A DNA stretch of 64,000 nucleotides from Paracoccus aminovorans (GTDB taxonomy: Bacteria > Pseudomonadota > Alphaproteobacteria > Rhodobacterales > Rhodobacteraceae), in the NCBI RefSeq assembly GCF_001546115.1, contig NZ_KQ955209.1, positions 1,196,037 to 1,260,036 of the forward strand. Reading direction: 5' to 3'. Within the stretch, counting starts at the first letter, position 1. Each line of letters starts with the position of its first letter. This document shows, piece by piece, positions 1-64,000 of this stretch. A program made the position numbers and the translations under genes. The notes beneath the pieces are model-generated. The model was not told where the DNA came from. It did no database searches and saw nothing but the letters and a program-made list of their open reading frames with translations.

Positions 1-51
1 TGCCCTGCCTACCAATTTTGGACCATCTAAAGCCGGAGTTTCCGGCCTTTG

Positions 52-855
52 TCACGGCGGCGGGCTGGTGACGCCGTCGGGAAAGTGCAGCGCGCTCGGG
101 ACGTTGTATCCGATGGCGCTGTGGGGTCGATCATCGTTGTAGTGTCTGCGCCAATCCTCCAGCTTTTCGGCCGCGTCCGCAAGGCTCATGAACCAGTGCG
201 CGTTCAGGCATTCGGACCTGAGCTTACTATTGAAAGCCTCGATGAAGCCGTTGTCTGTCGGCTTGCCGGGGCGTGAAAAGTCGAGCGTCACGCCCTTGGC
301 GTAGGCCCAGAGATCCAGGTCGCGCGAGATGAATTCGCTGCCGTTGTCGACCCGGATTGTCTTCGGGTAGCCGACTTTTGTGCAGATCCGTTCCAGCGTC
401 GTGACCACGTCCTCGCCGCGATATTGGAACCGCACGTCCGTGGCGGGGCAATAGCGGGAATGGGTGTCGACAATGGTTAGGATCCGCAGCTTTTTACCCA
501 AGGCCAGTTGGTCATGGACAAAATCCATGGCCCATACATCATTCGGCCCGACGGCTTCCGCACGGTCGTCACGCAACTTGGCCTTCACCCGCCGTTTTGG
601 GGTCTTGTTCCGCAGCTGCAGTCCCAAGGCTTTGTAAACGTTATAGACCATCTTAATGCTGACCTCCCAGCCCTCCCGGTCTAGGACAACGTAAACGCGG
701 CGATAGCCATAGCGCACACGCGTCTCACAGATCTCCCGGATCCGCCGTTTCAGCTCTGCCGGATCGGTGCGGCGGGATTTGTAGTGGTAGCTCGAGCAGT
801 CAAATCGCAAGGCCCCACATGCCCTACGGATCGAAACCGCCCAGTCTGCACACAT
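52..855 (-). CDS. IS3-family transposase OrfB (DDE integrase core)
   Basis: This is the catalytic half of an IS3-family transposase, 267 residues. An HTH_21-like segment precedes an rve integrase core. The DDE residues are visible as D in AMDFVHD, D in VDNGSEF and E in EAFNSKLRSE. The C-terminus has the usual HYNDDRPHSAIGY block. The reading frame continues upstream of the first ATG toward orfA, so the active protein is probably the OrfAB product of a programmed frameshift, as is known for this family. I could not identify the slippery site with confidence. All key residues are intact, so the element may be active. Confidence 0.88.
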   Translation of the reverse strand: MCADWAVSIRRACGALRFDCSSYHYKSRRTDPAELKRRIREICETRVRYGYRRVYVVLDREGWEVSIKMVYNVYKALGLQLRNKTPKRRVKAKLRDDRAEAVGPNDVWAMDFVHDQLALGKKLRILTIVDTHSRYCPATDVRFQYRGEDVVTTLERICTKVGYPKTIRVDNGSEFISRDLDLWAYAKGVTLDFSRPGKPTDNGFIEAFNSKLRSECLNAHWFMSLADAAEKLEDWRRHYNDDRPHSAIGYNVPSALHFPDGVTSPPP

Positions 856-887
856 CCCGCGAACCAGTTCACGCGACCGCGCCGGCT

Positions 888-1154
888 TCAGAGCTTTCGC
901 CGCACAACATCCTGCAACATCTGCCGGTCGAGCGTCAGGTCCGCCACGATCCGCTTTAGCCGCGCGTTCTCGTCCTCAAGCTGCTTCAACCGCCGCATCT
1001 CGTCGGGCAGCAGCCCGCCATACTTCTTCTTCCAGGCAAAATAGGTCGACTGGCCGATCCCAGCCTTCCGACAGATCTCGGCAACCGACGTGCCTTCCTC
1101 GCCTTGCTTCAGAATGAACGCCTTCTGCGCTTCCGTGAACTTCGATGCCTTCAT
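888..1154 (-). CDS. IS3-family OrfA (helix-turn-helix)
   Basis: OrfA of the IS3 element is a small DNA-binding protein (HTH_Tnp_1 type) followed by a leucine-zipper helix (LKQLEDENARLKRIVADL). I chose the ATG at 1154 because AGGAGCTG lies just upstream and the sequence from MKASKFTEAQ matches the normal family N-terminus. A longer in-frame start at 1286 belongs to the interrupted IS3 element next door. Translation from there would make an artificial hybrid of two different OrfA proteins. Confidence 0.82.
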   Translation of the reverse strand: MKASKFTEAQKAFILKQGEEGTSVAEICRKAGIGQSTYFAWKKKYGGLLPDEMRRLKQLEDENARLKRIVADLTLDRQMLQDVVRRKL

Positions 1155-1235
1155 CGTTTTCAGCTCCTGTCCCAGCCGGGGAAGGTTAGCCGAAAACTCC
1201 AGCTCTAAACGATCCAGTTTCGAGGGGGCAGAGCA

Positions 1236-1346
1236 CTGTCGAAGCTTCAGAACGATGTCTTCCGGTTTGTCTCGCTTGCCTGCCATCTGATGGTCCTCCT
1301 GAACAGGATATTTCTATCCCAGTGGGTGGACCACTTCAGTGGGGGC
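1236..1346 (-). mobile_element. Remnant end of a second IS3-family element
   Basis: Read on the minus strand, this piece has a TGCCCCCACTG-type terminus at 1346, a short leader and the first 17 codons of an OrfA (MAGKRDKPEDIVLKLRQ) starting at 1286. It is cut at 1235 by the complete IS3 element. The rest of this older IS presumably lies beyond the left edge. It has itself landed in the first codons of an IS110-type gene. Confidence 0.7.
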
Positions 1347-1380
1347 ACTCCAACACATCCAGCCCGACAAACAGCTTCAT
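1347..1380 (-). pseudogene. IS110-family transposase, first 11 codons only
   Basis: The ATG at 1380 opens MKLFVGLDV, the conserved beginning of IS110-family (DEDD) transposases. The frame is broken at 1346 by the IS3 terminus. The bases from 1381 to about 1490 are probably the untranslated 5' part of the same IS110 element, because no other gene is visible there. A different internal fragment of an IS110 gene lies at about 10275-10546. Confidence 0.55.
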
Positions 1381-1493
1381 CCCGCAGTCCTCCATGTAGA
1401 TCCGATACGGGAATGGCGCCAGCTTGCCCTCAATCTTGCAACGGTAACGGGCGGGTCGCGACGCAGGCCCCGTTACGGCATCTCGTTCACGTG

Positions 1494-2363
1494 TCATAGC
1501 CAGAACATGACGGTGGCGGCGAGAGCGACGGCAGACAGGAAGACCTTCGGGCATCTGTCGTAGCGGGTGGCGACCCGGCGCCAATCCTTCAGCCTGCCAA
1601 ACATGATCTCGATGCGGTTTCGGCGTTTGTAGCGTCGCTTGTCGTGCTTGTCGTGCTTGCCACGAGATTTCCTGCCCGGGATGCAGGGCCTTATCCCCTT
1701 GTCTTTCAACGCATTTATGAACCAGTCGGCATCATGGCCCCGGTCGGCCAGCACCCAGTCCGCCTTTGGCAGGGCTGCCCAGCAGGGCGGCGGCCCCCGT
1801 GTAGTCACTAACCTGGCCTGCGGTCATGCGAGGGATAAGGCCATGATCCGGGGGATCATGGCCCCCGAGAACGCGGATCGGGCGGCCTTCGGCATCGGTC
1901 ACGGCATGCAGCCTGGTGTTCATGCCGCCCTTTGCGCGATCAGACGGCTCCTTTGATCGCCGGGTCCCCCTTTTCCGACCGCAGGCTGGTCGCCGAGCGG
2001 TGCATCTTCAGGGAGGTTGCATCGATCATCACCGTCTTCGGAACGGCCGCCTCGGACGCCAGACTGTCCATCATCCGGGCGAAGACAGCCTTGTCGCTCC
2101 ATCGCTTCCAGCGGTTGCAGAGGGTCTTCGGCGGGCCGTATTCCCTCGGGGCGCATCCCGCCACCGCAAGCCATTGCGATTGATGAAGATTATCCCACTC
2201 AACACCCGACGGTCATCGACGCGCGGCTTGCCGTGGCTCTTGGGAAAGAAGGGCCCAAGCCGCGTCATCTGCGCTTCGATCAGCCAGAAAGGATTGCTCA
2301 TCATCAGGTCTCCTTGCGGTGCCTGAATCATACGAAGGTGGAAAATCAATGGGTCCTGACCCT
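1494..2363 (-). pseudogene. IS5-family (IS427-like) element, frameshifted copy 1
   Basis: The transposase starts at 2301 (MSNPFWLIEAQMTRL) and ends at 1494 (ATVMFWL). Family landmarks are present: PFFPKSHGKPRVDD, RWKRWSD, TVMIDAT, MTAGQVSDYTGAAAL, RNRIEIMFGRLKDWRRV. They are spread over several minus-strand frames, so at least two frameshifts beyond any programmed one are present. The right end has a GGGTCCTGACCC terminus near 2351-2363. The left terminus seems lost just after the stop codon. A 25-base perfect palindrome interrupts the coding sequence at 1839-1863. It is not expected to make an active transposase. Confidence 0.75.
1839..1863. repeat. Perfect palindrome inserted in IS5 copy 1
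   Basis: GGCCATGATCC, GGG, GGATCATGGCC: an 11-bp perfect inverted repeat with a 3-base loop. It lies where normal IS5 transposases go directly from GRP-LSFF to MTAGQ, so it is part of an extra segment of roughly 30 bases. The same insert is in IS5 copy 2 at 9987-10005 with a small change in the loop. Confidence 0.7.
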
Positions 2364-2780
2364 TCTGGCGATATCAAGGATGGCCCGCTCTCGGAGCACC
2401 AACCCGTGGTGATCTTCGATCCGAACGTCAAGAACGATGCCCATCTCAGGGATCTGGTGGCACCGGCCTATCCCAATTTCCGGGCCGTTGAGGTGCCTTA
2501 TGGTGGTCATACCGTCCTGGTCACGCTGTCTCAAACGCGGCTCTTGAAGCCTATCGTCCTGGGCATCATCGAGCGAGACGAGGTCATCGCATTCGACCCG
2601 CCGGCCGAGGGCACCGCCATTTATCACGGCGAGCGAGAACGCAGCTTGATCGCGACGGATCGGCAGGCTGCACTGGTCGAGTTGCGCAAGAGCCTGGCGA
2701 TTGCCCCGTCCAAGCGGTTTTTCGGAATGCTGGTGAACCTGTTGATCCGCATGGGCGACAAGGCGGACGCGCAGCGCTAG
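2364..2780 (+). pseudogene. 3' fragment of an unrecognised host gene
   Basis: An open frame of about 138 residues ends at 2780. The ATG at 2319 lies inside the IS5 end, so the real gene has lost its 5' part to the IS insertion. The fragment reads HLRDLVAPAYPNF and VPYGGHTVLVTL, followed by a basic C-terminal helix. I do not recognise the family; it could be the end of a larger cytoplasmic enzyme. There is no sign of a promoter or ribosome site for the remaining part. Confidence 0.45.
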
Positions 2781-2789
2781 ATGCCGCGG

Positions 2790-3180
2790 CGGGCCGAGCC
2801 CCAAGCTCCACCTGGCAGTGCAAGGCCTTGGCGCCCGGTCCGCTTCACCCTGACCGCCGGGCAGAAGGGCGACGCCCCGCAGGCCGAGCCGTTGATCGCC
2901 GACCTGCCTTGCCGAGGTCGTCATGGCCGACACCGCCTATGACAGCGACCGCCTGCGTGAGGCGATCGCTAAGCAAGAAAGCTCTTGCCGTCATCCCTAA
3001 ACAACCCGTCCCGGGCGCGCAAGCATCCCCTCGACAAGCATCTCTGTGCCCGGAGACATCCGATCGAATGCTGCTTCTCCAAGCTCAAGCAGTTCCGAAG
3101 GGTCGCCACGCGATACGAGAAAACCGCCAGAAACCACCTCGCCGTCATCACCATCGCTGCCATCGTCCTGTGGACCAAGG
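2790..3180 (+). pseudogene. Decayed IS5-family transposase C-terminus
   Basis: The stretch from about 3030 to 3180 encodes the typical IS5 tail: DKHLCARRHPIECCFSKL, then FRRVATRYEKTARN and a hydrophobic end. Upstream, about 2830-2990, the matching LIADLP and YDSDRLREAI pieces are spread over different frames with stops. It is a separate IS5 subgroup from the copies at 1494 and 9775. It is non-functional. Confidence 0.65.
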
Positions 3181-3344
3181 AAGTGTCCACAGAACCTAGG
3201 GTGCCCGCCCCCATAGGCGGGCCATGGCGACATGGCGGCTGAAATCCGCCGTTCACGTTGTGATCACAGGCTTGTTCGGGAACTGCGCGCGGCAGGACAT
3301 GTTAGCTTGCGACCCTGCATTCGCGCCAACCGAAAGAAACCGAC

Positions 3345-5444
3345 ATGCGTCGCATCTTCAAGACGACAACCGCCATTCTGGCCTGCCTCTCGCTGATCGC
3401 CCCCGATCTCGTGCTGGCCCAGGACAACCAGGGCCTGGCTCAGGCCGAGATGATCAGGCGCAAGGCCGAGCAGGCCAAGGAGAAACAGCAGCAGCGCGAG
3501 AAGGCCGCCGCCCAGCAAAAGCAGCCTGAAAAGCGCCAGCAGCAGCAAAAGCCGGCCGCCCGGAAGCAGCCGGAAAAGCCTGCCGCACAGCAGCCCAAGG
3601 CTCAGGCCCAGCGGCAGAAGCCGCAGCCGCAGCAAAAGCCTCCGGCAGAGGCGCAGCAGCCCAGACCCGCGCAGGAAAACGCCCGGGCGCAGGACGCCAA
3701 GCGGCAGGATCCCGGCCCGAAGGCGGCGCAAAAGCCCGCCCCCGCCAAGGACCGGCAGCAGGCCGCGAAACCCGCGCCGCAGCGCGGCCGCGACGCCGAG
3801 CCCGGGAACCGCCGGACGCAAGAGCCCATGGCCGCGCCCAAGCCGCCCGCGCAGCCGGCCGCAAGGCAGCAACAGGACCGAAAGCCGCAACAGCTCGCCA
3901 AGCCGCAGCAGAACGGCCAGCCGACCCGCAACGCCGGCAACGGCAATGGTGAGGGCAGGAAGCAGCCTCCGCGCGCCGAGGGCGGGCAGCCGCGGCCGGC
4001 GCCGATGGATGCTGACACCCTGCGCGAGAAGATGAGAGAACGCGACCGCAAGTCCCCGCAGCCGCTGGCCCGCGGCCCGGACGGCCAGCCGCCGCGCAAT
4101 GCGGCGAACGGGGTCGGGAACAGACAGGACCTGACCGCACCCCGCTCTCCGCAAGAGCTTCGCGAACGGCTGCGGCAGGGGAACGGCGCCGCGCGCCTGC
4201 CGGCGCCCGAGCGCGGCTTTCGCCCCAACGACCTGGCCCGCCGCGCCGCTGCGCAGGACCACGCGCCGGCCGCCGCCGCACTTGCCGCAATGGCAAGGCG
4301 TGACGATGACCGCAAGGACAGCGACCGCAGGCGCGACGATGACGAAACGGTGATCCGGCGCAAGATCGGGCGCGACGACTTCCGCCGCCCGGACCAGGAG
4401 TTCCGCACCTCGATCCGCGACGGCAGCCGCGCCCTCTCGCCCGAGGAGACGCGCCGGATCCTGGAACGCCGCGAACGCGAGCTGCGCCGCGAGGAGCAGC
4501 GCCTCGACCGCCGAGAGCGCGACCTCGACCGCCGCTATTACGACTCCAGGGACGACGATGACGACGACCACGGCAGCGACATCGCCAAGCTGCTGCTGGC
4601 GGGCGTCGCGGGTTTTGCGGTCGGCAAGATGATGTCGAACAACCGCCAAGTCGCCTTCAACAGCGGCGACCGCGCGGTGCTGACTCTGCCCGACGGCAGC
4701 CAGCAGATCGTGCGCGACGACAACGCGCTACTGTATCGCCCCGGCTCGGACGTCAGCACCGAGAATTTCGCCGACGGCTCGTCCCGCACCACGGTGCTGC
4801 GCGCCGACGGCAGCCGCGTGGTGACGATCCGCGACGCCGACATGAACATCCTGCGCCGCACGCTGATCGGCCCCGACGGGCGCGAGACCCGGCTGATCGG
4901 CGACAGCGCGGTGCGGCCGGTCCAGATCTCGACCCTGCCGGCGCCGGCGCCGGTGGAATATGCCAGCCGCCCCTTGGACGAATCGGCGCTGCGCGAGGCG
5001 CTGCTTCAGGAAAGCGCGGTCGATCGCCGCTTTACCCTGGGCCAGATCCGCGACATCCCCGAGGTCCGCTCGCTGGTGGCTCCGGTCAATGTGGCCGACG
5101 TGACCTTCGACAGCGGCTCGGCCGCCCTGGCCCCCGAGCAGGCCGAGCAGCTGGCCACCTTGGGCAGCGTGATCCGCCAGTCCATCGACGAGAATCCGAA
5201 CGAGGTCTATATGATCGAGGGCTATACCGACGCGGTCGGCTCGCCCGCGGCCAATCTTGCGCTGTCGGACCGGCGGGCCGAATCGGTGGCGCTGGCGCTG
5301 ACCGAATATTACGACGTCCCGCCCGAGAACATGGTCGTGCAGGGCTATGGCGAGCAGTTCCTGCTGGTCCCGGGCGAGGGCGACGACCGCGCCAACCGCC
5401 GCGTTGCCGTGCGTCGGATCACCGACCTGCTGGAGCAGGAATAA
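3345..5444 (+). CDS. OmpA-family envelope protein with long Q/K/P-rich linker
   Basis: A 699-residue exported protein. A signal peptide (first ~25 residues, ending VLAQ) is followed by about 290 residues of low-complexity Gln/Lys/Pro/Ala sequence, then an Arg/Asp-rich coiled stretch (about 325-405) with an acidic DDDDDDHGSD cluster. A short hydrophobic glycine-rich segment (LLLAGVAGFAVG) and a beta-rich domain come next. The last ~115 residues are an OmpA-like peptidoglycan-binding domain (TFDSGSAAL, IEGYTDAVGS, NLALSDRRAESVAL). The protein should link the envelope to peptidoglycan in the periplasm, with the linker spanning distance. The start at 3345 has an upstream GAAAGAA. Similar OmpA proteins with variable linkers occur across Rhodobacteraceae. 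Confidence 0.85.
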   Translation: MRRIFKTTTAILACLSLIAPDLVLAQDNQGLAQAEMIRRKAEQAKEKQQQREKAAAQQKQPEKRQQQQKPAARKQPEKPAAQQPKAQAQRQKPQPQQKPPAEAQQPRPAQENARAQDAKRQDPGPKAAQKPAPAKDRQQAAKPAPQRGRDAEPGNRRTQEPMAAPKPPAQPAARQQQDRKPQQLAKPQQNGQPTRNAGNGNGEGRKQPPRAEGGQPRPAPMDADTLREKMRERDRKSPQPLARGPDGQPPRNAANGVGNRQDLTAPRSPQELRERLRQGNGAARLPAPERGFRPNDLARRAAAQDHAPAAAALAAMARRDDDRKDSDRRRDDDETVIRRKIGRDDFRRPDQEFRTSIRDGSRALSPEETRRILERRERELRREEQRLDRRERDLDRRYYDSRDDDDDDHGSDIAKLLLAGVAGFAVGKMMSNNRQVAFNSGDRAVLTLPDGSQQIVRDDNALLYRPGSDVSTENFADGSSRTTVLRADGSRVVTIRDADMNILRRTLIGPDGRETRLIGDSAVRPVQISTLPAPAPVEYASRPLDESALREALLQESAVDRRFTLGQIRDIPEVRSLVAPVNVADVTFDSGSAALAPEQAEQLATLGSVIRQSIDENPNEVYMIEGYTDAVGSPAANLALSDRRAESVALALTEYYDVPPENMVVQGYGEQFLLVPGEGDDRANRRVAVRRITDLLEQE

Positions 5445-5787
5445 GGGCGCGGCCGGGCACGGGAACCATCCCGGCCCGGCCCCGTGCCGCAAACGCGCCG
5501 TTTCGCAACGCGCGCCCGTGGCCGTGACAGGGCGTTGGGTTCGGGGAGTGCTCGAAACCCGGTCATGCGTTGGACGAACCCGCTGATGCTTCTTCGCGTC
5601 GACAGGTTCGTGCAAGCCTTTGAAAGTTCTGGACGACTGGACGCCCATACAGACAGATGTCGGCCCATCTCCCGCGCCGCCACCTGCAAGGTCCGTGCCT
5701 TCATTGGATCTCGTCGGAAACGAGGGGCGAAGATCAGCCGCCGATCCTGCTGGCCGGATCCAGCTTCCGGAGGGGCGCAAGGCTCCT
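5445..5787. other. Intergenic region, no gene seen
   Basis: This 343-base gap lies between two convergent genes. GGCCGGG and CCCGGCC (5451-5476) can form a GC-rich hairpin just after the OmpA-family stop, but no T-run follows, so it is a weak terminator candidate. The rest has short open frames without ribosome sites or recognisable products. It may be remnant sequence. Confidence 0.4.
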
Positions 5788-6534
5788 TCAGGCTGCCTGC
5801 TGGGGCTCTCTGCCGGTTAGGCGTTTGGCAATCTCGATGAGCAGCCCGAAGGCATCGTAAAGCAGCACGGCGATGCAGCCCGTCAGCACCCCGCCCTGGA
5901 TGACATAGGCCGGGTTGTTCGAGGTCAGCCCGGCAATGATCACCTCGCCCAGGCTGCGCGCCGCGACGGTCGAGCCGATGGTCGCCGTGGACAGCGCAAT
6001 GACGATCGAGATCCGGATCCCTTCCAGGATCAGGGGCAAGGCAAGGGGCATCTCGACCTGCGCCAGCACCTGGCGCGGCGTCATGCCCATCGCCTTGCCC
6101 GAAAGCAGGACCGAGCCGGGCACCGCCCGCAGCCCCGCCAGCGCGTTCTCGAAGATCGGCAGCAGGCCATAGAGGAACAGGGCAAGCACCGTGGGCCGGG
6201 CGCCGAAGCCCAGCAAGGGAACCGACAGCGCCAGCACGGCGACCGGCGGAAAGGTCTGGCCGATATTCGCCAGCACCCGCGCCATGGGCAGGAATTCGGC
6301 CCCGGCGGGGCGGGTGACGAGGATCGCGAGCGACAGCGCGATCAGGGTCGAGGGGATCATCGCCAGCGCCACCAGCGCCAGATGCGATACGGTCAGGCTG
6401 GCCAGCGATGCGCGGTCGTAGATCGCCGGCCCGCCCGCGGGCGCGAAGGGGCGCAGCAGCGGCTCGAACAGCGCGGGAAACAGGATCAGCCCGCCCGTCA
6501 CGCCGATCAGGATGATCCAGCGCAGCGCCGTCAT
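5788..6534 (-). CDS. yehW: Compatible-solute ABC transporter permease (YehW-like)
   Basis: A 248-residue inner-membrane permease of the glycine betaine/choline (OpuC/Yeh) type, with about six membrane segments. The permease-ATPase contact loop (EAA-type) is visible around AMGMTPRQVLAQVEMPLALPL. It is the last gene of a four-gene operon whose order (binding protein, long permease, ATPase, short permease) matches Escherichia coli yehZYXW. Its ATG overlaps the stop of the ATPase gene as ATGA, suggesting coupled translation. The exact solute cannot be read from sequence. Confidence 0.88.
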   Translation of the reverse strand: MTALRWIILIGVTGGLILFPALFEPLLRPFAPAGGPAIYDRASLASLTVSHLALVALAMIPSTLIALSLAILVTRPAGAEFLPMARVLANIGQTFPPVAVLALSVPLLGFGARPTVLALFLYGLLPIFENALAGLRAVPGSVLLSGKAMGMTPRQVLAQVEMPLALPLILEGIRISIVIALSTATIGSTVAARSLGEVIIAGLTSNNPAYVIQGGVLTGCIAVLLYDAFGLLIEIAKRLTGREPQQAA

Positions 6535-7463
6535 TCCCGGCCCCGTGCCAGGATGTCCTCGCGCGTGACGATGCCAAGCCGTTGCCCCTGCGCATCGGTC
6601 ACCGGCAACCGGTCGCGCCCGGTCCAGATCATCTCGGCCAGCGCGTCCGACAGCGACGCGGCCACGTCGACCGGCTCGCCCTCGGCCTCGCCCGCGCGCG
6701 ACAGCGAGCCGACCGGGTGCAGCGCCAGCAGGCGCAGGGCGCGGCCCGTTTCGCCCACCAGATCGGCCACGAAGGCCGTGGCGGGCGCGCGGATGATCCG
6801 GTCGGGAGTGTCGAACTGCTCGAACCGGCCGTGCCGCATCACGGCGATGGCATCGCCCAGATACAGCGCCTCGTTCATGTCATGGGTGACCAGGACGATC
6901 GTCGTGCCGAGCTGGCGACGGATCTGGGCCAGATCGCGCTGCGCCTGGCGCCGGATCAGCGGGTCCAGCGCGCCGAAAGGCTCGTCCATCAGCAGCACAT
7001 CGGGGCGCGCGGCCAAGGCGCGCGCGACGCCGATCCGCTGCGCCTGCCCGCCCGAAAGCTGATGCGGATAGCGGCCGGCGATCTCGGCCGGGTCGAGCTG
7101 CAGCATCTGCAACAGCTCGGTGACGCGGGCCGCGATCCGGGCCTCGGGCCAGCCCAGAAGGGTCGGGACGACGCCGATATTGCGCGCCGCCGTCCAATGC
7201 GGAAACAGCCCATAGCCCTGGATGACATAGCCGATGCCCTGACGCAGCGACACTTCGGGGATGCGGCCGGCATCCTGGCCGTCGATCAGCACCCGCCCCG
7301 ATGTGGGTTCGACCAGCCGGTTGATCATCCGCAGAAGCGTCGTCTTGCCCGAACCGGAACTGCCGACGATGGCGGTCAGCGTGCCCCTCGCAAATCGGGC
7401 GCTGACCTCGTCGACCACCGGCCTGCCGCCATAGGTCTTGGTCAGGGCCTGGAGCTCGATCAT
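6531..7463 (-). CDS. yehX: Compatible-solute ABC transporter ATPase (YehX-like)
   Basis: The 310-residue ATPase of the osmolyte importer. Walker A is GSSGSGKTT (about residues 35-43), the signature is LSGGQAQRIGVARAL and Walker B is VLLMDEPFGALDP. The C-terminal ~80 residues form a CBS-like tail (LPVTDAQGQRLGIVTREDIL), which in this family often senses ionic strength. I chose MIELQALTKTYGG at 7463, the family N-terminus, rather than the longer in-frame start at 7715. The gene overlaps both neighbours by 4 bases (ATGA), so all three are probably translated together. Confidence 0.9.
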   Translation of the reverse strand: MIELQALTKTYGGRPVVDEVSARFARGTLTAIVGSSGSGKTTLLRMINRLVEPTSGRVLIDGQDAGRIPEVSLRQGIGYVIQGYGLFPHWTAARNIGVVPTLLGWPEARIAARVTELLQMLQLDPAEIAGRYPHQLSGGQAQRIGVARALAARPDVLLMDEPFGALDPLIRRQAQRDLAQIRRQLGTTIVLVTHDMNEALYLGDAIAVMRHGRFEQFDTPDRIIRAPATAFVADLVGETGRALRLLALHPVGSLSRAGEAEGEPVDVAASLSDALAEMIWTGRDRLPVTDAQGQRLGIVTREDILARGRE

Positions 7464-8611
7464 TGCGGCTGTCCCCCGGAAAGCGCGATCAGCAGGTCCA
7501 TGATCGAGGATGTCAGGAAGGCCAGCGCCACCGTCGGGATCACGCCCAGGAGGATCAGGTCGGTGGCCGTCTGGCCGATGCCCTGGAAGATGAAGGTGCC
7601 GTAGCCGCCCGAGCCGATCAGCGCCCCCACGGTGGCCAGCCCGATATTCTGCACCAGAACGATGCGCGCGGCGGCCAGAATGACCGGCAGGGTCAGCGGC
7701 AGGTCGATCCACCACAGCCGCCTGGCCTCGGTCATGCCCATGCCGCGCGCCGCCTCGGTCACGGCGCGCGGCACGGCATCGAGCCCGGCAACGGTATTGG
7801 CGACGATGGGCAGCAGCGAATAGAGAAACAGCGCGATCAGTGCCGGCGCCGTGCCGATCCCCTTGATCCCTGCATCCGCTGCCCCCGGAACATGGGCCGC
7901 GACCCAGGCCAGCGGCACGATCAGTATTCCGAACAGCGCGATCGAGGGGATGGTCTGGATCAGCGTCAGCAGGTTCAGCACCGGACCGCGCAAGCCCGGA
8001 TGGCGCTGGATGGCAAGCCCCGTCGGCAGGCCGAACACCAGCGCCGCCAGAAACGAGCCGAAGGCCAGGACCAGGTGGTCCGCGGTCGCCCGGTGAAAGG
8101 CGTCCGCGCGCACCCGGAACTCGGCGGCGACCGAAAGACCGGCCAGCGTGCCCGAGCCGAGCAGCACCGCGACCCCCGCCACGGCGCAGGCCAGCAGCGC
8201 CGCCCGTGCCGCCGGGCCGGGCCGCATCCGCGCAAAGGCGTCCACCAGCAGCAGCAAAAGCGTCCCGGCGGCCAGCCAGAACCCCGCACCGGGCGAGACC
8301 CGCGCCGCAGGCGCCGCCTGCTCCAGCAGCAGCACCGCCCCGCGCCCCAGCAGAACCACCAGCGCGGCCAATGCGCCGGCAAGCAGCAGCAGCCGCATTC
8401 CCGGGCGTCGCAGCAACAGCAGCGCGACCGCCAGCAGAACGAGCCCGGCCAGCAGCGCGCCGGTCAGGGGCCAGCCGATGGCCTCGGCCCAGGTCCGGGG
8501 CTGCGGCGGCGCGATCCGGTTGGGACGAAAGCCGAATGCCGTCAGCGCAGGGGACGCCAGCAGCGGCAGAGCCATGACGGCCGACAGCCGGTCGATGCGC
8601 GGCACCGACAT
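7460..8611 (-). CDS. yehY: Compatible-solute ABC transporter permease, long form (YehY-like)
   Basis: A 383-residue permease. The first ~170 residues add several extra hydrophobic helices not found in the short permease. The C-terminal ~200 residues are the standard BPD_transp_1 domain with the EAA loop near ARGMGMTEARRLWWIDLPL. Long N-terminal extensions of this kind are known for YehY. It forms the membrane pore together with the short permease at 5788-6534. Only two bases separate it from the binding-protein gene upstream. Confidence 0.88.
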   Translation of the reverse strand: MSVPRIDRLSAVMALPLLASPALTAFGFRPNRIAPPQPRTWAEAIGWPLTGALLAGLVLLAVALLLLRRPGMRLLLLAGALAALVVLLGRGAVLLLEQAAPAARVSPGAGFWLAAGTLLLLLVDAFARMRPGPAARAALLACAVAGVAVLLGSGTLAGLSVAAEFRVRADAFHRATADHLVLAFGSFLAALVFGLPTGLAIQRHPGLRGPVLNLLTLIQTIPSIALFGILIVPLAWVAAHVPGAADAGIKGIGTAPALIALFLYSLLPIVANTVAGLDAVPRAVTEAARGMGMTEARRLWWIDLPLTLPVILAAARIVLVQNIGLATVGALIGSGGYGTFIFQGIGQTATDLILLGVIPTVALAFLTSSIMDLLIALSGGQPQ

Positions 8612-8613
8612 CC

Positions 8614-9519
8614 TCAGTCCAGCAGCCCGGCCTTGGTCAGATAGGCGCGGGCGACCTCGGCGGCGGGCAGGCCCTCGACCTGAACCTGCCCGTTCAACCC
8701 TTGCAGGGTTTCAAGGTCCAGCCCCGCGAAAGCCGGCTCCAGCAGTTCGGCGATCTGCGGATATTCGGCCAGCACCTCGGCCCGGACAATGGGCGCGGGC
8801 TGATAGACCGGCTGCACGGTCTTGTCGTCCTGCAGCACCGTCAGGCCGGAAAAGGCAAGCGCGCCGTCGGTGCCATAGACCATGGCCGCATTCGCCCCGC
8901 TGGTGCCGTTTGCCGCCGCCTGGATCGTGGCGGCCGTGTCCCCGCCCGACAGCACGATCAACTGGTCCGGCGTCAGCGTAAAGCCATAGGCCTTCTGGAA
9001 GGCGGGCAGGGCCGGGGCCGAATTGACGAACTCGGCCGAGGCGACCAGCTTGACCTGGCCGCCCCCCGCCACCCATTTCCCGAACTCCGAGAACGTGCCC
9101 ACGCCCGCCTCTTCGGCCAGATCCGAGCGCAGGGCGACGCCCCAGGTATTGTTGGCGGGTGCGGGGCTCAGCCAGACGATGCCATTCGCCTCTTGGTCCA
9201 GTTGCTTCGCGGCCGCAAAGCCCGCGCGCGCATCCTGCCAGATCGGCTCGTCGGCGCGGTTGAAGAAGAAGGCGGCATTGCCGGTATATTCGGGATAGAT
9301 GTCGATCTCGTCCGCAAGGATCGCCTCGCGAACGATCGGCGTGCTGCCCAGCTGGATACGGTCGCGCGTCGGGATGCCCGCATGGTCCAGCACCTGAAGG
9401 ATGATCTGCCCCAGCACCCCGCCCTCGGTATCGATCTTTGACGACACGACGACCTCGGCCTGGGCGGTGCCGAGACCGGCGGCGAAGGCGACGAGCGACA
9501 GCAAGACAGGCTTCAGCAT
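8614..9519 (-). CDS. yehZ: Compatible-solute ABC transporter substrate-binding protein (YehZ/OsmF-like)
   Basis: A 301-residue periplasmic binding protein of the OpuAC/YehZ type. The signal peptide covers about residues 1-21 (ending AQA). The mature part starts with VVVSSKIDTEGGVLGQII and has the family's EIDIYPEYTGNA motif. It is the first gene of the operon; AAAGGGA precedes the ATG at 9519, and the ~250-base gap upstream presumably carries the promoter. It should capture glycine betaine or a similar osmolyte and deliver it to the permease pair. Confidence 0.9.
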   Translation of the reverse strand: MLKPVLLSLVAFAAGLGTAQAEVVVSSKIDTEGGVLGQIILQVLDHAGIPTRDRIQLGSTPIVREAILADEIDIYPEYTGNAAFFFNRADEPIWQDARAGFAAAKQLDQEANGIVWLSPAPANNTWGVALRSDLAEEAGVGTFSEFGKWVAGGGQVKLVASAEFVNSAPALPAFQKAYGFTLTPDQLIVLSGGDTAATIQAAANGTSGANAAMVYGTDGALAFSGLTVLQDDKTVQPVYQPAPIVRAEVLAEYPQIAELLEPAFAGLDLETLQGLNGQVQVEGLPAAEVARAYLTKAGLLD

Positions 9520-9774
9520 TGCATTTCCCTTTTGGTTCGTGCCGGCTCTGTATGTGAAGTGAACACGCAGATGGGCCGCATTTCAACGTCGGCATGGCCT
9601 TGAGATGGTTGGCTCATTCGGAACATTGCGCCGGCAGGTATTGTTCCACACCCCATGCGCAGGAGTTTCGCCGGTTTCCCGACCGAGAACACGGGTGTTG
9701 TTCGCACAATTCCCTGTCAGCCATATTCGACGTTTCGAGTCAAAGTATTATGCCCTTGGCTGCCGCACCTTTTG

Positions 9775-10270
9775 ACCGTTCCGAAGACGGTGATGATCGA
9801 CGCGACCTCCCTGAAGGTGCCCGCTCGGCGACCAGCCTGCGGTCGAAAAAGGGGCCGTCTGATCGGTCGTAGCCCGAGGGCCAGAAAACAGTCCGGGGAA
9901 CTGTTTTCCCGAGGACGGGCGGCATGAACACCAAGCTGCATGCCGTAACCGATGCCGAAGGCCGCCCGATCCGCGTTCTCGGGGGACATGATCCCCTGGA
10001 TCATGGCCTCATCCCTCGAACTCATGACCGCAGGCCAGGTCAGTGACTATACGGGTGCCGCCGCCCTTCCGGGCAGCCTGCCAAAGGCGGAGTGGCTTCT
10101 GGCCAACCGGGGCTACGATGCCGACTGGCATCAGGGATGCATCGAAAGACAAGGGGATAAGGCCCTGCATTCCAGGCCGGAAGACGCGTGGCGAGCCCGT
10201 CAAGCACGACAAGCGGCGCAACAGGATCGAGATCATGTTCGGCAGGCTGAAAGATGGGCACCGGGTTGCC
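9775..10270 (+). pseudogene. IS5-family (IS427-like) element, decayed copy 2
   Basis: A 5'-truncated relative of copy 1. It begins at the TVMIDAT motif and continues through MNTKLHAVTDAEGRP, MTAGQVSDYTGAAAL and RRNRIEIMFGRLKD, then breaks off near 10260 into IS110 sequence. Two palindromic inserts disrupt it: one at 9884-9908, absent from copy 1, and one at 9987-10005, shared with copy 1. Frames change several times, so it is dead. Confidence 0.75.
9884..9908. repeat. REP-like palindrome inserted in IS5 copy 2
   Basis: GAAAACAGT, 7-base loop (CCGGGGA), ACTGTTTTC: a perfect 9-bp inverted repeat. It sits in an extra segment of roughly 45-50 bases between the GRLIGR and KGGMNT codons of the transposase; copy 1 lacks it at the same place. 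The behaviour is that of a small mobile palindromic repeat. Confidence 0.6.
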
Positions 10271-10274
10271 TCCC

Positions 10275-10546
10275 GCATGGGCGCTTTTGGAGGCAGAAGG
10301 GGTTGCAGCCCGCCAAGTGCCTCCTGCTCAGGTGAAGGCGTTTGCGCAAAGTCGTGGCACAGGCGCCAAGACCGACCGGATCGATGCAGAACGCATTGCC
10401 CGCTTCTTTGTCTGCCGACCCGAAGCGGGCCGTATGCTTCCTGTAGAAAATCTTCGCCTTCTCAGAGCCTTGACGTCCAAAAGCGCGCAACTGGGTTGAA
10501 ATGCGCAAACGGCTGCTTGCCCACGGGTGTATCGATAAATGTCATC
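10275..10546 (+). pseudogene. Internal fragment of an IS110-family transposase
   Basis: The translation includes VPPAQVKAFAQSRGT, AKTDRIDAERIARF and LLRALTSKSAQL, the middle of the DEDD domain of IS110-family transposases. The expected VEMRKRLLA follows in another frame after 10497, so it is frameshifted as well as truncated at both ends. It abuts the broken IS5 copy directly. Confidence 0.75.
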
Positions 10547-10589
10547 GAGGCGGAGCGAGGCCGCCTCCTGGATGCGGACAGCCATCCGG

Positions 10590-10847
10590 TCAGGAGGCCC
10601 GGTTGCGAGCGATGACTTCAGCCGCCGTCAGCGGCTTGTAGCTGGTCTCGGGCGCGGCGAAGGCGCGGGTCAGCTCGGCCTTCAGCCGGTCAAACGCCTC
10701 CTGCTCGGCCCGCTCCTTGTCGCGCCGGATCAGGTCGCGGACATATTCGCTGATGTTCTCGTAGGAGCCGTTCTCGCCGACATTGGCCGCAACGAAGTCG
10801 CTGAGCGCGCCGCTGAGGCGGACGGTCATGGTCCTGGTGCGGGACAT
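10590..10847 (-). CDS. ParD-like ribbon-helix-helix antitoxin, no toxin partner
   Basis: An 85-residue protein with an N-terminal ribbon-helix-helix (RTRTMTVRLSGALSDFVA) and a helix ISEYVRDLIRRDKE typical of ParD/CopG antitoxins. The C-terminal tail would normally wrap a ParE toxin. The toxin gene should follow downstream at coordinates below 10590, but that space holds IS110 debris, so the partner was probably lost. An AGGAGCC precedes the ATG. It may still act as a repressor or as an anti-addiction antitoxin. Confidence 0.75.
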   Translation of the reverse strand: MSRTRTMTVRLSGALSDFVAANVGENGSYENISEYVRDLIRRDKERAEQEAFDRLKAELTRAFAAPETSYKPLTAAEVIARNRAS

Positions 10848-10977
10848 GGCAGGCTCCTGTGGCTCGGCGCGTATTCAATATAACCAAAAATTACTACACA
10901 TCAAGGAAGGTGTGCGCGGAGCAGTTTGAAAACGACGGCTCGCCAATTCGACCATCATCAAGAGCGTCAAGCGGGCC

Positions 10978-11529
10978 ATGGCTGCCTACAATGCCTCGGG
11001 CTATTTCGATGATGGCATGGACGTGGTGAAGGAAAAGAGCACCTTGATCAAGAACGACGCGGGCGATGTCGTCGGCGTCACCCTGACCATGCGCAACCAG
11101 GCCACGGGTGAAGAAATCACCCAGACCGACAGCATCGACGGCTTCATCCAGAAGGCGGCATGGATCACGTCGCCCGAGAAGGCCTTCGAGGCGTAGCAGG
11201 CCCGGCTGGCCGCACAGCAAGAGGCGCTGCTGAAGGCCGAGGAAGAACGGGCAAGCATGGGGAACAGGCTGATCGAGGAAAACTACAAGCAGACCATCGG
11301 CCTTGCTCGGCAGATCATGGCAGAGAATGTCGAGGATATCGAGACGTTCACCGGCGATCCGATGAACATGGGAGCGAAGGAAGGCGAGCCGTTGCCAGAG
11401 CCGCCGAAGCGTCTCACTTGGGACGAAGCCATGGCTGAGGCCCAGCGGCTGATGACAGAGGGTCCGCGCTTGGCACCAGCTGATGAAGCGCCGCAGACCG
11501 CGCCGCCGGTAGCGAGAAGGCCGCGGTAG
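10978..11529 (+). pseudogene. Phage-type protein split by an in-frame amber codon
   Basis: Two open frames, 10978-11196 and 11257-11529, are in the same frame and read through a single TAG at 11194-11196. Joined, they give about 180 residues: a beta-rich start (LIKNDAGDVVGVTLTMRN), a Lys/Gln/Ala-rich helix and a Pro-rich tail ending VARRPR. The make-up and the neighbouring virion-type genes suggest a phage structural or scaffold protein. I do not recognise the family. The upstream part (10900-10977) also looks truncated. Confidence 0.5.
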
Positions 11530-11541
11530 CGGCCTTCAGAG

Positions 11542-11910
11542 TCAGTTGCAGCCGAACTGGTCGCAGGTCACGGAATATCGATTTCCATTTGAATCCCGCC
11601 CAGACACGCTGGTCATGCCGCCGCCCAAGTCCATAGTGTCTTGCGTCCAACGGCTGCCATCTGCTGCTCTGCCGGTGGTCGTGGTCATACCACCACCCAG
11701 GTCCATCGTATCCTGTGACCAGCGAGACCCGGTTCGGGTGTTATAGCCATCTACAACTGTTTGGTTTCCAAATTGCTGGACAGTGTAATTATTCCCAGCG
11801 TCATCGCTGCACGTTCTAAAACTGCCGCTGCCGAAGCAGTCGGCTGCAGCGGGCGGGGTGGAAACAGCGACAGCAATGGTCGGGGCGAGCAGAAAAATCG
11901 GAAAGCGCAT
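11542..11910 (-). CDS. Small secreted protein with two tandem repeats
   Basis: A 123-residue exported protein. The signal peptide ends near AAADC; the mature part has cysteines at both ends (CFGSGSFRTC, CDQFGC). Two near-identical units of about 23 residues (GSRWSQDTMDLGGGMT, GSRWTQDTMDLGGGMT) lie in the middle. The ATG at 11910 has GAGGATC just upstream and starts directly with the signal peptide; the longer in-frame ATG at 12021 does not. The function is unknown. It sits between phage-derived genes but has the look of a chromosomal periplasmic protein. Confidence 0.7.
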   Translation of the reverse strand: MRFPIFLLAPTIAVAVSTPPAAADCFGSGSFRTCSDDAGNNYTVQQFGNQTVVDGYNTRTGSRWSQDTMDLGGGMTTTTGRAADGSRWTQDTMDLGGGMTSVSGRDSNGNRYSVTCDQFGCN

Positions 11911-12062
11911 GATGATCCTCGCAGATGCGTGATGATGTGATCGACGCCCCTCTGATTTGTCAATCACCATCGCGCCCTTGAGTGGATACCGGCCCCGTGC
12001 GATAACCGAGGCACGGCACATAGGAAGTGCGCCGAACCCAGCATCCTTTTCCCGGGGTTCCT

Positions 12063-14699
12063 ATGGCCGCTTCCGTTTCTGGCGTCTCGCCGCTTTCCCA
12101 TGCCTTGCAATCTCTCGGTGTCCAGCGCCCCGCGCCGCCGCCCGCGCCCGACCCGAAGGCCGCTATCGAGGATCTTGCGCGCCAGACCGGCTCGCCGGCG
12201 AACGTGCTGATGGCGCTGGCCGAGGCTGACGGGGGCGATCTGGACCGCGCGCGTCGCAATGCCGATTTCCTCGGTAAGCGGCTCGCCGGTGGCGCGAAAA
12301 TCGAGGATGCGGTGTCGGAACTCGCGGGCGATCCAGCCCGTGCCGCAATCGTGATGGACCGCAGCTATCAGCTTGCCGACGAACTCTATCCCGAGCCGGC
12401 GGCGCCCGAGGAAAAGCCGGGCATCGGCACCGACCTGAAAGACCTCGGCAAGCTGGGCGCGGCCGGGGCCGTGAAGATGACCGGCGGCGCCATGCAGGCC
12501 CTGGGCGCCTTCGCCGATGACGCCATGCGCGCCGGCGCGCGGGCCGAGATTGAAGCCTCGGGCGGCGACCCCGCGCAGGTCCGGGGTGAATCCATCGTGC
12601 GCAGCGGGTCGCGGGCCGCCGCCGATGCTGTGCGCGGCGTTGGCGATGACTTGGCGGGCAGCGTCTCGGATCGCATGAAGCAGGCCATGGAAGGGACGCA
12701 GTTCGAGGGTGAGCTGTTCTCGCCCTCGACATGGGGCGCCGGGGATGACCCCTCGGTCCGTGGCGTCCTCGGCCACACGGCGCAAGGCCTGGGTTCCATG
12801 ATCCCGGTTGCGGCCGCCTCGGCCGTGGCAGGCCCGGCCGGCGCCGCCGTCATGGGCGGGCTGGGTGCGGCGGGCGAGGGTGCGCAATCCGGTCGGGATT
12901 TCGTGCAGGCCGTTCGGGGCCGCGAGGGCGAGGCCGGCCCGGCCGCCCTCGAGGCGATGCCGGCGTTCCGCGCGCTGCTGGATCAGGGATTGTCGCCCGA
13001 CGAGGCGGCGGCAGAGCTGGCGGGTCTGGCCGAATCCGAGTCCGCGGCATGGCAGGCCATCCCCGGCACGGTGGGCGGCGCGGCCATGGGCAAGATCTTG
13101 AGCCGGGCAGAGGGCGTGCTGAATGCCGGCGGCCGGGCGGCGCGGGCCGCGAAGAAGGGCCTCGCCGGCGCCATCGAGGAAGGCGCCCAGGAAGCGGCCG
13201 AGGGCATGGCGTCCCAGCGAGGCATTGCCGCAGCCACGGGCGCCGAGGTGAACACGCAACAGGATTCGTTCGGGAACTTCGTCCTGGGCGCGCTGTCGGG
13301 CGGCGCGATGGGTGCTGGCGCTGGCGTGCTGGGCGGCCGGCAGGACACCGGCGGCGCCGAGGATGGTCCAGCGCCCGGGCCCGGCGATGCTGACCCGGCC
13401 GAGCCGGCAGGTGGCAGCGGCACACCCCTGGCGCTGCCCGCGCCCGAGAATGGCGGGACGATCTTCGGCCAGTCGCAGGCCCGGCAGGAGCCCGACAGCT
13501 TCGACCGCGATCCCAGCAATCCGAACCGCGCCGCGGCGGATCAGTCCGGGGCAGGGGCGCAGTTCCGTCCCGCAGGGCCGCCGCCGGTCGGCGATTCCCG
13601 TCCCGATGCTGTGGCCGAGGCCGAGCGCATCTTCCGCGCCCAGCCCGACACCATGGATCTGCCGGCAGATGCGCCGATCCCGCCCGAGGTCGATGGCGAG
13701 TTCACCGAGATTCCGCTGATTTCCGATACCGGCCCTGACGGCAGCGGGGCTGGTGCAGTTGCCGCGCCGGGGGGTGTATCTTCCCTCTCGGCCCCGCCCG
13801 GCGCGGCAGCGACGAATTCCGAGCCGCTGGCGGGCTTCCCGCCCGAGTTCTATGGCGGACAGACACCGGAAGGCATCGTAAAGTTGCCGCCCATTCGCCA
13901 CGCCGGCCCGGTCGAACGGATCGCGCAGGGCATCGCGGCGGCAACGCCGCCGGCGCTGCCCGCCCGTTTCCCGGATCAGAAGCCCGGCAGCGCGGTTCGC
14001 TTCGGCGACGCGGCATCGGGCCAGATCATCGATGGAGTGTTCCTCGGCGAGACCGAGGCCGGCGCGCGGGTGCGTGTCCAAGGCCGGGAAATCGACCTGA
14101 CCCCCGAGCAGTTCGACGCGGGCCGCGATGCGGTTGGCCCGATCGAGGAAGAACGGAAACGCGCGGAGCAAGAGGCCAAGCAGGCAGCGAAAGCCCTTCC
14201 CGCGCCCAAGCAGGAGGCGCCGAACGATGCTGAACCATCAGATGCAGCTGAAGCGCGAGATTCCGCGCTGCTTGCCGTTCCGACCACCTCTGGGCCTGAT
14301 GATGGACAGCCGGGAAGCGGTGCGCCAACTGCGCCGGGCGGGCTGCTGACCAAGAAGGACGCGAGGCGCTTCCGCCGATGGTTGCGGGACGGGTGGGCTC
14401 GCCTTGATCACCGGCTTGACCCTGACCCGGCAGGCTCGGAATTCCTGACCAGTGCCGAGATCGAGACCGTCAAGCGCACCGCGGCCGATACCGACGATGC
14501 GCTGACGCAGTACAAGATCACGATGACTTCCCGGGTCGGCGACCTCGAGACAGGCGCCGGCACCATGGCCGGACAGATCGACAATCGCTACACCAAGGCG
14601 CAGACCGACAGCGCCATTTCGTCAGCGATCACCAGCACCGAGGCCACGCTGAACAGCCGCATCAACGGCCGCGCCACGCCACCGCGCTCAATGCACTGA
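12063..14699 (+). CDS. Large phage virion/internal protein, apparently fused to a tail-tip fragment
   Basis: A long Ala/Gly-rich frame of about 878 residues. Residues 1-460 contain helices and a glycine-zipper-like hydrophobic region (VAGPAGAAVMGGLGAAGEG), as seen in phage internal or DNA-ejection proteins. Residues 460-760 are Pro/Ala-rich. The last ~110 residues (SEFLTSAEIETVKRTA, TSRVGDLETGAGTM) resemble the C-terminal region of phage host-specificity (tail tip J) proteins, and that sequence continues after a frameshift at 14680-15451. The gene therefore looks chimeric, probably through a deletion. I chose ATG 12063 over the GTG at 12027. Confidence 0.55.
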   Translation: MAASVSGVSPLSHALQSLGVQRPAPPPAPDPKAAIEDLARQTGSPANVLMALAEADGGDLDRARRNADFLGKRLAGGAKIEDAVSELAGDPARAAIVMDRSYQLADELYPEPAAPEEKPGIGTDLKDLGKLGAAGAVKMTGGAMQALGAFADDAMRAGARAEIEASGGDPAQVRGESIVRSGSRAAADAVRGVGDDLAGSVSDRMKQAMEGTQFEGELFSPSTWGAGDDPSVRGVLGHTAQGLGSMIPVAAASAVAGPAGAAVMGGLGAAGEGAQSGRDFVQAVRGREGEAGPAALEAMPAFRALLDQGLSPDEAAAELAGLAESESAAWQAIPGTVGGAAMGKILSRAEGVLNAGGRAARAAKKGLAGAIEEGAQEAAEGMASQRGIAAATGAEVNTQQDSFGNFVLGALSGGAMGAGAGVLGGRQDTGGAEDGPAPGPGDADPAEPAGGSGTPLALPAPENGGTIFGQSQARQEPDSFDRDPSNPNRAAADQSGAGAQFRPAGPPPVGDSRPDAVAEAERIFRAQPDTMDLPADAPIPPEVDGEFTEIPLISDTGPDGSGAGAVAAPGGVSSLSAPPGAAATNSEPLAGFPPEFYGGQTPEGIVKLPPIRHAGPVERIAQGIAAATPPALPARFPDQKPGSAVRFGDAASGQIIDGVFLGETEAGARVRVQGREIDLTPEQFDAGRDAVGPIEEERKRAEQEAKQAAKALPAPKQEAPNDAEPSDAAEARDSALLAVPTTSGPDDGQPGSGAPTAPGGLLTKKDARRFRRWLRDGWARLDHRLDPDPAGSEFLTSAEIETVKRTAADTDDALTQYKITMTSRVGDLETGAGTMAGQIDNRYTKAQTDSAISSAITSTEATLNSRINGRATPPRSMH

Positions 14700-15451
14700 C
14701 CTCGCGTGTCGACGACACCGAGGACGGCATTTCGGCGATGTCGGACAGCGTCCAGCAGGTCTCGGTCATCACCAACGAGGCCTCGGCCTATGGCCGGTTG
14801 CGGGTCAGCGCTTGGGGCACCGGGGCCGATGCCGGGGCGCGGATCGGGATCTTGGCCTGGGCCGACACCAGCCGCAACGGCGCCACCGCCGCGCTGTTCA
14901 TCGAGGCGCTGACCAACGGCAACAGCCGGGTCAACGTGGTGGCGAGCCAGTTCGCCGTGGTCGGTGGTGCCGCGAACGATCCGGTGCGCAGCGTGCCGTT
15001 CTACGTCCGCAACAGCGCGGTCTACATGACCACCGCCTTCATCGAAGAGGCGACGATCGGCACCCTGCACCTGGCCAACGGGGCCGTGGTTGGGGGCTAT
15101 ACCACCACGCTCAGCGGCGCGCACCCGAGCTGGAACACCCATGCCGAAATCGCCCGCTTCACGGTCAACCTGCCGGAAGCCTATCGAGGCATCCTGTTCT
15201 ACGAGTGCACCAACATCGAGTCCAACGACGGCACTGCCTCCTGCAGCGTTGGCGTGCAGGTGAATGGGGTCGGTGTCCCCGGAAGCGGGTCGCTCGTGAC
15301 AGCGCGACGCCCCGATCGCAGCCAGGATACGACCATGGCCTCAAGGCTCCGGCTGATTACCCTGTCCCATGGGAACAACGTGATCCGGCTTTGGGGCACG
15401 AACACCCAGGCCGTCAGCTACAAACTCGACCTTCTGACCTTCAAGAGGTGA
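14680..15451 (+). pseudogene. 3' end of a phage host-specificity (tail tip) protein, frameshifted
   Basis: In a different frame from the preceding gene, the sequence continues with ALNALTSRVDDTEDGISAM and a beta-rich C-terminal domain ending SYKLDLLTFKR. Central landmarks include GILAWADTSRNG and FYVRNSAVYMTTAFI, which resemble the C-terminal part of J-type tail proteins. A small indel around 14665-14676 separates the two frames. No start codon with a ribosome site is seen, so this piece is probably not expressed on its own. Confidence 0.6.
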
Positions 15452-15865
15452 CGCATGCGCGAGTAGCTCATCCGGGTTCTTCACTGTCGCCACCCGGCAA
15501 CGTTCGACTTCTATTCCACGCGGCAAATGCCCCTGAAATCGAAGCGTTCAACGGGACATCTGATAGAACCTTGTTTTATCAGGTGCTTGTAAAAACTTCA
15601 CCGAAATGACGCAGGCAACAGGTCCGGAGAATATCGACCCCGAGGGACCACTTCCGGGGCTCTTGGCGCGTAGGCCGGTTATCAGCCCAACCCGCATAAC
15701 CCTCGAAAACAACGGAAAATCCGGCCGCAGCCGGATCGGGAGAACGCTTTCGCGGGGGCAAGTGGCGGAGGGGATGGGCCTGACGTCCAACCTTCTCCGG
15801 TCATTAAGATATTGTTATTGATAGTTTTAGATCAGCAGGCGCAAGCCAGTCCCACCGAAACGCCA
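15452..15865. other. Intergenic region holding the left direct repeat
   Basis: The gap contains the candidate attL repeat at 15683-15769 and an AT-richer stretch near 15800-15835. A short open frame at 15606-15821 runs straight through the repeat and has no ribosome site, so I do not call it a gene. Nothing else recognisable is visible. Confidence 0.5.
15683..15769. repeat. Candidate attL: direct repeat of the tRNA-Ser 3' end and terminator
   Basis: These 87 bases match 57400-57487 in the same orientation, with about six mismatches and one single-base gap. The shared block runs from CAGCCC through CCCGCATAACCCT and a GC-rich hairpin to AGTGGCGGA. In the right copy that last part is the final 7 bases of a complete tRNA-Ser gene. 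The interval between the repeats, about 41.7 kb, therefore looks like an element integrated at the tRNA 3' end. Confidence 0.65.
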
Positions 15866-16789
15866 TCAGACAAGCGCGATGTCCGCCTCACCTCCTTGGA
15901 CCAGGAGCGAGTTGTCTTGTGCCGAAGCACTCTCCACTCTTACGAGCACCTCCATCGAGAGCAAATCGACGTTCGTTCCGACAAAGTTGCCTGCCACCGG
16001 GGTCACCTGTGCGATGTTTCGGGCCACGGCGAGTGGTATCAGGTTCCGGGACCCGAAGCTTCTGTTCGTGGGATCGAAGGCAATCCATCCGGCACCGGGG
16101 ACAAATATCTCGACCCAGGCGTGGGTGGACCCGGAACCCGCAAAACCCAAAAGGCATTCTTCCGCATCTGACAGATAGCCGGATACGATGCGGGAACCTA
16201 GTCCAAGCGTGCGCGCGGCTTCGGCGAGCAGGACCGCAAGATCACGGCACGAGCCCCATCGCCGGTCGAGCGTCTCGATCGGTGACTGGGTGCCTTCAGT
16301 ATCGCGGCTCTGGTAGGAAATCTGGGTGAACACACCATTGCTGATGTCCTTCAGCAAGGACAGCGTGTCTGTCGGGCGCGCCATGACAAAGCCCTCGACC
16401 CATAGGGAAAGCCGACCGTCCGGGTCGGGATATTGCGGAACCGTCAACGCGCCCAGATCCGTCCATTCGTCGGCGGTGTAGACAAAGGGGTACTGGGCCG
16501 CCGAGGCGGCGATGGTAAAGACCGGCCAGGCCGGCGAGGTGAGTTCCACGGAAGCGCGGCTCTCGATCACCAGATGATCCGTCACGCCGTCAAAGACCGC
16601 GGTGGCGACAGCGTTGCCGGCCACGTCATGCGCCCAGGTCACCGTCGCCGTTGGAGAAATGGAGAGTGCATGCGCAAGTAGTCGCAGTTCCCTTGTTTCT
16701 CGGGGACGTAGCATCAACCGATGGGGCCCGAGAGGGACCTTTTGACGGTATCTGTAGGTCGTGGTGTGAACGATCTCGAGGCAGGCCAA
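15866..16789 (-). CDS. Transglutaminase-like cysteine peptidase family protein
   Basis: A 307-residue cytoplasmic protein with the bacterial transglutaminase architecture: an N-terminal beta domain ([20 protein letters not shown]) and a C-terminal transglutaminase core. The catalytic triad is visible: Cys in [17 protein letters not shown], His in STHAWVEIF and Asp in IAFDPTN. Family members often pair with alpha-E or ATP-grasp proteins; none is present here. The frame opens with TTG at 16789 (AACTGGAACATCAT upstream), because no ATG precedes the conserved N-terminus. A second, different transglutaminase is encoded at 17928-18755. Confidence 0.85.
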
Positions 16790-16837
16790 AATGATGTTCC
16801 AGTTAGGATTGAGGAAGACGGCGCGCGACTGCGGGGA

Positions 16838-17047
16838 TCAGCGGCGGCGAGACGCGCCCGCGCTGACGGGCGCGGCGTTCCGCCAGGCATTCAACCCCTT
16901 GCAGCGTCGGCAAATCCGTTCTCCGAAGCCTTCGCTCCAGAACGAGGTTTCGCATCGCAGGCATCGGCGTTCTTGCGGAACATCACCTACGGCCCTTTGG
17001 GTCGCGATGTCCGGTACGTCACCCTCGGCGATGGCCTCGTCCGCCAT
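16838..17047 (-). CDS. Small zinc-ribbon protein
   Basis: A 69-residue protein with two Cys pairs (CLRC near residue 29 and CRRC near 48), a likely zinc ribbon. The rest is charged and probably flexible. Its ATG overlaps the stop codon of the upstream gene as TAATG, a classic coupling arrangement, which supports it as real despite its size. Function unknown; such ribbons often bind nucleic acid or a partner protein. Confidence 0.6.
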   Translation of the reverse strand: MADEAIAEGDVPDIATQRAVGDVPQERRCLRCETSFWSEGFGERICRRCKGLNAWRNAAPVSAGASRRR

Positions 17048-17580
17048 TACGTGTTCCCCGCAACCAGACGGGCGCGTGAGGACGGCGGCGAGTCCGGTCG
17101 TGAAGGCATGCCTTCGTTTTCGGCGGTCCGGATCGACTCTTCGTCCGGCGCTCCTCGGGCGGTCGTCTTCGAAGGCGGCGCAGCCAGGTTCGAATCGGAT
17201 GTCCCAGACCCGGAATAGAGATGTCGCAGGTGCGCCTCGGAGACCCCGTCGGCCTTCATCACGAGCTGTACCATCGGATCGGCCAGCATTTCTTCAAGGA
17301 AAAAGTCGGACAACTCCCTGCCGGTCAGCTTGTCCTTGGCACGTGCTTGGTCGAGGTCGGCAAGGGAAACGGTCAGAGTCCGCGCAAGTCCCGGATGAGA
17401 TATCCGGGGATGAAGCTTCACAAGGACGGAGGCTTTCCAGGCTGCGGGTTCCCGTTCATCAGGGGGGGAAGCCAGCTCCGTTTCGATCTCGTACTCTCCC
17501 GCCGGGAGCGTCTCGTCAAAGCCCGGAACAGTGAAGGGCCGGGAAAAAACCGCTACGGTCTTGCTCGTCAGATCTTCCAT
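17047..17580 (-). CDS. Uncharacterised protein, PF-x-LPG-LPxGxYE family
   Basis: A 177-residue soluble protein. The N-terminal ~25 residues (VFSRPFTVPGFDETLPAGEY) match the pattern of the protein at 20605-20919 (FSNPFALPGYPGNLPPGDY), so the two are paralogues of one unrecognised family. The C-terminal 40 residues are Ser/Pro/Arg-rich. I chose ATG 17580 because AAAGGA precedes it; an in-frame ATG at 17661 lacks one. It is part of a minus-strand run from 18755 down to 15866. Confidence 0.65.
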   Translation of the reverse strand: MEDLTSKTVAVFSRPFTVPGFDETLPAGEYEIETELASPPDEREPAAWKASVLVKLHPRISHPGLARTLTVSLADLDQARAKDKLTGRELSDFFLEEMLADPMVQLVMKADGVSEAHLRHLYSGSGTSDSNLAAPPSKTTARGAPDEESIRTAENEGMPSRPDSPPSSRARLVAGNT

Positions 17581-17657
17581 TGGCGCGTTCCTTTCCCATG
17601 GTGCTGTGGGCGGTCCGCGCCCCTCACGGGAATGAGGCGCGCAACCGGTGTACACCC

Positions 17658-17837
17658 TCAAGATGTCTTGGACTTGGCGGGTGCATCCTTGCCAGAAGCC
17701 TTGGGCTCGGTCTCCTTGGCAGGGGTCGTTGCTGTTTTCGCAGGCTTCGGCTTTAACGCAGCCGCAGCCTTGGCGGTCAGGTCCTTGAAGGACACTTCAT
17801 CGATCCTTTGATTATCCGACGCCAACTCCTCGTCCAT
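17658..17837 (-). CDS. Small Lys/Ala-rich protein
   Basis: A 59-residue protein beginning MDEELASDNQRIDEVSF, with an Ala/Lys/Pro/Thr-rich tail that resembles histone-H1-like tails. The start is the ATG at 17837; a longer frame from 17906 has no ribosome site. It lies in the same minus-strand run as the two transglutaminases. Function unknown. Confidence 0.45.
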   Translation of the reverse strand: MDEELASDNQRIDEVSFKDLTAKAAAALKPKPAKTATTPAKETEPKASGKDAPAKSKTS

Positions 17838-17927
17838 GTCGGACCGGGATACTTCGCATCGGCACTGTACATATGGGGGCTGGCGACTCGAATTGCGATG
17901 GTGCATCGAAAAAGAAGCCGAGGTCAG

Positions 17928-18755
17928 TCAGGCCAATTCATCCGTCCAGACCTTAAATTCCATCAACGTGTTCTGGCCGAATGTCTGGGTCAGAGGGACA
18001 TCGGCAGCATCGCGACCGCGCGCGATCAGAATTCTCGCATACCTCGGCTTGTTGTTCCGCGGGTCGAACATGTGCCATTCCCCAGCGAGAAAGACCTCCA
18101 TCCACGCGGCAAAATCCCCAGGCGGATGAGGCAGAGGCTCCCCGATGTCGCTCAGGTATCCGGTGCAGTAGCGGGCCGGAATGTTCATGCATCGGCACAG
18201 GGCGATGGCGAGATGGGCAAAGTCGCGGCAGACACCCTGCCCCTCGGCGAGGGTCTGCGACGCTGTGCGCGTCGCCTTTGCCTGCATATAGTCGAAGCGG
18301 ACATGTCCATGCACGAAATCGCAGATCGCCTGGACGCGTGACCATCCGGGGTCCGTGGTCTCGAACAGGCGCCACGCCTCCTCCGATAGGAGGTCGGTGT
18401 CGCAATACCGGCTGCCCTGCAGAAACACGAGCGTCTCGAAAGGAAGATCCTGAACCGCGTGCTGCCGCGCGCCGGGCATGGAGGGATCAGGCTGGCCCGT
18501 GTCGCGAAAGATGCCATCCGTCGACAGGCAGAAGTCGCCCGCCGGAGCCAGGACGCGCGTGCACCAGTTGCCGAAGCCATCCCGGTAGCTTTCAAGCGGC
18601 ACGCTCGGCGACGTCACAAGATAGTCGGCACGCTCCAGATCGCCGAAGCGCGAGTAGTGGACGTTCAGCATCGCAATCAGCGGCGTCGACTGCGGGAAGC
18701 TGTATCGGAGACGACACCCTATGCTGACGCGCATGCCGGACACGCGGCTGCGCAT
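17928..18755 (-). CDS. Transglutaminase-like family protein (second copy)
   Basis: A 275-residue protein. An N-terminal beta domain (YSFPQSTPLIAMLNV) precedes a transglutaminase core with the catalytic Cys in GQGVCRDFAHLAIALCR, a following Trp/Met in the usual His region (DFAAWMEVF) and Asp in HMFDPRNN. The His seen in the sister protein (THAW) is replaced here by an Ala-Trp context (AAWMEVF), so the catalytic His may be missing and activity is doubtful. The start at 18755 has GAGGGTG upstream. The Cys-repeat gene follows upstream within 14 bases. Confidence 0.82.
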   Translation of the reverse strand: MRSRVSGMRVSIGCRLRYSFPQSTPLIAMLNVHYSRFGDLERADYLVTSPSVPLESYRDGFGNWCTRVLAPAGDFCLSTDGIFRDTGQPDPSMPGARQHAVQDLPFETLVFLQGSRYCDTDLLSEEAWRLFETTDPGWSRVQAICDFVHGHVRFDYMQAKATRTASQTLAEGQGVCRDFAHLAIALCRCMNIPARYCTGYLSDIGEPLPHPPGDFAAWMEVFLAGEWHMFDPRNNKPRYARILIARGRDAADVPLTQTFGQNTLMEFKVWTDELA

Positions 18756-18768
18756 CGTTCTGTCACCC

Positions 18769-19551
18769 TCATCTTCCAAGGACGCACGCCCCGTCCGAAA
18801 GCTGGAAACCTCGATTGCAGCTCCACCGGTTGCCGGATCGGTCGAGATAGGCGTTCTCCGGCAGATCGATGGCGACGCAGGCGCCATTCAGCACCTCGTA
18901 TCCGCGCTCGCACCTCCAGCCCGGTTCATAGGATGCCTCGTCCAGATAAGCATTCGATGGCACGACAACGGCGTCGCATCGGTCGTCGATTCTGACGAAG
19001 CCTCTCTCACAAGCCCAGGCGGCGCCGTAGTCTGCGTTGGTCAGATACGCGTTCTCTGGCACGGCAATCGGCGAACATGTCTCTGCAGCGGCCTCATAGC
19101 CACGATCACAGGTCCATCCCCTCCCCGAGGCATCGTCCGTCAGGTAGGCACGCTCGGGCAGAACAATGGGCACGCATGCCTCGTCCTCCTGCCGGAACCC
19201 GCGTTCGCATTGCCAATCGTAACCGGAAGACCGGAGGAAGGCATTGGCGGGCACCGGGATGGGATTGCAGGACGTCCCGTCCACCTCCTCGTACCCTCGG
19301 TTGCACTCCCACCCCGTCCCGTAGGAGCGCCCGGTTGGATAGGCATGCTCGGGGATATCGAGAGGCAGGCATTCGGCGCCCTCTACCCGGTAACCGATGT
19401 CGCAGACCCATCCGCCGCCATAGCTGCGCGGCTGGGCGTTCTCCGGCATTGGGCCGGTTCCATCCTGCGCAAGCACGGGAAAGGCGAAAGAGGCGATCAC
19501 ACCGGCTATGGCTGCCGTCCGCGCGATCAGCCTCGCCAAGGGATGTCTCAT
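18769..19551 (-). CDS. Secreted cysteine-repeat protein with seven tandem units
   Basis: A 260-residue exported protein. The signal peptide runs to about residue 27 (PVLAQ). The rest is seven tandem units of about 32-34 residues, each with two cysteines: (I/V/L)P-x-N-A-Y-L ... G-x-W-x-C-x-R-G-(Y/F) ... C. Examples are VPENAYLTNADYG and ACERGF. The units could form small disulphide-bonded beta modules. I chose ATG 19551 because it opens the signal peptide; a longer in-frame ATG at 19755 is an upstream extension. It lies directly upstream of a transglutaminase gene, so the two may work together on the cell envelope. I do not recognise a named domain. Confidence 0.72.
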   Translation of the reverse strand: MRHPLARLIARTAAIAGVIASFAFPVLAQDGTGPMPENAQPRSYGGGWVCDIGYRVEGAECLPLDIPEHAYPTGRSYGTGWECNRGYEEVDGTSCNPIPVPANAFLRSSGYDWQCERGFRQEDEACVPIVLPERAYLTDDASGRGWTCDRGYEAAAETCSPIAVPENAYLTNADYGAAWACERGFVRIDDRCDAVVVPSNAYLDEASYEPGWRCERGYEVLNGACVAIDLPENAYLDRSGNRWSCNRGFQLSDGACVLGR

Positions 19552-19751
19552 CGCAGCTTGTTCCTTGGCGGACCAGAGCCCGTTGGTTGCCGCGCGAGTC
19601 CTCAATAGCCCAAGCGTGAGCGTTCCGGTCAGCCGTCGAGTGGGCGCGGCCGGTAGCGGGGAGGCTCTGGAATTCGGTCTCGTTGGCATGCCTTCGTTCT
19701 CAGCCACCTGGATCGCGAAGTCCTGCGGGAGTGTCGGGTGGGTGCTGCTGG

Positions 19752-20213
19752 TCATCGGGGCGACAATTTGTGCAAGGCTGCAGCGGCAAGAGCATGTTCC
19801 TTCTGGTGGTAGTCGCCGCGGAACTTGCCGTCGACCTGCACCTCCCAGATGCCGTTTCTTTCGCGCACCTGAACCCCACTGCGCTGCGTCGGCCGGTTCA
19901 TGGAAGAATCTTGTGATCCTCTGCTTTTCGGCGGCACGGGTTTCATGTCGGTCATTTCCGGCTCCTTCGCCTTTGGCACGCGCGCTTCTCCGAGAAGCAT
20001 CACGGCGCGAATGAATTCTGCCGCGTAGTCGTCGGTTTCGCGGTGGTCGTGTTCGTGCCTGGCCATACTCATCGGCTCGACGAAGCGTTCTCGAAGGTGG
20101 TCCACGAAACGCGGCTCGGTACGGGCCATGTAGGCGATCAGAGCTTGCAGGATCCGTTCATGAGCCAGCACACGCCGTTCGAGGTCGGTGGTCTCGGGTG
20201 AAGCTATCGGCAT
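19752..20213 (-). CDS. Uncharacterised protein, possible DUF2188-like C-terminus
   Basis: A 153-residue soluble protein with a helical, charged N-terminal half (LERRVLAHERILQALIAYM) and a small C-terminal beta-alpha unit (VRERNGIWEVQVDGKFRGDY then a helix). The C-terminal pattern loosely resembles DUF2188-type domains. The start could be 20225 or 20213. Its stop region overlaps the extended N-terminus of the Cys-repeat frame, and its start touches the next gene. Confidence 0.5.
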   Translation of the reverse strand: MPIASPETTDLERRVLAHERILQALIAYMARTEPRFVDHLRERFVEPMSMARHEHDHRETDDYAAEFIRAVMLLGEARVPKAKEPEMTDMKPVPPKSRGSQDSSMNRPTQRSGVQVRERNGIWEVQVDGKFRGDYHQKEHALAAAALHKLSPR

Positions 20214-20221
20214 GGCGCGGT

Positions 20222-20608
20222 TCATCCTTCATCGACCGCGCTTTCCGGGCGCTCCGGCAACGAGTCAACATCAAGGGCTGCGAGGCAGGCCTGCGCGATA
20301 TCGCGGTTCGGAGCATCTGTTCCGGGCACCGTCGCCCAGCCCGCCTCCATCAGGGCATCGCGCCGCTGATAGGTCGAGGCGGCCCGGATCGTTTCAAGCT
20401 TTTCGGCCCGTGCTGGGTCAGACTGTGCCATCTCAAGGCAGACCGGCACCATGGAAGCGACGACATCGTCCTGGGACATCGCCATTGCCCTGTCATGCGC
20501 GGTTCCGCCGGTCACCCAGCCGCCCAAAGTAAAACCGACCACGCCGACGAAAACCGCACCGATCACCGCACCATAGATGCCGGGCTTGAGCCATTCGGGA
20601 GTATTCAT
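20222..20608 (-). CDS. Membrane-anchored protein of unknown function
   Basis: A 128-residue protein with one N-terminal membrane helix (YGAVIGAVFVGVVGFTLGG) and a soluble, probably periplasmic, part of about 95 residues rich in Ala and Asp. Cysteines at about 57 and 108 could pair. The stop of the upstream gene overlaps its ATG by 4 bases, so the two are co-translated. No named family recognised. Confidence 0.6.
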   Translation of the reverse strand: MNTPEWLKPGIYGAVIGAVFVGVVGFTLGGWVTGGTAHDRAMAMSQDDVVASMVPVCLEMAQSDPARAEKLETIRAASTYQRRDALMEAGWATVPGTDAPNRDIAQACLAALDVDSLPERPESAVDEG

Positions 20609-20919
20609 TTCAAGTCCTCCTGCGGAGAAGGCGCTGCCTCGCCGTGATTGTTCTTCTCAGTCGCGGCCCGATCCCGGCTCAGCGCCTCTTTCAGGTCGCT
20701 GTCGGAAATCGCGCGTAACTCTGTCCGTCCCGCATGACCGCCCCTTCCGCGCACCGTCAGGTAGGTCGCAGTCCGGCGATACGCCTCGAAGCTGAGCCCT
20801 TGTAAAAGTTCTTCTTCGACAAGAACCTCGTAGTCGCCCGGGGGCAAATTGCCTGGGTATCCCGGCAACGCGAACGGGTTCGAAAATGTCACCGTCGATC
20901 TGGTCGACCGCATGTTCAT
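20605..20919 (-). CDS. Uncharacterised protein, paralogue of the 17047-17580 product
   Basis: A 104-residue soluble protein with the motif FSNPFALPGYPGNLPPGDYE, shared in pattern with the larger protein at 17047. A Tyr/Arg-rich middle (AYRRTATYLTV) follows. It starts the three-gene minus-strand run 20919-19752. The 270-base gap to the divergent gene at 21192 should hold both promoters; I see no clear sigma-70 boxes. Confidence 0.6.
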   Translation of the reverse strand: MNMRSTRSTVTFSNPFALPGYPGNLPPGDYEVLVEEELLQGLSFEAYRRTATYLTVRGRGGHAGRTELRAISDSDLKEALSRDRAATEKNNHGEAAPSPQEDLK

Positions 20920-21191
20920 CTCTGGTCTCCGCGATGTTGGCAGATCCGTCGCTCACCACTGTTGACGGCCCCTTGGAGTGCGGGACCGACCAGTCGAACG
21001 ATTGAGTGTCTTGTACCTCGGGATCGTTCGCCTGGCGCTGACGCATGTTAGTCCCGGGCACCGAAACGGCTGCGACTTTCCTGAGGGCAGTCGCCCGTAC
21101 TGACCTGTGTAAGGGCGGCGAGACCGACCTGCGCGTATTCTTTGGGAAACAGGGATGATCTGCATTCCTGCAACCCTTGAAAGGATTGGCG

Positions 21192-21617
21192 ATGGCCGAC
21201 CCCAATGTTCTCAACCCGCACCCGCCCGAGTTCGATCGGTTTCTCCATGCCTCCGTCGGCGAGGACCGGAACGGCTATGCCGTGACTGTCCTCTCCACGC
21301 TCGCACGGCTTGGCCTCGATCCATGGAAGGAAACCGCTGAACTGGTCACGCTCGGGCGCGACGCCGCGGGGGGACGATTGGGAACGCTGCTTGCCCGATT
21401 TCGGGACGTTCCTGCGCTCGCCAGCGATCACGGCAGGATCGCACGAGACCTGAGCCAGCTGCTCCCCGAAGACCGGGCGTCAGGTAGTCTGAAGCGAACC
21501 GCCTCGACGGTGGCCGGCGGCCGGCCGGGCACAAGCGGAGCGATCTGGGCGGTGCTCGGGATCGTCTTTGTGCTGTTTCAGATGTTCATGCTTGGCGGGT
21601 CGGGGTCAGGCGAATGA
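21192..21617 (+). CDS. Small membrane-tail protein of unknown function
   Basis: A 141-residue protein: a helical soluble part (about 1-110) and a C-terminal hydrophobic segment (AIWAVLGIVFVLFQMFMLGG). The start at 21192 has AAAGGA upstream; the ATG five codons earlier does not. It overlaps the next gene by 4 bases. The arrangement suggests a tail-anchored inner-membrane protein. Family not recognised. Confidence 0.55.
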   Translation: MADPNVLNPHPPEFDRFLHASVGEDRNGYAVTVLSTLARLGLDPWKETAELVTLGRDAAGGRLGTLLARFRDVPALASDHGRIARDLSQLLPEDRASGSLKRTASTVAGGRPGTSGAIWAVLGIVFVLFQMFMLGGSGSGE

Positions 21618-22027
21618 CCGTCTCAACCGCAACCATGGGCAGATCGGCACATGCGGCACACAAGTCCGGCACGCTATCGCCTCGCGAACAGGGCGTTCTC
21701 TGGCACATGGAGGAACACTTCTGGACCAGTGGCGCCGACAACGCGCGGGCAACGACTGCGACCAACGCCGTCATGGTCTTCCCCTATCCGCCCGGGATCC
21801 TCCAGGGCGACCAAATCTGGACCCATCTTCAACAGAGAACCGGCTGGCGGTCCGTCTCGATGGCCGAGCGGCGCGTCACCCGGTGTCGTGATATCGCCAT
21901 TCTCACCTATCGCGTCTCGGCAGAAAAACCCGATGTGCCGATCTACAAGGCCCTCTGTGCCTCTACCTACCTCAACGATGACGACAGATGGCTGAGGATT
22001 TCCCATCAGCAAACTTCGGTGGCTTGA
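21614..22027 (+). CDS. NTF2-like (SnoaL/DUF4440-type) protein
   Basis: A 137-residue soluble protein with the alpha-plus-beta pattern of the NTF2-like fold: an N-terminal helix (EQGVLWHMEEHFW), a beta hairpin around ATTATNAVMVFPYPPG and a last strand ending WLRISHQQTSV. Such proteins are small ligand-binding or isomerase-like domains with many uses. It is translationally coupled (ATGA) to the membrane-tail protein. Confidence 0.6.
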   Translation: MTVSTATMGRSAHAAHKSGTLSPREQGVLWHMEEHFWTSGADNARATTATNAVMVFPYPPGILQGDQIWTHLQQRTGWRSVSMAERRVTRCRDIAILTYRVSAEKPDVPIYKALCASTYLNDDDRWLRISHQQTSVA

Positions 22028-22150
22028 CAAGCGCAGAGGTAATCGACCTGCCGCAGGCGTCGGAGCTAACCTGCGTCAGTGCGGCGGGGCGCCGACTCCG
22101 TTTAGGTGAGAAGTGCCGCCGAACATTCGGTGGTGCATTTTTCCGAGTAC

Positions 22151-22215
22151 CCGAGAAGCGTGTGGGCGTGCCGATCCCAAAAAGGACGGCATGTCGACAC
22201 GCTTCTTATTCTCGG
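22151..22215 (+). promoter_or_regulatory. Long nested hairpin in the leader of the 62-residue gene
   Basis: AAGCGTGT (22156-22163) pairs with ACACGCTT (22197-22204). Inside it TGCCG pairs with CGGCA, and outside CCGAG (22151-22155) can pair with CTCGG (22211-22215). The structure ends 7 bases before the AGGAAAGGA ribosome site of the gene at 22240. It looks like a structured 5' leader or a short structured RNA. Confidence 0.5.
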
Positions 22216-22239
22216 AGTGTCCAGGAAAGGACAATCCCA

Positions 22240-22428
22240 ATGACTCCCGAACAGAACAAGACCGCCGAAAAGATGACCTCCGTGAAGGCCGCATGGGACA
22301 AGGCACCCGCTGGTCCGAAGAAGGATGCAGCGCTGAAGCACTACCAAGCAGCCGAGAAGGCCAACACCGCGAAGAACGACGCCGAGACCAACAAGGAACT
22401 CGATGCGGCGACCCACGCCCTCGCGTAA
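22240..22428 (+). CDS. Small helical Lys/Ala-rich protein
   Basis: A 62-residue charged, almost fully helical protein (MTPEQNKTAEKMTSVKAAWD) with an excellent AGGAAAGGA site 8 bases upstream. There is no signal peptide or cysteine. A conspicuous hairpin occupies the leader. The composition recalls small stress-induced proteins, but no family can be named. Confidence 0.6.
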   Translation: MTPEQNKTAEKMTSVKAAWDKAPAGPKKDAALKHYQAAEKANTAKNDAETNKELDAATHALA

Positions 22429-22486
22429 CCTCCGGCGTCTGACGTGAACACTGGGGCCGCCTGCCGAGCAAGGGAGGGCGGCCCTC

Positions 22487-23221
22487 TCATTTCAGTAGCG
22501 GCCCAGTCTGGTCCAGATATTCAGGATCGAACTCAGCAAGTTCCACCAGCCCGCCATAGTCGTGAAACGTAACGCGGCCGTCCCGAAAGGTGACCAGCCC
22601 ACTCTCGCGAAGCTGCCGCAGGACGCGGTTCACATGGACCGCGCTCAACCCTAGCGTATCGGCGAGGTGGTATTGCGTCAGAGGGCAGTCGAATCCTTCC
22701 TTGCTGCCTATTCCAACCAGCGCAAGCCTCGATCCCAGTTCGAGCAGGAAATGCGCCATTCGGGCGTCCGCATCACGCCGACCGATCCCGACGAGATGCT
22801 CCACGACCATCGCTTCGTCCCTTGACGCTGCCCAGAGCATGGCGGTCGCTAGGCGCGGCGTACGCGCGAAGGCATCGAGAAGATCGCTCGCCAGCACCTC
22901 GGCGGCCTCAATGTCGACGATAGGTTCGAAGCTGTGATCCGACGTGCGCAAGAGGACGCTGCGCAGTCCCAGAAAGTCCCCCGGCACCTGGAAATCCACG
23001 ATCTGCCGCGTCCCGTCGGCCTGGAGCTTGTAGGAACAGACCCAACCCGAAGACAGAATGTACGCGGCTTGAGCCGACTGCCCCTGATGCACCATGTCAC
23101 GCCCCGCGACGAATGAGCGACGACGCTCCTGCAGTCGTTCAAGCACGGCCAGCTCGACCTCCGACAGGGCGACGAAGGCGGAGAGCTTGCGTGTCAGGGG
23201 GCTGTGTTCGGCTGATGTCAT
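22487..23221 (-). CDS. Crp/Fnr-family transcriptional regulator
   Basis: A 244-residue regulator: an N-terminal cyclic-nucleotide-binding-like beta barrel (about 20-130) and a C-terminal winged helix with recognition region YHLADTLGLSAVHVNRVLRQL. It has no FNR-type N-terminal cysteine cluster, so it is not an iron-sulphur oxygen sensor; the effector is unknown. The ATG at 23221 has GGAG upstream; the longer frame to 23392 is not convincing. It lies between small stress-type genes and groESL and may control them. Confidence 0.88.
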   Translation of the reverse strand: MTSAEHSPLTRKLSAFVALSEVELAVLERLQERRRSFVAGRDMVHQGQSAQAAYILSSGWVCSYKLQADGTRQIVDFQVPGDFLGLRSVLLRTSDHSFEPIVDIEAAEVLASDLLDAFARTPRLATAMLWAASRDEAMVVEHLVGIGRRDADARMAHFLLELGSRLALVGIGSKEGFDCPLTQYHLADTLGLSAVHVNRVLRQLRESGLVTFRDGRVTFHDYGGLVELAEFDPEYLDQTGPLLK

Positions 23222-23371
23222 AAAGGCTCCCGGCGTGCCGTGACCCAGGAGCGGAAATCGGTCCGGACACTGCTCTGGATCAGTCCAGCATAGAGCACTT
23301 CCTGCGAGAAGTACGGATGTATCTGAAACTCGCCTTCCACGGGGATCACGATGCCAAGGAAGGGACGCCAG

Positions 23372-23608
23372 ATGTCGACCGCGAGCGAACATGCAGGCCA
23401 GGCCGCCCTGTCAATCTGCGAGGCTCTCCTCCTTGCCTTGAACGATCGCGGGTTGCTGCCGGAGCACGAGATTGTGGGGGTTCTTCGCGACGCCGCGGCG
23501 ACCCATGAGAATGCCGTTGGCACCGAACTCGAAATGGAAAGGCACCGGGCCGTCGCCGAAATGATCAATTCGATCATAGCTGGCGGGAACTCCGTTCGAC
23601 GCCCGTGA
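23372..23608 (+). CDS. Small soluble protein of unknown function
   Basis: A 78-residue helical protein (SICEALLLALNDRGLL, then EIVGVLRDAAATHE). The ATG at 23372 has AAGGGA upstream. Its Ala/Leu-rich helices and acidic middle suggest a small dimer. It is divergent from the Crp-type regulator. No family recognised. Confidence 0.55.
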   Translation: MSTASEHAGQAALSICEALLLALNDRGLLPEHEIVGVLRDAAATHENAVGTELEMERHRAVAEMINSIIAGGNSVRRP

Positions 23609-23740
23609 TGCAATACCGCGGCAGTCTGATCCGCAATCTCGAAGAATAGCCCCGCCAAGTTGTCGCCGCCTTGCGCGCATCGAAGCCGGGCATTCGAAAA
23701 AGGCACTTACGCCCGACAATCCTCGACAAGGAGCACATCG

Positions 23741-24028
23741 ATGTCATTCACTCCCCTCCATGACCGGGTGCTCGTTCGCCGTATCGAAGGCGACGAGACG
23801 ACCAAAGGCGGCCTCATCATTCCAGATACTGCCAAGGAGAAGCCTCAAGAAGGCGAAGTCGTCTCCGTTGGCGCCGGAGGAAGGCGCGAGGACGGCGAGC
23901 GCATCCCGATGGACGTCAAGGCCGGCGACCGGATCCTGTTCGGAAAATGGTCCGGGTCAGAGATCAAGCTCGATGGTGAAGACCTTCTGATCATGAAGGA
24001 GAGCGACATTCTCGGCGTGATCGCCTGA
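23741..24028 (+). CDS. groES: Co-chaperonin GroES
   Basis: A 95-residue GroES with the normal length and landmarks: N-terminal [10 protein letters not shown], mobile loop [14 protein letters not shown], and the dome-region [11 protein letters not shown]. It caps the GroEL chamber in the cytoplasm. AAGGAG lies just before the ATG. No CIRCE inverted repeat (TTAGCACTC-type) is visible upstream, so HrcA control is unlikely. Because it sits in the apparent island, it is probably a second, accessory groESL operon. Confidence 0.97.
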
Positions 24029-24072
24029 GTCCGAAACCTTTCACATCAACCTCAGTATCAGGAACTCACACC

Positions 24073-25701
24073 ATGTCCGTCAAGGAAGTTCGCTTCAGTA
24101 CCGATGCCCGCGACCGAATGCTGAAAGGCATCAACACGCTGGCAAATGCCGTCAAGATCACCCTCGGCCCCAAGGGCCGAAACGTCATTCTCGATAAATC
24201 CTGGGGTGCGCCGCGCATCACCAAGGACGGTGTGACCGTCGCCAAGGAGATCGAGCTTTCGGATCATTTCGAGAATATGGGCGCCCAGATGGTCAAGGAG
24301 GTCGCGCAGCGCACGAACGACGAGGCCGGCGACGGAACCACCACGGCAACCGTACTCGCCCATGCGATTGTCCGGGAAGGCATGAAGTCGGTTGCGGCCG
24401 GCATGAACCCGATGGATCTCAAGCGCGGGATCGACAAAGCCGTCGCTGCAGTCGTGGCCGAGATCAAGACCATGTCCCGACCTGTGGGCGACAGTGACGA
24501 GATTGCCAAGGTCGGCGCCATTTCGGCCAATGGAGAAGTCGAGATCGGCCGGCAGATCGCCGACGCGATGGCGAAGGTCGGCAAGGAAGGCGTGATCACC
24601 GTCGAGGAAAACAAAGGGTTGGAGACCGAGACCGAAGTGGTCGAAGGCATGCAGTTCGACCGCGGCTATCTGAGCCCCTATTTCGTCACGAATGCTCAGA
24701 AAATGGTCGTCGAGCTGGATGACTGCGTCGTCCTGCTTCACGAGAAGAAGCTGACCTCTCTCATATCTATGGTGCCGTTGCTGGAGGCTGTGATTCAGGC
24801 CGAGAAGCAACTGCTGATCGTGGCCGAGGATGTCGAAGGCGAGGCGCTGGCGACGCTGGTCGTCAACAAGCTGCGCGGCGGATTGAAGGTGGCGGCCGTC
24901 AAGGCACCGGGTTTCGGGGATCGCCGTAAGGCGATGATGGAAGACATCGCCGTGCTGACGGGCGGTCAGGTGATTTCCGTGGAAATGGGCACCAAGCTGG
25001 AGAATGTCACCCTGGACATGCTCGGGTCCGCCAGAAAGGTCATGATCACCAAGGATGACACGACGATTATCGACGGTGCCGGCGACAAAGGCGCGATCGC
25101 GGCGCGCGTCACGCAGATCCGGGCGCAGATCGAGGACACCACCTCGGACTACGACAAGGAGAAGCTGCAGGAACGGCTCGCCAAGCTTGCCGGTGGCATT
25201 GCCGTAATCCGGGTCGGCGGGGCAACCGAGATCGAGGTGAAGGAGCGCAAGGACCGCGTCGACGACGCGCTGAACGCCACCCGCGCTGCGGTTCAGGAAG
25301 GTGTCGTGCCCGGCGGCGGCGTGGCCCTGGTTCATGCCGGCAAGGTGCTGGCATCGCTGAAGGGCGAGAACGGCGATCAGGATGCCGGCATCAAGATTGT
25401 CCGGCGCGCGATCCAGGCACCGCTGCGCCAGATTGCCGGAAATGCCGGGGTCGACGGATCGGTCGTTGTTGGCAAGGTCATCGAGAACGACAGTCGGAGC
25501 TTCGGTTTCGACGCACAGGCCGAAGAATACGGCGACATGCTGAAGGCCGGTGTCATCGATCCGACGAAAGTAGTTCGGATCGCACTCGAAAGCGCCGCGT
25601 CCATTGCCGGGCTTTTGATCACGACCGAAGCGATGGTCGCGCAAAAGCTCGAGAAGGCCGGCGCCGACAGCGAAATGTCCGACATGGGTGGAATGATGTG
25701 A
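24073..25701 (+). CDS. groEL: Chaperonin GroEL
   Basis: A 542-residue chaperonin, normal length. ATP-binding landmarks are present: [15 protein letters not shown] near residue 30 and [14 protein letters not shown] near 86. The C-terminus ends SDMGGMM, shorter than the usual GGM repeat but adequate. It forms the double ring that refolds proteins together with GroES. Codon use is close to the neighbours. As accessory copies often serve special substrates or stress, this copy may belong to the island's cargo. Confidence 0.98.
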
Positions 25702-25743
25702 AGGGCGGCGTCCCGCGGGCAGGAGCTCCGCGACACTAATCCA

Positions 25744-25768
25744 CGGTGTTTCATGAAAACAAACACCG
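25744..25768 (+). promoter_or_regulatory. Hairpin between groEL and the next small gene
   Basis: CGGTGTTT (25744-25751) pairs perfectly with AAACACCG (25761-25768), with a 9-base loop. It follows groEL by 43 bases and is not followed by a T-run, so it may be an mRNA-stabilising stem or a weak terminator. Confidence 0.4.
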
Positions 25769-25808
25769 AGCAGTGCTTCAGAAAAAATCGGAACCAGGAG
25801 GAATCGAA

Positions 25809-25943
25809 ATGTCCAAAGGTGACAAGCAACGCGGCAACCGTGAAGCGAAGAAGCCCAAGAAGGTGAAGGAAAAGGTCGTTGCAACAGCCGACTTCACGAA
25901 GGGCAAAGCCCTGACCAATCTTGGCGAGCAAAAGAAGAAATAA
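25809..25943 (+). CDS. Very small basic protein
   Basis: A 44-residue Lys-rich protein (MSKGDKQRGNREAKKPKKVK) with a very good CAGGAGG site 7 bases before the ATG. Similar tiny basic proteins occur in alphaproteobacteria beside stress genes. It may bind nucleic acid; nothing more can be said. Confidence 0.6.
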   Translation: MSKGDKQRGNREAKKPKKVKEKVVATADFTKGKALTNLGEQKKK

Positions 25944-26104
25944 GTAGCGGTCCGACTGATTATTTAGCATCGAAAGCAGAGCCAGATGGCAGAGGGATAC
26001 GCGGCGACTTGCTGCGTCGGAAAGCCTCTGGCTCGCCAGAAAACGACGATGAAGAGTTGCCGGAGAGAATGCTCGACATGCGTATTTGATCGAGAAGCGG
26101 CGAG

Positions 26105-26359
26105 TTAGTTAAAGCAACCTCGCGCCTGATCCCGCATCACCGCATAGTCTGACAGCATATCCGCGAGCACCGAGTTCTCCGGCAGCAAAGCCAGTTCTTC
26201 CGCGGCCCGCGCCTGGAATTCCCGGCTGTACTCGACGACCGGCGGACAGGCGCCGAGCCTGTCCGCATCAGAACCGACCGTCGCGCAGCCGCTCAGCCAG
26301 CTCATCGCGATCGCGAGGGCGGCGAGCCGCGGCCTCCAGCATCCGTCGTTGGACATCAT
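26105..26359 (-). CDS. Rz1-like outer-membrane spanin lipoprotein
   Basis: An 84-85-residue protein with a lipobox (WLSGC, cysteine near residue 24) after a short hydrophobic stretch. It overlaps the Rz-like gene in another frame by 92 bases, as Rz1 genes usually do. It should sit in the outer membrane and bind the inner-membrane partner to fuse the membranes at lysis. It is the last gene of the phage-type block on this side. Confidence 0.65.
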   Translation of the reverse strand: MMSNDGCWRPRLAALAIAMSWLSGCATVGSDADRLGACPPVVEYSREFQARAAEELALLPENSVLADMLSDYAVMRDQARGCFN

Positions 26360-26525
26360 TGGCTTTCTCCGTGGTCTCAAGGCGTTCGGCGATGCGTCCC
26401 GCTCGCTCGCCGGACCGCCGAAGCGCAAGCAGGAACAGGAGCACCGCGAGCGCGAAGGCGCCGTAGCGCAGCGCCGCCCGCATCCAAGGGCGCGTGGCGA
26501 TCCCGGTGAGCGGCCCGCCGATCAC
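26268..26525 (-). CDS. Rz-like inner-membrane spanin
   Basis: An 85-residue protein with one N-terminal membrane helix (AFALAVLLFLLAL) and a charged coiled-coil region (RIAERLETTEKANDVQRRML), the usual layout of an inner-membrane spanin. Its start overlaps the stop of the endolysin gene by 4 bases. Together with the overlapping lipoprotein it makes a two-component spanin. Confidence 0.65.
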   Translation of the reverse strand: MIGGPLTGIATRPWMRAALRYGAFALAVLLFLLALRRSGERAGRIAERLETTEKANDVQRRMLEAAARRPRDRDELAERLRDGRF

Positions 26526-27196
26526 CGCCGCCCCCGGCGCCAGTCATCGAGGCGAGCATAGATGGTTACCGCGATGCCACCGAGAGCCACGGCAATGAAC
26601 ACCCAACGGAGCGTGTCGAGATACGGCACGAGCGGCAGGATGGCGCTTTGGGTCTCGGCCAGGACGCTCTGCGCCACCTCGACCCCGGCAGCACCCAGCG
26701 TCGCTACGCCGGCCGCCCCGCCACCTTTCATGGTGCGGCTGTCGGCGAGCACTTCGCGGGCGGGCGGCGTCTCGGCTGCGAAGGCCGTCGCCCGGACCGG
26801 GAACCGCTCGCCCCACTGACGCGCGGGGCCAAGGTCGACATGGATGAATCCCGAGCGCGGGTAGAACCCGAAGCCGAGGAAGCCGACTTCCCGCGCCGCG
26901 GCCTCGAAGGCCACCGGGTCATGGTTCGCCATGGCGATGTCGAAGGCGGCGCCATCGAGGTGCTTGGAGCGGGTCGCACCGCCGACGGCGCGGTTGTGTC
27001 CCGGGCTGCGATAGGCCGAGCGGACGATCAGCGGCTTGCCCAGCCGGTCGCGCAGCGCCTGCAGCTTGTCGAGCGCGGGTTCGTTGACGAGCAGCTTGCC
27101 GGTGCCCCGGCATGCGATCTCGGCGGGCGAGAAATTCGGCCAGCGCCAGGTGCTCTCAGGCACGTCGCGCCAATGGCGATGGAAGGTCGTGGTCAT
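26522..27196 (-). CDS. Phage endolysin, M15-type peptidase with membrane tail
   Basis: A 224-residue endolysin. The peptidase M15 (VanY/D-Ala-D-Ala carboxypeptidase type) domain covers about residues 20-130, with metal ligands in SKHLDGAAFDI (His, Asp) and HVDLG (His). Residues about 150-224 carry a linker and a hydrophobic segment (WVFIAVALGGIAVTI), an unusual C-terminal membrane anchor or holin-like tail. No separate holin is visible nearby except the two-helix protein at 35409. It is followed by the overlapping spanin pair. Confidence 0.82.
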   Translation of the reverse strand: MTTTFHRHWRDVPESTWRWPNFSPAEIACRGTGKLLVNEPALDKLQALRDRLGKPLIVRSAYRSPGHNRAVGGATRSKHLDGAAFDIAMANHDPVAFEAAAREVGFLGFGFYPRSGFIHVDLGPARQWGERFPVRATAFAAETPPAREVLADSRTMKGGGAAGVATLGAAGVEVAQSVLAETQSAILPLVPYLDTLRWVFIAVALGGIAVTIYARLDDWRRGRR

Positions 27197-27213
27197 GGGG
27201 TCCTCCAGAAACG

Positions 27214-27236
27214 AAAAACCCGCCTTGAGGGCGGGT
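27214..27236 (-). terminator. Rho-independent terminator between head and lysis genes
   Basis: On the minus strand ACCCGCC, a loop CTCAA and GGCGGGT are followed directly by TTTTTCG. It lies after the DUF6127-type gene and before the endolysin gene, so lysis genes would need a separate promoter or antitermination. Confidence 0.75.
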
Positions 27237-27269
27237 CATTGCGGGCTGATGAAAGGGGATGGAGCGCGG

Positions 27270-27545
27270 CTACGGGCCGCCGCCGAAGATCTTGAGCTTG
27301 ATGGCGATGCCTGCGAGCAGCGCCAGCATGACACCGGTGGTGATGATGCGGACGGCGGTCTGCATCGCGGTGCGCCGCACCAGCCGGATGCAGTCTACAA
27401 GAGAGCGCAGATCGCGGATGTCGAGCGCGGCTTCGTCGCCGTCGAGGCCAAGGTCAGCGAGGGCCCGTTTCGCGCCTTGCTCGGCGGCCCGGGCCAACAA
27501 TGCTTCCAGTTCGGCATCCGACCGATCAGAACTGTGCGGTGTCAT
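27270..27545 (-). CDS. DUF6127-like phage membrane protein
   Basis: A 91-residue protein with a soluble Ala/Glu/Asp-rich part and a C-terminal membrane helix (RIITTGVMLALLAGIAIKL), a layout I associate with DUF6127 phage proteins. The start is ATG 27545; a longer frame to 27611 overlaps the previous gene. It lies at the end of the head-gene run, just before the terminator. A role in lysis or head completion is possible but not shown. Confidence 0.65.
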   Translation of the reverse strand: MTPHSSDRSDAELEALLARAAEQGAKRALADLGLDGDEAALDIRDLRSLVDCIRLVRRTAMQTAVRIITTGVMLALLAGIAIKLKIFGGGP

Positions 27546-27570
27546 CGGCGCCTCCCGCATCCTACGCCTC

Positions 27571-27897
27571 TCACGCCTCGGCCAGCATCTCGAGATAGGC
27601 GCCGCCCTCACTGGGCCGAGGGTCTTCCTTCAGGTCGAAGATCACCGCATCGATGACGGCGCGCCATTCGGAGGTGATGGCGCGGGTCTCGGCGCTGGCA
27701 CGGACCGTCAGGATAGCCGGCGACTTCGAGACCAGCCGTGCCTGCATGACAGCCTCGGAGCCGCGCAGGTAATGGACATGGCACCACAGGGTGAAGCGAT
27801 CTTCCCATCCCTGGATCAGCATCCCGTCCGGATCGCGGATCATCACCGCCTCCTGGAAGGTGGCCCTGCGCCGCAGGCGCCCGGCAACCATGCTCAC
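27571..27897 (-). CDS. Phage head closure (head-tail adaptor) protein
   Basis: A 108-residue protein with the beta-barrel pattern of gp16/SPP1-type stoppers: GRLRRRATFQEAV, then DRFTLWCHVHYLRGSE, ending in a helix. It should plug the filled head and present the tail-binding surface. It starts with GTG overlapping the stop of the connector gene (GTGA); an ATG two codons later is the alternative. No tail gene follows it. Confidence 0.75.
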   Translation of the reverse strand: MSMVAGRLRRRATFQEAVMIRDPDGMLIQGWEDRFTLWCHVHYLRGSEAVMQARLVSKSPAILTVRASAETRAITSEWRAVIDAVIFDLKEDPRPSEGGAYLEMLAEA

Positions 27898-28433
27898 AGC
27901 CTGATCCTGCGATAGGGGGCGAGCAGCGCATCCACGGCCACGGGCAGCGCCGATGGGCTGGTGCCCGGACTGACGGCCGCCCGGTTCTCATACCAATGGG
28001 CGATTAGCAGCAGCATGGCCTGGCGGATGGCGACGGGGATCTCGGCGGGGGCGCCATAGCCCGCGGTGAAGGTGATCGCCGCAGGACGGCCAAAGCCCGC
28101 GAGGGGTCGCAACAACAGGCGTTGGTCCCGCCGGTCGATCCAGTAATCGAGATCGCCGCCCGCGGCATCGGTGAACACGGCGCTGTCGATCTCGCTGTCG
28201 GGAAACGGCAGCAGGATGGGTCCGGTGACGGCATCCAGACCCATCTGCCAGTTTTGGGTCACCAGGCAGCGGCCGAGGATGCCGGCCGGCCCGTCGAGCC
28301 AGGCGGTGGCAGCATCGATATAACGCTGGATCAGCAGGTCCTCGTCCTCGTGATCGACCCGAAGCTGCGCCTTGGCCTCTTCCAGCGTGATCGGCGTGGC
28401 CGCGGGCGCGGTGATGCGGGTCAGCGTGAACAT
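27894..28433 (-). CDS. Phage head-tail connector (gp6/TIGR02215 type)
   Basis: A 179-residue protein with the helical start of the gp6-like connector family (ITLEEAKAQLRVDHEDED then LIQRYIDAATAWLDG) and a C-terminal helix pair (IRQAMLLLIAHWYENRAAV). It forms the ring beneath the portal. The start at 28433 is the family N-terminus (MFTLTRITAPA). Confidence 0.82.
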   Translation of the reverse strand: MFTLTRITAPAATPITLEEAKAQLRVDHEDEDLLIQRYIDAATAWLDGPAGILGRCLVTQNWQMGLDAVTGPILLPFPDSEIDSAVFTDAAGGDLDYWIDRRDQRLLLRPLAGFGRPAAITFTAGYGAPAEIPVAIRQAMLLLIAHWYENRAAVSPGTSPSALPVAVDALLAPYRRIRL

Positions 28434-28501
28434 GGGCAAAAACCCCCTGAGGCAGGGCACGGGCGGTCTTCACCGCCCGCGCAGTTATTGCAGCATCGAC
28501 C

Positions 28502-28942
28502 TCAGGCCTGATCGGCCTGCGGGTTGATCCGGCCGTGACCCTTGATCACCAGGCCGGCAATCGGCGTGCCGGTGGCATGGGTGCCTTCAAGCGCCGCCAG
28601 CAGCTTCAGGTAGCGTTTGGTTCCGACATAGCCGAAGCGGTAAACGGCGGCGGTGGCGTGGGCCTCGACCAGCGCCTTGATGATGCCGCCTTCGCCCACG
28701 GTCGGGACACCCAGCAGGTCGGCTGCGGTCACCGCCTCATAGCTGCTGTCGTCATCGGAATGGGTCAGGATGAACTCGATCCTGTTGGTCGAGGTGAAGG
28801 TGATGCCGCCCGCGCCAATGGCGAGAATGATCTCGGCACCGTCATGACCGCGCAGATCAATGGCCACGGGGGTGCTGTCGTCGGTGAGCGTGGCCACGTC
28901 GATGGCCGCGGCCACCGAGAGACTGGAATGCAGATCCTTCAT
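28502..28942 (-). CDS. Probable phage head decoration or small capsid-associated protein
   Basis: A 146-residue beta-rich protein (VDVATLTDDSTPVAIDL and ITFTSTNRIEFILTHSDD) located between capsid and connector genes. Such position and strand pattern fit a capsid decoration or minor head protein. No catalytic motif is present. The assignment is by context. Confidence 0.6.
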   Translation of the reverse strand: MKDLHSSLSVAAAIDVATLTDDSTPVAIDLRGHDGAEIILAIGAGGITFTSTNRIEFILTHSDDDSSYEAVTAADLLGVPTVGEGGIIKALVEAHATAAVYRFGYVGTKRYLKLLAALEGTHATGTPIAGLVIKGHGRINPQADQA

Positions 28943-29022
28943 CGGATCCTCCTGTGCAGGAATGTGGGTGGGAAGACGCGGGCTGAACCCTGCCGCGCGC
29001 GCGCCTTGGTTCAGCCGGGCGA

Positions 29023-30309
29023 TCAGCTGGCCGCGATCTTCAGCAGCTTGATGGCATCAAAATTCTGCACCCCGCCACCGACGCGCTTGGTGGTGTAGAA
29101 ATGCACATAGGGCTTGTTGGTGAAGGGATCGCGCAGCACCCGGATGCCGAAGCGGTCGACGATCAGATAGCCGCGCCGGAAATCCCCGAAGGCGATCGGG
29201 AAAGCTCCGACGGCAATATCGGGCATGTTGTCGTCATCGCTGATCGGATAGCCGAGCAGCGTTGCCGGCTGGCCAGCCTGGACCGGGGGCTGCCAGAGAT
29301 AGAGTTCCTCGGTCTTCGACTTCAGCTTGCGGATCGCCGCCTGCAGCGAGCGGTTCATCAGGAAGCGCGCATTCTGCCGGTAGCCCTGCTTCAGCCCGTA
29401 GACGAGGTCGATCAGCGCATCGACGCCGTTGTGGCTGGCATCGGTCAATGCGGCCGCGACGCCCGAGGCGGTGTAGCCGATCTTGCCCCAGGCGTAAGAG
29501 GCATTGGCGACCGTGTCATAGGCCAGGATGCCGCGGGGCCTGTTCACCCCGTCGCCGGTGATGAAGGCGGCAGCCTCGGCCTCGGCGAAGGCGGTCGAGA
29601 CCTCTTCGGCCAACCAGGCAGCGATATCGACCCTTGCATCGTCGAGCAGCATCTGGGTCGCGGCCGGGTTGGCGTAGATCTCCATCGCCGGGAAAGCCAG
29701 TTCAGCGAGCCTCGGGGTGGCGGTCTCGGGGCGAGCCTGACGCTCGCCGACCCAGCCGGCCGCAGCGCCGCCCTGATTGACCAGCTTCTTGTAGCTGCCG
29801 GCCGAGATCGAGATGACACTGGCAATCGCGCGCATGGCCGAGACCGAGCCCAGCACCCGGTCGATAATCTGTTCCATCTGGTCGGGGACGACATAGCCGC
29901 CATCGGGATCGCTGTCGGTGCGGAGCGCGGCCTTCACCTCCAGTTCCCGCAACCCGGCCTCGACCCCGCGGCGGAAGAACTGGTTGAAGGCGCGGGCGTG
30001 CTCGCGGGTCTCGGGGCTGTCCGCCCGATCCGCGCTGCCACCACCGCCGCCGAGCCTGGCCGCCGCCAGCACGGCATTGGTCTCGTCGAGCGCGCCCTGA
30101 AGCCGGGTGATCTCTGCATTGATGCGCTCCACCTTCTCGGCCTGCACGACATCGGCGAAGCGGGCGTTGATGCTGCTGATCTCGGCCTGATGCTCGTCCT
30201 TGAAGGCGGCGAAGGCGCGGTTCAGATCGGCAAGGATGGCGTTCGCGTCGCCGGTCTCGGCGCGCACGCGAACGGCCCCGTGGATGCGGGGGGATTTCTG
30301 GATGCCCAT
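29023..30309 (-). CDS. HK97-family major capsid protein
   Basis: A 428-residue capsid protein. An N-terminal coiled-coil delta domain (about 25-105: LNRAFAAFKDEHQAEISSI, VERINAEITRLQGAL) acts as internal scaffold and is normally cleaved by the protease encoded upstream. The HK97 fold follows, with the typical DPDGGYVVPDQMEQ, GERQARPET and a C-terminal FRRGYLIVDRFGIRV. Length and order are normal, so the head can probably form. Confidence 0.93.
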   Translation of the reverse strand: MGIQKSPRIHGAVRVRAETGDANAILADLNRAFAAFKDEHQAEISSINARFADVVQAEKVERINAEITRLQGALDETNAVLAAARLGGGGGSADRADSPETREHARAFNQFFRRGVEAGLRELEVKAALRTDSDPDGGYVVPDQMEQIIDRVLGSVSAMRAIASVISISAGSYKKLVNQGGAAAGWVGERQARPETATPRLAELAFPAMEIYANPAATQMLLDDARVDIAAWLAEEVSTAFAEAEAAAFITGDGVNRPRGILAYDTVANASYAWGKIGYTASGVAAALTDASHNGVDALIDLVYGLKQGYRQNARFLMNRSLQAAIRKLKSKTEELYLWQPPVQAGQPATLLGYPISDDDNMPDIAVGAFPIAFGDFRRGYLIVDRFGIRVLRDPFTNKPYVHFYTTKRVGGGVQNFDAIKLLKIAAS

Positions 30310-30319
30310 GGGCTTCTCC

Positions 30320-31186
30320 TTATGAGCGGATGGTATCGATGAGCTGCCGGATGGCGCTCAGGGGGATGCCAGCGTTCTGCGTGGCGGGTTCGGCAGCGTT
30401 CCGCGTGCCGGTGAGGTCTCTCAGCATCGCGCGCCGCGCGGATCGCGGGATACCTTGCTGGGCCAGTGCCGCGCCGATGCGGCGCCGGGCCTGAATGTCG
30501 GGGCGCGACTGCGCGCCGCTCTGCGGTGACCGCGCGAGCGGGCCGGCGGCCGAACCCTCGACCATGCCGTCGGCCATCCCGGCCGTGATGGCCTCCTCGG
30601 CGCCGAGAAAGGTCTCGGCATCCAGCAACGCGGCAATCTCGACCTGTGACCTGCCACTGCGGGCGGCATAGATCCCGGCCAGCGCGGCATCGAAACTCTC
30701 GAAGAGCGCAGCGGCCTCAGCCATATCGTGGCGATTGCCGATCACCACGCCCCAGGCATTGTGCAGCATCAGGAAGCTGCCGGGGCTCATGTGGATCTCG
30801 TCGCCGGCCATGGCGATAATGGAGGCCGCCGAGGCCGCGAGCCCCAGCACCTCAACGGTGACCGCGGCCGGATGGGCGCGCAGCAGGTTGTAGATGGCAA
30901 TGCCCTCGAACATGTCGCCGCCCGGCGAGTTGATCTGCACCGTCACCGCCTGCGGGCCGATCCTGCTGAGCGCCGCTGCGATCCCGCGCAGGCTCACCCC
31001 GCCGCCCATATCATCCTCGCCGATCACGTCGAAGATGGTGATGGTGCTGTCGCTCTCGGTGACGGAAGTGACCTGCACGGCGACCGGCATCTCGGCCCAG
31101 CGGACCAGCGCGTCCGATGGCGCATCGGCCTGGAACGCCGCGGGGCGCGGCAAGACCGGTCCGGCCGGAAGATCACGCAGGCTCAT
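30320..31186 (-). CDS. ClpP-type prohead protease
   Basis: A 288-residue serine protease of the ClpP-like S14/S49-related phage class. The catalytic Ser is in GLAASAASIIAMAG and the His in FLMLHNAWG; the oxyanion region is INSPGGDMFEG. The C-terminal ~90 residues are Ala/Arg-rich and may be self-cleaved or scaffold-like. It should remove the capsid delta domain during head maturation. It is followed closely by the capsid gene. Confidence 0.9.
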   Translation of the reverse strand: MSLRDLPAGPVLPRPAAFQADAPSDALVRWAEMPVAVQVTSVTESDSTITIFDVIGEDDMGGGVSLRGIAAALSRIGPQAVTVQINSPGGDMFEGIAIYNLLRAHPAAVTVEVLGLAASAASIIAMAGDEIHMSPGSFLMLHNAWGVVIGNRHDMAEAAALFESFDAALAGIYAARSGRSQVEIAALLDAETFLGAEEAITAGMADGMVEGSAAGPLARSPQSGAQSRPDIQARRRIGAALAQQGIPRSARRAMLRDLTGTRNAAEPATQNAGIPLSAIRQLIDTIRS

Positions 31187-31335
31187 CAGATGGTCCTTTC
31201 GGATGTGTGCGGCTCATGGCTGAGCAAGAAAGACCGGCAGTTTCCTGCCGCTCTCCGCGCCTCAGGCGCTTGTGATGGATAATCAGCGGCGGTTGTCGTT
31301 TATCTGCTCAACCAAGAGTATGACGGAGCAGACCC

Positions 31336-31779
31336 ATGCGTATTTTCCAGAAACTGGCCGTATTGGCCGTCACCGCCGCCACTGTGGCCGCTGTGCCGGC
31401 CTCGGCAGACCCGGGACGGGGCAAAACCCATGATCGTGACCACTTCCGGACCAGCCAGGCAAAACACTGCCCGCCGGGGCTGGCTAAGAAGAACCCGCCC
31501 TGTGTTCCGCCCGGCCAGGCCAGAAAATATGACGATCGCAGGGATTATGATCGTCACCGGCACCATGAGCGTCGGCGGCACCATGACCGCTACGGGGTCC
31601 GGATCGGCGATATCCTGCGGATCGACGATTACCGGGTCATTCGCGATCCTCGCAGGATGAATCTCGAGACCCGTGACGACTGGCGCTATTACCGCGATGG
31701 CCATCGCGCCTATCAGGTTGATCGCGAAACCCGGAAGATTCTCTCGGTCATCGAGTTGATCGACGCCTTTACGAACTGA
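31336..31779 (+). CDS. RcnB-like periplasmic protein inserted in the head operon (moron)
   Basis: A 147-residue exported protein on the opposite strand to the head genes. The signal peptide ends near ASA; the middle is Arg/His/Asp-rich (RHRHHERRRHHDRYG) and could bind metal. The C-terminal ~45 residues (DYRVIRDPRRMNL, YRDGHRAYQVDRET) resemble RcnB-type domains. It has its own leader with AGAGTATGACGGAGCAG upstream. Host-like genes of this kind between phage genes are called morons and are usually expressed from the prophage. Confidence 0.75.
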   Translation: MRIFQKLAVLAVTAATVAAVPASADPGRGKTHDRDHFRTSQAKHCPPGLAKKNPPCVPPGQARKYDDRRDYDRHRHHERRRHHDRYGVRIGDILRIDDYRVIRDPRRMNLETRDDWRYYRDGHRAYQVDRETRKILSVIELIDAFTN

Positions 31780-31809
31780 GGCAGCGCCGGCTGCATTCCA
31801 GCCCCGAGA

Positions 31810-33111
31810 TCAGGGATCGGCTTGGGCGTCGGGATCGGTAAATTCGTTCTCCGCCTTCCCGGCTTCTGCGGTCATGTTGGGCGGCGGATAATAGACATCA
31901 CCGCCATCACGTGGATTCTGGTCTTCGAGGGTGCGGATCTCGTTGGGGCTCCACACACCCCATTGCAGACCCTTCACATAGGCCTCCCAGCGGGCCTTGA
32001 TATCGCCCTTGACGAGGGCTGCGCGGTTGAAACGGGCATAGAGCAGGTCATCCGCGCCGATCAGGTCGCGGTCGATCGCCTCCTCCCACATGGTCAGGTG
32101 ATCCTCGAGCGTATAGGCCACGAAGCCGATCGACTGCTGCTCGATGCCGGTGCCCCAGCTGGTGGACTTCTCGGTATCGCCGATCATATGCGGCGGCACC
32201 CCGAAGAACATGGCGATGTCGCTGCGGCTGAACTTGCGGCTCTCGATCCATTGCGCATCCTCGGCGGTCATCGCGATACGGGCGTAATCCATACCTTCCT
32301 CGAGAATGAGGTGCTTGCCTTCCTGGTCACCGCCGGCGCGGAATGCCTCGAGCCCGGCCTTGAGATTGGCCACCGCCTCGGGTCCGAGCTTCTGCGGGTG
32401 CCTCAGCACGCCCGAGACCCGGGCGCCATTGCGAAAGGTGGTGGCGCCGTGATCCTCCATTGCCAGCGCCAGGCCGATGGTCTCGCGGGCATAGGCGATA
32501 GGCGAGACACCCCGCACCCCGTCCAGCGTCAGCCCGACCAGATGCAGCACCTCGTCCTGCGCCAGCCGCAGACGCCTTCCATCGGGGCGGGTATAGAGAA
32601 AGCTCAGCGCCAGGTCCTTGTCCTGCACCACCTCGACCCTATCCGGATGCAGCGGGATCAGCGCCTGCACGGTGCCGCGCGAGCGCACGATCATGGCATA
32701 GGCATTGCCGCGCAAGAGCAGATGCGCCTGCAGCATCCGGCGGAACTGCGATGGCGTTTGCCAGCGATTGGGCCTTCGCCGCAGCAGCTGCCAGATCGGG
32801 GCATCCGAGGCATCCTCGCGGGTCCGGGCATCGATCCGGCGCTTGATATGCAAGGGCAGCGTTGCCACCGCGCCGGAAATGATGCGCACGCAGGCATAGA
32901 CTGCCGCCACCCGCATGGCGCTGTCCGGCGTCACCGCCATGCCGGAGCCGCTGACCGCCCCGGCTCTCAGCGCTGCCTCCAGCTCGGCAGCGGAGGTGAT
33001 GACCAGCCCGCCACCCGCCTCCTGGACGGACGCGCGCGGTGATGGGGCGTGCGGAGGCGAGGCCGCAGGCGGGGCGCCTGCAAACCAGCGGGACCAGAAG
33101 GACATGGGCAT
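31810..33111 (-). CDS. HK97-family phage portal protein
   Basis: A 433-residue portal protein with the normal length and landmarks: MRVAAVYACVRIISGAVA, LHIKRR, WQTPSQFRRMLQAHL, NGARVSGVLRHPQKL and the C-terminal FNRAALVKGD. It forms the dodecameric DNA gate at one vertex. The opposite-strand RcnB-like gene lies between it and the protease gene, which are usually adjacent. Confidence 0.93.
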   Translation of the reverse strand: MPMSFWSRWFAGAPPAASPPHAPSPRASVQEAGGGLVITSAAELEAALRAGAVSGSGMAVTPDSAMRVAAVYACVRIISGAVATLPLHIKRRIDARTREDASDAPIWQLLRRRPNRWQTPSQFRRMLQAHLLLRGNAYAMIVRSRGTVQALIPLHPDRVEVVQDKDLALSFLYTRPDGRRLRLAQDEVLHLVGLTLDGVRGVSPIAYARETIGLALAMEDHGATTFRNGARVSGVLRHPQKLGPEAVANLKAGLEAFRAGGDQEGKHLILEEGMDYARIAMTAEDAQWIESRKFSRSDIAMFFGVPPHMIGDTEKSTSWGTGIEQQSIGFVAYTLEDHLTMWEEAIDRDLIGADDLLYARFNRAALVKGDIKARWEAYVKGLQWGVWSPNEIRTLEDQNPRDGGDVYYPPPNMTAEAGKAENEFTDPDAQADP

Positions 33112-33132
33112 TCTTTCTGCAAGGCGGGTGGC

Positions 33133-34903
33133 CTACAGCACCAGGATGCTGCGGCTGTCATAGACCGAGCGGCCGGCATTGGCGTCGCGCAGGAGCGCCC
33201 GGCCGAGGGCGTTGCAGATCGCGACAATGCCGTCGATGCGCTCCGAGGAGCGTTCCTTGTCCGGTTTGATGTTGCCGGCAGGATCATGGCGCACGGCGAC
33301 ATTCGAGGCATTCCAGCGCAGCACCGGATGGCCGCCATGCCACAAGAGCCGCGACACCGAGAGCCGCTCAAGTTCCGCGGTCGGTGCCGCCATGCTCAAA
33401 AAGCCCTGCCCAAATTGCACCAGGTTGATCCCCTCATCCTGCAGATGCTGGACGATCTCTCCGGCGAAGGTGCGGTCGTAAGAGAGCTCGCGCAGATCGT
33501 AGCGCCCCGCGAGTGCGATGATCTCGGCCTCGATAAAGGCGAAATCGGTGGCATTGCCGGGGGTGGCCACAAGGAAGCCCTGGTAGTGCCAGGTATCGTA
33601 GGGCACCCGGTCGCGCTTGCCGCGGCGCAGGATGTCCTCCTCCGGCACCCAGAAACGGGGCAGCACGATCCATTTCTCGGCGAGAACGCCGAGCGCAGGA
33701 TCCAGCGTCGGCGGAAACAGCAGCACGAATGCCGAGAGATCGTTGACCCGGGCCAGATCCAGCCCGCCATAGCACTCCCGGCCCAACAGCTTTTGTTCCA
33801 GATCATCCAGCCCGACGCGGATATCTCGCCAATCAGCCCCGTCACCCGGCCCGCCCTCGGCCCAGACGCCCATGTCGAGCCAGCGGGTGACCTGTTCGGT
33901 CCATTCATTCAGCCGCAGCCGCCGGATGGCGTTCTGCTGCCGGCATCTCGCGAGCCTCGTCGATCTGGCGCTTCAGGTCGTCCGGCTTCACCGTCACGCC
34001 AAGACTCGGATTGGCCTTCACCCAGACCGCAGGATCAGTCCAGTCATCGCCCGCGTCGATGGTGGCGATATAGGCAAACCAGCTATCGGCCGTCTCATGC
34101 GGCACAGACCCTTCCAGCGCCTTGACCGAGAACTCGTGATGCTGGCGACAGACCGAATGGCGGTCATGGCCGGCGGTGGTGATCTCGACGATCAGCGGCT
34201 GGCGCCGGGCACCGGTGGCGGTGTTGAGCTTCTGGATGATCTCCGGTCCGGGATGTTCATGCACCTCGTCCACGGCGGCCAGATGCACGTTGAGCCCGTC
34301 CATCTTGCTGGCATCGGCCGAGAGCGGCCGGAACCACGACGCGGTGGGCAGCACCGCGAGGTTGTTCACGGTGCGCGTCACCCGCGCTGCCAGCGCCGGG
34401 CTGGAAGCGACCATGCGCTCGGCCTCGCCGAACACGATGCGCGCCTGATCGCGAGTGGTGGCCGCGGCATAGACATGCGCGCCGGCCTCGCCATCGGCGA
34501 TCAGCGCGTAGAGCGCGATGCCTGCGAGCAGCGCGGATTTGCCATTCTTGCGCGCCACCTCGACGTAAGCTGTGCGGAACCGCCTGAGTCCATCGGCGCG
34601 TTTCCAGCCAAAGACGGATCCGACCGCGAAGGCCTGCCACGGCTGCAGCACAAAGGGCTGGCCGGCCCATTCCCCGGTCGAGTGCCGCAGGTGGCCGAAA
34701 AACTCGATCGCGTGCAGCGCGGCGGCGCGGTCCCAGGAGAGGCCACGGGTCTTGCCGGTCTTCAGGTCCTCCAGATGCCGTGCGCAGGCCAGCTTCACCA
34801 GCCGGCCCGCGGTGATCTTGCCGCCGGTGACTGCCTTTGCATAGGCGGTGACCGGGCATGCCGGTGCCTTTCGCCCCGCACCGGATTTACGCGCTGCTGC
34901 CAC
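33133..34903 (-). pseudogene. terL: Phage large terminase subunit, frameshifted
   Basis: The ATPase half (34903-33905) has the Walker-A-like VARKNGKSALLAG, Walker B VHLAAVDEVHEH and the motif TTAGHDRHS. The nuclease half continues in another frame from about 33930 to 33133 (GLDLARVNDLSAFVLLF, then SYDRTFAGEIVQHL). A single-base gain or two-base loss around 33931-33943 (GTTCTGCTGCCGG on the plus strand) separates them; repairing it would restore about 580 residues with EMPA...AIRRLRLNEWTEQ. Translated as it stands, the ATPase part ends 12 residues past the shift. It may be a real inactivation, a sequencing error or a programmed shift. Confidence 0.88.
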
Positions 34904-35357
34904 GGTTCAGATAATCCTCGAACGGGTCGCGGGTGTCAGTCGGTTCAGCCATGCGCACCCGGGTGCGACTAGATGGCGTCATCCCGAACTCACTCTCGAT
35001 CTGGCCCATCTGCGCGAGGCATTTATTGGCCACCGCCAGGAACGGGTTCTGGATGATATTCCCGCCCACGGTCTTCACCACCGGGCCGCGGCGCTTGACC
35101 TCGGCCTCCGCCTCGAGCCAGCGGCGCCAGATCACCACGTAACGGGCCAGCGCGCCGACATCGAGTTCGGTCATCACCCCATGCCGCGCCAGCAGCGCGG
35201 CCATCTCGGTGAACTTCGCGGCAGCCGCTTCGTCGAGATGCTCGGGCGGGTCCGGGGTCGCGACCACCGGCTGCGGCTCATCCGGGTTCAGCCGGTGCGA
35301 CCGGGCCGTGCCCTTGACCAGTTTGAGCTGCGTCGGCAGTGGCTTGCGACCCGCCAT
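34887..35357 (-). CDS. terS: Phage small terminase subunit, P27 family
   Basis: A 156-residue protein with the P27-family start (MAGRKPLPTQLKLVKGTARS) and the central helices (HLDEAAAAKFTEMAALLARH, YVVIWRRWLEAEAEV). It recognises the packaging site on the element's DNA. It overlaps the terL start by 17 bases. The HNH nuclease, TerS and TerL together form the packaging module. Confidence 0.9.
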   Translation of the reverse strand: MAGRKPLPTQLKLVKGTARSHRLNPDEPQPVVATPDPPEHLDEAAAAKFTEMAALLARHGVMTELDVGALARYVVIWRRWLEAEAEVKRRGPVVKTVGGNIIQNPFLAVANKCLAQMGQIESEFGMTPSSRTRVRMAEPTDTRDPFEDYLNRGSSA

Positions 35358-35408
35358 GATCCTTGTCCTTTCCGGCTGTTCTCCTCCCGCAATGCTGATG
35401 AATCGGGC

Positions 35409-35654
35409 TTATCCCCGAGAGTCGGACTCGTGCTCGCCGCCACCGACCCGCATAGCCTCGAACACCCGCCGCAAGGCGAAGGAACGCACTATCGATACGA
35501 TGGTAAAAATCCCGCCCATCGCCATGTTCTGCGTCAGCGTGACGTGCAGCCCGAAGAACGGGAAGATCAGGATCTGCGTGGCGACGGCAACGCCATATCC
35601 GACGATGACATTGGCGATGGACTCGACCAGCGACATGAGGCGTGATTGTTTCAT
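35409..35654 (-). CDS. Two-helix membrane protein (DUF7220-like)
   Basis: An 81-residue protein with two membrane helices (ANVIVGYGVAVATQILIFPF and NMAMGGIFTIVSIVRSFAL) and a charged tail. The start MKQSRLMSLVESIANV matches a phage family I know as DUF7220. Its ATG overlaps the stop of the methyltransferase gene. A holin-like role is possible, which would give the endolysin a membrane partner, but it is far from the lysis genes. Confidence 0.65.
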   Translation of the reverse strand: MKQSRLMSLVESIANVIVGYGVAVATQILIFPFFGLHVTLTQNMAMGGIFTIVSIVRSFALRRVFEAMRVGGGEHESDSRG

Positions 35655-37027
35655 GCTGCCTTGCTCCGGCGGCGCTTGCGGGGGGCTGCGTCACCCTCAG
35701 CGTCGTCATCCGCTTTCTCGGCCCCGGCATCATCGCCCAGCCGCTCGGTCCTCATCTGCGCGAAGGTCCGGCCGTAGCCATCGAGGATCGCGTCCTTGCC
35801 GGTCTCGGCCTGCCAGCGTTCCACGGCGACATCGACATAGGCGGGGCTGATCTCCATCGCGAAGACCCGCCGCCCGTTAGCCTCACCGGCCATGATCTGT
35901 GAGCCGGAGCCCGAGAACGGCTCGTAGCAGAGCCCACCCCGCGCCACATGCTGGCGCATCGGAATGCCGAAGGCGTCGAGCGGTTTCGGTGTCGGATGAT
36001 CGGGCCGCTCGTCCTTGGCGAAGGATGGCATCTCCCAGGTCGAGGGCAGCGTCTGCTCGGCGACCTTGGGCGGCCGGTTCGGGCGACGCCAGCCCATGAA
36101 GCAAGGTTCGTGCTTCCAGAGATAATGCGACCGGGTGAGAACACCGCGGTCCTTCACCCAGATGATCTGCTGATGCACAAACGCCCCGGCCTTTTCCCAG
36201 CAGGCTTCCAGCATCGCCTGGCGGCGCGAGGCGTGCCAGCAATACCAGGCGGCGTCCTCGGTGATCGCCTCTGCGATGGCCGCGCCGATGAAGCCGTCGT
36301 AGAGTTCTGCGCCTTGGCTGCTGTCGTCCCAGGTCGTGCCATAGGACTGGCTCCAATCCTTGTTGCGGGTTGGGTGGTTCGAGCCATCGTAATCGACCAG
36401 ATAGGGCGGATCGGTCGCAAACAGCACGGCCCGCTCGCCGTTCATCAGCCGGCGCACATCGTCGTGGGATGTGCTGTCACCGCAGAGCAGCCTGTGGGTG
36501 CCGAGCAACCACAGATCGCCGGTGCGCGAGGCCGGATGACGCGGAGGCTCGGGGATAATGACGGGTGGCGTCGACGTCTCGTCCTCCGCTTCCGCGCCGG
36601 CCAGCAGTCGGTCCAGTTCGCCGTCCTCAAAGCCCATGATCCCGAGATCGAAACCAGCCTCCTTCAGGTCGGACAGTTCCAGCGCCAGCAGCGCCTCGTC
36701 CCAGCCCGCATTCAGCGCGATGCGGTTGTCGGCCAGCACCAGCGCCCGGCACTGGCTGTCGCTGAGGCCGGTCAGCCTGATGGAGGGCACGGCGTCCATG
36801 CCAAGCAGGCGCGCGGCCAGTACGCGACCATGGCCGGCGATGATGGTGCCGTCCTCGGCGATCAGCACCGGGTTCACGAATCCGAACTCGCGGATCGAGC
36901 CGGCGATCTCGGCCAGCTGCGCCTCGGAATGGGTACGGGCGTTGCGCGCGTAAGGCACGAGGCGATCAAGCCCATGATATTCGATGACAAGTTCGCGATC
37001 GGACACGGCTGTATTTCCTTGTTGCAT
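35651..37027 (-). CDS. ParB-domain fused DNA methyltransferase (beta class)
   Basis: A 458-residue protein. The N-terminal ~130 residues are a ParB/Srx-type domain (YARNARTHSEAQLAEIAGSI, IIAGHGRVLAARLLG). The rest is a DNA methyltransferase with catalytic DPPY near residue 211 and the SAM motif EPFSGSGSQIMAGE near 380; motif IV before motif I makes it a beta-class N4-cytosine or N6-adenine enzyme. Such fusions are common in phages, where they protect DNA from host restriction. The start may also be the GTG or later codon near VSDREL. Confidence 0.88.
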   Translation of the reverse strand: MQQGNTAVSDRELVIEYHGLDRLVPYARNARTHSEAQLAEIAGSIREFGFVNPVLIAEDGTIIAGHGRVLAARLLGMDAVPSIRLTGLSDSQCRALVLADNRIALNAGWDEALLALELSDLKEAGFDLGIMGFEDGELDRLLAGAEAEDETSTPPVIIPEPPRHPASRTGDLWLLGTHRLLCGDSTSHDDVRRLMNGERAVLFATDPPYLVDYDGSNHPTRNKDWSQSYGTTWDDSSQGAELYDGFIGAAIAEAITEDAAWYCWHASRRQAMLEACWEKAGAFVHQQIIWVKDRGVLTRSHYLWKHEPCFMGWRRPNRPPKVAEQTLPSTWEMPSFAKDERPDHPTPKPLDAFGIPMRQHVARGGLCYEPFSGSGSQIMAGEANGRRVFAMEISPAYVDVAVERWQAETGKDAILDGYGRTFAQMRTERLGDDAGAEKADDDAEGDAAPRKRRRSKAA

Positions 37028-37130
37028 GGGCCGCTACCCCCCCCCCCCTCGCCATTTTGGCCACAGATGCAGAAAGCTTGGCGCGCGGTCCTGACGTCGA
37101 ACCGCCCAGAGATTCGATGTCCCCCCGGGG

Positions 37131-37487
37131 TCAGCCGCAGGGCTCGCGCACGGTCCGCCGATTGCCGAAGCCGCCATCCTCGGCCGCAGTCTTGCGGCTG
37201 TGGCAGGGGGCGCAGAGCGGCTGCCATCCGGTCTGGTCCCAGAACCGGGTGGTGTCGCCGCGATGCGGGGTGATGTGATCGACGGTGTTGGCGGTGGTCA
37301 GGCGCCCCTGGCGCTGGCATTCGGCGCAGAGCGGGTGGCGAGCCAGAAACAGCCGCCGTTCTGCCAGCCATCGGGCTGAGCGATAGAGCGCGCGGATGAC
37401 CGGATCACGCCGGCGGTCGGTGTCGCGGTCACGCTCCCGCTTGTCGCGCCGCCCCACCGGGCGATGGATGGACGGACGCTGCGGCAT
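37131..37487 (-). CDS. HNH endonuclease
   Basis: A 118-residue HNH nuclease. Motif elements are CAECQRQGRLTTANTVDHI, HRGDTTRFWDQ and WQPLCAPCHSRKT, with the two CxxC zinc pairs typical of phage packaging HNH enzymes. The start ATG 37487 was chosen over the longer frame to 37634, which is Pro-rich and improbable. It lies before the terminase genes, as in HK97-type modules where HNH helps terminase. Confidence 0.88.
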   Translation of the reverse strand: MPQRPSIHRPVGRRDKRERDRDTDRRRDPVIRALYRSARWLAERRLFLARHPLCAECQRQGRLTTANTVDHITPHRGDTTRFWDQTGWQPLCAPCHSRKTAAEDGGFGNRRTVREPCG

Positions 37488-37626
37488 GGGGCCTCGCGAA
37501 AAGGGTGGAACGGAGGGGGGAACGATCGGTGGCGCTCCTGGCGCTCTTCTCCCGATCATGCCCTGCTTGTAGCACGGATCTGTTGCACGTGTCGAACATG
37601 AATGTGTTGCAACACTCTGGACTCGT

Positions 37627-38010
37627 TCAAGCATTCAGCCGCGCGGCGATCTTCGTGAGCGCCAGCTGCCAGCGTCGCCAGGCGGTGGTGCGGTCGCAGC
37701 CCATCTCGCCCGCGATCACCTTCCACGGCACGCGTGCCGCCCGCGACCAGACCAGCTTGCGCTCGGGCTCCTCGATCCAGAGGACCCAGTCGAAGGTCCG
37801 CTCCAGCCGGGTGACGGCCGCCGCCGGCGGCCAGACCCGCATCGGCTCGGGTTCCATGGCAGCGATCTCGCGCTTCGTCCGCAGCACCTGCGGCCAGGCT
37901 CCGAAGTAGCCCTGGGCCTTCACCGGCGGCAGCTTGCGCAGGGTGCGGAACGCCTCCTCGAAGTGATCCGCGACATCGTCAGTGGTCCAGTCCCGATCAG
38001 CCATGGCCAC
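37627..38010 (-). CDS. DUF6362-like phage protein with helix-turn-helix
   Basis: A 127-residue protein ending in a helix-turn-helix (WKVIAGEMGCDRTTAWRRWQLAL) that suits DNA binding. The N-terminal part (DDVADHFEEAFRTLRKLPP) matches a phage family I know as DUF6362. It overlaps the next gene upstream by 14 bases. It could regulate the packaging genes. Confidence 0.7.
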   Translation of the reverse strand: MAMADRDWTTDDVADHFEEAFRTLRKLPPVKAQGYFGAWPQVLRTKREIAAMEPEPMRVWPPAAAVTRLERTFDWVLWIEEPERKLVWSRAARVPWKVIAGEMGCDRTTAWRRWQLALTKIAARLNA

Positions 38011-38227
38011 GCCCTCCCTCGCCGGCGCGGGGGCCGTAGAGCTTGCGACCCAGTTGCGCGACCATTTCGCGCTCGGGCCAGGTCAGCCGCGGATCATTCA
38101 CGCTGACCGCCAGCAGGCCCATTTCCTGCCAGCCGTCGCGCTTGACCTCATCGGGGCTGCGCCGCGTGCCACCGTAGCCGGGGGGCGCGTAGCGCATCGT
38201 TGTCAGTTTCATTCGGGCCATTGTCAT
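37997..38227 (-). CDS. Small phage protein of unknown function
   Basis: A 76-residue protein with a Gly/Arg/Pro-rich start and a helix (GWQEMGLLAVSVNDPRLTWP then EREMVAQLGRKLYG). It overlaps the DUF6362-type gene. The start may be 38227, 38221 or 38212. The same small gene occurs in the same place in other alphaproteobacterial prophages as far as I recall. Function unknown. Confidence 0.55.
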   Translation of the reverse strand: MTMARMKLTTMRYAPPGYGGTRRSPDEVKRDGWQEMGLLAVSVNDPRLTWPEREMVAQLGRKLYGPRAGEGGRGHG

Positions 38228-38302
38228 CTCCTGTCGTTCGGGCCGCTGTGATCGGGTGAGGCAGAGACGAGGACGGACGGAGGACCGCGGGCACGGACGC
38301 AG

Positions 38303-38342
38303 CGTATGGGCCGCCCCGCCTGACGGCGGGCGGTCCCATACG
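38303..38342. repeat. Long GC-rich hairpin next to the repeat array
   Basis: CGTATGGG-C-CGCCC-CGCC pairs with GGCGGGCGG-T-CCCATACG around a 4-base loop, a stem of about 17-18 pairs with one mismatch. There is no T-run on either side, so it is not a simple terminator. It lies in the 312-base gap between the small phage gene and the primase gene. Confidence 0.6.
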
Positions 38343-38420
38343 TAGTATGGGGGGGATCATTGTTCGACTTATTCAGTGGCTCATGACATTGATATTGCTT
38401 ACCTTTCCTGCTCTGCAGAA

Positions 38421-38546
38421 GTCGGACAAGGAAGTCGGACATGTCTGACTTCGACTTATGTAAGCCATTGATAATCAAGCAATCAGTCAGACAGGTGCGG
38501 AAGTCAGACATTCCCGACTTATGTCGGACAAGGGATTTGTCAGACA
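38421..38546. repeat. GTCRGACA repeat array, candidate origin or operator cluster
   Basis: The octamer GTC(A/G)GACA occurs at 38421, 38434, 38486, 38503, 38523 and 38539 in the same direction and once inverted at 38442-38449. The pair at 38433-38450 forms an 18-base palindrome with one mismatch (AGTCGGACATGTCTGACT). Spacing is 13-52 bases. AT-rich DNA lies at 38350-38410 and 38455-38485. The array touches the 3' end of the primase-helicase gene, where several phage satellites keep their replication origin. Confidence 0.6.
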
Positions 38547-40765
38547 TCGGCCACCTCCGGCCAGACCCAGACGGAGGGGTTCTCCACCTCGAGTGCGGCA
38601 CCGGAGGAGGCGCAGCGATAGTGGCTCGGGAAGACGGGGATCCCGTAGGCAGTCACCTCGCCGGTCTCGGGATCGACATGCTCCGCGCGGCCGAAGCGCA
38701 TGACTTCGACGCACATGTAGCCGAACCGTGACCGGACCAGTGGCAGTCCATAAAGGGCGCCGTTGCGCTGGTACTTGATGAAGCCCTTGGTCGCGAGGAC
38801 GTTGAGCCGGTCCTGGATGGTGTGATGGCTGCCGAGCCCCGCGCGGTTCTCGAAGGTCGAGGCGAACTGCGTCGAGGTGTAGAGCCGGCCTTCCGCAGCC
38901 TCCTCGTAGAGCAGGTCAAGGATCACCTCGGCCTTGCGGTCGCGCTCGGCGTCGAGACGGGCCCCGACCTCCTTGCGCACCAGACGATCGTTCATCGGGT
39001 TGATCTCGACCCATTGGCCGCCGATCTTGTCGACGAGCATCGGGGCCAGCGCCGGACCGTTGCGCAGCTCGATCTCGAGGCGGCGCGTGCTGGCCTCCTC
39101 GTCCGGGCGGTGCAGGATCAGACCGCTGGTGTAGAAGCCCCGCAGCGCGCTGGCACCCGACAGCGCCTGGAACGGATCGTCCTTGATCTGCTGACGCGCG
39201 AGTTTCCTGGTGTGATGGACGAGGATGATCCCGGCATCGGGATTGATCGCGGCCTGCAGCGCCTCGACGCGTTCCTTCAGGAAGAACATCATCGCGCTGT
39301 TGTCATTTTCGCCGCGGCTCTCGGGACCGCCGTCGAAGAGGTTCCGGATCGGATCGATGCAGATGATGTCGGGCGGCGCGTCGGGAAAGGCGGCACGGAT
39401 CGCGTCGGTGACGCGCTCGACCCCCTGTTGATCCAGCAGCAACTTCAGGCGCGGCGTGGCCACGAACCCTTCGCGGGCCGCGGCAATCACCTCGGGCGGC
39501 AATGCGATCTGGCGGATGCGTTCCCGCAGATAGTGGTATTGCAACTCCGCCTGCAGGTAGAAGATGCGCAGCGGCCGTGGCGGTGCGAAGCAGAGGAACG
39601 GCACCCCTGCGGCCATGTGGACAAGCCAGGAGATCAGGAAGTCGCTCTTGCCGACCTTGGGCGCGCCACCGAGCACCAGCAGGCCGCCCGGCGTCAGCAC
39701 CCGTGGGGCGATGAGATCATCGGGCAGCGGACTGGTGTCGTCGAGCAGCGTACCAAGGCTGATCCAGTCCAGTGGCGCGGGCGGCGGGGTCACCCGCGTC
39801 GGCACCGGCGGACCATTGCGCTCGAGATGTCGCATCCACAAGCGACGAGATTCGGCCTTCAGCCGCGCCTCAGGCCATGCTGGCCGCAGCATCGCTACAT
39901 TATAGCCGCGGATCGCGTCCCAGGCCTCGTCCAGCGACATTCGGCCCTCATGGGCCTGGCGCAGGTAATGACCGATCGCGGCACTGGCCCCCTGGAACCG
40001 GGTCCAGTCGTCCACCGCGCCTTCGCGCACCGGCGTGGTCAGCACGGCGTCGACCGACGGCTTGTCCGTGACGTTTGCGGCCCGCGGGGCGTCAGGCGAC
40101 GGCATCTCCGCCAAAGCCGGCATCGCGGCTGCGCGGGTCTCGAGTTCGGCCAGATCCACCTCGATCGCCTGATGATCGATGACCCGGACCTGTGACTTCA
40201 GTCCGTACTTGCCATGAACCGTGCCCGGCACACGGACCGGCTGATGCGCTGAGCCGAAACTGTCGTCTCCGCCGACCTTCCGTGCGAGCGTGGCGCGTAA
40301 CCGGCACAGTCTGTTAATATCCTCCCCCTCGACTGGCTCTGTCAGCTTCCACCACAGATGCAGCTTGGGCTGGCCGTCCCCGGTCATCCCGCCGCTTGCC
40401 ACGGTCAGCGTCGCCGGACCAAGGTGACGAACCAGGTGCGCGCGTTTGGCCGCAATGTCGCCCTCATCGAGATCGACGATCACTGCCTGCATCTGCAGCA
40501 CATGCTCGGCCCGGGCCTCACCCTGTCGGGCAACGGTTCCGGGGATGACATAGATGGCGCGGCCGAGCGGGGCGGCTGTGCCGGCGCAGGCGGTGATGAT
40601 CGCCGGCGCGTGCGCATCGGCTGGCAGCCAGCGCAGATCATGGGGCGGTGGCGGCACGACCGCCTTCTCGGGCAGCCCGCGGAGCGGGATCAACCCGTCG
40701 CACCAGGAGAAGACCACATCGAGGAACAGCGCGATCTGCGCGTGATCAACCCGGAGGCCGCTCAT
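38540..40765 (-). CDS. Primase-helicase replication protein
   Basis: A 741-residue protein. Residues about 1-240 resemble a RepB/AEP-type primase (VIVDLDEGDIAAKRAHLV, ASGGMTGDGQPKLHLWWK). Residues about 340-560 are an AAA/RecA-type ATPase like RepA or KaiC (Walker A GGAPKVGKSD, Walker B DIICIDPIRNLF, sensor VHHTRKLAR). The C-terminal ~150 residues are a winged-helix-like region with conserved Cys-rich end (CASSGAALE). It should start replication of the element. The putative origin lies at the end of the gene. Confidence 0.82.
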   Translation of the reverse strand: MSGLRVDHAQIALFLDVVFSWCDGLIPLRGLPEKAVVPPPPHDLRWLPADAHAPAIITACAGTAAPLGRAIYVIPGTVARQGEARAEHVLQMQAVIVDLDEGDIAAKRAHLVRHLGPATLTVASGGMTGDGQPKLHLWWKLTEPVEGEDINRLCRLRATLARKVGGDDSFGSAHQPVRVPGTVHGKYGLKSQVRVIDHQAIEVDLAELETRAAAMPALAEMPSPDAPRAANVTDKPSVDAVLTTPVREGAVDDWTRFQGASAAIGHYLRQAHEGRMSLDEAWDAIRGYNVAMLRPAWPEARLKAESRRLWMRHLERNGPPVPTRVTPPPAPLDWISLGTLLDDTSPLPDDLIAPRVLTPGGLLVLGGAPKVGKSDFLISWLVHMAAGVPFLCFAPPRPLRIFYLQAELQYHYLRERIRQIALPPEVIAAAREGFVATPRLKLLLDQQGVERVTDAIRAAFPDAPPDIICIDPIRNLFDGGPESRGENDNSAMMFFLKERVEALQAAINPDAGIILVHHTRKLARQQIKDDPFQALSGASALRGFYTSGLILHRPDEEASTRRLEIELRNGPALAPMLVDKIGGQWVEINPMNDRLVRKEVGARLDAERDRKAEVILDLLYEEAAEGRLYTSTQFASTFENRAGLGSHHTIQDRLNVLATKGFIKYQRNGALYGLPLVRSRFGYMCVEVMRFGRAEHVDPETGEVTAYGIPVFPSHYRCASSGAALEVENPSVWVWPEVADV

Positions 40766-40962
40766 TGCAGCCCCCCTTCGCCCCGTGCCAGATCGGCGGG
40801 CTGGATATAGACCGCGAACAAGTCTTCGCCGTCCCCATGCTGGCCGGCCGCCTCGAAGAAGTAATACCGGTCTGGCATCACCAGCTCGGTCAGCTCCCAG
40901 CGGCGGTAATACCCCGGCAGACGTTTCAGGAGATCAGGCGGCGGAATGGGCGGCAGTGTCAT
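40762..40962 (-). CDS. Small protein before the primase gene
   Basis: A 66-residue Pro/Tyr-rich protein (LLKRLPGYYRRWELTELVM) whose stop overlaps the primase start by 4 bases, so it is translationally coupled. Function unknown; it could be a primase cofactor. Nothing like a DNA-binding motif is visible. Confidence 0.5.
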   Translation of the reverse strand: MTLPPIPPPDLLKRLPGYYRRWELTELVMPDRYYFFEAAGQHGDGEDLFAVYIQPADLARGEGGLQ

Positions 40963-41039
40963 CGATCGGGCTCGTGAACAGGGGCTTCACCTGTTCAAAA
41001 GCCACCCCCGCACGCCGATCGGGACATTGAAGCCGCGAT

Positions 41040-41075
41040 TAAATGTGATATCTATAATTAAAATTGATATCGAGC
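41040..41075 (+). promoter_or_regulatory. FitAB promoter/operator
   Basis: An unusually AT-rich stretch has two GATATC palindromes (about 41048 and 41068) separated by about 14 bases, just before the antitoxin gene. FitA-type antitoxins repress their own operon through such palindromes. A TATAAT-like box lies between them. Confidence 0.5.
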
Positions 41076-41085
41076 GAGCTTCATC

Positions 41086-41325
41086 ATGGCCCAGATCGTC
41101 GTGCGTCAGATCCCGGAAGAGGTGCATCGCGCGCTGAAGGCGCAGGCCGCCGCGCATGGTCGCAGCGCCGAGGCCGAGTTGCGCGAGATCATTGCCCGCG
41201 CGGTGCTGCCGCAGTCGCGCCCGCGCGCGGGTGATCTGATGCGCAGTATCTGGTCCGGCGCCGAGACGGACGACCTTTCGGTCGAACGCGACCGGACGCC
41301 CGCGGAGCCGGCCGGTTTCGAATGA
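41086..41325 (+). CDS. fitA: FitA-type antitoxin (ribbon-helix-helix)
   Basis: A 79-residue antitoxin: the N-terminal ribbon-helix-helix (VVRQIPEEVHRALKAQAAAH, SAEAELREIIARAVL) and a C-terminal toxin-binding tail (DLMRSIWSGAETDDL). It neutralises the PIN toxin and represses the operon. Its stop overlaps the toxin's start by 4 bases. Confidence 0.88.
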   Translation: MAQIVVRQIPEEVHRALKAQAAAHGRSAEAELREIIARAVLPQSRPRAGDLMRSIWSGAETDDLSVERDRTPAEPAGFE

Positions 41326-41756
41326 TCATCCTCGACACCAATGTCGTCTCGGAGACGATGAAGCCGGCGCCAGAGCCGCGGGTGATCGACTGGCTCAACC
41401 GGCAAGAGTTGACCACCCTGCACCTGACCACCATCAGCCTGGCCGAGTTGCGGTTCGGCATTGCATGCCTGGACGCTGGGCGGCGTCGGGACGATCTTGA
41501 CGCGCGGCTCGAGCAGATGCTGGCCGAGGTATTTCCGGCACGTATCCTGTCGTTCGACGAGGCCGCTGCCAGTGCCTTCGGAGTATTGATGGCAACGGCG
41601 CGCCGGCAGGGACAGGCCGTGAGTTTTGCCGATGGCGCGATTGCTGCCATTGCCGCGGCACAGGGCTATCCCGTCGCCAGCCGCGACACCGCGCCCTTCG
41701 CCGCCATGGGCGTGGAGGTGGTGGATCCGTGGCACGAGGCGGCTCAAGGCCGGTAA
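41322..41756 (+). CDS. fitB: FitB/VapC-type PIN-domain toxin
   Basis: A 144-residue PIN ribonuclease. The acidic residues are present: Asp in IILDTNVVSE, Glu in LAELRFGIACLD, Asp in SFADGAIAAIA and Asp in ASRDTAPF. It would cleave RNA when the antitoxin fails. With fitA it is a maintenance or defence module within the phage-type block. It ends 13 bases into the next, convergent gene. Confidence 0.9.
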   Translation: MIILDTNVVSETMKPAPEPRVIDWLNRQELTTLHLTTISLAELRFGIACLDAGRRRDDLDARLEQMLAEVFPARILSFDEAAASAFGVLMATARRQGQAVSFADGAIAAIAAAQGYPVASRDTAPFAAMGVEVVDPWHEAAQGR

Positions 41757-42460
41757 TGGCCTCGCAGGCGCGCAGCGGCGCGTTGATAACGTTTCCGCGC
41801 CGCCCCATCGGACAGGCGGAGCGCGCTTGCCATCTCGATCTGATTTAAGCCGTCCACCGCGACGCCGAGGACCAGATCGGCATCTGACCCGATTACCGCC
41901 GACAGATCAGCCCGCAATTCCGCCCGCATCCGGGCCCGTTCCGCCCATGACGGCGGCGCGGCAATCCAGTCGGGTTCTACCTCCGCGCAAGATTGCTGGC
42001 GGTCGATCTCGCGTCGATGGGCGCGCAACAGATCGCGTTCGGTGTTCATCAGCACGGTGGCGGCGATATTGGTGACGCGACCGAGATCAAGGGTCCGGAT
42101 GATTTCCGTGCTGCGGGCCAGGAGGTCGGAGCTGATCTCGTCAGCAGTGCCGACACGACGACGCAGGCAGCGGTTGCGGATCGCATCGAGCCCCGGCCAC
42201 AGGGAAAGCAGCATGACGTGCAGGGCCAATCCCGCGGGACGATCGCGGCCTTGTGACCTGCGCACGAGGGCGGCGAGAATGGCGTTTCGCCCATCGAAAT
42301 CGAGATGCCCATGATGCAGGGCGCCGAGCAGCCCGACGATATCGGCGTAAGGCCGAAGCGACGGTTCGGCCGACCGGACGGCACGATAATCGCGTTGAGA
42401 TTGCAGGGTCGACGACGAACGGGCGAGATCCTCGCGGATCGCGAACCAGGAGAAAGACAC
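41744..42460 (-). CDS. Sigma-factor-like phage regulator
   Basis: A 238-residue protein with a C-terminal sigma-70 region-4-like helix-turn-helix (LNQIEMASALRLSDGAARKRYQRA) preceded by a helical part that could be region 2 (IAATVLMNTERDLLRAHRRE). It has the size of an ECF sigma factor but weak similarity. It may redirect RNA polymerase to the element's genes. It is convergent with fitB. Confidence 0.6.
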   Translation of the reverse strand: MSFSWFAIREDLARSSSTLQSQRDYRAVRSAEPSLRPYADIVGLLGALHHGHLDFDGRNAILAALVRRSQGRDRPAGLALHVMLLSLWPGLDAIRNRCLRRRVGTADEISSDLLARSTEIIRTLDLGRVTNIAATVLMNTERDLLRAHRREIDRQQSCAEVEPDWIAAPPSWAERARMRAELRADLSAVIGSDADLVLGVAVDGLNQIEMASALRLSDGAARKRYQRAAARLRGHYRP

Positions 42461-42557
42461 GGGACGCCAGCCTTCCGGCCGGGCGTCCAGCGCCTCTCTC
42501 GGGCCTCAGGGCGTCGTGCGCCTCTGATGATCGGGAAATTCAGGCGAACGGCGCGGC

Positions 42558-42797
42558 TTAACGCGCCGGTCCCTTCGTCTGGCTCATGGTCCCGCAGCGC
42601 CGGCAGGTCGCCGTGGCGGGATAGCTGAACAGATATTCGTGACCGCGCGCGAAGCTCACATGCATCAGGCCGTCGCGGTGGATGCCCAGCATCTTGCCGC
42701 AGCAGCTGCAGCACCAGGCGTCAGATGCGCTGGCGGTTTTGCGCGCGCTGCCAACAGCGGTGGCTTTGCGGATGGGGCGGGAGATGTAGTTCGGCAT
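42558..42797 (-). CDS. Small zinc-binding phage protein
   Basis: A 79-residue basic protein with four cysteine positions in two pairs (CCSCCGK near residue 30 and CRRCG near 66), a likely zinc ribbon, plus an FSY/YLFSY stretch. It is near the sigma-like gene and may be a transcription cofactor. Function unknown. Confidence 0.6.
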   Translation of the reverse strand: MPNYISRPIRKATAVGSARKTASASDAWCCSCCGKMLGIHRDGLMHVSFARGHEYLFSYPATATCRRCGTMSQTKGPAR

Positions 42798-42843
42798 TTG
42801 GAATGCTCCTCAGTTGGTGGAGCCTTTCCAATAATCACCCGAA

Positions 42844-42884
42844 TGTCGGACCCGCGCCCGTCAAGATTCGGATCTGCATCCGAC
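42844..42884. promoter_or_regulatory. Second TGTCGGAC-type site
   Basis: TGTCGGAC at 42844-42851 and TCCGAC at 42879-42884 resemble the GTCRGACA octamers of 38421-38546, here as a spaced inverted pair. They lie just upstream of the zinc-ribbon gene (42797) and at the 3' end of the large unknown gene. A shared regulator is a natural explanation. Confidence 0.4.
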
Positions 42885-42886
42885 TC

Positions 42887-45073
42887 TTACGTCGAGCCGG
42901 GCAAATGCCCCGTTTTCAGTCGCCAGTAATTCTGCCTGTGGTTCTCGAAATAAACGCCCGCAACACTGGCGCGCGCATGGGAGGGCCACGCATCCCGCGG
43001 GCTCCGGGCGCCAGTTCCTTCGATCAGGGTGCCAGTTCGAATTTCTGCGACGCCCGACCTATGCGCTGCAACGAGGCGTTCTATGATCCGAATTTGCTTC
43101 ACCCCAGAAACGGCCAGAGGCGTCAGGCCTGGAATATACAGCATCGCGGACATCGGCCCGAACCGGGCCAGCGTGACCTCACTCCCGCCCAAGGCGAGCC
43201 GTCGACCGATCTTGAACCGCTCGAGCATTGCTGCTTGCGCAGCGTCATCAATCTTCCCATCGCTCAGGAGATCACCGAGTGGCATCACCACGTTGGGACC
43301 GAGATGGGTAAACGGGGTGGGTCCGGCCGTAAGGACGATCCCGATCCCCCCGTCCTGGCGGCTGCGCAGTATGACATCGAGGCGCTGCAGCGTGTTTGCC
43401 TGATCCAGACGTCGTGCGAAATAGATGGGAATTTCTGCATCCGACGTCCGCCACCGGCCAACATAGATCAGATCACCATCCAGTTGTTCGACCCCGACGC
43501 GGCCGATCAGCGGCTTGAGCGCAGTCACGAGGATTTCCTCCAGCCATTCGCGCCTGATCACATATTGCCTGATGTCTTCCAGCGAGACGCTGCCGAGGTC
43601 TTCCCCATGAAGACCGACTGCCGCAGCATGCCCAGACTCAGCCATCGGGCCAATATTGACATCGCCGAAATCGTCATCTTCGTCGATCAGGACGATGTTC
43701 TGCTTTTTCCGGAGTTCTAGGACACCGGCCTGCATCAGACGCTTGGGGTCGAGCCCGTGCCGCCGGATCATCCCGCCAGCGATTTCATCCTCGGGAAAAT
43801 CGTGCAGGGCGAGGAGAACGGGCAGGAACTGGCTTATTTCGCGGTCGTCAAGAACCTGCAGCCGATCAAGGATGCCCCAGAACTTAACCAGACGATAGCC
43901 CAGGTCGCGTTGTTCCGGATCAGGCTTGCTTTGCAGGTTCGAACGGGTATCGCCAAAAGAAATCTCGAGCGATCGCCCCTTCTTGCTGCCCGGACGGGCG
44001 TAATGCACCGCCACTGCCAGCCGGCTGAAGCCCTCGGCGTGTTTGAGGATCCGATCACCCCCGAGATAACGCTGTGCTATGGCCTCGATGTGGTCGTCGA
44101 TGGTGACGCGCAGCGCAAGGCGACGCGACCAGTTGCCGAGGCGCAGTTCCACTTCGATCAGGCGCGCAGCGGACACATCCACATCGTCCCAGGACGGCAA
44201 GGGTAGCGTCAGGGATTTTCTGAACCGCGACAGATCGTATCGTCGCCAGCTCAACGGCTTGCTGGAGAGGTCAGTTTTGAGAACCACTTCTGCAAATGCA
44301 TCGCCGAGAATCTTGCGCACCTTGGGCGCGGGCCCGCAGATTTCCATGGTGCGTTCCGCCGGCGTCCAGATCAGCGTTGCTTCATTCGGCGGGCGAAAAT
44401 AGATCGGCATCCGTATTCCGTTGCCCTTGTAGTTGAGAACGCTGGACAAGGGGCCACCGTGACGAACAATCACCATCACCGACGGGGGATGGGTCTGCGT
44501 CCCCGGCAGATCGATACTGCGGATTGTAACCTGGGAGGGCAATTCAAGCCGGGCCGTCAGCAGCGATGCCAATGCCTCTTCATCGATCTTGCCGGCATCG
44601 ATCCGTTCAGCCGTTCCCGCCGTCGCCTCGAACGAATCGTACATCTTCCCAAAGTCGCGGTATTGGCGTGCCGCGTGAAACGCTTCGGCGTCCTCGAAAT
44701 CTTCTGGGTGACGCAGGAACAGCCATGTGCTTCGGCAGAGCGCGTCCGGCTGGTCATAAAGCTCCTCCATTTCCTCGTGCGATCTGCGGTCGACGGCCAC
44801 ATGCTCGAGCGATGTCGGTCCCTTGCCCACCGCGAGGGAGCGAATCCGCCTGCAGCGGTCCTCCACTGGGCGCAAATCATCGGCCGCAAAGGCGTCCAGT
44901 CGGCCGAGCAATTCCGCGCGCCAGTCATCTTTATTGTCTGTCGTCGGCCAGTCGATCGCGATTTCAGGTTCGCTATCGGACCCCCGGTATTCGAGGATCT
45001 CGCGCAAGAGCGGTATCGGCGCCGTTTCCACGAAGTCGAAGGTTTCAGGGCCGAGATTGCGGAACTTCCGGCT
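42887..45073 (-). CDS. Large protein of unknown function (728 residues)
   Basis: I do not recognise this protein. It has no signal peptide, membrane helix, Walker motif or nuclease motif that I can see. The N-terminal ~110 residues are acidic and helical (FDFVETAPIPLLREILEYRG). The middle and C-terminal parts alternate beta strands with helices; IVLIDEDDDFGDVNIG is a striking acidic stretch near 460. The ATG at 45073 has GGTGAGG upstream; the frame reaches 45094. It is the only large unknown gene of the phage-type block and sits at its recombinase end, a common place for accessory or defence genes. Confidence 0.75.
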   Translation of the reverse strand, partial: SRKFRNLGPETFDFVETAPIPLLREILEYRGSDSEPEIAIDWPTTDNKDDWRAELLGRLDAFAADDLRPVEDRCRRIRSLAVGKGPTSLEHVAVDRRSHEEMEELYDQPDALCRSTWLFLRHPEDFEDAEAFHAARQYRDFGKMYDSFEATAGTAERIDAGKIDEEALASLLTARLELPSQVTIRSIDLPGTQTHPPSVMVIVRHGGPLSSVLNYKGNGIRMPIYFRPPNEATLIWTPAERTMEICGPAPKVRKILGDAFAEVVLKTDLSSKPLSWRRYDLSRFRKSLTLPLPSWDDVDVSAARLIEVELRLGNWSRRLALRVTIDDHIEAIAQRYLGGDRILKHAEGFSRLAVAVHYARPGSKKGRSLEISFGDTRSNLQSKPDPEQRDLGYRLVKFWGILDRLQVLDDREISQFLPVLLALHDFPEDEIAGGMIRRHGLDPKRLMQAGVLELRKKQNIVLIDEDDDFGDVNIGPMAESGHAAAVGLHGEDLGSVSLEDIRQYVIRREWLEEILVTALKPLIGRVGVEQLDGDLIYVGRWRTSDAEIPIYFARRLDQANTLQRLDVILRSRQDGGIGIVLTAGPTPFTHLGPNVVMPLGDLLSDGKIDDAAQAAMLERFKIGRRLALGGSEVTLARFGPMSAMLYIPGLTPLAVSGVKQIRIIERLVAAHRSGVAEIRTGTLIEGTGARSPRDAWPSHARASVAGVYFENHRQNYWRLKTGHLPGST

Positions 45074-45213
45074 CATCGGTTGCCTCACCGCCAAATGATA
45101 ACGCTCGCGTGATTACAGCGCAGGCGTGCGCGCTGTGGCAATATTTTTGTGGACCGTGTCCCGATCCGCCGGCACGGGTGGCATTTCATCTTCGAGAAGC
45201 CCGTGAGCCCGAG

Positions 45214-45417
45214 ATGAAGCGCCCCAATCCCCTGTCACCCTCCCTCATGACACCCGCCGAACGTCGCACCGAGCTGTGCGGCCTGCTGGCGCTCGGGCTG
45301 GTTCGGCTGCGGATGCGGGAGGCGGGCGAAGTATCTGACGATACCGGAGAAAGTTGCCTACACTCTCCGCCCGACCAATGCAGTCATGCAACTCCAACGC
45401 ACCGGAGAACTGCATGA
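45214..45417 (+). CDS. Small protein before DUF2924
   Basis: A 67-residue protein (SLMTPAERRTELCGLLALGL then LVRLRMREAGE). The same small gene commonly precedes DUF2924-recombinase pairs in alphaproteobacteria, as far as I recall. Its stop overlaps the DUF2924 start as ATGA. The start is 45214 or the inner ATG at 45247. Confidence 0.6.
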   Translation: MKRPNPLSPSLMTPAERRTELCGLLALGLVRLRMREAGEVSDDTGESCLHSPPDQCSHATPTHRRTA

Positions 45418-45869
45418 ACAAGCCCGATCCCATCCCCGCGCGCCTCGCCGCGCTCAAGACCACCCCGACGCCCGACCTGAAGAAGCGATGGCGCGACCTG
45501 TTCGACAGCGAGCCGCCGCCGTGCAATCGCCGCTACCTGGAAAGCCGCCTGGCCTACCGGATCCAGGAACTCGCCTATGGCGGGCTGAAGCCCGAGACCG
45601 TCCGGCGGCTGGAACGGCTGGGCGAGGAACTGGACGGCGGCGACCGGAAGAAGCGCAGCATTCGTGCCGACCGCGGTCGTCCCATCACCGGCACCCGGTT
45701 GCTGCGAGAATGGCAGGGCGTCGAACAGATTGTCACCGTCACTGCCGACGGGTTCGAATGGCAGGGCCGCCCTTACAAGTCGCTGTCCGCCATCGCCCGG
45801 GCGATCACCGGCACGCGGTGGAACGGGTGGGTCTTCTTCGGGCTCAAGAACCACAGGGGGCGGACATGA
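45414..45869 (+). CDS. DUF2924 protein
   Basis: A 151-residue protein of the DUF2924 family, recognised by RWRDLFDSEPPPCNRRYLES, YRIQELAYGG and the C-terminal SLSAIARAITGTRWNGW. It is almost always next to a serine recombinase in alphaproteobacterial phages and may help it. Both neighbours overlap it by 4 bases, so four genes (45214-47565) form one translational unit. Confidence 0.85.
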   Translation: MNKPDPIPARLAALKTTPTPDLKKRWRDLFDSEPPPCNRRYLESRLAYRIQELAYGGLKPETVRRLERLGEELDGGDRKKRSIRADRGRPITGTRLLREWQGVEQIVTVTADGFEWQGRPYKSLSAIARAITGTRWNGWVFFGLKNHRGRT

Positions 45870-47191
45870 CGAAGCCCATGGAAAAATCAAAGGTCGTCCG
45901 CAAGCTGTGGTGCGCGGTCTACACCCGGAAATCCTCAGAGGAAGGGCTGGAGCAGGAGTTCAACTCGCTCCACGCCCAGCGGGAGGCTTGCGAGGCGTTC
46001 ATCGCCAGCCAGCGGTCCGAGGGCTGGGTGCTGGTCCGCGATCAGTATGACGACGGCGGCATCTCCGGCGGCACGCTGGAACGGCCGGGCCTGAAACGGT
46101 TGATGGCAGACATCGAGGACGGGCTGGTCGACGTGGTGGTGGTCTACAAGATCGACCGCCTCAGCCGCTCGCTGGCGGATTTCGCCAAATTGGTCGAGGT
46201 GTTCGACCGGAACGGCGTCACCTTCGTCTCGGTAACCCAGTCCCTCAACACCACCACGTCGATGGGACGGCTGACGCTGAACATCCTGCTCTCCTTCGCC
46301 CAGTTCGAGCGCGAGGTCACGGCCGAGCGCATCCGCGACAAGGTCGCCGCCAGCCGGAAAAAGGGCATGTGGATGGGTGGGGTGCCACCCTTCGGGTATC
46401 GGGTGGAAAATCGGAAACTGCTGGTCGAAGAAGCCGCCGCCGCGCATGTGCGCTGGATCTTTGCCCGTTTCCTCGAGATCGGGTCTTGCACGGAACTGGC
46501 GCGAGACGTCGGCGCTCGCGGCATCCGGACGCCGCGCGGCAACAGGATCGACAAGAAATACATCTACCGGATGCTGAGCAACCGCGCCTACATCGGCGAG
46601 GCGGTGCACAAGGGCGACAGCTACCCTGGCGAGCACGACGCCATCATCGACCGCGAGACGTGGGACCGCGTCCACGCCATACTGCAGGAGAGCCCGCGCA
46701 AGCGCGCCGCGCGCACCCGCGCTGAGACGCCCGCACTGCTGAAGGGGCTGCTATTCGGCCCGGATGGCGCGGCCTTCTCGCCGACGCATACCCGCAAGGG
46801 CGGGCGGTTGTACCGCTACTATGTCAGCCAGACGGTGCTGAAGCATGGCGCTGGATCCTGCCCCATCGGCCGCGTGCCAGCAGCGGAGATCGAGGCCGCG
46901 GTCATCGACCAACTCCGTGCCGTGTTCCGGCAGCCAGAGATTGTTGCGGGGACTTGGAAGGCCGCTCGGGGGCAGGACCGCGACCTCGTCGAAGCCGACG
47001 CACGCCGCGCGCTCGGCGACCTCGACGCGCTCTGGGCCGCACTCTTCCCGGCCGAGCAGGCGCGCATCGTAGCGCTGCTTGTCGAGCGGATCGACATCGG
47101 CCCTGACGGCTTCGACCTGCGCCTGCGCATCGACGGCCTAGGCGGCCTCGCGCGCGAGATGCTCGCGGGCGAAATCGGAGAGGCCGCATGA
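45866..47191 (+). CDS. Large serine recombinase (probable integrase)
   Basis: A 441-residue serine recombinase. The resolvase domain has the catalytic Ser in YTRKSSEEGLEQEF and the conserved DRLSRSLADF and QFEREVTAERIRDK. A Recombinase domain (GVPPFGYRVENRKLLVEEA, TPRGNRIDKKYIYRML) and a C-terminal part with GSCPIGRVPA follow. The GC-rich ATG at 45866 overlaps the DUF2924 stop. It is the only site-specific recombinase of the block and so the likely integrase, although serine integrases rarely target tRNA genes. Confidence 0.9.
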   Translation: MTKPMEKSKVVRKLWCAVYTRKSSEEGLEQEFNSLHAQREACEAFIASQRSEGWVLVRDQYDDGGISGGTLERPGLKRLMADIEDGLVDVVVVYKIDRLSRSLADFAKLVEVFDRNGVTFVSVTQSLNTTTSMGRLTLNILLSFAQFEREVTAERIRDKVAASRKKGMWMGGVPPFGYRVENRKLLVEEAAAAHVRWIFARFLEIGSCTELARDVGARGIRTPRGNRIDKKYIYRMLSNRAYIGEAVHKGDSYPGEHDAIIDRETWDRVHAILQESPRKRAARTRAETPALLKGLLFGPDGAAFSPTHTRKGGRLYRYYVSQTVLKHGAGSCPIGRVPAAEIEAAVIDQLRAVFRQPEIVAGTWKAARGQDRDLVEADARRALGDLDALWAALFPAEQARIVALLVERIDIGPDGFDLRLRIDGLGGLAREMLAGEIGEAA

Positions 47192-47565
47192 CCCGCTCCG
47201 CCTCCGCCGACACCGTCACCCTGCGCGTCCCGTTCCGGCTCGCGAAGCGCGGCGGGCGAAAGGAGATGCACCTGCCCGAAGGCATCGCGCCGCCCCGGCG
47301 CCCCGACGACGCTCTAGTCAAGGCGCTGGCCCGCGCGTTCCGCTGGAAGCGGATGATCGACATCGGTCGGCACGCGACCATTGCCGACCTCGCCGCGCAG
47401 GAAGGCATCGCCCCGTCCTACCTCACCCGCGTCCTGCGCCTGACGCTGCTCGCGCCGGACATCGTCGAGGCAATTCTGGAAGGGCAGCAAGGGCCGGACG
47501 TGACGCTGGCCCGACTGATGGTCGGGTTCCCGGAGGAATGGGAGAGGCAGCTGGAGTCTTTCTGA
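47188..47565 (+). CDS. Helix-turn-helix protein after the recombinase
   Basis: A 125-residue protein with a central helix-turn-helix (ATIADLAAQEGIAPSYLTRVLRL). The N-terminus is basic (RVPFRLAKRGGRKEMHLPEG). The gene overlaps the recombinase stop by 4 bases. The same recombinase-HTH pair is common in alphaproteobacteria. It may be a directionality factor or regulator. Confidence 0.75.
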   Translation: MTRSASADTVTLRVPFRLAKRGGRKEMHLPEGIAPPRRPDDALVKALARAFRWKRMIDIGRHATIADLAAQEGIAPSYLTRVLRLTLLAPDIVEAILEGQQGPDVTLARLMVGFPEEWERQLESF

Positions 47566-47678
47566 CATTTTCGGCACTTCCAGTCCAATCTTCGACTTGA
47601 TCCCGAAATCATCGCGTGATTGCTTGGGCTTGATCCAGTTCTTCTGGAGATTGCTCGTATGGTGATCGGGAGGGCATT

Positions 47679-50312
47679 GTGCCGGGGCCTCAGGTTGATG
47701 GATTGATTGAACGCATTCGCCAGGCGCTGCCTCGGCATGGCAATCTCGAAAGCGCGGTTGCTGCTGTTCGCGCCGAACTCGACCTCCTTTCCCCGGGGCT
47801 TGCGGCTCATCTGTCTGCTGAAATCGACGAAGCCGCTGCCATCGTCGCCCGCGAGTTCGAACAGATCGAGATACTCCACAGCCATTCGGTGATCAGGAAA
47901 CGGCCGAAATGGTACTTCGGCCCAAGGCCGTCGGACCTGCACTGGCCTGCCGTGAAGTCCTTCCTTCTCAACGAGAAGAAGTGGCACAAGGACGACGTGC
48001 GCGGCATCGATGACGCCTCGAACGAGGTGGTCTCTCTTCTCGAGAACCCGCGGGATCCAGCGAGGAACCAGTTCTCGTGTCGCGGACTGGTCGTAGGCCA
48101 CGTCCAGTCGGGCAAAACGGCCAACATGACGGCCGTTATCGCGAAGGCGCTCGATGCTGGCTACGACACCGTGATCGTCCTCGCCGGTCTCACGAACAAG
48201 CTGCGCCACCAGACCCAGCTCAGGTTGTATTCCGACCTGGTGCGACGCAATCCCCTGAACTGGCAAGTCCTGACGTCGAACGAGGTGGACAGGGATTTCC
48301 GGGCACCGCCTCAGGGCGGTTTCCTCTCCCATTCCGACAAGGCGCAGCTGGCCGTCATCAAGAAGAACGTCTCGCCCCTTGGAGAATTGCGTAAGGCCAT
48401 CAGGGAGACATTGCCGGCTGTGTTGCAGCAGCTCCGGGTTCTGGTCATCGACGACGAATGCGACCAGGCAAGCGTCAACTCGGCGCGGGGCGAGCTCGAC
48501 ATGACGGCCATCAACCAGCGCATCCGCGAGCTTCTCGGTCTGCTCCCTTCGGTTACCTACGTCGGCTACACTGCCACACCCTTCGCGAATGTGCTGATCA
48601 ACCCATACCGTGTCGACGGCCAGGAGCTCGACGATCTCTATCCACGGGATTTCATCACGGCACTGCCGAAGCCCGATCGGTACTTCGGCACAGAGCGTCT
48701 GTTCGGGAAGACGCCCATCGATCCGGAGGACGTGCGGCCCGACGAGGAAGGGCTCGACATGATCCGCGACGTGCCGGATGAGGACGAGGCGGGGCTGCAG
48801 CCGCGCAGCAGGAAGGAGCGCGACGCCTTCCAGCCTGCCATGACGCCGAGCCTCGAGGCCGCCATCCTCTACTTCCTCGCGTGCTGCGCCGCTCGGCGCG
48901 CCCGCGGACATGGGGACCAGCACATGACGATGCTGGTGCATACGTCGGCCTACGTTCGTGCGCACGAGCGGGTCGCGGCACTGATCGAAGGCTGGGTCGA
49001 CGTGCACCGCGGGGATCTGGTCGATCAGGCATCCGACATCGGTTCCCAGCTCGGTCGGGTCTGGGACGAGGAACAGGGACGACTGCCGGACGACCTGACT
49101 GATGCCAATCCGGTCACCTTGGAAGAGGTCTTCCAGTATCTGCCGGAAGTACTTGAAGCGATCGAGTTCCCGGTTGAGAACGGCGCAAGCGACGACAGGA
49201 TCGACTATTCCGGCAAGGCAAGAACCTATATCGTGGTGGGCGGCTCCATCCTCGCTCGGGGCCTGACCCTCGAAGGCCTGATGGTCAGCTATTTCCTGCG
49301 AACGGCGAACCAGTATGACACGCTCCTCCAGATGGGACGGTGGTTCGGCTACCGGCCCGGTTACGAGGATCTTCCGCGGATCTGGATGCCGCGCGGCCTG
49401 AAGCTGAGGTTCAGGCAACTTGCCTCCGTCGAGCAGGAAATCAGGGACGACATCGAACAGTATCGGCTTCGCGACCTAACGCCGATGGACCTTGCGGTCC
49501 GGATCAGGGCAATCCCCGGTATGGCGATTACGGCGGCAAACAAGATGCGTGCCGCGAGGCGCTGCGCGGTCAGCTATTGGGGAACCCACCGCCAGACGTT
49601 CCGTTTCGTTCACACTGACGGGGGACTGCTCGAGAGGAACTGGGCAGCAGGCAGCGAACTGGTCAGCCGTATCGAGGCGCTTGGCCTGCGTGATCGGGAA
49701 ACGGCGGACCGCAAGCTCTGGCGCAACGTACCGAAGTCGTCGGTCCGCAGATTCCTTGAGGCCTATTTCGTCGAGCCCACCCAGGCCGATCTTCTGCCCG
49801 CAATGTTGCTGCCTTTCGTCGACGGGGCCGATCCGCGCCTGTCTCGATGGAACGTCGGTATCGTCGAGTCCAGCCGCGGTCGCGATTCAGAAACTCCTCT
49901 TGGTACGATCGGTGCTGTCATGACGGTCAACCGCGCGCGGTTGAAGGACACAAACGGGATCGCGGACATCAAAGCGCTGATGTCGAGACGCGATGTGGTT
50001 TTTGACTGTGGCGACGATGTCGGAGGCAACGGAACGTGGGATGAACTTAAGGCGGCGAGGCTGGACGCTTTGGGACAGGTTCCACTTCTCCTGCTCTATC
50101 CCATCGCGCGGGACTCGCGCCCCGAGCGCGAAAGCAAGGCGAGAGTGCCGCTCGATGCCGTGCATGACGTGCTCGGCATCGGGATCGTCTTCCCCGGATC
50201 GGTCACGGAAGGCGGGAGCTTCGTCTCGGTAGAACTGCAGCCGCTGTCGGCCGAGGAAGTTGCCGCGATCGAGGAAGAGGAGGCCGCGCAGACGGAGGCA
50301 GCAGGTGTCTAG
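47679..50312 (+). CDS. Z1-domain ATPase of a restriction-like defence cassette
   Basis: An 877-residue protein with the Z1 domain (superfamily-II-like ATPase). Walker A GHVQSGKTAN near residue 140, Walker B VLVIDDECDQAS near 253 and the motif YVGYTATPFANVLIN near 294 are intact. The C-terminal part (GGSILARGLTLEGLMVSYFL, MGRWFGYRPGYED) is the helicase-like second half. The GTG start at 47679 has GGGAGG 6 bases upstream. In known gene clusters such proteins occur with MutL/MORC-type ATPases and nucleases, as here. The likely job is DNA translocation or sensing. Confidence 0.88.
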   Translation: MPGPQVDGLIERIRQALPRHGNLESAVAAVRAELDLLSPGLAAHLSAEIDEAAAIVAREFEQIEILHSHSVIRKRPKWYFGPRPSDLHWPAVKSFLLNEKKWHKDDVRGIDDASNEVVSLLENPRDPARNQFSCRGLVVGHVQSGKTANMTAVIAKALDAGYDTVIVLAGLTNKLRHQTQLRLYSDLVRRNPLNWQVLTSNEVDRDFRAPPQGGFLSHSDKAQLAVIKKNVSPLGELRKAIRETLPAVLQQLRVLVIDDECDQASVNSARGELDMTAINQRIRELLGLLPSVTYVGYTATPFANVLINPYRVDGQELDDLYPRDFITALPKPDRYFGTERLFGKTPIDPEDVRPDEEGLDMIRDVPDEDEAGLQPRSRKERDAFQPAMTPSLEAAILYFLACCAARRARGHGDQHMTMLVHTSAYVRAHERVAALIEGWVDVHRGDLVDQASDIGSQLGRVWDEEQGRLPDDLTDANPVTLEEVFQYLPEVLEAIEFPVENGASDDRIDYSGKARTYIVVGGSILARGLTLEGLMVSYFLRTANQYDTLLQMGRWFGYRPGYEDLPRIWMPRGLKLRFRQLASVEQEIRDDIEQYRLRDLTPMDLAVRIRAIPGMAITAANKMRAARRCAVSYWGTHRQTFRFVHTDGGLLERNWAAGSELVSRIEALGLRDRETADRKLWRNVPKSSVRRFLEAYFVEPTQADLLPAMLLPFVDGADPRLSRWNVGIVESSRGRDSETPLGTIGAVMTVNRARLKDTNGIADIKALMSRRDVVFDCGDDVGGNGTWDELKAARLDALGQVPLLLLYPIARDSRPERESKARVPLDAVHDVLGIGIVFPGSVTEGGSFVSVELQPLSAEEVAAIEEEEAAQTEAAGV

Positions 50313-51315
50313 ACCCGAGCAGGAGAGCCCGGTGCAGGGACGCTGGAACGTCCTTCGGGCAGGTCACATCCAAGGAGATGGTCTCGGCATACCCTCGTTG
50401 CCTCTTGGCGCAACTACGAAGGCGGGGCCCGTTCGGCTGGCCGTCGGTTCCGGCGGAGAGGCGCGGCTGCTGGTGCCGCTTGCGGCGGGCGAGAAGATCG
50501 GTGCCCTCGAGACGGGCAATGCCTTGAAGATCGCCGTTACGACACTCACGCAAAGGCAACGCGCGATCCGGTTTCTCGACGTCATCTGCAAGTCGCCGGA
50601 TCTCGAAGCCGTATTCGGCGAGGTCGTGGATGACATCGTCCGCCGTCTGGCCGACCGGAAGGACGGGGTCGTGGCGGTGGCAGGTGCGCTCGATGACTTC
50701 CGCGAACTGCTCGTCCCGCCGACAGGGAGCGAGATGGACAGATCGCGGGTTGTCGGCCTCGTGGCCGAGCTGGTCGTGTTGAACCGGCTCTTGGACAACT
50801 CGCCGTCAGCCTGGCGCTGCTGGCGCGGGCCGGCCGGAGACCGACACGACTTCCGGGCGAGAGACGTCTCGCTGGAGGTCAAGGCATCGCTCGGCGTAGG
50901 GGCCTGCGAGGTCACCATCAACGGCATCGATCAGCTGGAACCGCCTGCGGGCGGATCGCTGCACCTTGCGCATCTGATCCTCGAAGCGGTCGAGGGCGGG
51001 CTTCTCACCGTGGCTTCGCTCGGAGACAGGGCTTTGCTGCGGGCCGACGACCCCGCGGGACTGCGGGCACTGTTCGCGGCCGTCGGCTGCACGGATGTGC
51101 ATGACGCCGCATGGAACCGTTTCGCATTCAGGGCGGAGGCAGAACGCCTCTATCGTGTCGGCCCAGGTCTTCCCCGGATAGCGCCTTCGAGCTTTATCGG
51201 AGGAATGATCCCTGCAGGTATCGTCGATGCGACCTACAGGATCGATCTCGGGCATGCCTCCGACGCAGAATGCCCGCCAGCGGAATTCGTCTCACTCCTT
51301 CAGGAATTGTCTTGA
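50305..51315 (+). CDS. PD-(D/E)XK nuclease-like protein
   Basis: A 336-residue protein with the PD-(D/E)XK pattern: Glu in GLVAELVVLNRLL near 155, Asp in DRHDFRARD near 182 and E-x-K in LEVKAS near 192. Proteins of this kind (PF14390/DUF4420-like) follow Z1 genes in defence clusters and would cut DNA. The start is a GTG at 50305 that overlaps the Z1 stop codon; an in-frame ATG at 50260 lies inside the Z1 gene. It is tightly coupled (TGATG) to the next gene. Confidence 0.8.
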   Translation: MSRPEQESPVQGRWNVLRAGHIQGDGLGIPSLPLGATTKAGPVRLAVGSGGEARLLVPLAAGEKIGALETGNALKIAVTTLTQRQRAIRFLDVICKSPDLEAVFGEVVDDIVRRLADRKDGVVAVAGALDDFRELLVPPTGSEMDRSRVVGLVAELVVLNRLLDNSPSAWRCWRGPAGDRHDFRARDVSLEVKASLGVGACEVTINGIDQLEPPAGGSLHLAHLILEAVEGGLLTVASLGDRALLRADDPAGLRALFAAVGCTDVHDAAWNRFAFRAEAERLYRVGPGLPRIAPSSFIGGMIPAGIVDATYRIDLGHASDAECPPAEFVSLLQELS

Positions 51316-53168
51316 TGACCTTGAGCCCGCTCGAGCTCCATTCCGAGCCCTACGGTTCGACCGGAAACATCGGCGACAACTTCCGACGTCTGCTCGGTGC
51401 GCCAACGCTCGATCCGTTGCAGACGGTTATCCGGGAAGCGGTCCAGAACATCGCCGACGCCGCGCAATCGGGCGTCGGGCCCGAGATCACGATCAGGCTG
51501 CGGACACTTTCGGATGCCCAGCGCGGCGTCCTTCGCAGCTTCATCCTTTCCCAGATCCCGGATGAACCGGGGTCTTCCGCCACGATCTCGACCTTTCTCA
51601 CGGCCGAACATGCGGTGGTTCTCGAGATCTGCGACTTCGGCACAGTGGGCCTTGGCGGCCCGACACGGTCGGACCGCATACCGGTCGGAACCGAACGGAC
51701 CAATTTCATCGATTTCCTGCGCAACATAGGCACCGCACGGGATACCGAACAGGGAGGGGGCACCTACGGCTTCGGCAAGGTGGCACTCTACCGTGCCAGC
51801 TCCTGCAGCACCATCATCGTCGATACGTTGCCCTTCGGTGAAGGACCCGAGGGACGGCGGCTCATGGCGTGCCATGTCGGCCGCTCGTTCGAGAAGCCGG
51901 AAAACGGAATGCGGCGGCGTTTCACGGGCCGTCACTGGTGGGGCGTCAGGGATCCGGAGGACGGAATCGCCGATCCGGTGATGGGTGCTGCCGCCTCTAC
52001 GCTGGCAGGGAGTCTCGGCCTGCCGGAACGCAGCTCCGGCCGGTCGGGGACGTCGATAATGATCCTCGGATTCCAGACCGACGAGGACGATCTGACGGCG
52101 ACCGGAAACCGCGTAATCGAGACTCTTCTCTGGAATTTCTGGCCGCGGATGATGCGCGAGGCTCCCGCGAAGCACCGGTTCGCCTGCAGGGTGATGGTGG
52201 GGGATCGGGAAATTCCCGTTCCGACGCCTGAGGACTTCGCCCCGTTCGATCTGTTGTGCAAGGCGATGAGCGCTGCGCGGGCCCGCACGGGCAACGATAT
52301 TCGGCGGATCGAGTCCCAGAGGCCACAGAAGTTCCTCGGCACGCTCGCGATCGAGAAGGGCCTGCGGTTGCCTAGGCGTCACCTGACTGAAGATGAGGAC
52401 GTTCGGCTTGTCCCCGAGCAGATGCACCACATTGCGCTGATGCGGCCTGTCGAACTCGTCGTGAAGTATCTCGAGGGCAATCCGTTCCCCGACGCCAGGC
52501 TGGAATGGGCGGGCGTGTTCATCGCCAGTGACGAGGACGAGGTGGAGCAGGCCTTCGCGGATTCCGAACCGCCTGCCCATGACGACTGGGTTCCCGACAA
52601 CCTGCCGCGAGGCAACGAGAAGCGCTACGTCAACATCGCGCTGAAGCGCCTGAGGGAAATCGCCGCCGAGATGGGCATGGTGCCGGTCTCCCCTAGGCCG
52701 GGGGACGGATCCGGCCCTCCGCTCGCCCGCCTTGCCGGGCGTCTCGGGGCGGTGCTCGAAAACGTCGGGGGCGACGGTGCCGGTCGGCGGCGAGGTTTCG
52801 GAGGTTCCGGCGGTGGGCGCCCATCGAGGGTGCGGGCAAGTCGTCCCGTCTTCCAGCGTCTCGAAGCGGGCGATGCCGGGCGGATTGCCGTCTTCCTGAC
52901 GGAGGTAACGCAGGACACGCGGCGAAGCGGCGCGAAGCTGATTGCCTCGGCTTCTGTCGCCGTGGAAGGGGCTACGCTCGGATCGGCCGACGACACCGTC
53001 GGCAGGCCTGACGTTCTGTCCGTCAGGTGGCTGGACGGAGAGGCGGAAACCACCGGCAACACGCTCGATCTCGGCGGCCGGGAGGGATGGTTCGAGATCC
53101 GTGTCCGTGTGCCGGATGACTGCGCGGTGACGGCGGATGCGGATGTCATCCCGGAGGCCGCCGCATGA
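51315..53168 (+). CDS. GHKL ATPase of MutL/MORC/Hsp90 type
   Basis: A 617-residue protein with the GHKL ATP site: N-box E..N in REAVQNIADA near 40-50, D-x-G in EICDFGTVGLGG near 104 and the G2 box GGGTYGFGK near 148. A C-terminal region of about 300 residues has a Ser/Gly/Arg-rich linker (residues 490-520). MutL/MORC-type ATPases in restriction-like operons are known. It could act as a clamp that loads or controls the nuclease. Both ends overlap the neighbouring genes. Confidence 0.82.
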   Translation: MTLSPLELHSEPYGSTGNIGDNFRRLLGAPTLDPLQTVIREAVQNIADAAQSGVGPEITIRLRTLSDAQRGVLRSFILSQIPDEPGSSATISTFLTAEHAVVLEICDFGTVGLGGPTRSDRIPVGTERTNFIDFLRNIGTARDTEQGGGTYGFGKVALYRASSCSTIIVDTLPFGEGPEGRRLMACHVGRSFEKPENGMRRRFTGRHWWGVRDPEDGIADPVMGAAASTLAGSLGLPERSSGRSGTSIMILGFQTDEDDLTATGNRVIETLLWNFWPRMMREAPAKHRFACRVMVGDREIPVPTPEDFAPFDLLCKAMSAARARTGNDIRRIESQRPQKFLGTLAIEKGLRLPRRHLTEDEDVRLVPEQMHHIALMRPVELVVKYLEGNPFPDARLEWAGVFIASDEDEVEQAFADSEPPAHDDWVPDNLPRGNEKRYVNIALKRLREIAAEMGMVPVSPRPGDGSGPPLARLAGRLGAVLENVGGDGAGRRRGFGGSGGGRPSRVRASRPVFQRLEAGDAGRIAVFLTEVTQDTRRSGAKLIASASVAVEGATLGSADDTVGRPDVLSVRWLDGEAETTGNTLDLGGREGWFEIRVRVPDDCAVTADADVIPEAAA

Positions 53169-54073
53169 ACCGCCGGGTCGCGTTTCCGTTCCTCACGCTT
53201 TCCGAGGCGGCCGTGGAAGCGTCGGCATGGGAGATTTCGCTGGACGGTGTCGAATGGTCCGCGTCGGGCGAGTTCCTTCCTCACTGGGACAGCGCGACCG
53301 ACATCCGAGTTCGCAGGACGATTCGCCTGAACTACGACTTGGCAGCGTCCGATCTCGGCATTCCCGTCGATCAGCTCGCCTTGGCCGCCTCGGTTAGGAT
53401 CGGGACGGGTCAAGGCAGGCTGCCACGCCTGATCCTCTCCCGCACGCGCCGGGAGCTCCGACCGGACGACACGTCTTGGGAGTTCGTTCAGACCGTCGAG
53501 GGGCGCCGGCTTTCGATGATCCTCGATCTGCAGACGGAGTTCCTATTGGCGAATGCCCCCGCAGAGGCCTCGGCGCTGTCACCCGTCCATCCTGGTGACC
53601 GGCTCTGGTCGGAGAGCGTTCGGGTCAGGCTCGAGGGCGAAGAGCCGCGCTTCCCCATCGAGACGGTGGACCTCGCACAGATGCTCGGTGGCGGAATTGC
53701 CGGTGCTGCGCCGTGGCACCTGCACTGGTCGCCGGGGGACTGGACGCGAGATTTCCATGGAGCGGTTCGCCTTTACCTTAACGCGAAGTCCAGCGAGACC
53801 CTTCAGCGGATCGAGGACGAGGACCCGGCCACGATCCAGTTCCTGCTTGGCGATGTCATGAGTCAGATCTGCGAGCGTTTTCTTGCCGACCCCGAAGCCG
53901 AGACGATGATGGATGCAGCGGAGCCCGGGTCGCTCGGCGCCCAGGCCGCGACATGGCTGCGCAAGGCATGGCCCGGCAAGGACGCGGCCTTCATCCGTTC
54001 CGTCCTGGAAAGCCGTCCGGGCGTGTTCCGCTCCACCATGCTTGCGCTCGCCGAGCCGGGGCTTGGCCAATGA
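53165..54073 (+). CDS. Defence-cassette protein of unknown function
   Basis: A 302-residue soluble protein with a beta-rich first half (VAFPFLTLSEAAVEASAWEI, WSASGEFLPHWD) and a helical second half. No catalytic motif is visible. Its gene overlaps the GHKL gene (ATGA) and the next gene (ATGA). It must be a constant part of the cassette, because the overlaps allow no gap. I do not recognise the family. Confidence 0.7.
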   Translation: MNRRVAFPFLTLSEAAVEASAWEISLDGVEWSASGEFLPHWDSATDIRVRRTIRLNYDLAASDLGIPVDQLALAASVRIGTGQGRLPRLILSRTRRELRPDDTSWEFVQTVEGRRLSMILDLQTEFLLANAPAEASALSPVHPGDRLWSESVRVRLEGEEPRFPIETVDLAQMLGGGIAGAAPWHLHWSPGDWTRDFHGAVRLYLNAKSSETLQRIEDEDPATIQFLLGDVMSQICERFLADPEAETMMDAAEPGSLGAQAATWLRKAWPGKDAAFIRSVLESRPGVFRSTMLALAEPGLGQ

Positions 54074-55137
54074 CGATTCTGCTTCCAAGACTACCCGGTC
54101 CCGCTTGCGACGGCATCGTCCGCAGGTTCCTTGAGCAAGGCCCGTCTGGCTGGGCCAGGTTCTGTTCCGACGACCTTCCTGATCAGGTGCGCTATGCCGC
54201 GACCGGCGGTGCGCCAGTCCCAGCGGCGTCCCTCGCATCGCTGAGGCAGGATCTCGTCGCAATTGCCCAGAAACATGGGTTTGGACAGCAAGGTGCCCGG
54301 CAGTCCCATGCTGACTTTGATGCCGAGACTGCCGCCTGGCTTGCACAATCGGGCCTATTCGTCGGCGGTGAGGCACTAAGGGATGACGTCTGGGCTTTCG
54401 TCGCCTCGGTTGTGGCCCCCGACATCGTGCACTGGCGGTTCGGCAGTTCGGCGGAGCGATATGGCGGCGGCGTCCGAAACACCTTCCAGAGGCTCTGGAT
54501 GCGTGGTCGTGCGCTCGACCGGGGGGGGGCGCACCCCGAGCGCTGGCGACTTCTGGCGGAGTTGACCGAGGATGCCCTCGTGCAGATCACCGAGAGGCCG
54601 AGCATCGGTGGGGACCGGATCCTCGCCCTGGCAGTCGCCGAGGCCTGGCTCCGCGCCGCGCGCCATCATGGCAAGGCGTCCATGGAAGACATCATGCGTC
54701 GCGCGATCCTACGCATCCGGGTCCGCAACGAGATAAGGTCCCTTGCGGACATACCGCCCGGCGATCTCGCCAGCTTCCTCAATGGGGTTTTCGGCGTGCC
54801 GGAAGCTTCCGTCGGCGAGGCAGAGCCTCCGCTGTCTGGAGTGTCCCTCGCAGAAGCGGCCCGTAATGTGACGCAGGAGGCCAGACGGCGCGGCTGGCTC
54901 TCCCCGAAGTCACAGTCCGCCTTGGAAAATTTCGCTGCAGGTCACGCTGCACTCGAGCGGAGTGAACGGAACGCGCTGGACTATCTACTCGGCAGACTTT
55001 CGGATGCAGGTGTGCTTGCGCAGGAAATCTCTGAGCTGCGAGCAGCATGGTCTGCGGACCTTCCAACCACCGCCTCGTCGGGCAGCGGTCCGGTAAGAAC
55101 GCGCAAGAGCAATTGGGCGATCTGGCGGGCTAGGTAG
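54070..55137 (+). CDS. Defence-cassette protein, DUF6339-like
   Basis: A 355-residue soluble protein, mostly helical. The middle (DDVWAFVASVVAPDIVHWRF, GGGVRNTFQRLWMRGRAL) resembles DUF6339, a family I associate with restriction-type clusters; this is from memory. The last ~50 codons overlap the 3' end of the methyltransferase gene on the other strand. Start ATG 54070, overlapping the previous stop. Confidence 0.65.
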   Translation: MTILLPRLPGPACDGIVRRFLEQGPSGWARFCSDDLPDQVRYAATGGAPVPAASLASLRQDLVAIAQKHGFGQQGARQSHADFDAETAAWLAQSGLFVGGEALRDDVWAFVASVVAPDIVHWRFGSSAERYGGGVRNTFQRLWMRGRALDRGGAHPERWRLLAELTEDALVQITERPSIGGDRILALAVAEAWLRAARHHGKASMEDIMRRAILRIRVRNEIRSLADIPPGDLASFLNGVFGVPEASVGEAEPPLSGVSLAEAARNVTQEARRRGWLSPKSQSALENFAAGHAALERSERNALDYLLGRLSDAGVLAQEISELRAAWSADLPTTASSGSGPVRTRKSNWAIWRAR

Positions 55138-56621
55138 GGCGGAACGGCGTTGCCGACCTGCACATACTGCTCTGTCCGGTTGCCAAGGAAAAGGTAGTCG
55201 TCCGGAAAGCTCTGGAGGCGGGCGGCCTCGCGCACCGTCAGGCTCCGGCACTGGAACGGGTCAGGATGGATGAAGTAGTGCCCATCCTTGGAGATGTGGC
55301 TCGTCACCGTCGTGGACGGTTCACGGGCCAGCTGGACCCGGAAACGGTCATTGAAGACGCCACTGTGCCAGTTGCGGTGGTCGGGGCTGAGCGACAGCGG
55401 GAAATCGGAGGCCTTGGGGCTGTATCTGCGCACCTCGCCGAAGACGGCAGCGAAGAGATAGCGCCCGAGATCCGATGGCATGTGCCCGCGTGTTTCGTGC
55501 TGCGCAATACCGCGCAGTGCAGGGCGTTCCAGCCAGGCAAGGAGCTCGTCGTTCGAGGTGCCGTAGCCCTCGGGGCGCCGTGCCGACAGGCGTGGTGCCA
55601 GCAGTCCGTTCTTCAGGCCCCTGGCAACAGCGGAGAAGACATCGCGCAGCGGGCCATCCCCATTGCCCCGGTGGATGCCTGCCAGAAACCGGGCGGCCTC
55701 GACTACCTCGCGCCGCCAGCTCGCCGGGTCGTCGCGACCACGGCTCAGGCCACTGCGCAGGTTCGGCATCACGCCGATGGCGTCATCGACGGTCCGTGTC
55801 ACACCCGAAATCGGTATGCTCGTCCCTGTGGCCCTGTCCGCCAGGTCAGAGCGGATGCCGATAATGATCACGCGGTGACGTCGCTGCGGAACCCCGAACT
55901 CCTCGGCGCGGACGATGAAATCGGAGGGCTGCGCGGCTTCCTGCAAGCTGGCTCTGCCGTCCGCCACCCGGATCGCCCGCATCTCGTAGTGATGCTCCCG
56001 ACCGGTGCCGAGCGAGGCGAGGTCCTCCATCAGCATCTCGAAGACGAGGCGGCTCTCGATCGTCGAGGACAGCATGCCCTTCACGTTTTCCATGACGAAG
56101 GCTGCGGGGCGCAGGCGGTCAAGCACGCGGATGTATTCGCGGAAGAGATAGTGCCGCTCGTCCTCCTCGGGGACGTATCCGACCTTCCCCTTCGCCCGAG
56201 CGCGCCCTACAAGCGAATAGGCTTGGCAGGGCGGACCGCCGATCAGGATGGTGTCATCGAAATCTTGGCGCAGCGCGCCGATCGTGTGATCGATGGCAGC
56301 GGTGGCGTGTTCCGTTCCAAGCTCGAGGCATTGCGCCTCCGCCATCGCATGCTGCCACGCAGCCGCATCCACCGCGCCCCAGTCGGGCTCCGGAATTAGC
56401 CCGGCGTGGAAGTCGATGAAGGCCTGTGGCAACAATCCGTGACGCGCCTGATACGCCCGCAGGAAGGCGCGCAAGGTCAGCGTGCGATGCGCCGAGGCCT
56501 CCTTCTCGACCGAGATGCCGATCCGGAAGGGCGCGTGGCCGCCGACATCGAGGGCCGCAAATCCCTCGCCCAGCCCGCCTGGGCCGGCAAACAGATCGAC
56601 GATGCCGAAAGTGGCTGGCAA
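54981..56621 (-). CDS. dcm: DNA cytosine-5 methyltransferase
   Basis: A 546-residue cytosine-5 methyltransferase. Motif I FAGPGGLGEGF is near residue 10, the catalytic PCQ in GGPPCQAYSLVGR near 127, motif VI ENVKG near 177, motif VIII QRRHRV near 243 and motif X VGNAVPPYLARQI near 490. No ATG fits the family start. I propose TTG at 56621 with GAGAGG 8 bases upstream, which leaves 67 bases to the divergent vsr start; ATG at 56726 or 56756 would overlap vsr. It should mark host DNA so that the cassette's nuclease ignores it. The 3' end overlaps the neighbouring convergent gene by 157 bases. Confidence 0.9.
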   Translation of the reverse strand: MPATFGIVDLFAGPGGLGEGFAALDVGGHAPFRIGISVEKEASAHRTLTLRAFLRAYQARHGLLPQAFIDFHAGLIPEPDWGAVDAAAWQHAMAEAQCLELGTEHATAAIDHTIGALRQDFDDTILIGGPPCQAYSLVGRARAKGKVGYVPEEDERHYLFREYIRVLDRLRPAAFVMENVKGMLSSTIESRLVFEMLMEDLASLGTGREHHYEMRAIRVADGRASLQEAAQPSDFIVRAEEFGVPQRRHRVIIIGIRSDLADRATGTSIPISGVTRTVDDAIGVMPNLRSGLSRGRDDPASWRREVVEAARFLAGIHRGNGDGPLRDVFSAVARGLKNGLLAPRLSARRPEGYGTSNDELLAWLERPALRGIAQHETRGHMPSDLGRYLFAAVFGEVRRYSPKASDFPLSLSPDHRNWHSGVFNDRFRVQLAREPSTTVTSHISKDGHYFIHPDPFQCRSLTVREAARLQSFPDDYLFLGNRTEQYVQVGNAVPPYLARQIAQLLLRVLTGPLPDEAVVGRSADHAARSSEISCASTPASESLPSR

Positions 56622-56688
56622 ATCAGGGGCCTCTCGAATCCGGATTACAGGCTGTATACCAGGTCCGGACGCAGAGGCCAGGAGGCAA

Positions 56689-57186
56689 ATGGCGGATATC
56701 GTCGACAGGCAGACCCGCTCCCGCATGATGTCCGGGATCCGGGGCAAGGACACCAAGCCGGAAATGGTGCTGAGGCGGGCGCTTCACGCGCGCGGCTTCC
56801 GGTATCGGCTGCATGGAAAGGGTGTCCCCGGTCGGCCGGACCTGATCCTCGCGAAGCACCGGGCCGTCATCTTCGTGCATGGCTGCTTCTGGCACCGTCA
56901 CCAAGGCTGCCGCTATGCGACCACGCCCGCGACCCGCCCTGAGTTCTGGGCAGAGAAGTTCGCAGCGAATGTTCTCCGGGATCGTTCAGTACGGGATGCG
57001 CTTCTGGCAGATGGCTGGCGCGTCGCCACCATTTGGGAATGTGCGCTGCGCAAGCCGGAACAGGTCATGGCGACCTGCGCTGTGCTTGTCTCATGGCTGA
57101 AAAATGGCTCGCCCAGTATCGAGATCGGCCAAGTCGACCTTGCCGCACCGTATGACTGGAGTAGCGCTGCAAGCAACCTTGGCTGA
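56689..57186 (+). CDS. vsr: Very short patch repair endonuclease Vsr
   Basis: A 165-residue Vsr-type nuclease. Landmarks: SRMMSGIRGKDTKPE, RRALHARGFRYRLH, GRPDLILAKHRAVIFVHGCFWHRH (with the catalytic Asp and His) and WRVATIWECALR. GGAGG precedes the ATG by 4 bases. Vsr repairs T:G mismatches made when 5-methylcytosine deaminates, so it belongs with the divergent methyltransferase. Length is close to the family norm. Confidence 0.93.
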   Translation: MADIVDRQTRSRMMSGIRGKDTKPEMVLRRALHARGFRYRLHGKGVPGRPDLILAKHRAVIFVHGCFWHRHQGCRYATTPATRPEFWAEKFAANVLRDRSVRDALLADGWRVATIWECALRKPEQVMATCAVLVSWLKNGSPSIEIGQVDLAAPYDWSSAASNLG

Positions 57187-57399
57187 ACTTCTGAACGCGT
57201 CGCTTCTCTGGCGAAGGTTCGATCTCCGTTCCAACTCGGCAGGCTGCCCCTGTCGTCGAAGTCAATAGCTTTGCATCGAACGAAACCGTACGATTTCAAC
57301 AGGTTGCGCCGACTGAACCTTGGCGCGTCTAGTCAACAGGTACAGAGAATTCAGCGCGGGAGAGAGTGTTTCCGTTGCGACTCTGCGCGAAAAGGTCAA

Positions 57400-57487
57400 C
57401 AGCCCCACCCGCATAACCCTCTAAAACAACGCAAAAATCCGGCCGCAGCCGGATGGGGAGAACGCTTTCGCGAGGGCAAGTGGCGGA
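57400..57487. repeat. Candidate attR: right direct repeat, including tRNA-Ser 3' end
   Basis: The 88 bases match the left repeat 15683-15769 with about six differences. The last 7 bases (TGGCGGA) are the 3' end of tRNA-Ser; the rest is its terminator and downstream DNA. This is the boundary between the island and the intact tRNA gene. Confidence 0.65.
57433..57454 (-). terminator. Rho-independent terminator of tRNA-Ser
   Basis: On the minus strand ATCCGGC, a short loop and GCCGGAT are followed by TTTTT. It lies 26 bases after the tRNA 3' end. The left repeat copy has the same hairpin with a shorter T-run. Confidence 0.7.
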
Positions 57488-57570
57488 AGCGGTGGGATTC
57501 GAACCCACGGTGGGGTCTCCCCCACGCTGGTTTTCAAGACCAGAGCCTTAAACCACTCGGCCACACTTCC
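57481..57570 (-). tRNA. tRNA-Ser (anticodon UGA)
   Basis: Ninety bases fold as a class-II tRNA. The acceptor stem pairs GGAAGTG with CGCTTCC, discriminator G and encoded CCA follow. The anticodon stem CTGGT/ACCAG holds the loop CTTGAAA with anticodon TGA, reading UCA serine codons. The long variable arm (GTGGGGGAGACCCCAC) is typical of tRNA-Ser. It is intact and adjoins the candidate attR. Confidence 0.95.
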
Positions 57571-57605
57571 TTGGCCCCTCCTTTCGCAGCCCCGGCGGCA
57601 ACAAG

Positions 57606-58949
57606 TCAAGACGTCGCTTGCCAGCCGCCCGGGGCGATCGCCGGCAGGCTCAGCACGGCGCGCAAGCCCCCCAGGTCGGACCGCTCCAGCGCCAGCGCGC
57701 CGCCGTGCAGCGCCGCGAGATCGGCGACGATGCCCAGGCCCAGGCCGGTGCCGGGCGGGCCGGCCTCGTCCAGGCGCGCGCCGCGGGTCAGAGCCAGCGC
57801 GTGATCGGCGTCCGGCAGGCCGGGGCCGTCGTCCTCGATGGCGATGCGCAGCCGGTCGCCCTGGACCGCGGCGCTGATGCGGATCCGGCCCGAGGACCAT
57901 TTCACCGCGTTCTCGACCAGGTTGCCGACCATCTCCTCGAGATCCTGGCGCTCGCCGGCGAAGGCGGGGTGCCCGGGGGCCGCGACCTCGACGGCCAAGC
58001 CCGACTCGCGGATCGGACCGCGCAGCACCAGCAGGATATCCTCGATCACCGGCAGGACGGCGGTGCTGTGGCCCAGGAGCCGCGGCGCGGCCGAGGAGCG
58101 CGCCCGGCGCAGGTGCCAGCCGATCTGGCGGTCCATGCGCGCCACCAGCGCATGGCCGGGATGGTCCGGCGGCAGGGCATTGTCCAGCGCCGCCAGCGGC
58201 GTCTTCAGCGAATGCGCCAGATTGCCCAGATGCTCGCGCGCGCGGGCCAGCACGCTGCGGTTCTGTTCCAGAAGCGCGTTGATCTCGGCCGCGACAGGGC
58301 GCAGCTCGGCCACGGCGGGCAGGGGCAGGCTTTCGGCCCGGCCGGCGCGGATGCGGCGCAGGTCGCGGCCCAGCCGGTCCAGGCTGCGCAGCCCCGCCGC
58401 GACCTGGAGCAGGCTCGCCGCGGTCAGCGCCAGCCCCAGCACCGCCAGCGACACCGCCAGCGGCCGGCGCAGCCGCGCAAGGCTCGCGTCGATCTCGGCC
58501 CGGGGCGCGGTCACCGTCACCGCCAGCGCCGAATCGCTGCCGGGCAGGGTGAAGCCATGGCGGGTCACGCGCAGCGCCTCGCCATCGGGGCCGAGGCCGG
58601 GGCCGCCCTGCAACTCGGCATCGGGGGGCTGCAGCACATTGTCGAAGAGCGAATGCGACTTGGCCGTCACCCGGCCGTCCTGCGACAATTGCCAGAACCA
58701 GCCCGAGAGCGGGATCTGGAAGCGCGGGTCGGTCGGCTCGGGGCCAGCCAGCAGCCGGCCGCCGGCATCGATGCTGGCGCCGGCGATCAGCGCATCGGCC
58801 ACCGCCTCGGTCTCGGCATCGAAGCGGCCGGCGACGAAATCCTCGAGAATGGCGGCGATGGCCAGATAGCCCGCGACCAGCGCCGCCAGCGTCAGCGCCG
58901 CGCCAAGGCCGATCAGCCGGGCGCGGATGGAATCGCGCGGCCAGATCAC
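57606..58949 (-). CDS. Sensor histidine kinase (FeuQ/PhoQ-like)
   Basis: A 447-residue kinase. Two membrane helices (about 12-34 and 163-185) enclose a periplasmic sensor of about 130 residues. HAMP-like region, H-box HLGNLAHSLKTPLAALD near 242, N-box NLVENAVKWS near 336 and G-boxes DDGPGLP and GTGLGLGIVADLA follow. The H-box form NLAHSLKTPLA is shared with FeuQ/PhoQ kinases. The regulator stop overlaps its start by 4 bases. Confidence 0.92.
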   Translation of the reverse strand: MIWPRDSIRARLIGLGAALTLAALVAGYLAIAAILEDFVAGRFDAETEAVADALIAGASIDAGGRLLAGPEPTDPRFQIPLSGWFWQLSQDGRVTAKSHSLFDNVLQPPDAELQGGPGLGPDGEALRVTRHGFTLPGSDSALAVTVTAPRAEIDASLARLRRPLAVSLAVLGLALTAASLLQVAAGLRSLDRLGRDLRRIRAGRAESLPLPAVAELRPVAAEINALLEQNRSVLARAREHLGNLAHSLKTPLAALDNALPPDHPGHALVARMDRQIGWHLRRARSSAAPRLLGHSTAVLPVIEDILLVLRGPIRESGLAVEVAAPGHPAFAGERQDLEEMVGNLVENAVKWSSGRIRISAAVQGDRLRIAIEDDGPGLPDADHALALTRGARLDEAGPPGTGLGLGIVADLAALHGGALALERSDLGGLRAVLSLPAIAPGGWQATS

Positions 58950-59608
58950 GGCGCGGCCTGCAGGACGTAGCCCTCGCCGCGCCGGGTCTCGATCAGACCC
59001 TCGCCGATCTTGCGGCGCAGCCGGCCGATGACGACCTCGATCGACTTGAAGTCGCGGTCGGCGGCGGAATCATAGAGGTGGTCGGACAGCTCGCTGCGGC
59101 TGACGACGCGGTTCTGGTGGTGGATGAGATAGGACAGGATGCGGGTCTCGAAGGCGGTCAGCTTCAGCGCCATGCCGTTCCTGGTGATGACGCCCAGCTG
59201 GCTGTCCAGCCGCAGCGGCCCGGCCTTGATGACGGCCTGGGCATGGCCGGCAGCACGGCGCACCAGGGTCTGGGCGCGGATCACCACCTCTTCCAGCCGA
59301 AATGGCTTGACGGCGTAATCGTCGGCGCCGGCGCGAAAACCCGCGACCTTGTCGGTCCAGTCGCCGCGCGCGGTCAGGATCAGCACCGGCATGGTCACGC
59401 CGCCCTCGCGCCAGCGGGTCAGCACCTCGATCCCCGGCAGGCCGGGCAGGCCGAGGTCGAGGATGGCGAGGTCATAGCTTTCGGTCGCGCCCAGGAATTC
59501 GCCCTGCGTGCCGTCGGCGGCCAGGTCGCAGGCGAAGCCGCCGTCGCGCATCGCCTGCGCCAGCTGCGCGGACAGGGTCGGGTCATCCTCGACGATCAGG
59601 CATTTCAT
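58946..59608 (-). CDS. OmpR-family response regulator (FeuP/PhoP-like)
   Basis: A 220-residue regulator with the receiver domain (acidic pair EDD near residue 7, phosphorylated Asp in AILDLGLPGLPG near 51, Lys in YAVKPF near 101) and a C-terminal winged helix (LTAFETRILSYLIHHQNRVV, RDFKSIEVVIGRLRRKI). The ATG at 59608 was chosen; the much longer open frame to 60709 is a high-GC artefact. It overlaps the PepSY gene upstream, so the three genes form one operon. Confidence 0.93.
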   Translation of the reverse strand: MKCLIVEDDPTLSAQLAQAMRDGGFACDLAADGTQGEFLGATESYDLAILDLGLPGLPGIEVLTRWREGGVTMPVLILTARGDWTDKVAGFRAGADDYAVKPFRLEEVVIRAQTLVRRAAGHAQAVIKAGPLRLDSQLGVITRNGMALKLTAFETRILSYLIHHQNRVVSRSELSDHLYDSAADRDFKSIEVVIGRLRRKIGEGLIETRRGEGYVLQAAP

Positions 59609-59994
59609 CGCTCGCCCTCCCTGCGGCGCGCCTCGGCCAGCCCGGCGCCCGCGACCTCGAGGAAGGCGCCGCTCTGCGCGTCGAGCCGGATCACCAGCAC
59701 GTCGCGCGCCGGGGTCAGCAGCCGCAGCTGATGCACCAGCACCACGCCGCGGGCGCTTTCCTCGGGCGTGGGCAGGGCGATGCGCGCGGCGATCAGCCGG
59801 CCGCGAAAGCGCTTGGCCACGATGCGGAACGCCTGTTTCAGCGGCAGGACGTGGCTTTCCGGCAATTCCATATCGTGGAACTCGGGCGCCAGGTCCTCGG
59901 GCCGGGGGCCGCGGTCGTGGTCGTGGTCGTCGGCCGCGGCGGGCAGGGCCAGCGCGGCGATCAGCGGCAGGGCAAGGATGCGGGCATGGACCAT
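59605..59994 (-). CDS. Small periplasmic PepSY protein, possible FeuN-like inhibitor
   Basis: A 129-residue exported protein. The signal peptide ends near PAAA; an acidic DDHDHDRGPRPED segment follows, then a PepSY-like domain (HVLPLKQAFRIVAKRFRG, RDVLVIRLDAQSGAFLEV). It is the first gene of the kinase-regulator operon, GGGGACAG precedes the ATG at 59994. Small periplasmic proteins in this position often restrain the sensor kinase, as FeuN does in Sinorhizobium. Confidence 0.75.
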   Translation of the reverse strand: MVHARILALPLIAALALPAAADDHDHDRGPRPEDLAPEFHDMELPESHVLPLKQAFRIVAKRFRGRLIAARIALPTPEESARGVVLVHQLRLLTPARDVLVIRLDAQSGAFLEVAGAGLAEARRREGER

Positions 59995-60119
59995 CTGTCC
60001 CCTGTAATGCGACAAAACCAAACGAAAGCCAAACGGGCTGTTGGCGTTTCGTTGGCAAGGGGCGGGGTATCGCTGATTCGCATGGGGCGCCGTCGCCCCG
60101 ACACGCAAGGAACCAGAAA

Positions 60120-60956
60120 ATGAGCAGAACTTTCCGCACCCCCCTCGCGCTGACCGCCGTGCTGGCGCTGCTGGCCGGCCCGGTGCTGGCGCAGGATGCC
60201 GCGCCGGCCGCGCCGGTGCCTCCGGCGGCCGCGGCGCCGGCGGCCGAGGCGCAGGCTCCCGCCCTGCCGAAGGTGTTGCAGGACGCCGGCCTGACCGATG
60301 TCACGACCAAGCGCGCGCGCGGCGGCAGCAGCGTCGAGGGCAAGCTGCCCGACGGCAACCGGATCCAGGCCATGCTGACCGCCGAGGGTGCGCTGCGCGG
60401 CATCAAGGCCCAGGGCGATGCGGCGCTGCCGCAGGCGCTGGTCGAGCAGCTGGTGCCGCAGGTGGTGCGCGACAACGCGGTCTTTGCCGAACTGGGCAGC
60501 CTGCGCGCGGTCTTCACCGGCGAGCGCGGCGTGATGCTGGCCGGCCAGGACGCCGAGAAGAACCGCATCCGCGCCGCCTTTGCCGAGGATGGCACGCTGC
60601 TGCGCTTTGCCCGGGGCGATGACGACCACGACCGCAAGGACCGCGGCCGCGACCACGGCAAGCGCCATGACGACCGGCGCGGCGACCGCGACCACCACTG
60701 GGGCGACAAGCGCGACCACGACCGCCGCGAGGGGCGGGGGCCTGACGCGCCTCGGCCGACCGGCGACGCGCCCGAGCGCGCGGCGATCGCGCCCGAGGTG
60801 CTGCGCCAGGCGCTGACCGCGGCCGGCTATACGCAACTGGGCGAGATCACCCAGGACGGCCCCCGCGTCACCGCCCAGGCCAACAACCCCGAGGGCGAGC
60901 CGGTGCTGCTGGAACTGAACCCGCAGGGGCGAGTGGTGCGCGAGATCGCGCGCTGA
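60120..60956 (+). CDS. Secreted protein with Asp/His/Arg-rich segment
   Basis: A 278-residue exported protein. The signal peptide ends LAQ, followed by an Ala/Pro linker. Two similar domains of about 60-70 residues (KVLQDAGLTDVTTKRARGG and the end QALTAAGYTQLGEITQDG) flank a segment of about 50 residues, DDDHDRKDRGRDHG-type, which could bind metal. It diverges from the PepSY-regulator-kinase operon and is separated by 125 bases, so it may be a direct target. A terminator follows at 60978. Family not named. Confidence 0.7.
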   Translation: MSRTFRTPLALTAVLALLAGPVLAQDAAPAAPVPPAAAAPAAEAQAPALPKVLQDAGLTDVTTKRARGGSSVEGKLPDGNRIQAMLTAEGALRGIKAQGDAALPQALVEQLVPQVVRDNAVFAELGSLRAVFTGERGVMLAGQDAEKNRIRAAFAEDGTLLRFARGDDDHDRKDRGRDHGKRHDDRRGDRDHHWGDKRDHDRREGRGPDAPRPTGDAPERAAIAPEVLRQALTAAGYTQLGEITQDGPRVTAQANNPEGEPVLLELNPQGRVVREIAR

Positions 60957-60977
60957 TCGGGGGCCAGGAAATCCAAG

Positions 60978-61012
60978 GGGCCGCGCGGGCATTTGACCTG
61001 CGCGGCCCTTTC
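60978..61012 (+). terminator. Rho-independent terminator
   Basis: GGGCCGCGC (60978-60986) pairs with GCGCGGCCC (61000-61008) around a 13-base loop and is followed by TTTCT. It ends the transcript of the secreted protein at 60120-60956. Confidence 0.7.
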
Positions 61013-61142
61013 TGCGACGATTTTCCCGCAACTCTCGGCAAGTGGTTGCCACCTGACGCGAAAAGGCTTGCCTGATCCGCGCGGCAATGCGAAATCCGCT
61101 CGGAATTTCTGGGCCTTCGCGCCCGAAGAATGAGGTTGGTCG

Positions 61143-62726
61143 ATGCGTCGTCGCGATTTTGTCATCTCTGCCGGGGCCGCCATGACGGCGGTGGGCGCGC
61201 TGTCGTCCTCGCTGGGCGCGGCGCTGGCGCAGGAAAGCCCCGAGACGGCCACGCCCGAACCGCAGACCGAACCGACCGATGCCGCGCCGCCCAAGCCCTT
61301 CGGTTTCGAGGACGTGGCGGCCATGGCCAAGGACCTGGCCAGCAAGCCCTATGAATACCGCGATGCCGAGCTGATCGGCACCTTCGCCAACCTGACCTAT
61401 GACCAGTATCGCGGCATCCGCTTCCGCCGCGACCGCGATCCCTGGGTCGGCAGCCGCGATTTCGCACTGGACCTGCTGCCGCCCGGCTCGATCTTCCACG
61501 AGCCGGTGGACATCAGCCTGGTCGACAATGGCGTGGTGATCCCGGTCAAGTTCGACCCGCATATGTTCGACTTCGACCCGGCGCAGTTCCCGGACGGGGT
61601 GGATTACGAGACGCTGGGCGACATGGGCTGGTCGGGCTTTCGCATTCGCACGCCGCTGAACCGGCCCGACGTCATGGACGAGGTCGCGGTCTTCCAGGGC
61701 GCGAGCTATTTCCGCGCCGTGGCGCGCGGCACGCTTTACGGGCTTTCGGCGCGCGGCCTGGCCATCGGCACCGGCAGCCCCGAGGGCGAGGAATTCCCGC
61801 TGTTCCGCGGCTACTGGATCCACAAGCCGGGCGACCAGGACCGCTCGGTGCTGATCCATGCGCTTCTGGACAGCAAGTCGGTCTCGGGCGCCTTCGAGTT
61901 CCGCATCACCCCGGGCGCCGAGACGGTCTTCGACACCCGCGTCTCGCTGTTCCCCAGAAGCGACATGAGGAACATCGGCATCGCGCCCCTGACCTCGATG
62001 TACTGGTTCGGGCCGACCGACCGCTCGCGCGTGGACGACTATCGCCCGGCGGTGCATGACAGCGACGGCTTGCAGATGCTGACCGGCGACGAGCAGCGGC
62101 TGTGGCGGGTGCTGTCGGGGCATTCGACGCTGCAGACCTCAGCCTTCATGGACAACAACCCGCTGGGCTTCGGCCTGGCGCAGCGGGCGCGCGACTTCGA
62201 AAGCTACAAGGACGCCGAGGCGCGCTATGAGCGCCGGCCCTCGGGCTGGATCGCGCCGCAGGACGGCTGGGGCAAGGGCACCGTCAACCTGATCGAGATC
62301 CCGGTCGAGAACGAGTTCAACGACAATATCGTCAGCTTCTGGCAGCCGGCGGACACCCTGGTCACCGGCAACCGCTACGACTTCAACTACATTCTGAGCT
62401 TTGCCTCGGAAGTGCCTGACAGCGCACCGATTTCTCGCGTGGTCGAGACCATGTCGGGCAAGGCGATCAACGATCCGAACGCCCGCACCTATATCGTCGA
62501 TTTCGACCTGGGCCTGTTCGGTGCCGAGGATCCGGTGCCGGCGGTGCGCGCCTCGGCCGGGCGGATCGGGCACAGCTATCTGCTGCGGCTGCCGGAACAG
62601 CGCCGGATGCGGCTGGCGTTCGAATACGTGCCCGAGGGCGCCAAGCTGGCCGATCTCTCGGCGGTGCTGAACGGGCCCGAGGGGCCGCTCAGCGAAACCT
62701 GGATTGCGCGCTGGACCCGCGAGTGA
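61143..62726 (+). CDS. opgG: Periplasmic glucan biosynthesis protein OpgG/OpgD type
   Basis: A 527-residue periplasmic protein of the OpgG/OpgD family, which branches or releases osmoregulated periplasmic glucans. The N-terminus has a twin-arginine start (RRRDFVISAGAAMTAVG), cleaved near LAQ. The family core is clear: PYEYRDAELIGTFANLTYDQYRGIRF-like start, DLLPPGSIFHEPV, EVAVFQGASYFRAV and TSMYWFGPTDR. Length is normal. It overlaps opgH by 4 bases. Confidence 0.93.
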   Translation: MRRRDFVISAGAAMTAVGALSSSLGAALAQESPETATPEPQTEPTDAAPPKPFGFEDVAAMAKDLASKPYEYRDAELIGTFANLTYDQYRGIRFRRDRDPWVGSRDFALDLLPPGSIFHEPVDISLVDNGVVIPVKFDPHMFDFDPAQFPDGVDYETLGDMGWSGFRIRTPLNRPDVMDEVAVFQGASYFRAVARGTLYGLSARGLAIGTGSPEGEEFPLFRGYWIHKPGDQDRSVLIHALLDSKSVSGAFEFRITPGAETVFDTRVSLFPRSDMRNIGIAPLTSMYWFGPTDRSRVDDYRPAVHDSDGLQMLTGDEQRLWRVLSGHSTLQTSAFMDNNPLGFGLAQRARDFESYKDAEARYERRPSGWIAPQDGWGKGTVNLIEIPVENEFNDNIVSFWQPADTLVTGNRYDFNYILSFASEVPDSAPISRVVETMSGKAINDPNARTYIVDFDLGLFGAEDPVPAVRASAGRIGHSYLLRLPEQRRMRLAFEYVPEGAKLADLSAVLNGPEGPLSETWIARWTRE

Positions 62727-64000
62727 CCGACGTGACCGATACCCGCAGCCAGCCGGCCGCCGCGCCGGCCAGCCCGCCAGAAACCCTGCCGCTTGCGGCC
62801 GAGGAACGCTGGGAGGCGCTGGACCTGCCGCAGGCCGACGGCCCGGCGACGCCGCCCGAGGCGCCGCTGGACATGCCCGAGCAGGATTTCCGCGGCCGCC
62901 CGCCGCTGGGGCCGGACAGCCGCTGGCCCGGGCTCGGCACCATCGCGGCGCGGATCGTGGCCTTTGGCGGCGCCGCGGCCATCGCCTGGTATGGCTGGAA
63001 GCAGATGGTGCTGGCCTTTGGCACCTCGATGACCTTCCTGCAATCGGTGCTGCTGGTGCTGTTCGCGATCACCTTCACCTGGGTCGGCTTCTTCTTGACC
63101 TCGATGATCGCCGGCGTCTTCGCGCGCCGGCCGCGCACGCCCGACGGCCCGAACGAGGCCCGCATCGCCGTGGTCATGCCGGTCTATAACGAGGACGCGG
63201 CGGCCACCGCCGGGCTGCTCGCGGCGCTGGCGCGCGACCTCTACCGCGTGGGCCTGGGCCAGCGCGCCGAGATCTTCGTGCTGTCCGACAGCCGCGACCC
63301 GGATGCGGTGCTGGCCGAGATGGCCGCCGTCAGCCGGTTGCGCGACATCTCGCCGGTGCCGGTCTGGTATCGGCGCCGGCGCGACAACAAGGGCCGCAAG
63401 GCCGGCAACGTCGGCGAATTCGTGCGCCGCTGGGGCGGGCGCTATGACCAGATGGTGGTGCTGGACGCCGACAGCGTGGTCGGCGCTGCGACCATCAAGG
63501 CGCTGTCGGCGCGGATGAATGCCGATCCCGCGGTGGGGCTGATCCAGACCATGCCGATGCTGGTCGGCGGCCAGACCATCTTTGCCCGGCTGACCCAGTT
63601 CGCCGGCCGCATCTATGGCCCGGCCATCGCGCGCGGCGTCTCGGCCTGGTCGGGCGACAGCGGCAATTTCTGGGGCCATAACGCCATCATCCGCGTGCCC
63701 GCCTTCGCGCAATGCTGCGGCCTGCCGGAGCTGCCGGGCAAGCCGCCCTTCGGCGGCCATGTCCTGTCGCATGATTTCGTCGAGGCCGCGCTGCTGCGCC
63801 GCGCCGGCTGGAAGGTGCGGCTGGACCACGACCTGCGCCAAAGCTTCGAGGGCAGCCCGCCCACGCTGCTGGACATGGCCGTGCGCGAGCGCCGCTGGGC
63901 GCAGGGCAACCTGCAGCATGCGCGCATCATCTTCTCGCGCGGCTTCGCCTGGATCAGCCGGGTGCATTTCACCATCGGCATCCTGGGCTTCCTGATGTCG
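62723..64000 (+). CDS. opgH: Glucan glucosyltransferase OpgH, N-terminal part (runs off the window)
   Basis: At least 426 residues of a membrane GT2 glucosyltransferase. The GTG at 62723 overlaps the opgG stop (GTGA); a second GTG three codons on is possible. An acidic/Pro-rich N-tail and two membrane helices come first. The GT2 core follows: VVMPVYNEDA near 150, DADS near 249, the SHDFVEAALL region near 350 and RERRWAQGNLQ near 390. It polymerises glucose from UDP-glucose and moves the chain into the periplasm. The C-terminus lies outside. Confidence 0.93.
   Translation, partial: MTDVTDTRSQPAAAPASPPETLPLAAEERWEALDLPQADGPATPPEAPLDMPEQDFRGRPPLGPDSRWPGLGTIAARIVAFGGAAAIAWYGWKQMVLAFGTSMTFLQSVLLVLFAITFTWVGFFLTSMIAGVFARRPRTPDGPNEARIAVVMPVYNEDAAATAGLLAALARDLYRVGLGQRAEIFVLSDSRDPDAVLAEMAAVSRLRDISPVPVWYRRRRDNKGRKAGNVGEFVRRWGGRYDQMVVLDADSVVGAATIKALSARMNADPAVGLIQTMPMLVGGQTIFARLTQFAGRIYGPAIARGVSAWSGDSGNFWGHNAIIRVPAFAQCCGLPELPGKPPFGGHVLSHDFVEAALLRRAGWKVRLDHDLRQSFEGSPPTLLDMAVRERRWAQGNLQHARIIFSRGFAWISRVHFTIGILGFLMS

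Follow-up and report, generated by a model that had tools for sequence, protein, structure and literature searches.

Gene organization of the element

All coordinates below are those of the window, a 64-kb stretch of the Paracoccus aminovorans contig NZ_KQ955209.1, with position 1 as its first letter. Genes between 26.1 and 47.6 kb were called from PHROG and Pfam scans of the open reading frames, which place head, packaging, lysis and primase genes on the minus strand at 26.3-40.8 kb. At the right of this array lies a primase/helicase (38,540-40,765), followed leftwards by two small shared proteins at 37,627-38,227 (DUF6362, 37,627-38,010, and phrog_19772, 37,997-38,227), an HNH endonuclease (37,131-37,634), a ParB-like/DNA methyltransferase fusion (35,651-37,027) and a DUF7220 protein (35,409-35,654), the last gene held in common ahead of the swapped slot described below. 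The packaging and head genes begin with the terminase small subunit TerS (34,887-35,357; phrog_83, 1e-41) and continue with TerL, which is split by a frameshift into an N-terminal part of 332 aa (33,905-34,903) and a C-terminal part of 246 aa (33,133-33,873) lying in different frames. Portal protein (31,810-33,111; phrog_12, 4e-117), a 134-aa ORF without assigned function (31,300-31,704), head maturation protease (30,320-31,186; phrog_1684, 6e-83) and major head protein (29,023-30,309; phrog_10, 7e-77) follow, and a conserved 146-aa protein (28,502-28,942) separates the latter from a head-tail adaptor (27,894-28,460; phrog_442, 1.5e-30) and the head closure protein Hc1 (27,571-27,897; phrog_25, 1e-18). 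The array ends with a DUF6127 protein (27,270-27,611; phrog_10540), an M15-type endolysin (26,522-27,196; phrog_17373/894) that recurs full-length, at 91-97% identity, in Paracoccus relatives, and a conserved small protein (26,268-26,525). To the right of the primase lie a toxin-antitoxin-like pair on the plus strand (41,086-41,756; a small ORF at 41,086-41,325 and a PIN-domain protein at 41,322-41,756), a 735-aa protein without assigned function on the minus strand (42,887-45,094) and, again on the plus strand, a large serine integrase (45,386-47,191; phrog_95, 2e-111) with a recombinase-associated protein (47,188-47,565; phrog_14161).

These matches agree with an earlier note on this DNA as regards the HNH, TerS, TerL (frameshifted), portal, protease, capsid, connector and head closure genes, the endolysin, the element's own primase-helicase and the recombinase, which is the serine integrase. 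The spanins named in that note were not recovered: the small protein at 26,268-26,525, a possible spanin, matches only phrog_27122, a family of unknown function, and 26,105-26,428 has no Pfam match. The supposed decoration protein at 28,502-28,942 holds as a conserved head-module protein, while its decoration-like identity is weak, as its PHROG is of unknown function and a modest fold model (pLDDT 72) comes closest in the PDB to a jellyroll protein of a phage capsid, at E = 0.015; an identification from the fold was therefore not adopted. Nor could an origin-like repeat array be seen next to the primase: Tandem Repeats Finder reported only 31,547-31,586 between 25 and 48 kb and a repeat search of 37.9-45.5 kb returned two-copy matches only.

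The claim that the 21-kb block has no tail genes stands, as the scanned ORFs between 26.1 and 47.6 kb gave no tail-category PHROG match. The PHROG and Pfam scans of the element likewise matched no gene for a tape measure, tail tube or tail tip, and PHROG, Pfam and PADLOC scans showed no tail gene among the longer ORFs of the adjoining segments A (15.8-26.1 kb) and C (47.6-57.4 kb), small ORFs in 16.8-24 kb being left out.

Limits, cargo and integration site

Direct repeats of about 100 nt lie at 15,677-15,778 and 57,394-57,496, with 88-92% identity between the copies and a spacing of 41,717-41,718, and bound a 41.7-kb unit that carries cargo at both ends. The right copy enters the 3' end of a minus-strand tRNA-Ser(tga) (57,481-57,570), the likely integration target. 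The limits of 26.1 and 47.6 kb given previously are thus appropriate for the gene block and not for the unit. Homology to relatives ends at 26,113-26,125, and an attachment core at 26.1 and 47.6 kb was rejected, no repeat common to both ends of the inner block having been found; the head-to-integrase block alone measures 21.5 kb. In four relatives that have the repeats on either side, the unit measures about 37.4-43.1 kb, and tRNA-Ser(cga) or tRNA-Ser(gga) adjoins related units. Repeat-like sequence was present in 90 of 125 genus genomes in a DNA search; a search for empty sites with both flanks showed the repeat to be scattered across the genus and did not yield a clean empty site.

A tail-tip domain protein at 14,738-15,451 is real (PF09327). 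The fragment at 14.6-15.4 kb had been considered a possible leftover of the element, which is not the case because it lies beyond the left repeat. A DNA search with 14,700-15,790 showed that, among the matches listed, other genomes match only its repeat-side end.

Segment A (15,866-26,112) is variable cargo and includes a transglutaminase-like gene (15,866-16,789, minus strand), a CRP-like regulator (22,487-23,392, minus strand) and GroEL (24,073-25,701, plus strand). In segment C, PADLOC identified Mza-like defence genes on the plus strand (47,679-54,073), comprising MzaC-like, MzaD-like and PDC-M33A-like proteins and one more, and a cytosine DNA methyltransferase (DrmMII/MTase_II-like) is encoded on the minus strand at 54,981-56,756. 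DNA 87-91% identical to the Mza-like cargo adjoins the integrase in P. kondratievae and Chelativorans.

The tail-less layout in relatives

The earlier note had proposed to search for relatives with the same head set and no tail genes. A tail module is lacking in 12 other named elements, of which two were seen incompletely, and tail genes were likewise not matched in 45 viral-contig loci. In the former, the neck is followed by DUF6127 and endolysin or by another endolysin. The latter come from a TerL scan of viral contigs that returned 116 relatives, of which 80 were kept (76 at ≥70%) and 45 reach the neck gene. Tail queries matched none of these 45 loci; an endolysin or DUF6127 lies -37 to 506 nt past the neck in 26 of them, and six have a protein without known function at about 1 kb past it. 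Eight further copies in the genus were read, six of which reach the neck, and no tail was seen with the TerL family (≥81%) in eight named and these six further genus copies. A recognised lysis gene was absent over 3.6-6.3 kb in 2/45 viral-contig loci and 3/6 further genus copies, and three endolysin types occur across the family. The nearest tailed relative found, L077, has a major capsid protein (MCP) at 75% and a portal at 68%, and no detectable TerL. The alternative of an ordinary prophage with a recent tail deletion was rejected, no relative with the P. aminovorans head set having been seen with a tail: because a complete set of tail genes between the head closure and endolysin genes turned up in none of the 12 named elements, 45 loci and six copies, recent loss is unlikely, and the tail-less layout is conserved across genera of Alphaproteobacteria.

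TerL identities within the genus are bimodal, at ≥81% or ≤47%, and the higher class is found in 14 of 125 genomes (one a fragment and one with a stop). Of the 1,874 phage records that TerL matched, none reaches 60%, the best among the matches listed being 48%. The small phage records closest by capsid, MW091529 and PQ793804, were discarded as candidate satellites, both being annotated with tail genes.

Since its terminase gene is frameshifted, the P. aminovorans copy may be inactive, and one could ask whether the whole lineage descends from an ancestor that lost its tail module, the copies being decaying or host-domesticated relics with little movement. Damage of this kind is indeed seen elsewhere: the same genome holds broken copies (C3:253.6-255.6 kb, and a portal-to-neck block at C2:444.8 kb), one Chelativorans copy lacks protease and capsid and another Chelativorans element has a split capsid gene, the P. 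siganidrum copy is without terminase and half its portal, and G151:C25 has a terminase with no head genes behind it. However, TerL is a single intact frame of 591-598 aa in 16 of the 18 other genus hits at ≥81% (the remaining two being one with a stop and one fragment with a stop), and the head genes are under purifying selection, with a median dN/dS of 0.10-0.27. The units moreover lie by different tRNA-Ser genes, three of them in one P. kondratievae genome, and the layout is common to several head modules and the three endolysin types, so that we regard a defective lineage as unlikely.

Another explanation would be that structural modules are swapped frequently and that head-only versions arise repeatedly as dead ends. 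In the viral contigs the same TerS-TerL is combined with several portal, capsid and neck sets, the swapped slot beside related early genes can hold a complete head-tail module, and the tail-less label needs three changes in the MCP tree, for which reason the tree was not taken as proof of a single origin. Against this, thirteen tail-less rows of that tree form one clade with support of 100/100 (in three, L025, L026 and L032, tail status was not seen, as their contigs stop at the head-closure gene), the family's TerL was never met with a tail in the 14 neck-reaching copies mentioned above, and the dN/dS values suggest that TerL, portal and neck have long persisted under purifying selection. We give very little credence to such by-products.

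Complete sibling prophages and the source of tails

Five complete siphophage-type prophages, two of them in the P. aminovorans genome, share the integrase and several early genes with the tail-less element and likewise adjoin tRNA-Ser genes. At family level, integrase, ParB-methyltransferase, DUF6362 and phrog_19772 are common to all five, DUF7220 to four, and the primase to three, as are DUF6127 and endolysin. These siblings carry a terminase-portal-fused capsid-tail module of ~22.5 kb, and the same slot in the tail-less element holds a head-only module of ~7.5 kb. Two arrays mix tail-less elements and complete siblings, and a P. binzhouensis strain, like the P. aminovorans strain, carries both.

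Co-occurrence did not support a helper. Sibling-type phages are not enriched with this TerL (8/14 versus 50/111 genomes, Fisher p = 0.41), and no sibling-type tape measure was detected at E 1e-60 in P. kondratievae, despite its three tail-less elements. Sibling tails need not fit the element in any case, because the head and neck types differ.

It might also be argued that the element is a self-sufficient tail-less or very short-tailed phage, in which an unrecognised protein would serve adsorption and DNA delivery with no helper. The element has its own replication and lysis genes, and the 146-aa, 134-aa and 735-aa proteins (28,502-28,942, 31,300-31,704 and 42,887-45,094) remain without known function; in G006 a tail-fibre-like gene adjoins the neck, and a piece of this gene persists in five of the viral-contig loci and in one of the further genus copies. 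The 735-aa protein, however, has distant homologues in some complete tailed siblings, the 134-aa ORF is present in only some relatives and absent from several, and in the tailed relative L081 the 146-aa protein likewise comes after the capsid gene. This makes self-sufficiency quite improbable, although a very short or unrecognised adsorption protein in the element is conceivable.

The element probably belongs to a family of tail-less, integrative and capsid-forming elements conserved in Alphaproteobacteria, and would be a satellite that has its own lysis gene and uses helper tails, tail borrowing being the best inference. Such an element would excise and replicate, fill HK97-type heads of its own making with its ~40-kb genome, close these with its adaptor and head-closure protein, dock them on the tails of a co-resident or infecting helper siphophage, and leave the cell via its own lysis gene, thus working as a capsid-forming satellite whose body plan is that of its potential helper phages. 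The recurrence of the tail-less design, in places beside complete siblings, suggests a lasting tail-borrowing lifestyle and not a recently broken virus. Against this reading weigh the lack of enrichment of sibling-type phages, the differing head and neck types of the siblings, the relatives with no recognised lysis gene, the broken copies and the three label changes in the MCP tree.

Comparison with known satellites

Capsid-forming phage-inducible chromosomal islands (cf-PICIs) have small genomes of about 15-20 kb, a tyrosine integrase and PICI regulators such as AlpA/Stl, and leave lysis to the helper. Like them, the P. aminovorans element has its own HNH, TerS, TerL, portal, protease, capsid, connectors, primase-helicase and integration functions, and no tail genes, a likeness of gene content and not of compared capsid sequences. 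In contrast to cf-PICIs, it has its own endolysin (some relatives show none), a large serine integrase, a length of 41.7 kb within a family range of about 37.4-43.1 kb in four relatives, a large cargo, and early genes and a tRNA-Ser location shared with complete phages. Among the ORFs scanned in the general PHROG and Pfam searches, no AlpA/Stl-type regulator was matched. The earlier comparison with cf-PICIs is therefore apt for head and packaging functions without a tail, whereas its wording that such islands encode "exactly" these functions does not carry over to an element with an endolysin, ~42 kb, a serine integrase and genes shared with siphophage-type prophages. An account of cf-PICIs is given in the introduction of PMC10690885, and PMC11389934 cites Alqurainy et al. 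(2023), by whom they were reportedly described.

Other satellites resemble the element in having head and packaging genes and no full tail set. The Vibrio cf-PISP satellite-plasmid is presented as a 15.8-kb episome without integrase (PMC13230959), and the Streptomyces satellites MulchRoom and MiniFlayer are said to lack primases (PMC10690885). The passages on these satellites make no mention of a phage chassis held in common with the helper. Among the matches listed from the open-licence papers searched, we found no description of the present tail-less family.

A tentative proposal, perhaps somewhat less than evenly founded, is that the family may form a separate satellite class that does not descend from PICIs, its members forming capsids, having a chassis in common with complete phages and in most cases encoding their own lysis gene. 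Its body plan of serine integrase, early genes, lysis and tRNA-Ser location would occur now as a complete siphophage, now in a head-only form that can live in tandem arrays with its complete siblings, and the tail alone would be borrowed. If true, a single swapped module would account for most of the difference between the satellite and its possible helper, and much else, lysis included, would be kept, which would bear on whether satellites originate by module swap or by slow reduction. As the two forms coexist in one genome, the question can be tested in cultivable Paracoccus.

A survey (PMC6536676) covers complete Paracoccus prophages of the siphophage type that have a serine recombinase and a fused protease-capsid protein; the siblings found here match these in gene types and not by sequence comparison. 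According to its selection procedure, the survey kept complete prophages only, and tail-less elements would therefore be left out. With TerL at ≥81% in 14 of 125 genus genomes, this suggests that surveys restricted to complete prophages miss a common family.

Gene content of the tail-less element

The window comes from a 4.59-Mb genome (G000) that shares its genus with P. kondratievae (G069 = G100) and P. binzhouensis (G068 = G088). PHROG and Pfam matches identify a minus-strand gene series that runs from 40.8 to 26.3 kb. It opens with a primase/helicase and two small proteins, continues through HNH, a ParB-methyltransferase, DUF7220, the terminase subunits TerS and TerL, portal, head protease and major head protein to a conserved 146-aa protein, the head-tail adaptor, head closure and DUF6127, and closes with an M15-type endolysin followed by a small conserved protein. 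A large serine integrase and a small partner gene occupy the plus strand of the block. The earlier note had described a block with head, packaging and endolysin genes and no tail gene, and the scans bear this out, with zero matches to tail-category PHROGs among the ORFs scanned there. The window TerL is split by a frameshift into two ORFs of 332 and 246 aa, whereas of the 18 other TerL hits in the genus with at least 81% identity, 16 have a single frame of 591–598 aa. Either the window copy is packaging-defective or the frameshifting base is a sequencing error.

Conservation of the tail-less layout

The layout was followed in 12 further elements, from P. kondratievae (three), P. binzhouensis, P. 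siganidrum, uncultured Paracoccus (two), genomes G130 and G006, Chelativorans (two) and a Mesorhizobium bin. In each, the neck (adaptor and head closure) is followed by DUF6127 and the endolysin, or by another endolysin, with the endolysin match limited to the first 71 aa in L071 and L072, and the head-closure gene unrecognised in L074, L075 and L076, where 0.34–0.39 kb separate adaptor and DUF6127. L074 (P. siganidrum) is without the terminase and half of the portal, L078 (Mesorhizobium) is visible only from the protease onward, and L080 (Chelativorans) has its capsid gene broken into two ORFs. In the G006 element, head closure and DUF6127 are separated by one tail-fibre-like gene (L089:17316–18290), its family (cl43) being assigned via a homologue. 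Pieces of this gene are kept in L237, L248, L251, L258, L263 and L320, and are perhaps the scar of a module exchange.

A search of viral contigs with the N-terminal part of TerL returned 116 relatives, 80 of which were kept; 76 of these have at least 70% identity, 45 reaching a neck gene and 31 stopping short. Among the 45 loci, which are not all independent since they include near-duplicates and loci of a single genome, an endolysin or DUF6127 lies −37 to 506 nt after the neck in 26, and phrog_8234, an unknown protein, about 1 kb after it in six; the contig ends within 3 kb in 11. L241 and L295 have no recognised lysis gene over 3.6–4.6 kb downstream, and five of their ORFs gave no PHROG match in a scan that left out a 1,046-aa opposite-strand ORF of L241. 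Queries with seven tape measures and the tail genes of the complete sibling prophages matched none of the 45, cl43 being excluded from this count; cl43 itself matches in five (L237, L248, L251, L258 and L263), and in the four of these that were inspected it does so by its C-terminal part only. Close relatives with a tail module behind head closure, which the earlier note had named as the sign of a recent deletion, were found neither in the 12 named elements nor in the 45 viral-contig loci. Lack of a tail module is a conserved feature.

Three types of endolysin occur: phrog_17373/894; phrog_90, with an additional match to a tail-lysozyme family (phrog_430); and phrog_181, accompanied by a holin-like gene. 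One TerS-TerL pair combines with several portal, capsid and neck sets. Eight extra genus copies bring the hits inspected to 16 of the 18 at 81% or above, the other two being G141, which lies close to the end of its contig, and the fragment G091. The tail queries matched none of the eight. Endolysin sequence directly follows the neck in L318 and L321 (in pieces in the latter), and in L320 a piece of cl43 precedes cargo-type genes. L322, L323 and L324 continue for 6 kb without a recognised lysis gene, a stretch with opposite-strand or no called genes; TerL has no head gene behind it in L319, and L317 ends in the portal.

Divergence and selection

TerL hits within the genus (E 1e-60) fall into two classes, at 81–100% and at 47% or less. 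All 1,874 phage records with a TerL match are below 60% identity, the best among the matches listed having 48%. After removal of pairs past the cut-off, the remaining distant ones being near synonymous saturation, median pairwise dN/dS is 0.10 for TerS, 0.11–0.12 for TerL, 0.12 for portal, 0.14 for capsid, 0.16 for head closure, 0.21 for the adaptor, and 0.27 for the 146-aa protein as well as the protease; the maximum for any one pair is 0.61 (adaptor). In a capsid tree of 36 rows, the window copy lies inside a starred clade of 13 tail-less rows; two further tail-less pairs are placed elsewhere, and the tail-less label costs three changes, with L025, L026 and L032 labelled tail-less though their contigs stop at the head-closure gene. 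Head relatives bearing a tape measure (L077, L079, L081, L082, L037, L038 and L040) are more distant; the L035 candidate ORF gave no match.

Complete sibling prophages

Five siblings of siphophage type were identified, three in P. binzhouensis and two on contig C3 of G000. All share the serine integrase (56–84%), ParB-methyltransferase, DUF6362 and phrog_19772 families; DUF7220 is present in four, the primase in three, and DUF6127 with the endolysin (92–97%) in three. The slot of the head-only module is occupied by a module of about 22.5 kb with a different TerS, TerL, portal and fused protease-capsid protein, which also encodes a tail terminator, a tape measure and a tail tip protein. From repeat to repeat, four of the complete units span about 57–64 kb, two ends resting on matches of 35–37 nt only, and the size gap to the tail-less units fits a swap of the 22.5-kb for a 7.5-kb module. 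On G000 C3, two siblings stand in a row from a tRNA-Ser(gga) near 129 kb, with a tail-less remnant 13 kb beyond; on P. binzhouensis C112, one array ending at tRNA-Ser(gga) comprises a tail-less element and two complete ones. The 146-aa protein, adaptor and head closure of the C3 remnant are 99–100% identical to the window copy, and the tandem array at G000:C3:129–271 kb corresponds to L313–L316, L167, L166, L161, L159 and L160. A second portal-protease-capsid-neck block, with no terminase recognised, lies at G000:C2:444.8–456 kb (L092:8793–19989; portal 75%, capsid 47%, head closure 76%), adjoined by distant Mza-like genes (27–32%); its head type recurs in viral contigs, for example L236 and L239–L244.

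Boundaries and cargo

The block proposed in the earlier note at 26105–47565 stands, but not as the limits of the element: direct repeats at 15,677–15,778 and 57,394–57,496, spaced by 41,717–41,718 nt, enclose a larger unit. They align as two ungapped stretches of 43 nt (88% identical) and 63 nt (92%), the right copy extending into tRNA-Ser(tga). The repeat is present at both ends of the P. kondratievae elements on chromosome 1 (about 40.8 kb) and chromosome 2 (about 42.5 and 37.4 kb for the first and second copies), and of a Chelativorans element (about 43.1 kb, with just 73% identity at one end). Since repeat-like sequence is scattered through the genus (90 of 125 genomes), the recombination core is placed here only tentatively. 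A sequence of roughly 190 nt (window 15597–15790 and 57400–57570), often multi-copy per genome, adjoins tRNA-Ser genes wherever checked and may mark a common island integration site.

The segments between repeats and block are cargo. The left one holds GroEL and others; the GroEL-like gene (24073–25701; phrog_5725, 1e-177) could be phage cargo or a host paralogue. The right one holds an Mza-like defence cluster and a methyltransferase, in the same place and 86–91% identical in P. kondratievae and Chelativorans. The cluster itself (47679–54073; L113+L138, L126+L139) is separated by about 0.11 kb from the partner gene of the integrase and keeps similar spacing and 87–91% DNA identity in these two, Chelativorans being of a different family. 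Just outside the left repeat (12027–15451) lie a protein with a tail-tip domain and an 890-aa ORF that partially matches phrog_2206 (virion RNA polymerase).

Proposed mechanism and known systems

The sequences show which genes the element has, that they are conserved, and which genes and sites are shared; the course that follows is proposed. The serine integrase would excise the element and the primase/helicase would replicate it; HNH, TerS and TerL would cut and package the DNA into a head of HK97 type with a capacity of about 40 kb, the value for HK97. Adaptor and head closure would close the heads, which would then be joined to helper tails and released through the element's own lysis gene. 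The nearby siblings are candidate helpers, but their neck families differ from those of the tail-less element, and sibling-type phages, scored by eight candidates per genome, are not enriched in genomes with this TerL among the 125 (8/14 with it versus 50/111 without, p = 0.41).

The element may thus work like a capsid-forming satellite, for which we took cf-PICIs, as described in PMC10690885, for comparison. It is not classed as a cf-PICI, since it encodes lysis itself, uses a serine integrase, is of phage-like size and carries genes found in complete phages; no PICI regulator was recognised among the ORFs covered by general family scans. By gene content, the siblings are of a type reported in a Paracoccus virome survey, where 17 prophages carry a fused protease-capsid protein of approximately 700 aa and 11 serine recombinases form a cluster for which no integration site was found (PMC6536676). 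An attachment repeat 6–10 kb from the integrase may be why. The survey retained complete prophages only (PMC6536676), and none of the literature matches listed describes the tail-less family.

In L322, L323, L324 and L241, a second head type (capsid of the about 47% class) has a neck without a recognised lysis gene behind it, a layout closer to the classic cf-PICI. More distant loci (L288, L279, L284, L286, L290 and L292) combine the same TerS-TerL with another portal and capsid, an adaptor and phrog_8234, followed in L288 by a methyltransferase, and possibly represent a further tail-less type.
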